A stretch of DNA of 43,438 nucleotides, from contig JACVZY010000058.1 in NCBI GenBank assembly GCA_014654705.1, positions 1 through 43,438 on the forward strand, given 5' to 3'. Source of the stretch: Ignavibacteria bacterium (GTDB taxonomy: Bacteria > Bacteroidota > Ignavibacteria > Kapaibacteriales > UBA4661). The translations under genes were made by a program, and so were the position numbers. A model generated the notes under the pieces. It ran no database searches and had not been told where the DNA came from. It worked only from the letters and a program-made list of their open reading frames with translations. Shown here piece by piece: positions 1-43,438 of the stretch (position 1 is the stretch's first letter; the number at the start of each line of letters is the position of its first letter).

Positions 1-3000
1 CGCTTACGTTGTTGCTACCAGTATTCGCCACAGCCATATCCAAATCTCCGTCCCCATCCACATCCCCGAACGACACCGAGAATGGGTTTGTCCCCGCCGG
101 ATAATTCACCGCCGCCGCGTACGCGCCCCCACCCGTGTTCACGAGGACGCTTACGTTGTTGCTGCTATTATTCGCCACAGCCATATCCAAATCTCCGTCC
201 CCGTCCACATCCCCGAACGACACCGAGCGTGGGACTGTACCCACGGCAGGGGTAGAACCGGGAACAAACGTCCCCGGACCTGCACCCGCTCGTGTGCGGA
301 AGCCCATCACAAAGGGACGTGTGAATGCCCCGCCCGTGCTTTGGGCGTTGGTAACCGTTACCCATACCTGCTCACCAACATCGAAGTTTGCGGTGGTGGT
401 AAAATTCATCGTCGCACCTGCACCCGAAAAGCCTGTGCCGGAGCGGTAGCCTTGCGAAGTTGTTCCAAAGACTTTCATCACATTTCGCGCTGTCGGGTCG
501 GTAAAGGTTGCCGCCGTTGCATTTTGGGAGAAGGTGACGCTGATGCCCGTCGGAACGGTATTCATCGGTACTTTCATAGGCGAACCTGCGGGCGTACCGA
601 CGTTCATGGTGTTCAAAAGCGGCGTAGTGGTGGGGCGAGGTGTGAAGGGTGGGACGTTGCCCAAAACATTCATCGGCAATGCATTCAGCAAAATCGAAAC
701 ATCGTTGCTCGTTAGATTTGCCACGGCAAGGTCGAGATCGCCATCGCCGTCGAAATCACCACCTGTTATAGAAATCGGACTCGTCCCGACCGCGTAGATT
801 CCCGATGCGGAAAATGTTCCGGGAGTAATGTTGCTATTAGTAAACACCATCACATTATTGCTACCGAAATTTGCTACGGCGAGGTCGAGGTCACCGTCGC
901 CGTCGAAATCCTGAGCCGTTACGGACTCCGGCGTTGTTCCTGCCGCATAATTCACCGCAGCGGCAAATGTACCGGGAGTCACCGTGCTGTTTATCAAGAT
1001 GCTCATGTTATTCGTCGTGTTATTTGCAACAGCGAGATCAAGAAGACCATCATTGTTAAAATCACCACTGACAATACTCATCGGTCTTGTTCCGACGGTA
1101 TAGTTGACCGCCGTTGTAAAAACACCCGCTCCATTATTCATCAGGATACTGACGTTATTCGCATCGCGATTGGGCACGGCAAGATCAATATCGCCGTCGC
1201 CGTCGAAATCGCCGCATGTAATGGCAAACGGATTTGCACCTACGGCATAATTTGTTGCCGCTAAAAATGTTCCCGCACCTGTACCGGCGTTCAGAATAAT
1301 ACGAACTGAATTGGTGCCGTTGTCGGCGGCAGCAAGATCCATAAATCCGTCAGCGTTAAAATCGGCGGAGGTTAGGGCTTGCAATGCACTTCCCGGTGTG
1401 GAAAGCGCCGATGTCGGAAATGTCCCCGCGCCAGCATTAATCAATACTCGCAAACTTCCCCCGCTATTGGGTACGGCAAGGTCAAGCAATCCGTCATTAT
1501 TAAAATCTCCAGCTACCAGACCTTTGACACCACCGCCCACCGCATACACGACGGCAGCGGCAAACGCTCCCGAACCAGTGTTCAGTAAAACGCTCAAATT
1601 ACCGGAGCCAAAATTCGCCACGGCAAGATCAAGGTCGCCGTCGCCGTCAAAATCGCCACTGACGGTTGTTTGGGGCGTTGTGCCGGGCGCTACGGGCAGC
1701 ACAGGTCCCGGAACAAACATGGCAGGTCCCGTTCCCGCCCGCGTCCGCACACCCATCACAAAGGGGCGCGTGAATGCGCCGCCCGTGCTTTGGGCATTCG
1801 TCACCGTTACCCAGACGTGTTCGCCGACGTTGAAGTTTGCCGTCGTTGTGAACGTCATCGCCGCGCCTGCACCGGAAAATCCTGTACCGGAGCGATAGCC
1901 ACGAGAGGTCGTGCCATGAACTTTCATCACGTCACGGGCATTCGGGCTTGCACCGTTGGTGAAGGTGGCAGTGGTTGCACTTTGATTGAACGTAATGTCA
2001 ATGTTCATCGGTACTTTCATGGGCGAACCTGCGGGCGTACCGACGTTCATCGTGTTCATCAGTGGAGTAGTCGTCGGGCGCGGCGTGTAGGGCGGGACGT
2101 TGCCGAGGACGGTCATCGGAACGGCGTTTAACAAAATAGAAACGAAGCTACTGCCAGCATTTGCCACGGCAATATCCATATCTCCGTCACCATCGAGGTC
2201 GCCGGTAGTTAAGTGGCGTGAGTTTACACCCGCCGCATAATTCACTGCCGCCGCAAATACACCTGCACCATTGTTCAGGAGAATACCAACGTTGTTGGTA
2301 GAAAAATTAGCGGTGGCAATATCAAGATCACCATCACCATCGAAATCAACACACTCTGCAAATGATGGAGTACCGCCCGGAGCGTAATTGACCGGAGCAG
2401 CAAACACACCAGTGCCATTGTTGAGGAGGACACTCACAAATGCACTACCACTGTACCCTATAACAAGGTCGAGGTCTCCGTCATTATCAAGATCACCATT
2501 GCTGACGGAAAATGGTCCCGCCAATCCCATAGCATAATTTACTGCCGCAGCAAAGGTACCAAAGCCTGAGTTAAGAAGGATACTCACGTTGTTACTACCA
2601 CTATTGGCTGTTGCAATATCTATGTCGCCGTCGCCGTCAAAATCACCGCAGGTCATAAGTCGAGGACTGGTACCAATAGGATATGTGATCGCAGCAGCAA
2701 ATACGCCTGCTCCATTGTTTAGACTTATACTGACAGTATTGGCGCCTACATTTGTCGTGGCAATATCAATATCGCCGTCACCGTCAAAATCACCAGCCAC
2801 AATACCTGCGGGGGTGCCGAATGGGTAATTTACTGCTGCTGCAAACACACCCGAACCATTGTTCCTGAGGATGCTCACATTAGCACTTCCGTTATTCGTT
2901 ACGGCAAGGTCAAGGTCGCCGTCACTGTCAAAGTCACCCGTTGCAATGGAAGCCGGATTTGTACCGACGGCATAACTTACCGGCGCAGCAAATACACCTG

Positions 3001-6000
3001 CGCCGTTATTCAAGAGAACCTCCACATTGTTACCTGCTCCGCTGATTGTAATAAGGTCGAGGTCACCATCACCGTCGAAATCACCACTCATCGCGGAAAA
3101 AGGAGCAGTGGCAGATGGGCTCAAACCGGGGACAAACGTTGCCGGACCCGCACCTGCCCGTGTCCGCACACCCATCACAAAGGGGCGCGTGAATGCTCCA
3201 CCCATGCTTTGGGCATTGGTAACACTCACCCACACTTGTTCGCCGACGTTGAAGTTTGCTGTCGTCGTGAAGGTCATTGTCGCGCCTGCACCCGAAAAGC
3301 CTGTGCCGGAACGATACCCGCGCGAAGTTGTGCCGAAAACTTTCATCACAATGCGAGCTGTCGGGTCGGTGAAGGTTGCCGCCGTTGCATTTTGCGAGAA
3401 GGTGACATCAATGCTCATCGGCACTTTCATGGGCGAACCTGCGGGCGTGCCGACGTTCATGGTGTTCATAAGCGGCGTGGTCATCGGGCGCGGCGTGAAA
3501 GGCGGAACGTTGCCCAAGACCGTCATGGGAGCTTGATTGAAAAAAACTGAGATATTATTGCCGCCTTGATTGGCTGAGGCAATATCCAAATCGCCGTCGC
3601 CGTCAAAGTCCGCGGTAATGTTATGCCGAGGAGCACCCACACCAGCAACGCTCGACACCGCTCCAAAAACACCTGCACCGTTATTGAGCATCCAACTTAT
3701 ATTAACCGATGTCGAATTGGAGCAGCCTATATCCAAATCGCCGTCGCCATCGAAATCGCCGACAGCAATACCCTGTGTACCGGTTCCCATTGCGTACGTC
3801 GTCGCTCCTACAAACGTCCCCGTTCCGGAATTGAACATCACCGTCAGCGTTGAAGCACCCGCAACCGCCACATCAAGGTCGCCGTCATCGTCGAAATCAC
3901 CGCTATTGATGATAATTGCTCCCGTCACGGGATATGTTACGCCGGCGACAAATACTCCCGAACCTGTATTGTGGAAGACGGTAAAGGAAATACCCGTGTT
4001 ATTTGCCACAATAAAGTCAATATCGCCGTCGCCGTCGAAATCCCCCGGCGTAACGCCGTAGGGTTGCCCTCCAGCGGCATAATTGACAGTGCCGGCAAAA
4101 GTACCGTTCCCGTTATTGCGGAGAACGCTCACATTGGCACTGCCTCTGTTCGATACAACAAGGTCAAGATAGCCGTCGCCGTCGAAATCGGCAGCGGCAA
4201 GATTGGAGGGATTTGTTCCCGCCCCATAGTTCGCGGCTGCCGCAAAGGTTCCGTTGCCGTTATTCAGCAGAATACTAACGTTGGCAGTATTGAAGTTTGC
4301 CGTGGCGAGGTCAATATCGCCGTCGTTGTCGAAATCTCCTACTGTGATTCCGTAAGGGTTTGTGCCGACGGGATAATTCACCGCCGCAGCAAAGGCACCT
4401 GTACCGGTATTCAGAAAAATGCTTGCGTTGTTGCTTCCGCCATTGGCGGCAGCAAGGTCAACATCGCCGTCGCCGTCGAAATCACCTGTCGTAATGGACA
4501 TGGGATTTGTTCCCGCAGCAATATTCCCTCCAAACATAAAATTTCCCGGTCCCGTGCCTGCCCGCGTCCGCACACCCATCACAAACGGGCGCGTCGGTAC
4601 ACCTGCCGTGCTTTGGGCATTGGTTACCGTTACCCAGACCTGTTCGCCGACGTTGAAGTTTGCTGTGGTGGTAAACGTCATCGTTGCGCCCGCTCCCGAA
4701 AAGCCTGTGCCGGAACGATACCCGCGCGAAGTTGTGCCGTGGACTTTCATCACATTCCGGGCGTTATTTGCGCCGACATCGCTGAAGGTGGCTGCCGTTA
4801 CATTTTGTGAGAAGGTGATACCAATATTTGTCGGTACTTTCACGGGCGAACCCGCCGGTGTACCGACGTTCATCGTGTTCAGGAGCGGCGTGGTGGTGGG
4901 GCGCGGCGTGAAGGGCGGGACGTTGCCCAAGACCGTGAGGAGGGGCGTATTCAGCAAAATTGAAACGTTGGTACTACCATTATTGGATGTCGCAAGATCG
5001 AGGTCGCCGTCGCCGTCAAGATCGGCGGCAAAGACTCGCCACGGAGAAGTCCCTACGGGATAATTCACCGCAGCACCAAAGACTCCCGCACCTGTGTTTA
5101 GCATAATAAATACATTATTACTGCTATTGGTTCCTGCAAGGTCCAAATCGCCATCACCATCGAAATCTCCGGCGATAACCGAATAGGTGGTTGCCCCGGT
5201 AGGATAGTTGACTGCCGCTGCGTAAGCGCCCGTGCCAGTATTCAAGAGAATGCTTATATTATTGCCGGTAGCATTCGACGTAGCGAGGTCAAGGTCGCCA
5301 TCGCCGTCGAAATCCCCGGAGGTGATGACGTTCGGGTTTGTCCCGACGGCATAGTTCACCGCCGCCGCAAATGTGCCCGCTCCGGAGTTTAAGAGAATAC
5401 TCACATTGCTGCTGCTGTAATTCGACACCGCAAGATCAAGGTCGCCGTCGCCGTCGAGATCGCCGCACGTGACCCCAATCGCCAATGTTCCGACGGCATA
5501 GTTTACAGCCGCAGCAAATGCCCCCGTACCTATATTCAGGAGGATGCTCACATTATTGGTGGTGTTATTCGCCACAGCCAAATCGAGGTCACCGTCACCG
5601 TCAAAATCGCCCGCAACAATCACGTTGGGAAACGTCCCGACGGCATAATTCACCGCCGCTGCGTACACTCCTGCACCGTTGTTCAAAAGAATGCTTACAT
5701 TATTCGTCGTGCGATTCGCCACGGCAAGGTCAAGGTCGCCGTCGTTATCGAAATCGCCTGCGGTGATTCCATATGGCTGCGTTCCTGCCGCATAATTCAC
5801 CGCAGCGGCATACGAACCCGTACCCGTGTTCAAGAGAATGCTTACATTATTCGTACCTGCATTCGACACAGCAAGATCAATGTCGCCATCACCGTCAAAA
5901 TCACCCGCAGCAATGTCAGACGGATTTGTCCCAACAGCAAAGGGAGAGCCGGAGGATTGAACAGGAAATGTCGCCGGACCCACGCCCGCCGCCGCACGAA

Positions 6001-9000
6001 AACCATAGACCATCGGACGCGCTGCTATGCCCACACTTCCCGCTAAACTTGTCTGCGCATTCGTCACCGTTACCCACACCTGTTCGCCCCGACGGAAATT
6101 AGATCCCGGATTAAAGGTCGGTGTTACCGTGCCGCCCCCCGAATATGCACCGGTCGTCTTTAAGCCCGTAAAGCCACCCCAGACTTTCATCACCGCCGCT
6201 GAAGCTGCTGCGGCGTTCATGGTCTGGTTAAAGGTCGGCGCTATGTTTGCTGCCAGAGCTGCGTTGTTTACGTTGCGGGCAGGAGCAAACGTCGTTATGA
6301 AGGGCTGCGTACCATTTCTTAAGACTTCCATGGAGCCGCCGTAGTTGGTAAAAATCATGTCGAGGTCGCCGTCGTTGTCAATGTCGCCCAGTGCTTGCGC
6401 GATATTGCCCAATGCTGCGTAATTTGATGAGGAAAAGTAGGCAAAATTCCCTGTCCCGTCGTTGCGGCAGATTGTTCCCCGCTCCATCACTGCGTCTAAA
6501 TCACCGTCGCCGTCCATATCGCCGAGATTGATCTCTGCATTTCCACTCAAAGAAATCGGCAAGGCAAGAGTTTGTGCTAACGAAAACAAACCGCCAGTGT
6601 TGCGGTAAACCTGCATCGTCGTGGCATTGATGGTAACAATATCCGGCGTGTTGTTCACATCACCGTCAATATCGCCAATATCCAACGAGTTCGCGGCAGT
6701 AACCGTTAGAGATTGGCTTACGGTAAATGTTCCCAAGCCGTTATTGTCAAAAATGCGGAGATTATTTGCTGCTGCTACCTGACTGATGACGGCAAGGTCT
6801 ATATCGCCGTCGCCGTCAAAATCCGCCGCTCTCACATTCGCTGCGGGTGAGACCACACCACCTGCTACAAATGTCGGTGTCCCAAAGCCACCTGCTCCAT
6901 TACCAAGGATAATCTGTAGCGTAGTATTGTAATCCACCGATGCCAAATCAAGATTGCCATCGGCATTAAAGTCTGCCGCGCAAATGCCGTACGATCCTGC
7001 AGGTGCAGGGATAGCGGTTGGTGCAAGAAAATCACCTGCTCCGTTATTGAGAAAAATATCAATAGTATTTGCTGTCCTCGTGCATTGTGCAACATCGGGC
7101 CATGTATCGTTGTTAAAATCACCCACAACGATGTCGCGTCCGCCGCCTGTGGTGTACTGCGTTGAAGAACGGAATGTAAAATTCCCTGTACCATTGCCAC
7201 GATAATAATACAGAAGATTATTGGGCGCACCTGCGTCTGAACCAAAGACATAATCCATGTTTCCGTCTTTGTTGAAATCGCCCATTGCACCGCCCCAGAG
7301 AAAATGTGGAATCGCGTAGGAATTGACGGGGTAGAGTGTAGCCGGACCCGCACCTGCCAACGCTTTAAAACTCATCACAAAAGGGCGAGTATTCACGCCA
7401 CTTGAGCTTTGGGCGTTGGTTACGCTTACCCAGACTTGTTCGCCATAGCGGAAATTTGCTCCCGGATTCAGGGTTGCCGTTGCTGCTGCCACGCCGTAGG
7501 TTGCCGTTTTCAAGCCCATGAAGGACGAATGAATGCGGAAGTTCGGTGCATTCACCGTACCGGCATTGAGATTTTGGCTAAAGGGAAGAACGATGTTCGT
7601 TGCCAAGGCAGCATTCACAGTGTTCATTTGCGGCGTAGTAGCTGGGCGTGGCGTAAAGGGCGGAAGATTCCCCGCAACGTTCATCGGAAGAGGAGTGCCA
7701 AGTTTTGCAACAAAAACATCGGATGCTCCACCGCCAAATGTGGTCTGATACACTCCCGCCGTTGTCGGAAAACTACCACTTGTTTCGCCGGCAATGTACA
7801 CATTATTGCTTGCATCTCTTGCCACACCATAGCCAATATCATTCCCTGTTCCGCCGACATAGCTGGAATAGTCTAAAAATGAACCTGTTGCATTCAGTCT
7901 GGAAACAAATGCGTCACTTGTACCACCACCAAAGGCGGTTTGGTCTGCCGTTGTCGGGAAGCCTGTGCCTGCTAATCCCGCAACGACGACATTTCCACTT
8001 GCGTCCAGTACCAAACCTTGACATTCATCCGACCCCGCACCGCCAAGATAGGTAGAATAGAGCAGTGCCGAACCTGCTGCATCTAATTTGGTAACATATC
8101 CATCACGCGCTCCGCCGCCAAACGTGGTTTGAAACACTCCCCCAGTCGTGGGAAAACTACCTGTTGTATAACCGGCAATATGGGCATTACCACTTGCATC
8201 CACAGCAATACCATATCCGCGTTCATCGCCCGCTCCGCCCAAATAGGTGGAATAGACCAATGCCGAACCTGCTGCGTTCAACTTTGTAACAAATGCGTCA
8301 CGTGCGCCGGTGCCAAAAACGGTTTGATATGCCCCTCCTGTTGTCGGGAAGCCAGCGACGGCATTGCCTGTAACGTACGCATTACCGCTTGCATCCACAG
8401 CAATAGCAAAACTGTTTTCGGATCCTGTTCCACCGAGAAACGTGGAATAGACAGCCGTCCCTGTTGGGCTTAATTTTGTAACAAAGGCATCAGTGGCACC
8501 ACCGACCACAGTCTGATATGCTCCCACAGTCGTCGGGAAACCGGCAGAAGCCTGACCGATAGCATATGCGTTGCCGCCTGCATCCAAAGCAATTCCAAAC
8601 CCTTGGTCGGCTCCCGCGCCTCCGAGATAGGTGGAATAGACCAGTGCCGTCCCGGCTGCATTTAATCTCGTAACAAAAGCATCGAATGTATTACCACCAT
8701 AAACGGTTTGATATACTCCGGCTGTTGTCGGAAAGCCGCCGCTTGTGTAGCCCGCAACAACAACGCTACCGCTTCCGTCCACAGCAATATTCCGCCCTCT
8801 GTCGTCCCCCGTCCCGCCGATGTAGGTAGAATAGACCAACGCAGTTCCTGTTGGGTTGAGTTTGGTAACAAACGCATCATTTGCTCCTGTTCCGAATGTG
8901 GTTTGATACGCTCCAGCCGTTGTCGGAAAACTACCGCTTGTGTTGCCTGTTACATACACATTACCGCTCGCATCAATGGTAAGATGTTCGCTCACATCAA

Positions 9001-9898
9001 CTCCAGCTCCGCCAATGTAGGTAGAATACAAAACGGGGTCAATCACAAGCGGACGCGAGCGGTCATACAAGCCTAAGGCAAACGACACTTTCCCACCTTG
9101 GCGAATTTCAAATCGGCATGGCACAGGCGTTTTCTTGCCGCTTTTGTCTTCTTGATAGGCAAAGAGTTTACCTTGAGTTACCTCGCCGATGCTGGTTTGC
9201 ATCACAAGTTCGCCACTGTTGTTCACACGGATTTTACCCGTTTCCAAGCCCTCGAACTCCAACGCCAAACGTTTCGGATCGTAGCCCGGAGCCACAATCA
9301 CGTCGTAGCGCACCGAGCCGCCGTCGAAGTAGATTCGTGCATCTGCACCGTTGGCAATATTCTTCATCTGTACTTCGCCCCAAAGCGGAATGTTACTGCG
9401 CCATTGTGTGCTGTCCGGTCCGAAGAAATAATTGTGATAGCCGCTTTGTTTATTCGCCCCTGCACTCACCGGAAAGACTGAGGGTGATGAAACGGGTTTG
9501 CCCGAAGCATCGGTATCAGCGAAGCGCATTTTGACTACGTGCCCGACGGTGCGAGTGTGTTTGCGCTCGGCTTCTTCGCGCTCATATTTCGGGAGAGAAG
9601 CATCTGAGCTAAAACCTTTCTCACGCTCTTTGCGGCGGAAATCATAGACAAAACTGTCGTCCATGACCCAGACAGAAGCACCGGGCGTCTTGGCGAGGAA
9701 TCGCGGCGTACCCAAGGCATTCCCGCCCCATTGCCCTTTGTTTTCGATGAAGAAGGTATTTTTCTGCGCTTGCAGCGTTTGCGCCTGCAATGCCGAAATA
9801 CCAACAAGGCACAACACCAGAGTTAGCCCGGCAAAGAGCCGTGCAAGAGATTTGATCACAAAGCGAACACCAACGCGAGAGGTACGAATAACAAGCAT
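1..9898 (-). CDS. Giant secreted multi-propeller protein (DUF7948, SBBP, Big_5 and FG-GAP/VCBS modules), 3' end outside window
   Basis: The frame is open from ATG at 9898 to the window edge (3299 codons, no stop). Residues 1-40 form a signal peptide ending near ALQAQ. Residues 45-290 resemble the DUF7948 domain (FFIENKGQWGG). Residues 290-735 hold seven SBBP repeats of about 64 residues (STYLGGxGxD, DASGNxY, FPTT, DAFVTKL). Then follow alternating units: a Big_5 Ig-like domain (GEQVWVTVTNAQ, TRPFVMG) starting near residues 739, 1190, 1652, 2122, 2592 and 3070, each followed by FG-GAP/VCBS repeats carrying the calcium-loop pattern DxDGDGDxDLA. The five complete blocks each contain seven such motifs, suggesting one seven-bladed propeller per block. 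It is probably exported to the surface or medium. Such proteins often end in a T9SS sorting domain, but that end lies outside the window. The function is unknown; adhesion or glycan binding would be a guess. The start is chosen because it precedes the signal peptide. Confidence 0.9.
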   Translation of the reverse strand, partial: MLVIRTSRVGVRFVIKSLARLFAGLTLVLCLVGISALQAQTLQAQKNTFFIENKGQWGGNALGTPRFLAKTPGASVWVMDDSFVYDFRRKEREKGFSSDASLPKYEREEAERKHTRTVGHVVKMRFADTDASGKPVSSPSVFPVSAGANKQSGYHNYFFGPDSTQWRSNIPLWGEVQMKNIANGADARIYFDGGSVRYDVIVAPGYDPKRLALEFEGLETGKIRVNNSGELVMQTSIGEVTQGKLFAYQEDKSGKKTPVPCRFEIRQGGKVSFALGLYDRSRPLVIDPVLYSTYIGGAGVDVSEHLTIDASGNVYVTGNTSGSFPTTAGAYQTTFGTGANDAFVTKLNPTGTALVYSTYIGGTGDDRGRNIAVDGSGSVVVAGYTSGGFPTTAGVYQTVYGGNTFDAFVTRLNAAGTALVYSTYLGGAGADQGFGIALDAGGNAYAIGQASAGFPTTVGAYQTVVGGATDAFVTKLSPTGTAVYSTFLGGTGSENSFAIAVDASGNAYVTGNAVAGFPTTGGAYQTVFGTGARDAFVTKLNAAGSALVYSTYLGGAGDERGYGIAVDASGNAHIAGYTTGSFPTTGGVFQTTFGGGARDGYVTKLDAAGSALLYSTYLGGAGSDECQGLVLDASGNVVVAGLAGTGFPTTADQTAFGGGTSDAFVSRLNATGSFLDYSSYVGGTGNDIGYGVARDASNNVYIAGETSGSFPTTAGVYQTTFGGGASDVFVAKLGTPLPMNVAGNLPPFTPRPATTPQMNTVNAALATNIVLPFSQNLNAGTVNAPNFRIHSSFMGLKTATYGVAAATATLNPGANFRYGEQVWVSVTNAQSSSGVNTRPFVMSFKALAGAGPATLYPVNSYAIPHFLWGGAMGDFNKDGNMDYVFGSDAGAPNNLLYYYRGNGTGNFTFRSSTQYTTGGGRDIVVGDFNNDTWPDVAQCTRTANTIDIFLNNGAGDFLAPTAIPAPAGSYGICAADFNADGNLDLASVDYNTTLQIILGNGAGGFGTPTFVAGGVVSPAANVRAADFDGDGDIDLAVISQVAAANNLRIFDNNGLGTFTVSQSLTVTAANSLDIGDIDGDVNNTPDIVTINATTMQVYRNTGGLFSLAQTLALPISLSGNAEINLGDMDGDGDLDAVMERGTICRNDGTGNFAYFSSSNYAALGNIAQALGDIDNDGDLDMIFTNYGGSMEVLRNGTQPFITTFAPARNVNNAALAANIAPTFNQTMNAAAASAAVMKVWGGFTGLKTTGAYSGGGTVTPTFNPGSNFRRGEQVWVTVTNAQTSLAGSVGIAARPMVYGFRAAAGVGPATFPVQSSGSPFAVGTNPSDIAAGDFDGDGDIDLAVSNAGTNNVSILLNTGTGSYAAAVNYAAGTQPYGITAGDFDNDGDLDLAVANRTTNNVSILLNNGAGVYAAAVNYAVGTFPNVIVAGDFDGDGDLDLAVANNTTNNVSILLNIGTGAFAAAVNYAVGTLAIGVTCGDLDGDGDLDLAVSNYSSSNVSILLNSGAGTFAAAVNYAVGTNPNVITSGDFDGDGDLDLATSNATGNNISILLNTGTGAYAAAVNYPTGATTYSVIAGDFDGDGDLDLAGTNSSNNVFIMLNTGAGVFGAAVNYPVGTSPWRVFAADLDGDGDLDLATSNNGSTNVSILLNTPLLTVLGNVPPFTPRPTTTPLLNTMNVGTPAGSPVKVPTNIGITFSQNVTAATFSDVGANNARNVMKVHGTTSRGYRSGTGFSGAGATMTFTTTANFNVGEQVWVTVTNAQSTAGVPTRPFVMGVRTRAGTGPGNFMFGGNIAAGTNPMSITTGDFDGDGDVDLAAANGGSNNASIFLNTGTGAFAAAVNYPVGTNPYGITVGDFDNDGDIDLATANFNTANVSILLNNGNGTFAAAANYGAGTNPSNLAAADFDGDGYLDLVVSNRGSANVSVLRNNGNGTFAGTVNYAAGGQPYGVTPGDFDGDGDIDFIVANNTGISFTVFHNTGSGVFVAGVTYPVTGAIIINSGDFDDDGDLDVAVAGASTLTVMFNSGTGTFVGATTYAMGTGTQGIAVGDFDGDGDLDIGCSNSTSVNISWMLNNGAGVFGAVSSVAGVGAPRHNITADFDGDGDLDIASANQGGNNISVFFNQAPMTVLGNVPPFTPRPMTTPLMNTMNVGTPAGSPMKVPMSIDVTFSQNATAATFTDPTARIVMKVFGTTSRGYRSGTGFSGAGATMTFTTTANFNVGEQVWVSVTNAQSMGGAFTRPFVMGVRTRAGAGPATFVPGLSPSATAPFSAMSGDFDGDGDLDLITISGAGNNVEVLLNNGAGVFAAPVSYAVGTNPASIATGDFDSDGDLDLAVTNNGSANVSILRNNGSGVFAAAVNYPFGTPAGIVAGDFDGDGDIDIATTNVGANTVSISLNNGAGVFAAAITYPIGTSPRLMTCGDFDGDGDIDIATANSGSNNVSILLNSGFGTFAAAVNYAMGLAGPFSVSNGDLDNDGDLDLVIGYSGSAFVSVLLNNGTGVFAAPVNYAPGGTPSFAECVDFDGDGDLDIATANFSTNNVGILLNNGAGVFAAAVNYAAGVNSRHLTTGDLDGDGDMDIAVANAGSSFVSILLNAVPMTVLGNVPPYTPRPTTTPLMNTMNVGTPAGSPMKVPMNIDITFNQSATTATFTNGASPNARDVMKVHGTTSRGYRSGTGFSGAGAAMTFTTTANFNVGEHVWVTVTNAQSTGGAFTRPFVMGVRTRAGTGPAMFVPGPVLPVAPGTTPQTTVSGDFDGDGDLDLAVANFGSGNLSVLLNTGSGAFAAAVVYAVGGGVKGLVAGDFNNDGLLDLAVPNSGGSLRVLINAGAGTFPTSALSTPGSALQALTSADFNADGFMDLAAADNGTNSVRIILNAGTGAGTFLAATNYAVGANPFAITCGDFDGDGDIDLAVPNRDANNVSILMNNGAGVFTTAVNYTVGTRPMSIVSGDFNNDGLLDLAVANNTTNNMSILINSTVTPGTFAAAVNYAAGTTPESVTAQDFDGDGDLDLAVANFGSNNVMVFTNSNITPGTFSASGIYAVGTSPISITGGDFDGDGDLDLAVANLTSNDVSILLNALPMNVLGNVPPFTPRPTTTPLLNTMNVGTPAGSPMKVPMNTVPTGISVTFSQNATAATFTDPTARNVMKVFGTTSQGYRSGTGFSGAGATMNFTTTANFDVGEQVWVTVTNAQSTGGAFTRPFVMGFRTRAGAGPGTFVPGSTPAVGTVPRSVSFGDVDGDGDLDMAVANNSSNNVSVLVNTGGGAYAAAVNYPAGTNPFSVSFGDVDGDGDLDMAVANTGSNNVS
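245..7684 (-). repeat. Tandem super-repeat of about 1.4 kb (Big_5 + seven FG-GAP)
   Basis: Big_5 units begin (reading leftwards) near 7684, 6330, 4945, 3535, 2125 and 690, a period of roughly 1.38-1.44 kb. The Big_5 parts of the last four units are nearly the same at DNA level: the stretches around 4900-4600, 3480-3180, 2080-1780 and 640-300 share long identical runs. The units near 7684 and 6330 are more diverged. This indicates growth by recent internal duplication towards the 3' end. Confidence 0.85.
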
Positions 9899-9982
9899 AA
9901 ATTTACCAGACCAGATTTTAGAGAAAGGAAGAATCTGAGAAAAAATATGAACCTTTCGGGTTCAATGCACGACCGCCATCAC

Positions 9983-10303
9983 TCATGCTGCACGAGCAAT
10001 GCTTCGGTAAGCAACCTGTACATCAATCATCGCTACAATGCTATTTGCACCCAAAAGAGAAGTATCGGAGCATTTAGATTGCTCTTTATGTTCTTCGAGG
10101 CTATGAGCGGACGGAATTTCTCGTCCTGCCATTTGCAGAGCCTCAAGAACGGTAGCAAGTGCCTGTCGTATACGTTCAAGCACCTGCTCAACACTGTAGC
10201 CCGTGGCAGTGCAGCCCGGCACATCCGGCACAAAAGCACCGTAGAGCCGTCTGCCGTTTCGGGGCAGGTCGTAATGTTCGATAATGACAACGTAGGTTTG
10301 CAT
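9983..10303 (-). CDS. Solitary HicB-like antitoxin domain protein
   Basis: This 106-residue protein has the HicB-type fold signature: an N-terminal strand (YVVIIEHYD), a central VPDVPGCTATGYS turn and an amphipathic helix ERIRQALATVLEAL, with an acidic tail after residue 70. HicB proteins normally neutralise a HicA mRNA interferase encoded next door. No HicA-like frame (about 60 residues with a conserved His) is visible between 9899 and 10491. The gene therefore appears as an orphan and may act only as a regulator, or may be a relic of a plasmid addiction system. It lies between rep and the giant propeller gene, in the same orientation as both. The last 30 residues are unlike the family and may be extra sequence. 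Confidence 0.65.
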   Translation of the reverse strand: MQTYVVIIEHYDLPRNGRRLYGAFVPDVPGCTATGYSVEQVLERIRQALATVLEALQMAGREIPSAHSLEEHKEQSKCSDTSLLGANSIVAMIDVQVAYRSIARAA

Positions 10304-10344
10304 GGCACAAAATTATCTCGCAACCAAGCAGAAAAGAAGAAATA

Positions 10345-10396
10345 TTGGGTAAACGGTCGAAAAATTGGGTGAACGGTAAATTTTTGGGTAAACGGT
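10345..10396 (+). repeat. Three direct repeats of TTGGGTRAACGGT downstream of rep
   Basis: Copies start at 10345, 10365 and 10384, spaced 20 and 19 bp, about two helical turns. The consensus is TTGGGTRAACGGT. They lie in the 188-bp gap between the HicB-like gene and the 3' end of rep. Regular phasing next to a replication initiator suggests protein-binding sites, for example a second iteron group or a partition or regulatory site. The sequence is unrelated to the main iterons at 11565. Confidence 0.6.
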
Positions 10397-10491
10397 TATT
10401 TTGGAGGGAAGCGATAATGTTGGGGGAAGGGGTGCGGGCGGCCGTATGGTAAGAAGGCTTCGCTATAATTCGCTATAAAGAGAAGAGATTG

Positions 10492-11412
10492 TTAAGCGGA
10501 ATGTTCTGCATAATACACATCAATAAGTTTATTGCGTTCAATCCGATACGAGACCATGTACGACGGCGTATCTTCTGCAAAATTTTCGAGGACATATTGC
10601 GGGACGCGCTCTTTTGCTTTCTCAATGATAATGTTCAGTTCTTTCGTTGGCATTCTGAGCGCTAAGGCATCATAATCTTTTTCCTTTGTGGCACTCTCTT
10701 TCCGAACCTCAAGCAGTTGCTTTTCCGATGAACGTGTAAGCGCAGGCGTGGCTTTTGCCGGCTTGGCAAGGATAAATTTTATACCCACAATACTCCGTCC
10801 CTTTTTCACTTTCTTTTCTTCTACGTTCCAACCCGTTTTTTGGCGTAACTCCCGAAGCGCCGGCTGGAGAACGCATTTGAAAAAATCTTTAACGTTTCCA
10901 TACTCCACCCCCATCAGTTTTTGCAAGGTATCAATTTCGATAACACCGGTGCGCCCCACTTTCTCAAAACTCTTGATGAGTTCGTATAATGCCAGTGTGT
11001 ATTTGCTGTCGAGCTGCCGCATTTCCAACAACGACAAAATCGTGTAGGTTTCGGGGCGACCAAGCTGCTTGATGATAAATTCCGGGTACTCCCACGTGAG
11101 CGTACCATTGCTCACGCCCGCAGCAGAAAAAAGCTGGACAAACTGCCAATCATTGTTGTCCCTGCCCAAAAGATTAAACTCAATGTGCGTATCCATCATT
11201 GCCTTGAGTGCTTGCCGCAGGTAATCCACATTGCGGGGATCAACGTCCATGATACGGAGAATGTCTGCAACGGGAATCTGAAACTGCCGCAAAGTCCCGG
11301 CTAAATCCGGTTGCGCAATCCCCAAGAGTTCATTGTAGAGCCGCCGCTCAAAGCCCGTGATCACGTTAGAAATATGAATCACCGCATTATTTTTCTTTAC
11401 TGTTAGCGCCAT
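10492..11412 (-). CDS. Replication initiator protein, Rep_3 (RepB) family
   Basis: This 306-residue protein matches the plasmid Rep_3/RepB initiator pattern of two winged-helix domains. The N-terminal part (residues 1-125) has the RRLYNELLGIAQ helix and a strand-rich wing. The second part (125-235) has the typical LDSKYTLALYELIKSF helix followed by LQKLMGVEYGNVKDFFKCVL. The region after 235 is charged and probably flexible. Such proteins bind iterons, melt the adjacent AT-rich DNA and recruit the host helicase. Eight iterons lie 150-400 bp upstream of its start, so origin and initiator sit together. This is the main evidence that the window belongs to a plasmid or chromid. The start ATG at 11412 fits the family N-terminus. 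Confidence 0.88.
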   Translation of the reverse strand: MALTVKKNNAVIHISNVITGFERRLYNELLGIAQPDLAGTLRQFQIPVADILRIMDVDPRNVDYLRQALKAMMDTHIEFNLLGRDNNDWQFVQLFSAAGVSNGTLTWEYPEFIIKQLGRPETYTILSLLEMRQLDSKYTLALYELIKSFEKVGRTGVIEIDTLQKLMGVEYGNVKDFFKCVLQPALRELRQKTGWNVEEKKVKKGRSIVGIKFILAKPAKATPALTRSSEKQLLEVRKESATKEKDYDALALRMPTKELNIIIEKAKERVPQYVLENFAEDTPSYMVSYRIERNKLIDVYYAEHSA

Positions 11413-11564
11413 ATTGCAGTCTTGTACTCGTCCGAAAAAATTTCTTGCCTACAAGTTTACAGAAAAAACAATTCTTTTCCAAAGCACCACAGCACATTGA
11501 AAATCAAAATGTTACAATGATAGTGCATCCCAAAAAATTCCGTGTAAAAAGATATACTTTTCTT

Positions 11565-11815
11565 CATACAAATACTCCCCCTATTTCATACAAATACTCC
11601 CCTTATTAAGCATTCAAAGGCAGTGTATCGTTTTATTGTAGAAGCGATTACGACGATTTTCATACAAATACTCCCCCTATTTTTTCACTTTCATACAAAT
11701 ACTCCCCCTATTGCTACAATTTCTTCATACAAATACTCCCCCTATTTCATACAAATACTCCCCCTATTTCATACAAATACTCCCTTTTCTTCATACAAAT
11801 ACTCCCCTTATCAAA
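11565..11815 (+). repeat. Iteron array of the replication origin (eight copies)
   Basis: The core CATACAAATACTCCCC begins at 11565, 11587, 11661, 11692, 11726, 11748, 11770 and 11792. Five of the copies are joined at exact 22-bp steps (11565-11587 and 11726-11748-11770-11792), which is two turns of DNA. Most copies continue as CTATTT. The array lies upstream of the Rep_3 gene, as in iteron plasmids where Rep monomers bind the copies to open the origin and pair to limit copy number. The seventh and eighth copies have slightly different 3' flanks. Confidence 0.9.
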
Positions 11816-11900
11816 CGGCAAATCTTTGAAAAAACAAAACTTACAAACCGTAAACGTATTAAACGGACTTATAAACGATTTAAACATTCTTTAAGGGAGC
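11816..11900. other. AT-rich segment beside the iterons, candidate DNA-unwinding element
   Basis: The sequence is strongly AT-rich and contains repeated TAAACG units (about 11850-11880) ending in ATTTAAAC. An AT-rich, internally repeated stretch beside an iteron array is where Rep-driven melting usually starts. No canonical DnaA box (TTATCCACA) was found by eye. This is a positional inference. The rest of the gap up to 12060 shows nothing recognisable. Confidence 0.4.
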
Positions 11901-12060
11901 GCCAAGGTACCATTCTTTACCACCTCGTCCGGTATCGTATCTTCTAGGATAGAGCCGTTAGTTACACCATACAAAAGAAATTTCACGCAAATTAGATTTG
12001 GAAAGGCTGTGGCGCGGTCATGCCGAACTTCTTCTAACAAGAACCAAGAAAAGCAACAGC

Positions 12061-12843
12061 TCACCGTTCCATCCATGACCGAAATGCTGCTGCTCGCTCT
12101 TGGCTTACAATTACAACATCGTCAGGCTTGGGCGTAAGGTCAATCACAATTTTCCCTTTTGCTTCAGGTCTAAATTTTTGAATCGCCCGAATGTGCGCTA
12201 CATAGTTTCGATTCAGCCGAAAAAAAATTGTTGGGTCAAGTTCTATTTCCACATCCGATAAATGTTTATCCGTGAAATACCGCTCGCCCTGATGCGTAAA
12301 GACCGACACGATACGATGCTCCGTGAAAAAATATGCGATGTCGTTCACATTCATAGGCACGTACTCACGACCCTTCTGAAGAACAATACGCTCCTTGTAG
12401 TGCGCTGCTGCCACTCCCACAAACCCAAGTTGCTGCAAAATATTCTGTACAGTTTGCGCACCAGCTTGTGGTATCTCCTGTGCAAAATGTTCTTTCAATC
12501 GCGCATATTGTGCAAAAGCCTGATGCAGCTTTTCGCGCTGAATGGGTTTCAAAAGATAATTAATACCGTTATGCGAAAATGCGTCGGTAAGATATTCATC
12601 GTACGCAGTTGTGAAAATAACCGGCGTATCTACGCGGCATTGCTCAAAAATTTCAAATGCAACACCATCGGATAACTGAATGTCCATCAAAATAATATCT
12701 GCCTGCGTGGCGGGAAGCAAACGCACCGCCTCACGAACAGAACCCGCCTCGCCGACAATAGTTACTGATGTATCGTACTCACGCGCCAGGCGTGTTATTT
12801 TCTCTCGTGCCGGAAGCTCGTCTTCGATAATGATAATGTTCAT
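12061..12843 (-). CDS. LytTR-family response regulator
   Basis: This 260-residue protein has a receiver domain at residues 1-120 (acidic pair E7-D8, phospho-acceptor D54 in ILMDIQLSDG, TTAYDEY switch and LLKPIQ lysine) and a C-terminal LytTR DNA-binding domain at about 155-258 (FFRLNRNYVAHIRAI). LytTR proteins bind short direct repeats and regulate nearby genes. Its start overlaps the stop of the preceding kinase gene by 4 bp, so the two are translationally coupled partners. Likely targets include the adjacent FtsX-type permease, inferred from proximity only. Confidence 0.92.
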   Translation of the reverse strand: MNIIIIEDELPAREKITRLAREYDTSVTIVGEAGSVREAVRLLPATQADIILMDIQLSDGVAFEIFEQCRVDTPVIFTTAYDEYLTDAFSHNGINYLLKPIQREKLHQAFAQYARLKEHFAQEIPQAGAQTVQNILQQLGFVGVAAAHYKERIVLQKGREYVPMNVNDIAYFFTEHRIVSVFTHQGERYFTDKHLSDVEIELDPTIFFRLNRNYVAHIRAIQKFRPEAKGKIVIDLTPKPDDVVIVSQERAAAFRSWMER

Positions 12844-14003
12844 ATTGCGTGTGCTTGAGAAGTGGTGAGTCGAAGCTGTAGCGCTTTTTCGTCATGAAGT
12901 TCTTGCAGCGTCTTTTGATCTCTCTTGCGCACAAGCGGAATGCGTACAAAAAATTTCTCGCTACTTTCCACAACGGCAATACCCTGCTTTGTGATGAGTT
13001 TCGCCCGCTCGTCCAGATTCACGAGTCCCGTGCCAGAGGATTGCTGAGTAGGAGTTTTCAAAACCCGCTTCGGACGACGGGTATTGCTCAGGCTAACAAA
13101 ATCAGCATCAATACGTACCTCGACCAGAAGCGGTGCTTGCTCATCCAGTTCATTGTGTTTCACGGCATTTTCAAACAAAAGCTGCAATGCCGACGGCATG
13201 ATAGCATAATCGTCAGCCTGCACAGCACTCTCTACCGAGAGGTGCACTGCATCGCGGAAACGCAAGCGCAAAAGCGTGTAGTAACTTTCCAAAAATGCCA
13301 GTTCATCGCTGAGCGGTACAAGCGTTTTTGTGCGGTGCGCAAGCATATACCGATACACATCTGCCAGACTGTCATTGAACTCAAGTGCCTCCTTTGGCTG
13401 AGTTTCGATGAGGTGCGAGAGCGTATTGAGCGAATTGAAAATAAAGTGCGGGTCGAGTTGGAGTTTTAACGCTTCCAGTTCTGCCTGCACCGTTGCCCGC
13501 TCCAACTGTTCGATGCGCAGAAGGTCATCTTCACGCCGACGGGCAAGCACAACCGTTTCATAAAAAAATGTGACAAAGCACGAGGCAAGCACATAACAAA
13601 ACACTACGTCTTTCACAATTCCCCAGTGCACTTGCCACGATGCCACCCAAAACCATCCTATACAAAGCAGCACCGTTATTGGCACGGTATAAAAAAGGGT
13701 GGCGGCAATAAACAGTCCCGGCTTAAGAATGTGCAGTGGTATATGTCGTCGGAGTTTTCGCTCTTGCAACCAGATAAAACGATTGCCCAACCAGACCAGT
13801 AACGCAATACCAATTGAATACTCATAGCCCAGCCAGTACAACGCAGTTATGGGAGAAATATCACCAAGCAAACCCGTCAGATTCGGCACCAAAATCCCCA
13901 ACGCAACCATTACCGCAGCTCGACCCCAAAGCATAGAAGCGCCTAGTCGGTATATGCCACGGACACAATACTTCAGGAACAATTTCAAGGGTCTCAGGTA
14001 CAT
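12840..14003 (-). CDS. LytS-type membrane sensor histidine kinase (His_kinase family)
   Basis: This 387-residue protein has about four membrane segments in residues 25-160, then a short coiled coil (RREDDLLRIEQLERATVQAE) leading into the His_kinase dimerisation motif LQLDPHFIFNSLNTLSHL, where the His is the phosphorylation site. The ATPase part has an N box LLFENAVKHN and a G box SGTGLVNLDER. There is no separate periplasmic sensor domain, so it probably senses through its membrane helices. It is the cognate partner of the overlapping LytTR regulator. An alternative start at Met24 would remove a short basic leader. Confidence 0.9.
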   Translation of the reverse strand: MYLRPLKLFLKYCVRGIYRLGASMLWGRAAVMVALGILVPNLTGLLGDISPITALYWLGYEYSIGIALLVWLGNRFIWLQERKLRRHIPLHILKPGLFIAATLFYTVPITVLLCIGWFWVASWQVHWGIVKDVVFCYVLASCFVTFFYETVVLARRREDDLLRIEQLERATVQAELEALKLQLDPHFIFNSLNTLSHLIETQPKEALEFNDSLADVYRYMLAHRTKTLVPLSDELAFLESYYTLLRLRFRDAVHLSVESAVQADDYAIMPSALQLLFENAVKHNELDEQAPLLVEVRIDADFVSLSNTRRPKRVLKTPTQQSSGTGLVNLDERAKLITKQGIAVVESSEKFFVRIPLVRKRDQKTLQELHDEKALQLRLTTSQAHAI

Positions 14004-14131
14004 GATTTCCGCCTTCAGGCAATTTGGCTTGCCCGTGTGTGGAACATAGCCGTATCTTCGTCGTTATTGAATGATGACACCGCCAATTCTTTTCCTGATA
14101 ATCCCGCGATGCACGTCCCAATGTTTTACGC

Positions 14132-14557
14132 TTAAAGAAGCGTTGCAAGGTCAAGATTGATTGCCTCGCAGAAAGACGGATTATCGGTAATATCGCCTTT
14201 TTCGCGGTGATATTTATGCCAACGGTTGAGATTGTAGTCATAGACAAAACCTTCGACTATCCCGTAATCGTCAGCATGAATGAGGGCTTTCACTTTTTTC
14301 AAATCAGCTTTCACGCTCCGTGTTCTCGTCACTTCGATAATAACCGGTGTTTCATATGTCTCATTGTTCGACAAAATAATATCTGGTGTCGGGCTTGTTT
14401 TATCCTCATCCAGCATTGTTTCGGAGAGCGGTTCAAGCGTAATGGTTTTTTGTTTTTTGTACAAAAAATAGAGTTCACCGCTCAATTGCATAATGATTCG
14501 TTGGTGAGAACGTGGGGCATTTATACCCATGAGAATCGCTTCCTCGAGTGTAATCAT
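14132..14557 (-). CDS. Uma2-like (DUF820) putative PD-(D/E)XK nuclease
   Basis: From ATG at 14557 this gives about 141 residues with the Uma2 pattern: an early His-rich helix (SHQRIIMQLSGELYF), a core TPDIILSNN, then PVIIEVTRTRS, matching the D...ExT/ExK nuclease core, and a final aromatic WHKYHRE segment. Uma2 proteins are abundant in environmental bacteria and often linked to mobile DNA, but their biological role is poorly defined. The frame stays open to another ATG at 14617, only 4 bp from the divergent permease gene. The internal start is preferred because it begins MITLEEA like the family and leaves room for divergent promoters. The catalytic Lys after the Glu is replaced by Thr, so activity is doubtful. 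Confidence 0.6.
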   Translation of the reverse strand: MITLEEAILMGINAPRSHQRIIMQLSGELYFLYKKQKTITLEPLSETMLDEDKTSPTPDIILSNNETYETPVIIEVTRTRSVKADLKKVKALIHADDYGIVEGFVYDYNLNRWHKYHREKGDITDNPSFCEAINLDLATLL

Positions 14558-14621
14558 AGTTCGGTAAAAAATAATTGAACAAGCATACAAATCTACTATT
14601 TCAAATGTATTCTGCAAAGCT

Positions 14622-17045
14622 ATGTTCGCAAACTATTTCATCACTGCCCTTCGCGCCATCCGGCGCAACAAAGTCTTTTCGCTTATCAACGTCCTAGGGC
14701 TTGCTATTGGTATGGCGTGCTGCATCGTGATTCTGCTTTTTGTGCAGCACGAGACCAGTTACGACAATTATCATCCGAGCAGCGACCGCCTCTATCGTCT
14801 AACGCGAGAGTTTCTCAATCCCGATGGTGCAACCAATTTACATCTGGGACACATCGCACCACCGTTTGCTCCACTTCTGCGCGAGGACTTTCCCGAACTG
14901 AAGCAGGTCTGTCGTGTAACGCAAGACGGACCGCAAACGCTGCTCAGGATTGGTGCAAAAACGTTTGTCGAATCTGGATTTGTTTTTGCAGAGCCAAACA
15001 TATTCAACGTCTTTGCTCTACCGTTTGCAAAAGGAAACCCCGCCACAGCACTTGCCGAACCCAATGCGCTTGTTCTAACCGAAGACGCCGCCAGACGCTG
15101 TTTTGGCGATGCCGAAGCTATCGGGCAGACCATTATGTTTGACACCGTTGCGCTCAAGGTAACGGGCGTGCTGCGCAATCTGCCACTGAATACCCATTTT
15201 CATTTTGATTTTCTCTGCTCGTTTATCACACTCAAGCAATTTGTACCCGAAGAATTTACGATGGATAATTGGGGCAGCAACAACTATGGTACCTACATTG
15301 TTTTGCCGGAGAATATGACGGCGGAGCAGTTTGCGGCGCGTTTGCCGTCGTTTTTGGATAAACATATGCTTCCGCCGCCCAATGCACCGCCGTCCAACAT
15401 CAAGGCGCATCAGCGAACACGGCTGAATGTCCAAAAGGTAAGCGATATTCACTTGCGTTCGCACCTGGATTCCGAGATGGAGCCTAATGGCGATATTCGA
15501 TATGTCTGGATTTTTTCGTCAGTGGCTTTACTGGTGCTCTTCATTGCCTGCGTGAATTTTATCAATCTTTCCACTGCCCGTTCCAGCGAGAGAGCGCGTG
15601 AAGTGGGGGTGCGAAAAACCATGGGCGCTTTCCGAAGCCAAATCATCATGCAATTTCTGAGTGAATCGGTATTAATTTCGGTTGTGGCACTCGTGCTGGG
15701 TATTCTTGCGGTGATAGTTCTCCTGCCGTGGCTCAATGCGTTTTCCGAATTACACTTGTCGCTTTTGAGCGGCAACTCGGTGTGGTTTATTGTGGGACTG
15801 TTCGTCATCACCCTCGTCGTGGGTGTGGGGGCGGGGAGTTATCCAGCGTTTGTGCTGTCGTCCTACGAACCTACTAAAGTTTTACGCGCCCTTGGCTCCA
15901 CACGCTCAAAAGCTGCCTTGCGCAAAGTGCTGGTCGTCGGGCAATTCACGATTGCTATTGCGTTAATCGTTTCTATGGGTGTGGTGCGTCGTCAGGTGGA
16001 GTATTGCCGCACAGCAGACTTAGGATTTTCCAAAGACCATATTGTTACCATTCAGGGCAATCAAGCAATGAGCGAGCGCATAGAATCAATCAAAGCGGAA
16101 CTCAAGCAAAATCCGGGTGTGGTGTCGGTTGGTGCGTCACGGCGGATTCCATCGGGCAGGCTCTTGGATTCGCAAGGTTGGAAGGCTGAAAAAGATGGTG
16201 TGATGCAGTCTATGGATTTCCGTATTGCGAGTGTACCGATTGACTACACGTTCATCCCCACCTACGGCATGACGATGGCTGCAGGACGGAATTTTTCAAA
16301 AGATTTCGGTACCGACACTACCGAAGCATTTATCTTAAACGAAACTGCCGTCAAAGCTATTGGCTGGACATCGGCGGCGGATGCTATCGGGAAAAGTTTT
16401 GAGTCCGGTGATCGCAAAGGGAAAATCGTCGGTATAGTGAACGATTTTCATTTCGAGTCCATGCGCGAACGTATTGTTCCGCTTATGTTTCTTGTTGGCA
16501 AAAGCAGTTTGCGAACAGTCTCTATCAAAGTCCGCCCCGATAATATTCCAGCGACGCTTGAATTTTTGCGGTCAAAGTGGAAGACCTATCGCCCGGAATA
16601 TGAATTTGATTATCAATTTTTGGATGAGCGCTTCGATAAGCTCTACAAATCGGAAGAAAAGCTGGGGCAACTTTTCGGTATCTTTGCGGGCATTGCCGTT
16701 TTTGTGGGATGCTTGGGTTTATTCGGTCTGGCTGCCTTCACGGCAGAGCGTCGCACAAAGGAAATCGGCATTCGCAAAGTAATGGGCGCTTCGGTGTTGA
16801 GTCTGATGACGCTTCTAAGCAAAGATTTCTTGAAATTGGTCGGTATTGCTTTTTTGCTGGCTTGTCCGCTTGCATATCTGGTCATGCAAAGGTGGCTACA
16901 AGATTTTGCGTTCCGCATCACGATTGGTGTGGAGTCGTTTATCATCGGCGGGCTGGCAGCATTGGGAGCAGCAGTGGCGGCAATTCTCTGGCAAACACTA
17001 AAGGCGGCGCGAGCGAATCCAATTTCGGCGCTGCGGTATGAGTGA
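14622..17045 (+). CDS. FtsX/MacB-type ABC transporter permease
   Basis: This 807-residue protein has the duplicated layout common in Bacteroidota. A first transmembrane helix (residues 20-42, FSLINVLGLAIGMACCIVILL) is followed by a periplasmic MacB_PCD domain (about 43-270), an FtsX core with three helices (285-425, motif REVGVRKTMGAFRSQI), a further helix near 435-455, a second periplasmic domain, and a C-terminal FtsX core (680-800, motif KEIGIRKVMGASVLSLM). Such permeases work with a separate ATPase (MacB/LolD type) in export or in responding to envelope stress. No ATPase is encoded here, so it must be supplied from elsewhere. Its placement beside a LytTR/LytS pair is a recurrent association in this phylum. 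Confidence 0.9.
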   Translation: MFANYFITALRAIRRNKVFSLINVLGLAIGMACCIVILLFVQHETSYDNYHPSSDRLYRLTREFLNPDGATNLHLGHIAPPFAPLLREDFPELKQVCRVTQDGPQTLLRIGAKTFVESGFVFAEPNIFNVFALPFAKGNPATALAEPNALVLTEDAARRCFGDAEAIGQTIMFDTVALKVTGVLRNLPLNTHFHFDFLCSFITLKQFVPEEFTMDNWGSNNYGTYIVLPENMTAEQFAARLPSFLDKHMLPPPNAPPSNIKAHQRTRLNVQKVSDIHLRSHLDSEMEPNGDIRYVWIFSSVALLVLFIACVNFINLSTARSSERAREVGVRKTMGAFRSQIIMQFLSESVLISVVALVLGILAVIVLLPWLNAFSELHLSLLSGNSVWFIVGLFVITLVVGVGAGSYPAFVLSSYEPTKVLRALGSTRSKAALRKVLVVGQFTIAIALIVSMGVVRRQVEYCRTADLGFSKDHIVTIQGNQAMSERIESIKAELKQNPGVVSVGASRRIPSGRLLDSQGWKAEKDGVMQSMDFRIASVPIDYTFIPTYGMTMAAGRNFSKDFGTDTTEAFILNETAVKAIGWTSAADAIGKSFESGDRKGKIVGIVNDFHFESMRERIVPLMFLVGKSSLRTVSIKVRPDNIPATLEFLRSKWKTYRPEYEFDYQFLDERFDKLYKSEEKLGQLFGIFAGIAVFVGCLGLFGLAAFTAERRTKEIGIRKVMGASVLSLMTLLSKDFLKLVGIAFLLACPLAYLVMQRWLQDFAFRITIGVESFIIGGLAALGAAVAAILWQTLKAARANPISALRYE

Positions 17046-17179
17046 GAATGATATTTCCGGTCTTTCGTCAGGGAACGCGGACAGTGCGGATTGAGGCAAT
17101 TGCAACAGATTTGTGTCTGATGGAAGAACCAATAGACAAAACATCTTGACATCCGTACCTTCTTTGTATTCTATAAAGT

Positions 17180-18052
17180 TTAAGCACCCAAAGTTGATAG
17201 AAAATTCTCCAATTTCTTCCGTACAGCTTTTTGTACTTCCACCGGCGCGGAGGTGATTGCGCTCAAGACTGAATCTAATTGCTGAATCAAAACGACAGTG
17301 TCGTTTTGATTTTTTTTGCTTGTCGTCTTGGTTGTGGGATTTGAAAGTTTGCCGTCCGTAGTCTTTTGCTTTTCGGCGCGTTTCGCACGGGTGAGCTGCT
17401 GTTTGACGGTCGAAATATTTTGTCCCGTCGTGGTCGCAATTTTTTTTGCCAGTTCTTGAATCGTACTTGCTTGATGTTCTTGTTGATTGCCGCTTTGAAG
17501 GATCGTTCCTTTCATGTTACTTTTCAAAGAGACACTGTCGTTTTGATTTTTTTCGCTGCTCGTCTTGTTGAGTTCTTTGAATTCTGCGCTTTTTTTATCG
17601 CCACCGCGTTTGCTAGCTGCCAGAACGCTCTCGAATTCTGGGAAAAGCATTTTGTAGAGTCGTATGCGTTCCTCGATGCTGAGATGCCGACGGAGAAGAT
17701 TATCGTTAATGATAAATTCTTGCTCTTGGCGTTCCGAAAGTTCTTCTTGTACCGTCTGCACGGGCACAAATCGCAAGCCAATTTCGCGGGCAATCTGAAG
17801 ACGGTTGTGTCCTGCCAGCAGCATGCCATCTTGCTTGACGAGGAGCGGTACCACAACGCCACGCTTTTCAATGTCCTCGCGCAGACGTTGAAAATACTCC
17901 GTGCTTTCGCGTACAAAGAAGACCGTATTCTGCGGATTGGTGCGGATGTCGTCCACTGCCATGTTTTTTATATCCGACAAACTCACGCCCGTCCGCACAG
18001 ACTGAACACGACGAAGGCTTGCAGTGGGATTCGGTGCAAAACGTTTGCTCAT
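17180..18052 (-). CDS. parB: ParB-like partition protein
   Basis: This 290-residue protein has a ParB/Sulfiredoxin-like N-terminal domain at residues 28-130 (DDIRTNPQN, LREDIEKRGVVVPLLV, MLLAGHNRLQIAREIG), then a helix-turn-helix-like zone (LRRHLSIEERIRLYKMLFPEF) and a long polar linker with two KNQND[TS]V segments, ending in a helical tail (VQKAVRKKLENFLSTL) that probably dimerises. The usual GERR nucleotide-binding signature is represented by AGHNR, which places it among divergent plasmid ParBs. It overlaps parA by 4 bp. The two KNQND segments are encoded by palindromic DNA (see separate entry), so the gene may contain its own centromere sites. Confidence 0.85.
   Translation of the reverse strand: MSKRFAPNPTASLRRVQSVRTGVSLSDIKNMAVDDIRTNPQNTVFFVRESTEYFQRLREDIEKRGVVVPLLVKQDGMLLAGHNRLQIAREIGLRFVPVQTVQEELSERQEQEFIINDNLLRRHLSIEERIRLYKMLFPEFESVLAASKRGGDKKSAEFKELNKTSSEKNQNDSVSLKSNMKGTILQSGNQQEHQASTIQELAKKIATTTGQNISTVKQQLTRAKRAEKQKTTDGKLSNPTTKTTSKKNQNDTVVLIQQLDSVLSAITSAPVEVQKAVRKKLENFLSTLGA
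17286..17310. promoter_or_regulatory. Perfect 25-bp palindrome in parB, candidate parS or operator
   Basis: The left arm ATCAAAACGACA, a central G and the exact complementary right arm form 12+1+12 bp. A second, imperfect copy (11-bp arms, 9 of 11 paired) is centred at 17535. Both lie in the polar linker of parB and each encodes a KNQND segment. Partition systems keep their centromere near parAB, so these are candidate ParB-binding sites. This is inferred from symmetry and position only. Confidence 0.45.
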
Positions 18053-18774
18053 ACCATTGCTCCTATTTTTGTGGCGAGTTTAGTGTATTCATCCAGCGCA
18101 GGACTTGCTTTTTTACCGTTCCATTCATAGCCCACGCGTTGCATTGCCGAAGCCGAAGGGAAAACCGCGCTATTAGGAATAACTGCGCCGGAGAAAAGGG
18201 AACGAAATTCTTTGGCGATGAGCGGCAGATAAAAATTGTGCGCCGCTTTTTTCTTTTCAAAGCGTGTTACGACAATACCGATAACGGCAAGTTTGCGTTC
18301 TTCCGCCATTTCAATAAGACTTGTCAGTCCGTTAAAACTCAGCGATTCGGCTTCGGTCGGAATAAGAACGGCAGTGGCAGCGTCGAGTGCCCCGAGTGTG
18401 CGGGTTTCGAGAGAAGGCGGGCAATCCACGAGTACAACGTCATACATTTTTGCAAAAGATTCGATACGCGCTGCATATTGCTTTTGCGTTAGCACATGGA
18501 ACGAAAGCGGAAGCACATCGAATCCTGCCGGGTGATGCAGCACGGTCGGTTCTCCGATGCCCTTTGCCTCTTTCATTGCATCTTTCATCTCGTACACTGT
18601 GTCTAAGGAGAATAGGTGCATTAGTAAATTTGCTTGTCCGTCCATGTCCACACACAAGACCCGTTTGGACTGCTGCGCGAGCGCATAGCCGACGTGAACA
18701 GTCGTGGTGGTCTTACCGACACCGCCTTTGTTGTTTATCACCGCAATAATCATGGGTTGCTCCGAAATAGTCAA
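18049..18774 (-). CDS. parA: ParA-family partition ATPase
   Basis: This 241-residue protein has the deviant Walker A motif NNKGGVGKTTTTVHVG near residue 17, Walker A' VLCVDMDGQANL and Walker B VVLVDCPPSLETRTLGALDAA, all typical of ParA/Soj ATPases that move replicons along the nucleoid. There is no N-terminal helix-turn-helix extension, so it is the small ParA type. It is the first gene of the parAB operon and overlaps parB by 4 bp. With the Rep_3 gene 7 kb away it completes a plasmid-type maintenance module. An internal start at Met8 is possible. Confidence 0.93.
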   Translation of the reverse strand: MTISEQPMIIAVINNKGGVGKTTTTVHVGYALAQQSKRVLCVDMDGQANLLMHLFSLDTVYEMKDAMKEAKGIGEPTVLHHPAGFDVLPLSFHVLTQKQYAARIESFAKMYDVVLVDCPPSLETRTLGALDAATAVLIPTEAESLSFNGLTSLIEMAEERKLAVIGIVVTRFEKKKAAHNFYLPLIAKEFRSLFSGAVIPNSAVFPSASAMQRVGYEWNGKKASPALDEYTKLATKIGAMV

Positions 18775-19049
18775 AAGGGTAATGCGAAAATTCTAAGGAT
18801 ATGCTACGGGAAAAACGTTGATTACTTGATTTTTCAAACATTCCTCAGTATGAACTGCAAAATTACATTTTTTCATCGTGGTTTATGGATATTTATTTGT
18901 GAGCACCATGACTTTTGGGTATAGAAAATCGTGACGTTTTGGACTGTAACTTCGTCCGTATCATGTTGTTTTTGATAGGGTAAGGAATCGCGAACCTTCT
19001 TTGCTTTATCACAAATTTATTCAGTATTTTATTTTTTTGGAGAACAGTC

Positions 19050-19661
19050 ATGAAAACCATCATCTTCTTCCTCGCTGTATGCGCCCTCGGCGTAGTCCTC
19101 CACAGTGCACAGTCTGTGGCACAACAGCAGCCCGCTCGCCCATCCACGTCCGGTACAGTTCGTCCCTCCACAAACGCAACAATCCGTCCATCCACAACTG
19201 GTACACTTCGTCGTTCTACCGAAAACACTCTTCGTCCATCCACAACTGGTACGCTTCGTCGTTCTACCGAAAACACCGTTCGTCCGTCAACAACTGGTAC
19301 ACTTCGTCCCTCTACAAACGGCAATGTTCGTCCATCCACAACAGGAACGATTCGTCCCGATTCTACGCGCCCGCAACCACACGACACCGTACCACCGTCG
19401 GTATCTGCCCTTACCGTCCGAACATTTCCGAATCCGGCTTCTGTTCGCCTCGCTGTTCGCTATGGCGGTGTGCCGTCGTCGGTGGAACGAGTAGTGATAC
19501 GAATTCTGACGCTCATGGGCGAGGAAGTTGCGACGCAGACCGTTGCAGCGACAGAGAACGACGTTGTTTTTGATGTGTCTGGTTGGCGAGAGGGGCAGTA
19601 CGGGGTAGTTGTCATTGCTGGCCGTGCGGTGGGTAGAGCAATGGTGATTGTTCGGCACTAG
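19050..19661 (+). CDS. Small T9SS cargo protein: octapeptide repeat plus C-terminal sorting domain
   Basis: This 203-residue protein has a signal peptide at 1-24 (hydrophobic core FFLAVCALGVVL), nine consecutive eight-residue repeats at 30-101 with consensus RPSTTGTL, a short proline-rich joint, and at about 120-203 a type A T9SS sorting domain (FPNPAS, VVIRILTLMGEEVAT, VFDVSGWREGQYGVVV). There is no catalytic or binding domain. The mature product would be a basic Ser/Thr/Pro-rich stalk exported by the type IX system and probably anchored at the surface. GGAG seven bases before the ATG supports the start. The repeats are also exact-length 24-bp DNA repeats, so copy number could vary between strains. 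Confidence 0.75.
   Translation: MKTIIFFLAVCALGVVLHSAQSVAQQQPARPSTSGTVRPSTNATIRPSTTGTLRRSTENTLRPSTTGTLRRSTENTVRPSTTGTLRPSTNGNVRPSTTGTIRPDSTRPQPHDTVPPSVSALTVRTFPNPASVRLAVRYGGVPSSVERVVIRILTLMGEEVATQTVAATENDVVFDVSGWREGQYGVVVIAGRAVGRAMVIVRH
19137..19352 (+). repeat. Nine in-frame 24-bp tandem repeats
   Basis: Each unit is 24 bp (eight codons, RPST-containing), with alternating variants RPSTTGTL and RRSTENTL/V in the middle. There are no spacers, so this is a coding minisatellite rather than a CRISPR. It is prone to slippage and would change stalk length without shifting frame. Confidence 0.85.
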
Positions 19662-19738
19662 AAATAATAGTGTTGAGTTCAAGAGCCAATAATAGAACAT
19701 TGTTTGGAATGAGAATCTATCTGGTTTGCAAAAGGCAA

Positions 19739-19791
19739 AGCCCAGACACACAAAGCCCACGCGAAGCACACGGGCTTTGTGTGTCTGGGCT
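19739..19791. terminator. Perfect 20-bp hairpin, 13-nt loop
   Basis: Arms 19739-19758 and 19772-19791 are exact reverse complements (start AGCCCAGACACAC), with a 13-nt loop that can itself pair around GCGAAGC. It lies 78 bp after the T9SS cargo gene and before the IS4 remnant. There is no long T tract on either side, so it may be a factor-assisted terminator, an RNA-stabilising stem or the footprint of a mobile palindrome. Confidence 0.5.
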
Positions 19792-19853
19792 AAGTTTGAC
19801 AAAGAATTGGGGGTAATAATTTCAAAATAAAAATGGTAGTAGTCAAGTGGGGT

Positions 19854-20260
19854 TTATAGACTGAAGTCACTAGATTTCAAGCCTGCAAAGAGCGTCTTGA
19901 TTATCCATTGTTTGGCATAGAGTTCGAGAGCTTGGTTGTCAGGCAAGGTTGCTGACACAACAATGCAATAGTCATCTACCAAGTGACATCCGCTTACCCA
20001 AATCCGGCAGCCCATGAGGCTGATACGCCCACAGCAGAGCGTAGTTTTCAGAGATGTATTGGCAAAGATTGTAGAAATATGAACAGTATGGTTATTGGGT
20101 CGAATCGTTGTCTTGGCGCGAATACGGCAAGAAAAGTCTATACTCTCACGCCAAAGTCAGTGAAATCAGTGGTGACTGATAAACTCACAGTCTGCGGTCA
20201 AGCAAGTATTCTCGACTCTTATCGGTAGCACCGACAGGAATGAGTTATAGTCACTGGGCT
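19854..20260 (-). pseudogene. Remnant of an IS4-family transposase
   Basis: Reading the minus strand from about 20237 gives LTADCEFISHH, a stop, FH, a stop, then LWRESIDFSCRIRAKTTIRP and, further on, YCIVVSATLPDNQALELYAK followed by WIIKTLFAGLKSSDFSL and a stop at 19854-19856. This matches the IS4 DDE signature: LTADREFIG for the second Asp block and Y-x2-R-x3-E-x6-K for the last. The two inner stops (TGA at 20166-20168 and 20157-20159) fall where IS4 proteins usually have Trp, so they are simple point decays. In the last block R is Q and the catalytic E is K, so it is inactive. The N-terminal half and both ends of the element are missing. No terminal repeats were found. Confidence 0.75.
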
Positions 20261-20266
20261 ATAGCA

Positions 20267-21289
20267 TCACGCAACAAACGATGCAGCCTCATGCGTCGTG
20301 TGCTCGCCATTGCGATAGAGCGCATAGCTAAAACCCTTCGTAAGGCTAAACGCACCAATATCTCCGTTTTTCCCTAATGCCAAAAAGCCGACCTGTAGTT
20401 CTTTGTAGTCTGGTTGCTTGCGGGCGATGCGTTCTACGGCAAGTTCACAGGCTTGCTGCGGAGTTTTGCCATTGCGCATAAATTCGGTGACAAGAAAACT
20501 CCCCACAACTTTGATAACAAGTTCGCCCAGTCCCGACGATGTTGCTGCACCGACTTCGTTATCCACGTACAGCCCCGCACCTATGATGGGCGAATCTCCC
20601 ACGCGACCGTGCAGCTTAAATGCCCAACCGCTTGTCGAACACGCCCCGGAAAGATTTCCGTGCGTGTCCAGTGCCAACATCCCAATCGTATCGTGATTGC
20701 TTTTGCCAATGTGGGGTGGTTCTAATTTCTTTTTTTTGCTTTCTTCTTTGAGCCAGTTTTTCCACTCAGATTTTGCATACGGTGTGAGCAAATTTTCCCG
20801 CTTGAAGCCTTCTTTGAGTGCAAAAGCAAGCGCACCGTCGCCGGCAAGCATCACGTGTTGCGTTTTTTCCATCACCCGACGCGCAACCGAAATGGGGTGC
20901 ATGATATGCTCCAATGCCGCCACCGAGCCGCAATTCCCGAACTCGTCCATAATCGAAGCATCCAACGTTACTTTACCATCTCTGTCCGGCAAACCTCCGT
21001 AGCCCACGCTTGTATCCTTGGGGTCGGCTTCGGTGACACGCACACCTTTTTCGATTGCATCCAACGCCCTGCCGCCACGCTCCAGAACGGCAGCCGCAGC
21101 TTTATTTGCCGGAACGTTCGGCTCCCACGTTGTCAGAATAATCGGTTTTGTTGCTGGTGCAAGAGTGTTTGTTTCAAAATATTCCGGTTGGTTTGTCTTA
21201 TGTTCGTTTGCAAGTACAGTGTGGGGAAGGGCAAGTGCTGCAAGGGAAGATTGCAGAAAAGTTCGCCGCGAAAAATGATTATTGCTCAT
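20267..21289 (-). CDS. N4-(beta-N-acetylglucosaminyl)-L-asparaginase (aspartylglucosaminidase)
   Basis: This 340-residue Ntn hydrolase cleaves the amide joining GlcNAc to Asn in glycoasparagine. The N-terminus has a Tat-type signal (RRTFLQ followed by SSLAALALPHTVLA), implying folded export to the periplasm. The precursor self-cleaves before the nucleophile Thr201 in NHDTIGMLALD. Downstream GRVGDSPIIGAGLYV and GAATSSGLGE are the usual substrate loops. The frame is open to an upstream ATG at 21403, but the start at 21289 is chosen because it directly precedes the Tat motif. It is the last gene of the minus-strand glycan cluster, 125 bp after the beta-mannosidase. It would perform the final step of N-glycan breakdown. 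Confidence 0.93.
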   Translation of the reverse strand: MSNNHFSRRTFLQSSLAALALPHTVLANEHKTNQPEYFETNTLAPATKPIILTTWEPNVPANKAAAAVLERGGRALDAIEKGVRVTEADPKDTSVGYGGLPDRDGKVTLDASIMDEFGNCGSVAALEHIMHPISVARRVMEKTQHVMLAGDGALAFALKEGFKRENLLTPYAKSEWKNWLKEESKKKKLEPPHIGKSNHDTIGMLALDTHGNLSGACSTSGWAFKLHGRVGDSPIIGAGLYVDNEVGAATSSGLGELVIKVVGSFLVTEFMRNGKTPQQACELAVERIARKQPDYKELQVGFLALGKNGDIGAFSLTKGFSYALYRNGEHTTHEAASFVA

Positions 21290-21414
21290 ACTGTTGAAAA
21301 AAAATGTGTGGTGCCGTCCTGATTTTATCCTATTAAGCAAGACTCTTGCTCTGTTTCCATGTACCAATAGCAATATACACGTCTCCAGCGTACACAACAA
21401 CATCTTTACAGAAA

Positions 21415-24006
21415 TTAATACGAATCAATCAGCGATTGGACAAGAATTTGCTCTTTCGTTACGACAAACGGCTTTTCTGATTCAATTCGTACAATTTTTG
21501 TTTCACCCGGAAGTACATCGAAAAAATTGTTACTGAAGCGCACATCTGTACGGTTCGCTCCTTCGCCGCGAAGCTGAAGAAAGACATTTTTCGCAAGCGT
21601 GTTTGTCTGAATTGTGAGAAATTGTCCCGCTGCCGAGGAAGTGAGCGTGTAGTCTATCGTGGGCAGCGAGAGTTTCAAGTCTTTCGGCGAAACGAAATAG
21701 TACAGTTTTTCGGCAAGCGTTTGCGTTCCATTTTTGAAACGCACTACCAGCACCGATTCCGCGGTATTTACTTTTGGCAATTCGGCATCAAGTACCCGTG
21801 CGCATATCTGACTGGTGTTTGCTTTGGCTATTATCATCTGCGATTTCGACCACAGCACTTTGCTGTCGAAGGAGCGAAGTTGCATTTCGAGCGTGCCTGA
21901 TGTTTCATGGGGAATGTCTGAGGCAAGATGAATAATAAAGCCTTTGTCTGTGCGCTCTTGTGTACGCTGAACCAAAAATAAAAGATTGCCGTAGAGTTCC
22001 TTCACGGCATAATGAAGTGCTTTCCAACGACCTGCATAATCCACACTCGACCACGACGACACTTGCCAGCAATCGTTCAACTGCCAGTATAACGTTCCCA
22101 TGCAATACGGCATTGCGCGGCGATGTGCTTCGATTGCCGTGGTGATACCTCGCGCTTGCAAAAGTTGGCTCACATAGACGTACTGCTCAAAATTTTTCGG
22201 CTGCTTGTAGTCGCGCTGAAGATACTGCTGGATATTTTCGTACCCCGTGGGGTGCTTCTGGTGGACTTTCATCGTTGCGGATGTAAGATGCTGTTCGGGC
22301 GGCGGAGCAATCGCGGCAATTGTCGGAAGGGCAGGGAGTGACTGCATGCCATATTCACTCATAAAGCGCCCGACTTTCTTCTCGTACATCGAAAAGGGTT
22401 CTAAGCCCCACCATACACCCCAGTAATGTGCGTCGCCGCGCGTGAGACTTTCTTTCCGTCCCCATCCGAATTGAGGAGATGACCGCCAGTAAAAGCGTCC
22501 GCTGTCATAGCGAGCAATTACATCCGGCAAGACCTTATGAAAAACTGTTTCGTACCAGTGCCAGACGGTCGCAGAATCGGCGGCGGAATAATTGAATTGC
22601 TTTTGCCAACCCCAATTTTGCCAGCCTTCGTCAATTTCATTGTTGCCGCACCACAACGCAATACACGGATGATTCCGCAGTCGCTTGACGTTATCAACGG
22701 CTTCGCGGCGAACATTTTCCACAAACGCGGAGTCACCCGGATACATGGCGCAAGCGAACATAAAATCTTGCCAAATCAAAATCCCGTGTTCGTCGCAGAG
22801 TGTGTAGAAATCATCGGCTTCGTACGTGCCGCCGCCCCAGACGCGGAGCATATTCATATTTGCCGCCGCCGCATCTTGCACGATGCGCTTGTAAGTGTCT
22901 TGTTTTACGCGCGGCAGAAAACTATCAGGCGGAATGTAGTTCGCGCCTTTCATAAAAACAGACTGCCCGTTGAGTTCGATGGCAAAACCTACGCCCATAG
23001 AATCGGGACGTTGCACAATCTTGATTGTTCGTAGCCCGATGGAAATGGTTTTGCTACTAAGAACTTCATTACCAGTGCCATCCGGCAGCACCTCGCAAGC
23101 AAATGTGTATAAATGCGGTTTGCCCAAACCATTCGACCACCAAAGTTCGGGTTTAGGAATAACCCAATCTACGCTCACGGTTTGTACACCGCGCTTGAGC
23201 GTCTCACGGCGCGAACTGACTATTGTTTGCAAACGCCCGTCAGCACTTTTGCTTTCAGCACTTCTGTTTTGCACGCGAAAAATGTATGTGCCTTTGGTTT
23301 GAACATTCACTTCGTACTCTGCTCGCAGGTGCGCCGCGTGTTCATTCAGCGATTCTTGGCGAAGAGCTACGGATTCCACACGAATATCGTTCCATGCTTC
23401 CAGTTGTACCGACCGCCACACACCGCAGGAAACAAAGCGTGGTCCCCAATCCCAACCGAATTGATATTGTGCTTTGCGTGTAAACACTTTTTCATCGCCC
23501 GGTAAGGTGGGGCGGATATTTTTGCTCAACTCGCGCCCACGACGCACGGCGGAAGCAAACACAATGCGAAGTTCATTGCGTCCGCTTTTTGCAATGCGCT
23601 TGCAGTCCACACGCCACGTGCGAAACATATTGTCGGCGCGAAGAACAAGCGAATCATTGACAAACACCTCGGCAAAAGTGTCGAGTCCTTCAAACACAAG
23701 GTCAATGTTGGAGTGTCGTAATAACGCAGAATCGCAGATAAACTGTGTGCGATATTCCCAATCCGCGCTGTCTATCCATTGCAAACCGCCTTCGTTTGTG
23801 CCGTAGAACGGGTCGGGAATTTTGTTATTGCGTAGCAAATCCAAATGTACCATCCCAGGAACTTCGGCGGGTAACCATACGGCATCGCTCAGTTTTCGGA
23901 ATTGCCACGTGCTGCCATCCAGTGTCAGCGTTTGTACGCCGGAGTATGTGCTCACAGCAGATAACATAAGCAGTATCAAGCAAGCAAGCGAAGTGCGGTA
24001 ATTCAT
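21415..24006 (-). CDS. Beta-mannosidase, glycoside hydrolase family 2
   Basis: This 863-residue protein has a signal peptide at 1-22, then the GH2 order: sugar-binding jelly roll (25-205, WLPAEVPGMVHLDLL, NDSLVLRADNMFRTWRVD), Ig-like domain (210-330) and TIM barrel (335-690). The acid/base is E457 in WCGNNEIDEGW and the nucleophile E551 in SEYGMQSLPA. The WGGGTYEADDFY segment near 390 and the QYGFDWGPR-like YQFGWDWGPR near 181-190 are typical of beta-mannosidases rather than beta-galactosidases. The C-terminal 170 residues are Ig-like. It would remove the core beta-1,4-mannose from chitobiose. It sits between cutC and the asparaginase gene in the same orientation. Confidence 0.92.
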   Translation of the reverse strand: MNYRTSLACLILLMLSAVSTYSGVQTLTLDGSTWQFRKLSDAVWLPAEVPGMVHLDLLRNNKIPDPFYGTNEGGLQWIDSADWEYRTQFICDSALLRHSNIDLVFEGLDTFAEVFVNDSLVLRADNMFRTWRVDCKRIAKSGRNELRIVFASAVRRGRELSKNIRPTLPGDEKVFTRKAQYQFGWDWGPRFVSCGVWRSVQLEAWNDIRVESVALRQESLNEHAAHLRAEYEVNVQTKGTYIFRVQNRSAESKSADGRLQTIVSSRRETLKRGVQTVSVDWVIPKPELWWSNGLGKPHLYTFACEVLPDGTGNEVLSSKTISIGLRTIKIVQRPDSMGVGFAIELNGQSVFMKGANYIPPDSFLPRVKQDTYKRIVQDAAAANMNMLRVWGGGTYEADDFYTLCDEHGILIWQDFMFACAMYPGDSAFVENVRREAVDNVKRLRNHPCIALWCGNNEIDEGWQNWGWQKQFNYSAADSATVWHWYETVFHKVLPDVIARYDSGRFYWRSSPQFGWGRKESLTRGDAHYWGVWWGLEPFSMYEKKVGRFMSEYGMQSLPALPTIAAIAPPPEQHLTSATMKVHQKHPTGYENIQQYLQRDYKQPKNFEQYVYVSQLLQARGITTAIEAHRRAMPYCMGTLYWQLNDCWQVSSWSSVDYAGRWKALHYAVKELYGNLLFLVQRTQERTDKGFIIHLASDIPHETSGTLEMQLRSFDSKVLWSKSQMIIAKANTSQICARVLDAELPKVNTAESVLVVRFKNGTQTLAEKLYYFVSPKDLKLSLPTIDYTLTSSAAGQFLTIQTNTLAKNVFLQLRGEGANRTDVRFSNNFFDVLPGETKIVRIESEKPFVVTKEQILVQSLIDSY

Positions 24007-24095
24007 AGTGTTGTCAGATAAGTAAGTATCTGGACGGTGATACTTGAAACACAGATAAGAAAGAACTGTGCCAATGAAACCAGATTAATGCTGTT

Positions 24096-24878
24096 TCAAT
24101 TATACGTGAGTGGCACATTATGTGCTTCTTCCGCAAGCATCCGAATAGCGCGAACTCGCGCGCTGTCGGTGAAGGAGAGTGCATATTCCATGCCTTCGGC
24201 GCTTCCCATTGAAACGTCTTCGTTGCGGAAGACCATCCGACTCTCGCGCTTGACCCTGCCGGAGACGTGGAACTCACGAGCGTTTGTTTGGCGGAGAATC
24301 TGCGCTACGTTGGTTTCGCTTACGCCGCCGCCGGGCATGATGATAATGCGGTCGCCTGCTTGCTCAGTAAGTTCAGCAAGCAACTTCGCTCCGTGCTGCG
24401 CGGAGCGCTCTTGTCCCGAACTCAGCAGACGCTCACAACCAAGCGCAATAACATCTTCCAAGGCTTGACGCGGGTCGGCGGTCATATCGAAAGCGCGATG
24501 GAACGTTATCGACATCCCGTCCGCCAGTGTGATGAGTTCACGGCAACGCGCCGTATCTACTCTGCCGTCTGGCAAAAGTATTCCCAGCACAACGCCGTGA
24601 ACGCCAAGTTCTTTACACATTTTGATATCGGCTTTCATCACCTCAAATTCAGTATCGGAGTATAAAAAATCCCCGCCACGTGGTCGGATGATGACGTTGA
24701 TATCTATGTCCAAGAGTTTTCGGGCGACGCTGATAGCGCCATAGCTGGGCGTAGTGCCGCCTTCGCCTAAATTATCGCAGAGTTCTATTCGGTTTGCCGT
24801 GCCTGCTTGGGCGGCAATGGCGGATTCGAGCGAATTCGCGCATACTTCAATAACGACGTTCTGTACTTTCATAACCAA
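24096..24878 (-). CDS. cutC: CutC-family TIM-barrel protein
   Basis: This 260-residue protein contains the whole CutC signature: VVIEVCANSLESAIAAQAG at the start, AxRIELCDNLGEGGTTPSYG, VIIRPRGGDFLYSD, DGRVDTARC, ITFHRAFDM, RLLSSGQ and IIMPGGGVSETN. The family was named for copper tolerance, but in Bacteroidota the gene is repeatedly found inside sugar-utilisation loci, and a metabolic enzyme role is possible. It lacks a signal peptide, so it acts in the cytoplasm, unlike the flanking exported hydrolases. The 200-bp upstream gap contains a palindromic repeat. Confidence 0.9.
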   Translation of the reverse strand: MVMKVQNVVIEVCANSLESAIAAQAGTANRIELCDNLGEGGTTPSYGAISVARKLLDIDINVIIRPRGGDFLYSDTEFEVMKADIKMCKELGVHGVVLGILLPDGRVDTARCRELITLADGMSITFHRAFDMTADPRQALEDVIALGCERLLSSGQERSAQHGAKLLAELTEQAGDRIIIMPGGGVSETNVAQILRQTNAREFHVSGRVKRESRMVFRNEDVSMGSAEGMEYALSFTDSARVRAIRMLAEEAHNVPLTYN

Positions 24879-24976
24879 AAGGGTGGTGGTGTGTCAACAT
24901 TGCGGAAGATAGCGGAATAAACTACAAATGTGGTCAACTCTTACCAATAAGACGTTCGCAAAATGGTTTTTTGCAT

Positions 24977-25053
24977 GAACAGACAAGAGTGTCTGTTCCA
25001 CTAAGAATAAAGAGTATGGGAAGTCTTTGTGGCACAGACGCTCCTGTCTGTGT
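24977..25053. repeat. Interspersed double palindrome, copy 1 (ACAGACA...TGTCTGT type)
   Basis: Hairpin one spans 24977-24998 (GAACAGACA, 4-nt loop, exact complement). Hairpin two is at 25033-25052 (CACAGAC/GTCTGTG). The spacing and intervening sequence match the copy near 32130. It lies between cutC and the GH20 gene. The form resembles REP-type mobile palindromes. Confidence 0.65.
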
Positions 25054-25078
25054 TACGAAGGTTGAGTATCTATGAGCT

Positions 25079-26776
25079 TTACGGCAGAGCAGATTTAGAA
25101 TAATTCACCTTCATTGCATCAAGCAATTGAGTGTGCTGCTTCAAGCGTCCCATAAAAGCGTCATAATTTTTTTGCTCGGGCGGTGTCCAGACAACTTCTG
25201 CAAGCGCACAAAGGCGTGGCAAAAGCATATATTCGACCTTGTCGGGTGTGGCGATATATTCTGTCCAGAGATTTGCTTGTGCACCGATAATGTATTGCTG
25301 CTCGGCGGGAGTAAGTTCTTTCGGAAGAGGTTCGTAACGATAAACTAGGTCTAACGGTACAAAGCCACCGATAGCAAGTGGTTCGCCGGGCTTTTGGGAT
25401 TGATAATAATCGAAATAGACGGTCGTTGTTGGCGACATCACGACCGGATGATGTTGCTTTGCCGCTTCGATACCGCCTTTTTCACCACGCCACGACATCA
25501 CAGCTGCATTTGGCGCAAGCCCACCTTCTAAAATTTCATCCCAACCGATAATCTGCCGACCTTTGCTGTTCACAAATTTTTCGATGCGCTGTATGAAGTA
25601 GCTTTGCAATTCGTGTTCGTCTTGCAAGCCTTGTTTTTTGATGAGCGCTTGACAAAACTCAGATTCTTTCCATCGGTCTTTCGGGCATTCATCACCCCCG
25701 ATGTGAATGTATTTGCTGGGAAAAATAGCAATGACTTCTGCCAGAACGTTCTGCAAAAATTGGAAAGTTTCTTCTTTTGGGCAAAACACATCGTAAAAAA
25801 CGCCCCAATTTCCGATAACTTCAAATGGTCCGGGTGTGCTGGCAAGTTCAGGATAAGCAGCCACAGCCGCAGAAGCGTGTCCGGGCATTTCAATTTCGGG
25901 AACGACTGTAATATGCCGCTTACGAGCGTACTCGACTACTTCGCGAGCATCCGCTTGGGTGTAATAACCACCGTAACGAATGGAATCATACCGAACGGGT
26001 TTTTCGGTGTAATGCCCGATGAGCGTACCTTTGCGGTATGCGCCGACGCTGGTCAGTTTCGGATATTTTTTGATTTCCAAGCGCCAGCCTTGATCATCGG
26101 TCAAGTGCCAGTGAAAAATGTTCATCTTGTAGAGCGCAAGATAATCAATATATTTTTTTACAAAGTCTTTCGAAAAAAAATGACGCGACACGTCGAGGTG
26201 CATTCCGCGCCATCCGAAGCGAGGGTAATCTTCTACAACGCACGTGGGCAGTGCAAACATTTTCGTGCTTTTGCTCAATGCTTGGTTCGCGGGCTGACTC
26301 GCAGGCAGTAATTGCAAGAGGCTTTGCAAACCATAAAATACGCCGGCATTATTGCCTGCAATCGTAATTTCTTTTTCTCCGATGGTGAGTGTGTATGCGT
26401 CTTTGTGGGCATGGGCAGTTTGCTTGTTTGTCTCAATTTTAGTGCTTACGAGGCGAATGACCGATGCTGCCGATAATTTTTGCGATGCTGCGGCACGTTT
26501 CACTTTCAAACGAAAGCCAAAATGTGCTGCAAGAAATTCGTTGAATACGGTTGCGTCGGACTCCGTTTGTGAGCCGTTGGTGAGAATGAGCGTTTTTTCA
26601 GAGAGCTGAAAGGTTGCGTTTGCTTGCTGCCCGGAGGGCAATGTGGGAGCTTCACGCACCACAACTGGTTGAGGGATAATAGGCAGTATTTGCTTTGGGG
26701 TAGTGTCTGCTGCATGACTTTGGGAAAGGCTTCCAAAGAGAATGCAGAATACGACGAGAGGGAATGAGTATCTCAT
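25079..26776 (-). CDS. Beta-N-acetylhexosaminidase, glycoside hydrolase family 20
   Basis: This 565-residue protein has a signal peptide at 1-22 (MRYSFPLVVFCILFG...), an alpha/beta GH20b domain (about 28-180) and the catalytic barrel (185-545). The catalytic pair D362-E363 lies in HIGGDECPKDRW, with FHWHLTDDQGWRLEI near 221-235 and EIEMPGHASAA near 294. It releases terminal GlcNAc or GalNAc with help from the substrate acetamido group. The frame is open to 26911, but the ATG at 26776 is preferred because it starts the signal peptide and because the extra 45 codons would be translated across a strong terminator hairpin. The periplasmic enzyme fits removal of antenna or chitobiose GlcNAc. Confidence 0.93.
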   Translation of the reverse strand: MRYSFPLVVFCILFGSLSQSHAADTTPKQILPIIPQPVVVREAPTLPSGQQANATFQLSEKTLILTNGSQTESDATVFNEFLAAHFGFRLKVKRAAASQKLSAASVIRLVSTKIETNKQTAHAHKDAYTLTIGEKEITIAGNNAGVFYGLQSLLQLLPASQPANQALSKSTKMFALPTCVVEDYPRFGWRGMHLDVSRHFFSKDFVKKYIDYLALYKMNIFHWHLTDDQGWRLEIKKYPKLTSVGAYRKGTLIGHYTEKPVRYDSIRYGGYYTQADAREVVEYARKRHITVVPEIEMPGHASAAVAAYPELASTPGPFEVIGNWGVFYDVFCPKEETFQFLQNVLAEVIAIFPSKYIHIGGDECPKDRWKESEFCQALIKKQGLQDEHELQSYFIQRIEKFVNSKGRQIIGWDEILEGGLAPNAAVMSWRGEKGGIEAAKQHHPVVMSPTTTVYFDYYQSQKPGEPLAIGGFVPLDLVYRYEPLPKELTPAEQQYIIGAQANLWTEYIATPDKVEYMLLPRLCALAEVVWTPPEQKNYDAFMGRLKQHTQLLDAMKVNYSKSALP

Positions 26777-26798
26777 GGCAATAGGAAAAAAACATAAC

Positions 26799-26843
26799 AA
26801 AAAAAGCACCGCCACACTAGCAAAAGTGTATTGTAGCGGTGCT
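26799..26843 (-). terminator. Intrinsic terminator between susD and the GH20 gene
   Basis: On the minus strand, arms AGCACCGC (26843-26836) and GCGGTGCT (26812-26805) pair, with further ACAC/GTGT pairing inside, and are followed by seven Ts (26805-26799 read in RNA sense). It lies about 85 bp after the susD stop and only 22 bp before the GH20 ATG, so it may attenuate rather than fully stop transcription into the enzyme genes. Confidence 0.85.
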
Positions 26844-26929
26844 TGTAGCGCTGAAAACAGCGACCGCAATGGGTCTCTAGGAAAGAATGTATCTTGGTGG
26901 ATGTATTCCAATTACATTGGAAGTCGAAC

Positions 26930-28516
26930 TTACTTATCCCACCACACGCGACTGGTCATTACGTTTCCGCCGGTAATCCGTCCGACAGCTTCGGTATAGT
27001 TTTGGGCATTAGAAACAGCTTCTTGAGCGGGATACGGCAAGCGACGCGGAATAGTGCCTCCCGTCGCGTTACCCGGATAGACAACGGGTGTGAGCTGCGG
27101 ATAACCGCTTCTACGCCAATTCGACCATGACTCAATGTCGTTCAAGAATGTTGCCACCCAGAACTGCGTGTTGATTTGTTCCAGTTTCTCAGTGGTCGAG
27201 CCGGAACCTTTGAAGGGATTTGCGGTCAAATATGCCGTGATGTCGGCTGCAGGAATGACGGCGCTTGCGCTGAATTGCGCTACGGACTGCATACCTTCGG
27301 TAACAGCCTCTTGGTAGAGAGCATCGGCTGTTTTGCCGACGCTGTAACCGCGAACAGCAGCTTCAGCGAGCAAAAGTTTTACTTCCGCCGAGGTGAGAAT
27401 GAAGGTTGGACCGTCCATGCGAGCAACAATTTTATTGTTCGGGCGTGTGTATTTGTCGAGCGAGCCGGGATAGCCGGGAGCTTTAGAAATATCTTGTGCA
27501 CCGCCCGACAAGTCATAACCATTCGGCATACCCAATTGGTCTTCGGGTTTTGTACTTTGGTCGCCGGCGCGTTCGCCCAAGAACTGCAAGCGTGGGTCTT
27601 TTGTTGTTTTCAAAAGGTCAACGAATGTGCGGCTGAGGCGAATGTTCGGAATCTCATAAGGCAGATTCATTACTTGGCTAAGGCGATTGACCGTTGCACG
27701 GTCGCCGGCAAGATCGTGATTAACAAGCGCGTTATCGTTGGCGTTTTGCATCACACCGCCTGCTGCTGCTTTTTCTACCCATGTTTTTGCTTGTGCTGCA
27801 TCCACTTTTGTAAGGCGCATACCAAGGCGTACCATGAGCGAGTATGCGAATTTTTTCCATGCTGCCACTCGTGCTGCGCCGGAGAGCTTGCCGTAGAACA
27901 AATCGCCATTCGGTACAGGTTCGGTTGCGCTCAATCCTGTTGCCGCTTCATCGAGTTCTTTGAGCATGTCAGCGTAAATTGCTGATTGCTGGTCGTACTT
28001 CGGAGTAAAGCGGTCTGCGGCTGTGCTGTAATATGCTCGTCCGCCACCAAAGTACGGTACGTCGCCGTAAATATCGGTGAGACGGTGGAAAATAAGCACT
28101 CGCAAAATACGAGAAATTTGATATAGATTTTTGTACTGCGGCTGCCCTTTGGTTTGTTCCACTAAGTGCTGCACAATACGAATTTGCTCATCGTAGGAGC
28201 GCTCGAAGTATGACGACGCATATGCGGCATTCAGCAAATACTTATCGCCAACCCAATAGCCAGCAACGTGTGAGAAGTGCTGCATCATGGTCGAGCAGTA
28301 AATCAAGTTCGTCCGCCATGTTTCATAGCTAAAGTCCGTACTGCCGGTGTAGGTCAGTTGTGATGTTGTGAGCAAGTATTCCGAGTTGAACGATTTATCG
28401 TCAGGGCGCACCGGGTCGGTGTTCAAGGTCTCGAAGTCTTTTGTACATCCGGTTGCCACAATGAACACCAGAGCAAAGACTGCAAAACTTTTGGTTGAGT
28501 TTATGCGGAGTTTCAT
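26930..28516 (-). CDS. SusD/RagB-like glycan-binding lipoprotein
   Basis: This 528-residue protein is a lipoprotein with lipobox VATGC (Cys24) followed by TKDFETLNTDP, the usual SusD start. Its sequence is of the SusD-like_2 type: FSYETWRTNLIYCSTMMQH, an YQISRILRVLIFHRLTDIYG helix, FAYSLMVRLGMRL, and the C-terminal block QFWVATFLNDIESWSNWRRS with RRLPYPAQE. It forms the lid over the SusC transporter in the outer membrane and binds the incoming oligosaccharide or glycopeptide. It follows susC by 42 bp in the same operon and is closed by a terminator 85 bp downstream. The ligand cannot be read from sequence. Confidence 0.94.
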   Translation of the reverse strand: MKLRINSTKSFAVFALVFIVATGCTKDFETLNTDPVRPDDKSFNSEYLLTTSQLTYTGSTDFSYETWRTNLIYCSTMMQHFSHVAGYWVGDKYLLNAAYASSYFERSYDEQIRIVQHLVEQTKGQPQYKNLYQISRILRVLIFHRLTDIYGDVPYFGGGRAYYSTAADRFTPKYDQQSAIYADMLKELDEAATGLSATEPVPNGDLFYGKLSGAARVAAWKKFAYSLMVRLGMRLTKVDAAQAKTWVEKAAAGGVMQNANDNALVNHDLAGDRATVNRLSQVMNLPYEIPNIRLSRTFVDLLKTTKDPRLQFLGERAGDQSTKPEDQLGMPNGYDLSGGAQDISKAPGYPGSLDKYTRPNNKIVARMDGPTFILTSAEVKLLLAEAAVRGYSVGKTADALYQEAVTEGMQSVAQFSASAVIPAADITAYLTANPFKGSGSTTEKLEQINTQFWVATFLNDIESWSNWRRSGYPQLTPVVYPGNATGGTIPRRLPYPAQEAVSNAQNYTEAVGRITGGNVMTSRVWWDK

Positions 28517-28558
28517 AATAATTTTGAGAAAGAATAATAGACGTTGTAAGGAGTAAAC

Positions 28559-31500
28559 TTAGAATTTAACGTTCAAATTGAAACCAACGGTGCGTGTTGG
28601 TGGAATGCCAGCAAGCTCAAGACCTTGTGCATTGGTAGTGTTGATGTTTGTTTCCGGGTCGATGTTAGGAACATTTTTCATCAGAATAAGCAAGTTGCGT
28701 CCCACCAAGGAGAGCGTTAAGCGTCGGATGGGTGTGTTCTCCAGCATCGAAGTCGGGAAGTCATAGCCAATGCTAACCTGACGAAGTTTGATGAAACTTG
28801 CGTCGTACACGAACGGAGTGCCGATTTGATTCGCAATCCGACCGTAGTAGTCTTGTACTTTATCTGCTGTCACAAGTTTAGTGTTTGATTTGCCGTCTTC
28901 GGTAACGCCCACTCCGGTGATGCCACCGTCACGACCGGGCAATGTCTCCTTGTGCAAGCCGAAGGCGTACATATATGCATTGGTTGCGGAGTAGATTTTG
29001 CCGCCGAATTTGAAATCAATCAGTGCGCTCAGACTAAAGTTGCCAACATGAAATTCGTTCTCCCAGCCGCCAGTGTAGGGGTGAATGCCTGTTCCCATAG
29101 AGACTAATTCACCTTGTTTCGGCAGACCATCAGCATCGTACACTATATTTCCTGCTTTGTCGCGTGCAAAGTCGTAAGCAACGATTTGTGCAAACGGTTC
29201 GCCCACGCGGTGCTGCACGAATGCTGCAAAGGTGCGCGAGGTAGCGATGCTCAAGCTCTTTTGTCCTTCAGCGAGCGAAACAACGTTGTTATTGTTCACA
29301 CTGAAGTTGAAGGACGATGTCCATGCAAAATCTTTACCTTCGATGATTTTGCCGGAGAGCAAGAATTCAAAGCCGGTGTTTTGCAGCTGACCGTTATTGA
29401 TAATCGCTGATTGGAAACCGGAGGTAGCCGATATAGTCGCAGTCACGATTTCATTGCGAGTATCCTTTTGATACCATGCAGCATCAAGTGTGAGGCGAGC
29501 ATCGAAGAGTTTGAGTTCGAGTCCGGCTTCGATTTCTGAAACGGCGAGAGGTTTCAAGGTTGTGTTCGGAAGCGTGTTGTCGAAGCCACCGATAGGATTG
29601 CCGTTAATTTTCGCAGCGTTGATGTTGTAATAGAGTTTTGTTGCATACGGGTCGGTGTCGCCACCCACGTTTGCATATGCAAGGCGTACCTTACCGAAGT
29701 TCAGCCAATCTGCTTTGAGAACTTCCGAGAACACGAAGCTGGCGCTGACCGAAGGATAGAAGTACGAATAATTATCTTTTGCCACTGTCGAGAACCAGTC
29801 GTTGCGGGCTGTTGCGTTCAGGAACAACATTTCTTGGAAAGATAATTCCACCGAGCCGTAGAGCGATTGAATTTCTTTTTGGAAAATGCGATAGCTCGGC
29901 ACACTGCCGATAGCATATTGCGGATTATAAATGTTCGGGAATACGAGGGAATTACCCGCAACGCCGTATTGTTCGGTCTTGCCACGACGGATATTTGCAC
30001 CGACGCTGGCGGTGAGCGAAAAGTCTTCGGTGATATTTTTGTCGAACGTAAGCAAAGCGTCTGCGTTGACTTCGGATGTGGTTTGGCTGCCTTTGGTTAC
30101 GTTACCGAAACCGCTTGCCAAGTACGCTGTTCCTGAAGGAGTAATGCTGTTGCTTTGGAAGGTGTAGTAATCCTGACCAACACGCGCTTGCAAGGACAAC
30201 CAATCGGTGAAGGAATACTTCAAACTCGTCGAAGCAATGATGCGGTCTTTTTGCGTTGAATTGAGGAATTTATGTGCCGCAAAGTACGGATTCGTGATAT
30301 ACACATTATCAGTAAAGTTATTGATTTCTTTAAGGTATTGGTCATCACCTGTTTTGCTCTGACCCAAAAGAGTTGAAGCACTGAGGCTTGTGGGCAAAAG
30401 TCCAATGGCAAAATTACCGTTTCCGGGCGAGTCGCTTTGTCCGGGGCGGTTTGACGCTGTTTCGTTGGTATAGATAATGCTTGCATCACCGCTCAGATTA
30501 TCATTTAGCTTAAAATTTGTTGAGGCGCTAAATATTTTTCTATCAAGCAGGCTGTTCGGGTAAACTCCAGTGTTGCTCAAATTTGAAAGAGAAATGCGGT
30601 AATTGATGTTCTCATTCCCACCACCCAAACCAAGTGTATTGGTGAAGGTCATGCCCGTTTTGTAGTAGTCGCTCAGATTTGTGGTCTGTGCAGAGTACGG
30701 ACGCGATACGCCGTCGAACTGCATGACGTTGCTACCATCCAATTTCGCACCCCAGCTGGAAAGTCCCGCTGTTTTTGCAGCTTCGGCGCTTGAGGGTTTA
30801 TTACCGCGCAAGCCTTGTCCGTACTGCTGTTGGGGGTCGAGATAGTTGCGGATATTTTCAAAGACGAGGTTGGAATTAAATTCAACGCCGATACCTTTTC
30901 CGCCGCCGCTACCGCGTTTGGTGGTAATCAAAATTACACCGTTTTTCGCACGTGAACCGTAGAGAGCGGCTGCCGTAGCACCTTTCAAAACGTTCATGCT
31001 TTCGATATCATCAGGGTTTAACGAAGAAATACCGTCGCCTGCATCGAATCCGCCCCATTGTCCGGCGCTGCCGAGATTAGAATTGTCAATCGGAATACCA
31101 TTGACGACATACAAAGGCTGGTTGTCGCTCGAAATGGATGTGTTACCGCGAATAACTATGCGCGAAGAACCTGCTGCGCCGGCTGCTGGAGCCGAGACGT
31201 TCACACCTGCTACTTTACCGACGAGTGAATTTGCGATATTGGTCTCACGTGCTTGCGTCATGGATTCACCTTTGACGACGGCAGTGGAGTAACCCAATTT
31301 TTTCGTTTCTTTTTTCACACCAAGAGCCGTTACAACGACATCTTCGAGCAATTTCCAATCTACTTCGAGCGCTGCATCAATCGTTGACTTGCCAGCAATA
31401 GGCACTTCGACTGTTCTGTACCCGATAAACGAAAAGGTAATGACTCCCTGTGCTGCCGCACCTGAGGGCAAGGTGAGTTTATACTTGCCGTCTTTATCGG

Positions 31501-31672
31501 TGATTGCACCAGCTTTGCCGCCTTTTAAGCGCACGGTTACTCTTGAAAGAGCAGAGTTGGTTTCTTTGTCAAGAACTTGACCGGAAACCGTACTTTCCTG
31601 TGCAAGCACCGGTAGCCTTAGGAGGCATACACACGCAAGCGCAAGGACACTATGGAGAAAAAATCGTATCAT
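28559..31672 (-). CDS. SusC/RagA-type TonB-dependent outer-membrane transporter
   Basis: This 1037-residue protein has a signal peptide at 1-24, then a carboxypeptidase-regulatory-like beta-sandwich (25-108, VSGQVLDKETNSALSRVTV, KDGKYKLTLPSG), a TonB-interacting EDVVVTALG segment, the plug (about 125-255, VIRGNTSISSDNQPLYVVNG, LNPDDIESMNVLKGATAAALYG, GVILITTKRG) and a 22-strand barrel ending RTVGFNLNVKF with terminal Phe. It imports the substrate into the periplasm using TonB energy and partners with the downstream SusD. There is no N-terminal anti-sigma-interacting (STN) domain, so regulation must come from another system, probably the neighbouring kinase and LuxR regulator. Confidence 0.95.
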   Translation of the reverse strand: MIRFFLHSVLALACVCLLRLPVLAQESTVSGQVLDKETNSALSRVTVRLKGGKAGAITDKDGKYKLTLPSGAAAQGVITFSFIGYRTVEVPIAGKSTIDAALEVDWKLLEDVVVTALGVKKETKKLGYSTAVVKGESMTQARETNIANSLVGKVAGVNVSAPAAGAAGSSRIVIRGNTSISSDNQPLYVVNGIPIDNSNLGSAGQWGGFDAGDGISSLNPDDIESMNVLKGATAAALYGSRAKNGVILITTKRGSGGGKGIGVEFNSNLVFENIRNYLDPQQQYGQGLRGNKPSSAEAAKTAGLSSWGAKLDGSNVMQFDGVSRPYSAQTTNLSDYYKTGMTFTNTLGLGGGNENINYRISLSNLSNTGVYPNSLLDRKIFSASTNFKLNDNLSGDASIIYTNETASNRPGQSDSPGNGNFAIGLLPTSLSASTLLGQSKTGDDQYLKEINNFTDNVYITNPYFAAHKFLNSTQKDRIIASTSLKYSFTDWLSLQARVGQDYYTFQSNSITPSGTAYLASGFGNVTKGSQTTSEVNADALLTFDKNITEDFSLTASVGANIRRGKTEQYGVAGNSLVFPNIYNPQYAIGSVPSYRIFQKEIQSLYGSVELSFQEMLFLNATARNDWFSTVAKDNYSYFYPSVSASFVFSEVLKADWLNFGKVRLAYANVGGDTDPYATKLYYNINAAKINGNPIGGFDNTLPNTTLKPLAVSEIEAGLELKLFDARLTLDAAWYQKDTRNEIVTATISATSGFQSAIINNGQLQNTGFEFLLSGKIIEGKDFAWTSSFNFSVNNNNVVSLAEGQKSLSIATSRTFAAFVQHRVGEPFAQIVAYDFARDKAGNIVYDADGLPKQGELVSMGTGIHPYTGGWENEFHVGNFSLSALIDFKFGGKIYSATNAYMYAFGLHKETLPGRDGGITGVGVTEDGKSNTKLVTADKVQDYYGRIANQIGTPFVYDASFIKLRQVSIGYDFPTSMLENTPIRRLTLSLVGRNLLILMKNVPNIDPETNINTTNAQGLELAGIPPTRTVGFNLNVKF

Positions 31673-31881
31673 AAAACAACAAGGAATAGTACTATGAAAA
31701 AAGGAAAAGAATTAGGCAGTTTTTTTACACACAAACCAATGAACACACGAATACACACCTCACTTTACGAACCTCGCTTCGCACACACACAACAAACGTG
31801 TGCATTTGCTCCTGAATCACATCGTTACGTTCGTCTATTCACTTTTGTACAAATAATCTTTGCTTGTCAAGCATCTGGGGT

Positions 31882-31889
31882 CAAAAATA
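31882..31889 (-). promoter_or_regulatory. Possible Bacteroidota -7 box upstream of susC
   Basis: Minus-strand TATTTTTG fits the TAnnTTTG -7 consensus, about 210 bp before the susC ATG. A good -33 TTTG at normal spacing is absent, so support is weak. The rest of 31673-32050 shows no gene or other clear signal. Confidence 0.25.
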
Positions 31890-32051
31890 CGATATAGGAA
31901 TACCAATAGCACTACCAGACGAATGCCAGCATGATGGGGAATCATAAAACAAGGAATGGCTTAATAACAGGGGCTAGGAAAGAAGGGTGAAAAAAAACTA
32001 TGGTTGTGCTGGCACTTTTAGTCGGGGATTTTTTACAATACTGGTACTAGA

Positions 32052-32262
32052 CTGGGATTGGTTGGGATTATTTTGATTGCTGGGATTATTGCGATATGGA
32101 GTTACGCAAAAAAGGTTTTGGGTGTGAAAAGGCAAGAGTGTTTGTTCCACCAAGCTCAGAGAATATGCAGAGTCTTCGTAGCGAAGCCTTGCTGTCTGTG
32201 TCTTTTGGAAAAGTCCTCATCGTGATAATCCCCGTAATCAAAATAATCTCAACCAATCCCAG
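32052..32262. mobile_element. MITE-like element with 44-bp terminal inverted repeats
   Basis: Left arm 32052-32095 and right arm 32219-32262 are inverted copies, beginning CTGGGATTGGTTG and differing at about 5 of 44 positions. The 123-bp centre contains a copy of the ACAGACA-type palindrome. There is no coding capacity. It lies between susC and the LuxR-type regulator, ending 13 bp before the regulator's stop. No target duplication was recognised by eye. Confidence 0.6.
32130..32205. repeat. Interspersed double palindrome, copy 2
   Basis: This aligns along its length with the copy near 24977: shared runs include CAAGAGTGT, TGTTCCAC, AGTCTT and CTGTCTGTGT in the same order and spacing. The first hairpin has decayed (GGCAAGAGTGTTTGTT). 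It lies inside the MITE-like element, so it either forms the element's core or was inserted into it. Confidence 0.6.
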
Positions 32263-32275
32263 TTGAGAAACATTG

Positions 32276-33178
32276 TTACAAGTGACTCAAAAACGATGTA
32301 AGGTTTTGCGAGCGGGGAATATCGAATTTCTTGCGCACGTTCAAGCGGTGGAACTCCACGGCATCGGAGCTGACGGACAAAATATGGGCTATTTCTTTGG
32401 TGGAGAGATTGATTTTGAGGAGAGTGCAGACTTTTATTTCCATCGGTGTCAGCGTTGGGCAGAGATTGTAGAGACGCTGCAAAAATTCTGGATTGGCATT
32501 GTAGAATTGCTTTTCAAATGGCTCCCACGCTTTTTCGTCCGTGATGCTGCTGTGAATTTCTTTGGCAATGTCGTCCAGCACGGCGGTTGTGCTTTGAATC
32601 ACTTGCTTCAAGCGGTTTTCTAATGCTTCCAAAAGCTCGTTTTTTTGAGCGAGTTGTAGCGCCATAAGCGTTAGTTCGCGCTGCATGAGGCGTTCGTTTT
32701 CTTTGTTTTTTTCGTCCAGTTCGCGTGTGCGGTGTTCTACTTTTTGTTCCAGAAGTTGATTGTGTTCGGATAAATGCTTCAAAAGTTCTTTGTTCTCGCG
32801 CTGTAATTGGTGGACGTGCACCGCGCTATCAATCGTCATCTTGAGGTCGTGATTATTCCATGGCTTTGCGATGTAGCGATAGACCTGTCCTGAATTGATA
32901 GCCGCAATCACTGCTTCGATGTCACTGTACGCCGTCAGCAAAATACGCACCGCGTCCGGAGCAAGCACAAGAGCTTGTTCCAGAAATTCTACACCCGTCA
33001 TCTCGGGCATACGCTGGTCTGCCAGAATGACCGTGATGGGACGGGACTTAAATAAGGCAAGAGCTTCTGTGCTGCTTGATGAGGTAATCACCTCATAATG
33101 CCGTTCAAAAAGACCTGCAAAGATAAAGAGATTTGGCTCTTCATCATCCACATACAAAATTGTAGGACGTTCGTGCAT
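32276..33178 (-). CDS. Response regulator: receiver, coiled coil and LuxR-type HTH
   Basis: This 300-residue protein has a receiver domain at 5-122 (acidic D11-D12, phospho-acceptor D54 in ILADQRMPEMTG, T82 and K105 in YIAKPW), then a long coiled coil (about 120-200, rich in E, K, L and Q) and a C-terminal LuxR/GerE helix-turn-helix (LTPMEIKVCTLLKINLSTKE, then VSSDAVEFHRLNVRKKF). The receiver is of the RpfG-like AKPW class. It is encoded 37 bp after the sensor kinase and is its likely partner. Lying between the ROK kinase and susC, it is the best candidate for the local activator of the glycan locus. The target sites are unknown. Confidence 0.9.
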   Translation of the reverse strand: MHERPTILYVDDEEPNLFIFAGLFERHYEVITSSSSTEALALFKSRPITVILADQRMPEMTGVEFLEQALVLAPDAVRILLTAYSDIEAVIAAINSGQVYRYIAKPWNNHDLKMTIDSAVHVHQLQRENKELLKHLSEHNQLLEQKVEHRTRELDEKNKENERLMQRELTLMALQLAQKNELLEALENRLKQVIQSTTAVLDDIAKEIHSSITDEKAWEPFEKQFYNANPEFLQRLYNLCPTLTPMEIKVCTLLKINLSTKEIAHILSVSSDAVEFHRLNVRKKFDIPRSQNLTSFLSHL

Positions 33179-33215
33179 TTGTGTTTGCTTTGAGGTTTAG
33201 AATGACTGCTTTTAC

Positions 33216-35675
33216 TCAACTCTGATGAAGCGGCAAGCGAATACAAAATTCCGTGCCTTGTCCCTCAGCACTTTCTACGCTGATGTCGCCTTGATGCTTC
33301 TCGATAATCGTGAAGCTGATATATAATCCCAAGCCCGTGCCTTTGCCAATATCTTTCGTCGTAAAAAACGGTTCAAAAATCTTTTGTCGATTAGCGGGGC
33401 TGATACCTTGTCCGTTGTCTTTTATGCAAATATACACTTCTTCGCCTTTTTGTTCGGTGCGAATGGTAATTTCTCCTTGTTGTTTCGGTGGTATGGCTTG
33501 TATAGCATTGACCAAGATATTCATAAACACTTGGTTCAGTTCGCCCGGCACACATTCTATTTCCGGCAGTGCGCCGTAGTGTTTGATAATGGTAATTCTG
33601 CCCCGGCATTGATGTTGAAGAAATTCCACCGTCAAGTCCAAATTCTCGTTGATATTTGTTTTCTTGAGTGCATTGTCATACGGACGGGCAAAGGTGCGCA
33701 GCCCGCGAACAATTTCTTCGGTTCGTTTTGCACCTTCGGCAATCACCTCGACGGTCTTGAACGTGTGCGGTATTAGCACGTCGAGGCGTTGCTCACGCTT
33801 GAGCGCTTCGACTTCGGAGAAGTATTGATGCAAATGATGTTCATTCGCCGCGCGGTCGTACAATTCCAGCATCCGCTCTATCAAGCCGATATTTTCTTTC
33901 AGCAGCGTCACACCGCCAACGATATAGTTTATCGGGTTGTTGATTTCGTGCGCGATTCCGGCGGTGAGTTGCCCCAGTGATGCCATTTTTTCGGTTTGTA
34001 TGACTTGTGCTTGTGCGATTTGGAGCGAGTGATAAACTTCTTTCAGTTCGTTGTTTGCCTCTTCCAACAGCATGTTTTTTTCCTGCAATGCCGCATTTGT
34101 TTCGCCGATTTCGTGTGCTTGGGTGTCCAGAATGAACAACTGACGCTGGATTTCTTCGTTTTTGCTTTCCAGTTCGCGTGTGCGCACAAGCACTTTTTTT
34201 TCCAAAAGCTGATTGGCTTCCGTTTGCATGGCGAGCATTTGCTGCTGGGTTTGCTCCTTGTCTAAGCGCATAATGCGGTAACGGTCGGCGAGCGCTAAGG
34301 ACAGCACCACGACTTCAATCATCGAACCAATATGCGTGCCGTATTCCGTGACAAGCATACTCGGCACAATATCGGCAATTCTGAGCATATTAATCACAGA
34401 GCCTAGCAAAAATGTGGACATGGCAATCACCAAAAATCGTGCGGAATTATTTCCGCGTTGCCATGCGGCGGCTCCTGAAATCAAAACGGTCGTGGTAACG
34501 GCAATCACCTGAAAAGCTCCCGCCACGCGCACAAATTCTGTGATAAAAAGCATACTGACCGCAATCATTCCCAAACTCACTCCGCCCAGCGTGATGAGTG
34601 CGTACCGAAGAAAAGCGGGAAGAAAGACTTTTGCATCCAAAAATTTGTAGGCAAAAGCGCAGAGTGCCGCCCGCCATAAACCATTGGTCACCAAAAATAC
34701 TTGATTCTGCCACCACGACGACTCAGACCACCAATACTGATACGCATGACCACTTCCCGCAAAATACTCCACGCCGAGAGGGATAATGTACAACACGTAA
34801 AACAAATACGACACCGAGCGCAGGGAAAAGAACACAAAAAGATTGTACAATGCCATTACACTCAAAATTCCGTAGAGCAAGCCAAAAAGAATTTCCGTCT
34901 GCAGACTTTTTGCATAAAAAGCGTGGGTACGTGAAATTGTCATCGGGACTTGCAGCGAACCGGATGCTTCGACTTTAATGTAGAATGTTCGCTTTGCCGA
35001 ATCGGGTAGGTGGAGCGGAATGACAAAATTACGATGTTTGATTGAGCGCGTATCGAAGGGTAAAAAATCGCCATACTTTTTCATCTTCCACTCGGCGCTG
35101 CTTGTGCCTGTGCTGCTTCCTTCTTGTTCGTAAAACTCAATGATGTCCAGATGCGGATAGCTAATTTCGAGCAGCCAGTCGTTTACGTCGGTCGCTGTGT
35201 TTTGAATGGTGAAGCGCAGCCAGTAATCGGAGCGCGTGAAGCCAAAATTCAGATTTTCTTGAAAGCTCTCTGCAAAGCGTAAAAACGAGGGCGCACTTAC
35301 GCTGTCAATCGTTTGCGTTTTGCGGGTGTCCTCAGCGTATTGGCACTGTGTACCAATGACGACAGCATCCATTGCAGGCGAGAGGACGATGTGTTTTTCT
35401 TTGCGGTCGTTACCTTCTGCGTTGGCAGTACCAAGAGAAAGAATCAAACTGTGTAAGATGATAATTAGGTGCGGGACTATAGCACACGAAAAAAAACTTT
35501 TCTTGGTAGCACAGACATTCTTGTCTGTGTCATCTGTATCAGTCAAAAATTCACAGACAGGAATGTCTGTGCTACCGAAGTCAGATTTTATGTCGTAGAA
35601 CAGACTGAGAGTCGCACCCACTTGTCTGTGCAAATATTTCATAATCATTCTATCCATATACTTAGAGTGTCCCAA
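33216..35675 (-). CDS. 7TMR-DISM sensor histidine kinase
   Basis: Up to 819 residues. After a signal-like stretch (about 68-86, HLIIILHSLILSLG) comes a 7TMR-DISMED2 extracellular domain (about 95-245, RFTIQNTATDVNDWLLEISYP), which resembles a carbohydrate-binding fold, then seven membrane helices (250-455), a coiled coil (470-560), HisKA (SLGQLTAGIAHEINNPINY, His near 575) and HATPase (NILVNAIQAI, DNGQGIS, GKGTGLGLYIS). An extracellular sugar-binding-like domain suits sensing of glycan. The N-terminus is odd: 60 residues precede the signal segment and include translated palindrome repeat (TDIPVC, TDKNVCATK). The start at 35675 overlaps the ROK gene end by 14 bp; 35648 is an alternative, and the original start may have been lost. 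Confidence 0.88.
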   Translation of the reverse strand: MGHSKYMDRMIMKYLHRQVGATLSLFYDIKSDFGSTDIPVCEFLTDTDDTDKNVCATKKSFFSCAIVPHLIIILHSLILSLGTANAEGNDRKEKHIVLSPAMDAVVIGTQCQYAEDTRKTQTIDSVSAPSFLRFAESFQENLNFGFTRSDYWLRFTIQNTATDVNDWLLEISYPHLDIIEFYEQEGSSTGTSSAEWKMKKYGDFLPFDTRSIKHRNFVIPLHLPDSAKRTFYIKVEASGSLQVPMTISRTHAFYAKSLQTEILFGLLYGILSVMALYNLFVFFSLRSVSYLFYVLYIIPLGVEYFAGSGHAYQYWWSESSWWQNQVFLVTNGLWRAALCAFAYKFLDAKVFLPAFLRYALITLGGVSLGMIAVSMLFITEFVRVAGAFQVIAVTTTVLISGAAAWQRGNNSARFLVIAMSTFLLGSVINMLRIADIVPSMLVTEYGTHIGSMIEVVVLSLALADRYRIMRLDKEQTQQQMLAMQTEANQLLEKKVLVRTRELESKNEEIQRQLFILDTQAHEIGETNAALQEKNMLLEEANNELKEVYHSLQIAQAQVIQTEKMASLGQLTAGIAHEINNPINYIVGGVTLLKENIGLIERMLELYDRAANEHHLHQYFSEVEALKREQRLDVLIPHTFKTVEVIAEGAKRTEEIVRGLRTFARPYDNALKKTNINENLDLTVEFLQHQCRGRITIIKHYGALPEIECVPGELNQVFMNILVNAIQAIPPKQQGEITIRTEQKGEEVYICIKDNGQGISPANRQKIFEPFFTTKDIGKGTGLGLYISFTIIEKHQGDISVESAEGQGTEFCIRLPLHQS
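35505..35576. repeat. Interspersed double palindrome, copy 3, inside the sensor kinase 5' end
   Basis: Outer arms GGTAGCACAGACATTC (35505-35520) and its exact complement (35561-35576) enclose 40 bp. Each outer arm also takes part in its own small hairpin of ACAGACA, 4 nt, TGTCTGT. The whole element lies within the open reading frame of the kinase and is translated in frame on the minus strand. Confidence 0.75.
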
Positions 35676-36639
35676 GTTTCTCCAACTCTTTCCACATCAG
35701 CGCCGATGCGCCCAGCACGGCAGCATTTTTGTCCATGAGTTCGGAGAGAAGCAAGCGTGTTTTGCCTTGAAAGATATTTAGCGTGGTTTCTTCCATCGCA
35801 CGGCGTGTGGGGTTCAGTATCAAATCTCCCGCATTTGCCAGTCCGCCAAAAAGAATCACGGCTTCGGGACTGAAACACGCAATTACATTCGCCAGCGCTT
35901 TGCCAAGAGTAGCGCCCGTGAGTTCAAATGCCGTTTGTGCCAGTGAGTCGCCTGCTTGTGCTGCCGAGCTGATAGCTGCTGCGGTCATAGCATTAAAACT
36001 TACATCGCGCAACCCACTACTTTCGGTGCGCTCGGCAAAAAGTTCGACCATCGTGCGGCGTATTCCGCTTGCCGACGAATACGTTTCCAAGCACCCGCGC
36101 CGCCCGCAGCCGCACATTCTGCCGTTTTCTTTCACAATCGTGTGCCCCAGTTCTCCTGCGAAACCGTCCGAACCATAGAGTACATCGCCATTGACCACAA
36201 TCCCACTACCTAAACCCGTTCCCAGCGTGACGACAAGAAAATGTTTCATCCCACGCGCTGCGCCGAAAAGCATTTCGCCGAGTGCCGCAGCGTTGGCATC
36301 GTTGGTGAGCGCAACGGGAACGCCAAAACGCTCGTGGACAAGCTGACGCATATAGACGATATCACCCCAATTCAAATTTGCTGCTTGCTCAATCGTTCCG
36401 GAGTAATAATTTCCATTCGGCGCACCAATGCCGATGCCTTTCATTTCGCACGTTGCCGAAACGGTTGAGTAGAGCGACTCAATCGAATCGTAGAGACGCG
36501 GTAAGTAATACTCAACCGGCTCGGAGGCACGAGTCTGAAGGAATGTTTCGGCAAGACAAACGCCTTGCGCATCTACTACTCCCAGAACAGTATTTGTGCC
36601 GCCAATATCAATTCCAAGAGTAACTGCTTGCAGTGCCAT
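35662..36639 (-). CDS. ROK-family sugar kinase
   Basis: This 325-residue protein has the ATP phosphate loop LGIDIGGTNTVLG (residues 8-20), the catalytic base D114 in TNDANAAALGE, a second phosphate loop LGTGLGSGIVVNG (139-151), the sugar contacts E163 and H166 in AGELGHTIV, and a structural zinc site CGCGRRGCLE (C176, C178, C183). There is no N-terminal helix-turn-helix, so it is an enzyme and not a ROK repressor. Likely substrates are GlcNAc, mannose or glucose; in this setting GlcNAc or mannose released from glycans is most plausible. The frame is open far upstream, but the ATG at 36639 gives the standard N-terminus. It heads an apparent operon with the sensor kinase and regulator and is divergent from GH92. 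Confidence 0.92.
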   Translation of the reverse strand: MALQAVTLGIDIGGTNTVLGVVDAQGVCLAETFLQTRASEPVEYYLPRLYDSIESLYSTVSATCEMKGIGIGAPNGNYYSGTIEQAANLNWGDIVYMRQLVHERFGVPVALTNDANAAALGEMLFGAARGMKHFLVVTLGTGLGSGIVVNGDVLYGSDGFAGELGHTIVKENGRMCGCGRRGCLETYSSASGIRRTMVELFAERTESSGLRDVSFNAMTAAAISSAAQAGDSLAQTAFELTGATLGKALANVIACFSPEAVILFGGLANAGDLILNPTRRAMEETTLNIFQGKTRLLLSELMDKNAAVLGASALMWKELEKLGTL

Positions 36640-36969
36640 AAGGACAAGAATGGAGTGAAAAAGATGAGTGCTGTGCGATGAATCGTTTCGTAAAAATAAG
36701 AACATTCCACTCGCAGAACCATATATTTGCAAAAGGAAAAGCACAAGGAAAATAAGAGGAAAAATACCGATTGCCAAACGTAACGCCGTCAAACAAGGCT
36801 TACTCCATTCGCACGGAATAATACTGGCAATCGCCTTGTAATGGAGATAAACAAATCTTCTGGTATTTTCAGGCGAAAATGTTTGTGTTTGTGTTCTGTT
36901 GGCTGTGAAATGTCCATCATTCTTGAAACCATAGAAAAATATTTCCTCATCTCTGAAACAACAACTTCC
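36640..36969. promoter_or_regulatory. Divergent intergenic region between ROK kinase and GH92 genes
   Basis: This 330-bp stretch must hold promoters for both directions. On the plus strand TATATTTG at 36722-36729 fits the TAnnTTTG -7 consensus, but no clear -33 TTTG is at the right distance. No hairpin, riboswitch or convincing inverted repeat was seen. Confidence 0.35.
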
Positions 36970-39900
36970 ATGACCACCCATACCTTTCTTTGCAATATCT
37001 TTGCGTTTCTTGCTCTCTTCAGCTATGAAGCTGCATATAGCCAGAACGTTCAGAAAAAAACATTGCCCAAAACGACACAAGAAGCCGCCACGAAATACAC
37101 GAGTTTCGTTAATCCCTTTGTCGGCACTGATGCGCACGGACACACCTATCCGGGAGCGGTAGTCCCGTTCGGGATGATACAACCCAGCCCCGACACGCGC
37201 TTGACGGGATGGGACGGTTGCTCCGGGTATCACTATTCGGATTCTATTGTGCATGGTTTTTCTCACACGCATTTGAGCGGTGTGGGCGTGTCGGAGTATG
37301 GCGACGTTTTGATGATGCCGACGGTGGGCGCGGTGTCGTGGAAGGGAATTGAAGACAGTGCAAGCAGAAAGGGCTACGCTTCACGTTTTCATCACGCAAA
37401 AGAGCAAGCGCGTCCAGGTTATTATGCCGTGCAGTTGGAGGATGATAATATTTTTGCCGAACTCACCGCCACAAACCGCGTCGGTGTTCACCGCTACACG
37501 TTTCCGGCAAGCCGGGAAGCAAACATCATTCTGGATTTGATGCACCGCGATAAAGTCTTGGAATCTACTCTGCGCGTCGTCGGAAAAAATCGTATCGAGG
37601 GCTATCGCCGCTCCGATGCGTGGGCGCGTGACCAGCGTGTCTATTTCGTCGCAGAGTTTTCCAAGCCATTCGCGTCGTTTGGCATTGCCACAAACGATAC
37701 GCTCCGTAGCAAAACCGACAGCGCAAGCGGCACAAATCTAAAAGCCTTCGTGCGCTTTACGACGAAAAAAGGCGAACAAATTCTCGTCAAAGTTGCTATC
37801 TCTGCTGTGAGTTTGGACGGCGCACGAAAAAATTTGCAAGCCGAAGTAAGTCACTGGAATTTTGACAAAGTGCGCCAAGATGCCGATGCTGCGTGGGAAA
37901 AAGAATTGTCGGCAATTCAAGTGAGCAATGCGGGTACGGGCGGCGGCACGACCGAACAACTCCAAACATTCTACACGGCGCTCTACCACACTATGAACGC
38001 ACCCAACGTGTTTATGGATGTGGACGGGCAGTATCTCGGCTTGGACAAAAAAATTCACACGGCAAAAGACTACACGCACCACACAATTTTTTCGCTCTGG
38101 GATACCTTTCGCGCTGCGCATCCGCTCTATACCATCATCCAGCCCAAGCGCACACGGGACTTTATCAAAACGTTGTTGGCAGATTACGAAGACGGCGGGC
38201 GGCTTCCGGTCTGGGAATTGGCGGGCAACGAAACGGATTGTATGATTGGCTATCATTCGGTGTCGGTGATTGCCGATGCTGCTGCCAAAGGCATTACCGA
38301 TTTTGACAAAGAACTGGCGCTCAAAGCCATGAAGAACAGCGCCGAACTGAATCACTTCGGTCTGGAGGCGTACAAAAAGCAAGGCTTTATCGGCATCGAA
38401 GATGAACACGAATCCGTCTCGAAGACGCTGGAATATGCCTACGACGATTGGTGTATCGCGCAAATGGCGAAAGCACTCGGCAAAGCTGACGATTACGCAA
38501 CCTATATGCGGCGGGCGCAATACTACAAAAACCTCTTTGACCCCGAAACAGGCTTCATGCGTGCTCGCAAGAATGGCGGTTGGTTCACGCCCTTCGACCC
38601 ACGCGAAGTAAATTTTCATTATACCGAAGGCAATAGCTGGCATTATAGTTTTTTTGCGCTGCAAGACATCAAGGGTCTGATACGGCTTCTGGGCGGCATT
38701 GAACGCTTCGATGCAAAAATTGATGCCCTTTTCAACGCTAATCCGCAAACAACCGGACGCGAACAAGCCGATGTGACGGGACTCATCGGGCAGTATGCGC
38801 AAGGTAACGAACCGAGTCATCATGCGGCTTATCTTTACAATTATGCAGGCAAACCGTGGAAAACGCAAGCGATGGTGCGCCGCATTCTCGACAGCCTTTT
38901 CACGCCGAAGCCCGACGGACTTTCCGGCAATGACGATTGCGGGCAGATGTCGGCGTGGTACGTTTTGAGCAGTTTGGGTTTGTACGCCGTTACGCCCGGT
39001 TCGCCCGTGTATGCTATCGGTTCGCCGCTTTTCTCGGAAGCGCGTTTGAAACTTGAGAATGGAAAAACGTTTGTCGTGAAGGCAAATAACAACTCCAAAA
39101 GCAATGTCTATATCCAGTCTGCCACATTGAACGGCAAGCCATACACGAAATCGTTTCTCACGCACGCGGATATTGTTGCAGGCGGAGAACTCGTCTTCAC
39201 AATGGGCGCTGTGCCAAATACGGCTTGGGCTTCGGGCGAGAATGACAATGCCGCATCAAGCATCAGCGATGTGCCATTTGTTTCCGTGCCGATTATCGAA
39301 TCAACCAATCATTCGTTCAAAGTTTCAATGGAAGTGCGGATGAAGAATGCTGATGATGGGCAAGGCACGAAAATTTTCTACACGACCAATGGTTCTGAGC
39401 CAAACACAAGTACGCCGCTTTCCTCAACAGCTTCTACGAAACTTTACACAAAGCCGTTCCTCGTGACCACGACCTGCACCGTGAAAGCGTTTGCGGTCAA
39501 TGCGCAAGGCGAAAAAAGTTTTACTGCTACGGCGCAGTATTTTCATGTTGCTAATAGTTGGAACGTCCAGCTGCTTTCGGAATACGTGCCGCAGTATGCA
39601 GCCGGAGGCGCAGGCGCATTAGTGGACGGCTTACGTGGTGGGCGAGATTTCCGCACGGGAGCGTGGCAGGGATACCGAGGCAAGGACTTCGAGGCAATCG
39701 TGGATATGGGAACGCTGCAAACAATTACCAAACTCGGCGCGGGTTTTTTGCAAGATGTTCGCCCGTGGATTTTTATGCCGAAAAGTGTCGAATTTGCCGT
39801 GTCGGTGGATGGAATAACATTCACGAAAGTGGCAACCATTCAGAACACTGTTTCAGATACCGATTATACCGTCGTCACCAAAGATTTCGTGCAAACTATT

Positions 39901-40020
39901 CCCGCACAAAAAGCACGCTACGTGAAAGTGTTTGCCCGCAACTACGGCGCTTTACCACGCTGGCACGAAGGCTTTGGCGGTGAGGCGTACATTTTTGTGG
40001 ATGAGATTTTGATACAATAG
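36970..40020 (+). CDS. Alpha-mannosidase, glycoside hydrolase family 92, with C-terminal carbohydrate-binding domains
   Basis: This 1016-residue protein has a signal peptide at 1-24. It shows the GH92 N-terminal domain (FVNPFVGTDAHGHTYPGA, PFGMIQPSPDT, GFSHTHLSGVG) and catalytic (alpha/alpha)6 barrel (about 310-750), with putative acid E421 in ELAGNETDCMIGYHS, the YTEGNSWHYSF and GNEPSHHAAYLYNY motifs, and putative base D655/D656 in GNDDCGQMSAWY. GH92 enzymes are calcium-dependent inverting alpha-mannosidases. Beyond residue 800 lie a chitobiase C-terminal-like domain (IFYTTNGSEPNTS) and an F5/8 type C (CBM32-like) domain (WQGYRGKDFEAIVDMG, VEFAVSVDG, WHEGFGGEAYIFVDEI). The frame is open upstream to 36841, but the ATG at 36970 directly precedes the signal peptide. 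It heads the plus-strand operon. Confidence 0.95.
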   Translation: MTTHTFLCNIFAFLALFSYEAAYSQNVQKKTLPKTTQEAATKYTSFVNPFVGTDAHGHTYPGAVVPFGMIQPSPDTRLTGWDGCSGYHYSDSIVHGFSHTHLSGVGVSEYGDVLMMPTVGAVSWKGIEDSASRKGYASRFHHAKEQARPGYYAVQLEDDNIFAELTATNRVGVHRYTFPASREANIILDLMHRDKVLESTLRVVGKNRIEGYRRSDAWARDQRVYFVAEFSKPFASFGIATNDTLRSKTDSASGTNLKAFVRFTTKKGEQILVKVAISAVSLDGARKNLQAEVSHWNFDKVRQDADAAWEKELSAIQVSNAGTGGGTTEQLQTFYTALYHTMNAPNVFMDVDGQYLGLDKKIHTAKDYTHHTIFSLWDTFRAAHPLYTIIQPKRTRDFIKTLLADYEDGGRLPVWELAGNETDCMIGYHSVSVIADAAAKGITDFDKELALKAMKNSAELNHFGLEAYKKQGFIGIEDEHESVSKTLEYAYDDWCIAQMAKALGKADDYATYMRRAQYYKNLFDPETGFMRARKNGGWFTPFDPREVNFHYTEGNSWHYSFFALQDIKGLIRLLGGIERFDAKIDALFNANPQTTGREQADVTGLIGQYAQGNEPSHHAAYLYNYAGKPWKTQAMVRRILDSLFTPKPDGLSGNDDCGQMSAWYVLSSLGLYAVTPGSPVYAIGSPLFSEARLKLENGKTFVVKANNNSKSNVYIQSATLNGKPYTKSFLTHADIVAGGELVFTMGAVPNTAWASGENDNAASSISDVPFVSVPIIESTNHSFKVSMEVRMKNADDGQGTKIFYTTNGSEPNTSTPLSSTASTKLYTKPFLVTTTCTVKAFAVNAQGEKSFTATAQYFHVANSWNVQLLSEYVPQYAAGGAGALVDGLRGGRDFRTGAWQGYRGKDFEAIVDMGTLQTITKLGAGFLQDVRPWIFMPKSVEFAVSVDGITFTKVATIQNTVSDTDYTVVTKDFVQTIPAQKARYVKVFARNYGALPRWHEGFGGEAYIFVDEILIQ

Positions 40021-40080
40021 AACGAGGCGCAAAAGGTCGGAGCTAAAAAACGTTGATCCATTATTTTTTGAATATCCTCC

Positions 40081-40764
40081 ATGAAAACAACAACGAGTAT
40101 TCTTTTTGCAATCTTGCTTTGCTTTTTCATTCCTGTTTCTATGACAAGCCAATCCCCCCAGCGCGTCATTTTCTTTGGTGATTCCATTACCGAACTTGGT
40201 GTGAAGCCCGATGACTACATCGTAAAAATAAAAGAACGTCTTGAAAAAGACGGTAAAAGCAATCAGTATGAACTTATGGGAGCAGGCGTGAGCGGCAACA
40301 AAATTTACGATTTGTTTTTGCGGATGGAGGACGACGTTCTTCGCAAAAATCCTGCAATCGTCGTTCTGTATATCGGTGTGAATGATGTGTGGCATAAATC
40401 GCTCACCGGCACAGGAACAGATGCCGATAAGTTTGAAAAATTTTACAGCGCGATTCTTAAAAAACTTCAGGAAAAAAATATCAAACCGATTGTCTGTACA
40501 CCGGCGGTGATTGGTGAAAAAAATGATTGCTCGAACCAGCAAGACGGCGACCTGAACAAGTATTCGCAGATTATCCGAACGCTTGCTGCCGCGTATCATG
40601 CTCCGCTGTGCGATTTGCGAAATGCATTCACCGAGTACAGCCTGAAAAATAATCCGACGAATAAAGAGTCGGGCATACTCACGACCGACAGAGTACATCT
40701 GAACGAAAAAGGAAATCAGCTTGTCGCCGATATGCTGCTGCCGCTTCTGGTTGGTAGTCGGTAA
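40081..40764 (+). CDS. Secreted SGNH/GDSL hydrolase
   Basis: This 227-residue protein has a signal peptide at 1-23, followed by the four SGNH blocks: FFGDSITELG (nucleophile S35), GAGVSGN (Gly, near 68-73), YIGVNDVW (N101) and TDRVHLNEKG (D203, H206). Family members are acyl esterases or lipases. In glycan loci they usually remove O-acetyl groups from sugars, so a deacetylase that unmasks the glycan is the likely role. It lies 60 bp after GH92 and 55 bp before the GH123-like gene, on the same strand. The exact substrate cannot be told from sequence. Confidence 0.9.
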   Translation: MKTTTSILFAILLCFFIPVSMTSQSPQRVIFFGDSITELGVKPDDYIVKIKERLEKDGKSNQYELMGAGVSGNKIYDLFLRMEDDVLRKNPAIVVLYIGVNDVWHKSLTGTGTDADKFEKFYSAILKKLQEKNIKPIVCTPAVIGEKNDCSNQQDGDLNKYSQIIRTLAAAYHAPLCDLRNAFTEYSLKNNPTNKESGILTTDRVHLNEKGNQLVADMLLPLLVGSR

Positions 40765-40819
40765 GAAGTCTTTCAAGAAATTACAGTGTTATCACCAACG
40801 TTCCCAATCTGCTTGAATT

Positions 40820-42547
40820 ATGCACTACCTTTCCCGTTTTCCTCTCTATCGTGCGATTGTTATGCTGCTGGCTGCTGCTGTACTTGCATGCAGTCAGTAT
40901 GTATCTGTTTTGGCGATGCCGCTGGATACACAACCAACATTCGTTTTTGTTGACCCTCTGGAAAAAGTTTTGCCTGACCGCAGTTATTTCCCTGACACTC
41001 CGGCAGAAATGCACGTGTGCAAGGGCGAACACGCCGGCTTTCAGTTTGTGCTTTTGCATGACAAAGACATGAGCGCTTGCACGGTACGCGTAGAAATCAA
41101 GGATGCAAAAGGCACGACTGCTGCCTTCCAAACGCAAACGGGCTTTGTGGGTTATGTTCACGTCGGGCGCTCGGTTCCCGTGCGCGGCTACGACCAACTT
41201 TTTTCGCCATCAGGATATTATCCCGATCCGATTATGGAACTCCCTACACGCGACGTACCTGCTCGCACACCGCAACCCATCTGGCTCACCGTTCCTATTC
41301 CGGCAAACACGGCAGCAGGAACATACACGGGACAAATAACCGTATCGGGGAACACCGACGGCAAACCATTCTCGCGGTCAAAATCGTTTACGATGGTGGT
41401 GCATCCCGTCACGCTCGGCGCACAAAAACTGTGGGTAACGAACTGGTCGTTTTTTGGAGAAGGGCAGGTATCACTTTTGAATGGTGGCAAAAAGGTAGAA
41501 CCCTACTCCAAAGCGTATTGGGAAACCATGCGCCTGAGCGCCCGAGCAATGAAAATGTTTCGTCAGAATGTCGTACTCGTTAGCCCTTTGCACCTGATGG
41601 ATTTTTCGCTGAAAAATGACACGTACACATTTGACTTTGCCAAGTTCGACACGATGGCAACAATTTTTATGGACGAAGGTGCGATTGGTCGGCTTGAGGG
41701 CGGGCATATCGGTGGGCGAGTGGGTACATGGGAAACGCCGTTTGTGGTGGGTGTTCCCGAAAAGAAAGACGGCAAGATTATCTTTACGAACAAACCCATT
41801 GATGATGCCTCTGCGCAAAAATTCTACCGTCAGTATTTTCCGGCATTGGTGGCGCACTTGAAAGCGAAAAAATTGCTCAGTGCCTATATGCAGCATCTTG
41901 CCGATGAGCCGATACCATCGAATACGACTTCGTATATTGCGATTGCAAAATTTGTCAAAAGCATTGCGCCGGAACTCCGCATTATCGAAGCCTGCCACTC
42001 GAAAGATGTTGGCGAGACGATAGACGTATGGGTTCCGCAGTTAAATTTTTTTCACGAAGACTCCACGTTTTACCAAGAGCAACGCAAAAAAGTGGGGAAA
42101 GAAGTGTGGTTTTATACGTGCCTTGCGCCTCAAGGAAACTACGCGAATCGGTTTATTGAGCAGCCACTTATCAAAGCACGATTGCTGCACTGGATAAATT
42201 ACCGTTTTGGTGCAGTGGGCTATTTGCACTGGGGCTGGAATGCGTGGAGCGAGAATCCATTTGGCGAAACAAGTGGCGTTATTCCAGAGTTGGGTAATTT
42301 TATGCCTGCGGGCGATGCGTGGATAGTCTATCCGGCTCCGGGAAAAATTTGGAGTTCTATTCGCATGGAAGCAATGCGCGACGGCATTGTGGATTATGAG
42401 TTGCTGACAATGCTCACGAAAAAATTTCCCGACCGCGCACAAGAAATGGCACGGCAAGTGGTCTATCGGTTGGACTGGTACGACACCGACATTCAAACGT
42501 TTCGCGCAAAACGCAAGGAATTACTAGAGTTGCTTTCCGAACGTTGA
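40820..42547 (+). CDS. GH123-like (DUF4091) glycoside hydrolase
   Basis: This 575-residue protein has a signal peptide at about 1-32, an N-terminal beta-sandwich (40-200, CKGEHAGFQFVLLHDKD, IWLTVPIPANTAAGTYTG) and a TIM-barrel-like domain (205-530) with MQHLADEPIPSN, whose adjacent D362-E363 correspond to the acid pair used by GH123 enzymes for substrate-assisted hydrolysis of beta-GalNAc. The C-terminal LHWGWNAWSENPFG and MRDGIVDYELLTML segments are typical of the DUF4091/GH123 group. Known GH123 enzymes are beta-N-acetylgalactosaminidases, but many DUF4091 proteins are untested, so specificity is inferred. It is the last gene of the plus-strand operon. A beta-GalNAc activity would extend the locus beyond high-mannose glycans. 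Confidence 0.82.
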   Translation: MHYLSRFPLYRAIVMLLAAAVLACSQYVSVLAMPLDTQPTFVFVDPLEKVLPDRSYFPDTPAEMHVCKGEHAGFQFVLLHDKDMSACTVRVEIKDAKGTTAAFQTQTGFVGYVHVGRSVPVRGYDQLFSPSGYYPDPIMELPTRDVPARTPQPIWLTVPIPANTAAGTYTGQITVSGNTDGKPFSRSKSFTMVVHPVTLGAQKLWVTNWSFFGEGQVSLLNGGKKVEPYSKAYWETMRLSARAMKMFRQNVVLVSPLHLMDFSLKNDTYTFDFAKFDTMATIFMDEGAIGRLEGGHIGGRVGTWETPFVVGVPEKKDGKIIFTNKPIDDASAQKFYRQYFPALVAHLKAKKLLSAYMQHLADEPIPSNTTSYIAIAKFVKSIAPELRIIEACHSKDVGETIDVWVPQLNFFHEDSTFYQEQRKKVGKEVWFYTCLAPQGNYANRFIEQPLIKARLLHWINYRFGAVGYLHWGWNAWSENPFGETSGVIPELGNFMPAGDAWIVYPAPGKIWSSIRMEAMRDGIVDYELLTMLTKKFPDRAQEMARQVVYRLDWYDTDIQTFRAKRKELLELLSER

Positions 42548-42586
42548 GCCTCTTTGTGACTGTCCACTTCCTAGCGGGTTGTTGAG

Positions 42587-42868
42587 TTGACACAGACACA
42601 TTTTCTTTCATCAATAGCTGAGATAACACTTAAGTCTTTGACGGAAAAAGGTTTGCCGAAAGAAAAAGCAATTCAGGAAGTTCCATTTTACGGCAGACCG
42701 TTCAAAGAAGATTGCGCGTACAAGAGCCTTGTGAAACACGGCAAAATTGCTCTCTTCAAAGACTAAATAAACGGCTGCTTTTACAACGGACTCACGACGA
42801 TGCGAGCAAAAACAATACTGGCATTAGAACAAGTCGGCAGCATGATGATTTGGGAACTGGCATCGTAA
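42587..42868 (+). pseudogene. Short unrecognised reading frame with one internal stop, possible gene remnant
   Basis: From a TTG at 42587 the frame reads 59 codons (LTEKGLPKEKAIQEVPFYG, then FKEDCAYKSLVKHGKIALFK) to TAA at 42764-42766. The same frame then continues without interruption through MRAKTILALEQVGSMMIWEL to TAA at 42866-42868. Two protein-like stretches in one frame parted by a single stop suggest a decayed gene, though two tiny genes cannot be excluded. No family was recognised and there is no good ribosome-binding site. Confidence 0.3.
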
Positions 42869-43225
42869 AGACAGCACCTCGTGTTTGAAAGCGATTCAGG
42901 AGGTTGTAAGGAGGTTTTAGAATCTGAGAACTTCGGAAATTTCTGTAAAATTTTGTCAATTCCTTGTAAAGGTACACCGTTTGCGCCAATGTAATATAAA
43001 TGTAAAACGAGCGTCAATATATGTCTTTACATAGGAATGTATGGCGTTCTCAAATAACCGAATAATAAAAGAATATCGGTTATGTAAACTAATCCCCTTG
43101 CCGTCTCTGTTTGTATTCGGGTTGTATTCTTCTCTTTTTCATTATGTTTTCGGAGTGCCGATACTTCTTTTAAGCACTCACCGACCTTTGCGGAATATTC
43201 TGGAAACAATCGAAAAGGAGTAGCC
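42869..43225. other. AT-rich intergenic stretch without a supported gene
   Basis: Short open frames exist on both strands (for example 43041-43223 plus, 43027-43227 minus), but none has a recognisable family, a convincing start or a clear composition bias. Nothing else was identified here. Confidence 0.4.
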
Positions 43226-43261
43226 ATGTACCTTCATTATGCTTACTATCAGCGAATATAA
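43226..43261 (+). other. Possible 11-residue leader peptide with strong ribosome-binding site
   Basis: AAGGAG at 43215-43220 lies five bases before ATG at 43226, an unusually good Shine-Dalgarno for this window. The frame MYLHYAYYQRI has four Tyr in eleven residues and overlaps the next candidate frame (43239) by 23 bp. It may be a leader peptide or coincidence. Confidence 0.25.
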
Positions 43262-43367
43262 GGACTATTTTGTATGTGGAATGCGAGACCTGAACGCAGC
43301 GGAAATTCCTACAGATGTGAAGCTCATCGTGTTCAAAAACGGCATTGTAACTGCCGTTTTTGGGTAA
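43239..43367 (+). CDS. Putative 42-residue small protein
   Basis: The frame MLTISEYKDYFVCGMRDLNA continues to TAA at 43365-43367. It overlaps the 11-codon frame in another phase, so it could be translated by coupling to it. Its last codons form the terminator hairpin at 43335-43361, which is either a compact gene end or a sign that the frame is not real. No family was recognised. Confidence 0.3.
   Translation: MLTISEYKDYFVCGMRDLNAAEIPTDVKLIVFKNGIVTAVFG
43335..43361. terminator. Bidirectional intrinsic terminator
   Basis: Ten-base perfect stem AAAAACGGCA (43335-43344), seven-base loop, and exact complement (43352-43361), with the T run forming the end of the stem on either strand. It is the usual form of a two-way rho-independent terminator. 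Confidence 0.75.
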
Positions 43368-43438
43368 AAATCGGCAGTATTGATCAAAATAGCCCCCAAA
43401 ACGCCCAAAACCGTGTCAAATCGGTGTAAAGTGCTGTA

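Follow-up and report, generated by a model that had tools for sequence, protein, structure and literature searches.

The window, a complete contig of 43,438 bp whose two ends are assembly ends, comes from a Kapabacterium and is of plasmid type, with Rep3 and ParA. It probably carries a SusCD-type locus for the use of N-glycans and of the GlcNAc-Asn stubs derived from them. We put the probability of this reading, made from sequence, at about 0.78. Family searches (Pfam) assigned each of the locus's 12 protein-coding genes (Table 1). In the locus, adjacent SusC and SusD genes stand with glycoside hydrolases and a regulator, as in a SusCD polysaccharide utilisation locus (PUL). The apparently missing endo-enzyme, which had made an endo-free pathway tempting, appears to be a decayed GH18 gene that begins 42 bp downstream of the GH123-type gene, the last one listed, and relatives have a fuller locus. 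Across Bacteroidota, glycosylasparaginase (AGA) recurs as a companion of mannosidase/hexosaminidase clusters.

Gene content and proposed pathway

The original prediction had named the GH92, GH2 beta-mannosidase, GH20, SusCD and ROK genes, and Pfam and NCBIfam searches confirmed them. It had missed the CutC, SGNH esterase, GH123-type enzyme, 7TMR-DISM kinase and LuxR-type regulator genes. Gene starts, such as those of AGA and the sensor kinase, were chosen during the analysis.

Table 1. Features of the locus and of the replicon within the window
Feature	Position	Strand	Evidence
Rep3 replication initiator	10492..11412	-	Pfam Rep3_N E 1.6e-16, Rep3_C E 1.2e-13
ParB-like protein	17180..18052	-	Pfam ParB_N E 1.3e-4, 22.3 bits, below 26.3 cut-off
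ParA-type ATPase	18049..18774	-	Pfam AAA_31 E 7e-31
Glycosylasparaginase (AGA, PF01112)	20267..21289	-	Pfam Asparaginase_2 E 1e-70; Tat-like N-terminus; Thr nucleophile in HDTIG
GH2 beta-mannosidase	21415..24006	-	Pfam Mannosidase_ig and GH2 domains; best PDB beta-mannosidase 2je8, E 1.6e-207
CutC family TIM barrel	24096..24878	-	Pfam E 1e-70; no signal peptide seen by eye
GH20 beta-N-acetylhexosaminidase	25079..26776	-	Pfam E 1.6e-124; best PDB beta-hexosaminidase 6q63, E 2.9e-162
SusD-like protein	26930..28516	-	Pfam SusD-like_2 E 4.7e-73; lipoprotein-like start by eye
SusC-like TonB-dependent transporter	28559..31672	-	NCBIfam OMP_RagA_SusC E 4.6e-183, above cut-off
Response regulator, LuxR-type DNA-binding domain	32276..33178	-	Pfam
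7TMR-DISM sensor histidine kinase	33216..35642	-	Pfam; start chosen during analysis
ROK sugar kinase	35662..36639	-	Pfam E 1.4e-63
GH92 alpha-mannosidase, C-terminal F5/8-type domain	36970..40020	+	Pfam E 9.5e-190
SGNH/GDSL esterase	40081..40764	+	Pfam E 6.1e-24; 68% identical gene in G009 locus
GH123-type beta-N-acetylgalactosaminidase	40820..42547	+	Pfam GH123_cat E 3.1e-51; PDB 8k2j E 1.5e-148, residues 44-574
Decayed GH18 gene, 3' part only	42590..42922	+	Carries an in-frame stop and a frameshift; lacks the catalytic part

From the gene content we infer substrates, compartments and an order of steps. Glycopeptides or oligosaccharides would enter the periplasm through SusCD and be trimmed there by the GH92, GH123, GH20 and GH2 enzymes. 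AGA would then split the last GlcNAc off free asparagine, giving aspartate and 1-amino-GlcNAc; the latter would become GlcNAc, and a released sugar would be phosphorylated by the ROK kinase. No peptidase to free the asparagine was found among the 12 locus genes.

By its sequence, the asparaginase of the window is a glycosylasparaginase (EC 3.5.1.26), as had been predicted. It is an Ntn-hydrolase with a Thr nucleophile at the autoproteolysis site, and its best solved-structure matches were N(4)-(beta-N-acetylglucosaminyl)-L-asparaginases (369 bits), compared to 135 bits for the best isoaspartyl peptidase; an isoaspartyl peptidase identity was rejected on these scores. The beta chains of solved glycosylasparaginases start at query residue 239, and T239 was invariant in 14 aligned sequences. 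The solved relative is the Elizabethkingia meningoseptica-type AGA. The start, re-set to MSNNHFSRRTFLQ, fits a twin-arginine motif, a Tat-like beginning that agrees with the predicted export. The genome's other Asparaginase_2 copy, on contig C45, matches the window AGA weakly.

The GH92 protein scored 711 bits with the NCBIfam model aman2_put, above cut-off, and matched the alpha-1,2-mannosidase 6f8z (E 9.5e-203). For the ROK kinase, the NCBIfam glucokinase subfamily match was below cut-off, and PDB matches included a glucokinase (E 4.3e-50) and a ManNAc kinase domain (E 9.4e-36). The GH123-type enzyme resembles 8k2j, an oligosaccharide/monosaccharide-releasing beta-GalNAcase, over almost its full length. 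According to passages of its published description, 8k2j (entry name NgaDssm) frees both GalNAc and Gal-GalNAc when given pNP substrates (PMC11087588). A purely exo-acting locus is therefore not assured.

A decayed GH18 gene and the fuller locus of relatives

The original prediction had held that GH18 and GH85 were absent. Genome-wide searches with the models of GH85, GH163 and the N-terminal part of PNGase F gave no match. The GH18 half of the claim held only in part: the remnant lies inside the window, just beyond the end of the stretch that the prediction covered, and the one intact GH18 gene found in the genome lies on another contig (C59). The C59 protein (353 aa) is encoded 3' of an mnmG-like ORF and has GH18 as its only Pfam domain; by eye it looks YaaH/SleL-like. 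With this look and setting, it was rejected as the missing endo-enzyme. Loss of a GH18 gene beyond the contig end, another explanation considered, was given up once the remnant was found.

We compared ten genomes (G000 to G009), of which G001 belongs to the same genus and G009 to a sister genus. High-scoring AGA occurred in three (G000, G001 and G009), and GH18, intact or as a remnant, in the same three. The translated remnant aligned with the intact GH18 of G009 at residues 222-312 (E 2.9e-24, 54% identity, one internal stop). It was 80.5% identical in nucleotides to the intact G001 GH18 over 282 bp (E 3e-71), more diverged than four intact genes compared (86-91%). AGA, GH2, GH20 and GH92 retain open frames. 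Judged from these alignments, the strain has lost its endo step, GH18 being the presumed endo-enzyme. A functional endo-acting GH18 within the locus, as in the high-mannose N-glycan PUL of Bacteroides thetaiotaomicron, is represented here by the remnant only.

A 51,729-bp contig of G009 (positions 2001-51729 searched) carries homologues of 10 of the 12 locus genes at 52-79% identity (ROK, AGA, GH92, GH2, CutC, GH20, GH123, SGNH, SusD and SusC). In the same interval the two-component pair had no match, and an ECF sigma/FecR pair is present on the contig. The contig also has GH18 (E 2.2e-50), GH47 (E 1.2e-120), GH3, ParA and Rep3, and its intact GH18 directly adjoins GH123. In G001, GH18, GH47 and AGA lie on three different contigs, and NagB and an MFS transporter lie within the same gene row, which points to GlcNAc as a product. 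Together, the G009 contig and the G001 gene row support the predicted catabolism of N-glycans and GlcNAc-Asn with SusCD. GH47 was not found in this strain's genome, a draft assembly in which the gene could fall in a gap.

The closest solved structures to the relatives' GH18 were chitinase-type (6xyz, E 5e-36, among the best 60 of 135 matches), and the EndoS, EndoH and ChiD models all matched below cut-off. Its N-glycan specificity is therefore judged from context, from which we infer an endo-beta-N-acetylglucosaminidase rather than a chitinase. The full form of the locus, as seen in relatives, adds GH18 and a GH47 alpha-mannosidase, so that AGA would act as a clean-up enzyme for the stub left by the endo-enzyme. 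AGA more plausibly harvests such a GlcNAc-Asn stub than ends a lysosome-like exo pathway. With GH18 decayed and GH47 not found, this strain would have to work on glycopeptides from their outer ends inwards, or else feed on stubs and oligosaccharides that other organisms release.

Alternative explanations

Drawing on lysosomal breakdown, the original prediction had proposed a self-sufficient exo pathway that ends at GlcNAc-Asn and by design needs no endo-glycosidase. The searches made (GH18, GH85, GH163 and the N-terminal PNGase F model) found no intact N-glycan endo-enzyme family in the genome, and a PNGase F gene could have been seen, as the model detects such genes in all four other genomes tested. 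Elsewhere, 15 of 80 AGA loci contain GH20, CutC and GH2 together, and the flanks examined in the 80 loci held a GH18-like ORF in one and a weak PNGase-like ORF in one. However, those same four outside AGA genomes thereby carry PNGase F-type genes of their own, three of them together with a GH20-AGA-CutC-GH2 group. By the prediction's own account, an endo-glycosidase that lay immediately outside and belonged to the same operon would refute it; one does follow GH123, as a decayed copy. Given this remnant and the intact GH18 of two relatives (G001 and G009), in G009 beside GH123, a design free of endo-enzymes is not supported, and we consider it unlikely.

The organism could instead be a scavenger that imports GlcNAc-Asn or its peptides, together with free N-glycan oligosaccharides, from the endo-enzymes of its neighbours, so that losing GH18 costs little. 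The decay of GH18 while the AGA, GH2, GH20 and GH92 frames stay open is consistent with this, as is the cross-feeding of a GH18 glycopeptide product to other microbes described in passages of a review (PMC10154615). Scavenging is, however, a form of the N-glycan reading and not exclusive of it; we hold it tentatively, as a serious possibility. A chitin or amino-sugar locus with an incidental AGA is very improbable. GH18, GH20, GH123, ROK and NagB could act on chitin or GalNAc-rich glycans, the chitinase-type affinity of the relatives' GH18 fits, and the window SusD matches, among others, 8j0p, a SusD that binds chitin (E 1.7e-31). The window SusD is nevertheless nearer to 5j5u, its best match (E 2e-70). 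GH2 beta-mannosidase, GH92, GH47 and AGA are not known to take part in chitin breakdown, which counts against such a locus.

Comparison with known systems

The high-mannose N-glycan PUL of B. thetaiotaomicron takes up its substrate through SusCD, as the window would. That PUL, as passages of the review describe it, has a GH18 (BT3987) and three GH92 enzymes, and GH92 with GH18 likewise occurs in the full form of our locus (PMC10154615). The window differs in adding AGA and CutC, in its decayed GH18 and in a SusD distant from BT3984 (E 2.4e-25). The words "asparaginase" and "CutC" are absent from the available text of the review (PMC10154615).

In the alf-2/AsnA2 pathway of Lactobacillus casei for Fuc-GlcNAc-Asn, passages of the source describe a glycosylasparaginase that yields Asp and 1-amino-GlcNAc, followed by a sugar kinase, as proposed here (PMC6960285). 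AsnA2, however, has no signal peptide, a fucosidase takes the place of mannosidases, and uptake is by an MFS transporter instead of SusCD.

Chryseobacterium, Flavobacterium, Elizabethkingia and others have GH20, AGA, CutC and GH2 in one neighbourhood, as in the window. These are the 15 loci noted above; a SusC-like gene occurred in 1 of them, SusD and GH123 in none and GH92 in 2. The nix cluster of Xanthomonas serves plant N-glycan breakdown by exo-enzymes, a feature shared with the window, but it is proteobacterial. Passages of its description place an asparaginase in the neighbourhood and give a STITCH prediction that links VirK with CutC, NixI and that asparaginase (PMC5700972). No paper was returned when the literature was searched for glycosylasparaginase together with PUL or Bacteroidetes, or for chitobiase with aspartylglucosaminidase.

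CutC and its association with AGA

The window CutC has the sequence and fold of its family: it matched human CUTC (3iwp, E 5e-73), with 49% identity and an rmsd of 0.9 over 245 residues of the predicted model, and scored 235 bits with the NCBIfam CutC equivalog, below its 311 cut-off. Among 80 AGA loci taken with flanks of at most 10 kb (16 of them shorter than 15 kb), 48 also contain CutC and 32 lack it. Across 395 genomes of the phylum, both occurred in 102 (odds ratio 25, not phylogeny-corrected), in 56 of these within 10 kb of each other. AGA occurred without CutC in 44 genomes and CutC without a high-scoring AGA in 21, and a lower-scoring AGA lay beside CutC in 4 of the 20 of these 21 that were fetched. 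The control genomes of E. coli, Caulobacter and Lactococcus also have CutC.

These associations raise the possibility, which we regard as rather unlikely, that copper is not the main business of CutC and that it acts instead in GlcNAc-Asn catabolism, where it might hydrolyse or rearrange the glycosylamine 1-amino-GlcNAc. This AGA product is reported to be non-metabolisable and to lack stability at acid pH. Observations against a joint pathway include the loci and genomes that have one gene without the other, the CutC of the control genomes, an AGA that looks exported while CutC looks cytoplasmic, and the use of GlcNAc-Asn by L. casei with CutC unmentioned in the available text of the AsnA2 paper (PMC6960285). 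If CutC did act in this pathway, human CUTC would deal with the glycosylamines that cytosolic PNGase (NGLY1) leaves behind, and the pairing of AGA with CutC would hint from genomes at what a family extending from bacteria to humans does. For this family, whose role is unsettled up to humans, AGA is a strong partner at the genome level and 1-amino-GlcNAc a candidate substrate that can be assayed.

Beyond CutC entries, a fold search returned phosphosugar TIM barrels such as MfnB, HPS, PdxJ and TrpF (Z about 17-21); the shared fold shows no function. We examined 55 proteins flanking AGA-CutC pairs, hand-picked from 127 listed and leaving out the known GH20/GH2/GH92 rows and most second neighbours. 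They held 98 Pfam families; among the 25 listed, carbon-nitrogen hydrolase occurred in 4 proteins, GH125 in 2 and peptidase families in several, and no copper family was present. Ten proteins flanking other CutC genes had no common theme. Two cysteines assigned to the copper site of human CUTC were compared across 34 aligned CutC sequences; the second was present in all 34 and the first in 20. Glu, His and Asp residues at positions 11, 32, 127, 131 and 204 of the window CutC are conserved and are candidates for an active site. Passages of a review of copper consider a chaperone role for CUTC unlikely, report that CUTC depletion raises copper sensitivity and conclude that CUTC takes part in copper homeostasis (PMC11083455). 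A literature search pairing CutC with TIM barrel returned no paper.

Replicon

The contig looks like a plasmid, in line with the plasmid-type replicon of the original prediction as far as the replication initiator (Rep3) and one partition gene (ParA) are concerned; the ParB match is weak, and no terminal overlap was seen at the lengths tested. The Rep3 protein aligns with plasmid initiators along 94% of its length at 26% identity, and Rep3 matches occur on five contigs of the genome. The ParB-like protein has a 36% match on the G009 contig.

Locus layout

The window is complete contig C58 (43,438 bp), both of its ends being assembly ends, and its source genome is a 5.7-Mb draft of 118 contigs. 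We assigned gene families from Pfam and NCBIfam and chose gene starts by eye. The minus-strand row reads, in transcription order, ROK, 7TMR-DISM kinase, LuxR-type regulator, SusC, SusD, GH20, CutC, GH2 and glycosylasparaginase (AGA); the divergent row holds GH92, an SGNH esterase and a GH123-type enzyme. These assignments agree with the main enzymes named in the original prediction, which had overlooked CutC, the SGNH esterase, the GH123-type enzyme and the two-component pair. Rep3-type initiators were observed on five contigs of the genome (C111, C58, C99, C32 and C113), which suggests several plasmid-type replicons.

Features of the window and of L036, the contig of the same-genus genome G001 with a glycan gene row
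Feature	Sequence	Position	Strand
Giant ORF, at least 3299 aa, with FG-GAP, SBBP and DUF7948 domains; interrupted by contig start	Window	2-9898	-
Rep3 initiator, ParA, weak ParB-like match (Pfam)	Window	10.5-18.8 kb	
LytTR response regulator and His_kinase adjoining MacB/FtsX-type permease, between Rep3 and ParA (Pfam)	Window	12061-17045	
Short dispersed repeat, ~50 bp, 87% identity	Window	35552-35605	
Same repeat	L036	122-168	
Same repeat	L036	7944-7997	
GH18 match with internal stop, as first found	Window	42593-42862	
GH18 remnant, lengthened by translated and nucleotide alignment	Window	42590-42922	+
GlcN6P deaminase-like protein (NagB) fused to PIG-L/LmbE domain, within glycan row	L036	10806-12824	-

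A decayed GH18 gene

We searched ten genomes of the family using the GH18 of the sister-genus genome G009 as query. The three matches were the G009 gene, an intact G001 copy (71%) and the one in the window. The window remnant carries a stop and a frameshift, and about the first 215 GH18 residues have no counterpart; this missing part includes the catalytic motif (residue 145 in the reading frame of G001). Nucleotide identity to the G001 gene was 80.5% for the remnant (282 bp, E 3e-71) versus 86-91% for the four intact genes compared (AGA, GH2, CutC and GH20), indicating faster divergence of the remnant. It starts 42 bp past the GH123 stop codon, and in G009 GH18 likewise comes after GH123.

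The 51,729-bp G009 contig (positions 2001-51729 searched) carries homologues, 52-79% identical, of 10 of the 12 locus protein genes. An intact GH18 (E 2.2e-50), with DGVDMDWE in its translation, lies between GH123 and GH20 on the same strand. Further along are GH47 (E 1.2e-120), GH3, a GHL10 protein, an ECF sigma/FecR pair, ParA and Rep3. This contig also terminates in a giant ORF (TIG/NHL repeats) adjoining Rep3. GH47 was not found in the window's draft genome and is present in G001 and G009; in the fragmented G001 assembly GH18, GH47 and AGA each lie on separate contigs.

Genome-wide, the GH85 model had no match (it did match in one control genome), nor did the GH163 model, which matched one control genome below cut-off only. 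The N-terminal PNGase F model matched in all four other genomes tested and nowhere in this one. The GH18 model matched once, to a 353-aa protein from a contig other than the window. No intact classical N-glycan endo-enzyme was thus found in the genome among GH85, GH163, PNGase F and GH18. Within that scope, the predicted lack of an endo-glycosidase stands for intact classical enzymes, but not for the decayed gene. The lysosome-like, exo-only plan originally proposed does not stand: given the remnant and the intact GH18 of the relatives, the window looks exo-only because of a loss and not by design. We read the locus as a probable variant N-glycan PUL that bears AGA, is plasmid-type and has a decayed putative endo-enzyme.

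Predicted glycan breakdown

The window asparaginase scored 369 bits against solved glycosylasparaginases versus 135 bits against the best isoaspartyl peptidase, and beta chains of the solved enzymes begin at its expected threonine; it is therefore predicted to be of the glycosylasparaginase kind. Its N-terminus, MSNNHFSRRTFLQ, matches the twin-arginine motif and is a putative signal of that type. High-scoring AGA occurred in three of the ten family genomes, the same three as GH18.

Endo-enzymes leave GlcNAc attached to asparagine. AGA would act on this GlcNAc-Asn stub after proteolysis, since glycosylasparaginase requires the asparagine to have its amino and carboxyl groups both free (PMC6960285). 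Where the locus is complete, the roles of GH18 and AGA would complement each other. In this strain, GH92, GH123, GH20 and GH2 could trim the glycan from the outside in, followed by AGA, or the cell could use stubs and oligosaccharides freed by others. The G001 row (GH20-CutC-NagB-GH2-MFS-AGA) supports GlcNAc as product through its NagB-like protein and MFS transporter. The GH123-type enzyme is similar along its length to 8k2j, going by entry name the OR/MR enzyme NgaDssm, which is active on GalNAc-pNP and Gal-GalNAc-pNP and for which the cited account identifies no natural substrate (PMC11087588). The best solved relatives of the relatives' GH18 are chitinase-type; EndoS, EndoH and ChiD model matches were all below cut-off.

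AGA and CutC

Of the findings on this locus, the AGA-CutC partnership most deserves further study. We examined 80 named AGA loci, the best of 589 (L052-L131; flanks up to 10 kb; CutC scored at >60 bits), the closest to the window's being from a Candidatus Kapaibacterium MAG (Bacteroidota). CutC was the most frequent AGA neighbour in this set (48/80), ahead of GH20 (24/80), GH2 (18/80) and GH92 (10/80), and was the adjacent gene in 34 of the 76 loci where ORF picking retained AGA. Two Luteibacter loci and a Xanthomonas locus (L058, L075, L127) also have CutC immediately after, or overlapping, the AGA frame. Of the 48 loci with CutC, 25 also carry GH20, GH2 or GH92; because the other 23 carry none, CutC goes with AGA rather than with mannosidases. 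One locus labelled Bifidobacterium breve (L131, CALPIE020000052.1) bears a Bacteroidota-type GH20-AGA-CutC-GH2 group and is probably a mislabelled or mixed MAG.

Across 395 genomes of the phylum, AGA was present in 146 (at least 345 bits, with listed matches extending down to 320 bits) and CutC above cut-off in 123: both in 102, AGA only in 44, CutC only in 21 and neither in 228 (odds ratio 25, Fisher P = 8e-38, a test that ignores kinship). The two genes lie within 10 kb in 56 of the 102 genomes with both, and within 3 kb in 53; by our arithmetic, chance alone would give ~0.5 of 102 in 4-Mb genomes. The 56 genomes span 12 family labels (hand count). Among the 20 CutC-only loci examined (of 21), a lower-scoring AGA adjoins CutC in four and one has CutC-GH2-GH92. 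The pairing was not found in the papers searched, the nearest published trace being a STITCH prediction in Xanthomonas (PMC5700972).

Human CUTC is described as binding copper weakly, with a chaperone role unlikely; its depletion increases copper sensitivity, and the same review takes the evidence to point to some part in copper homeostasis without defining how (PMC11083455). The cutC region of E. coli gives rise to the sRNA MicL (PMC8216713). In our view, this could confound the phenotypes of deletion mutants. The AGA product, 1-amino-GlcNAc, reportedly cannot be metabolised and is unstable at acidic pH (PMC6960285), and cytosolic PNGase likewise leaves a glycosylamine (PMC9102325). We hypothesize that CutC is an enzyme for 1-amino-GlcNAc, of profit to a neutral-pH cell. 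Since AGA appears to be exported whereas CutC appears cytoplasmic, CutC could act only if the amine were imported. The window CutC shares 49% identity with human CUTC (rmsd 0.9 over 245 residues; model pLDDT 93.6). Residues invariant in 34 chosen CutC sequences, among them E11, R30, E32, C34, R65, D131 and H204, look like an active site.
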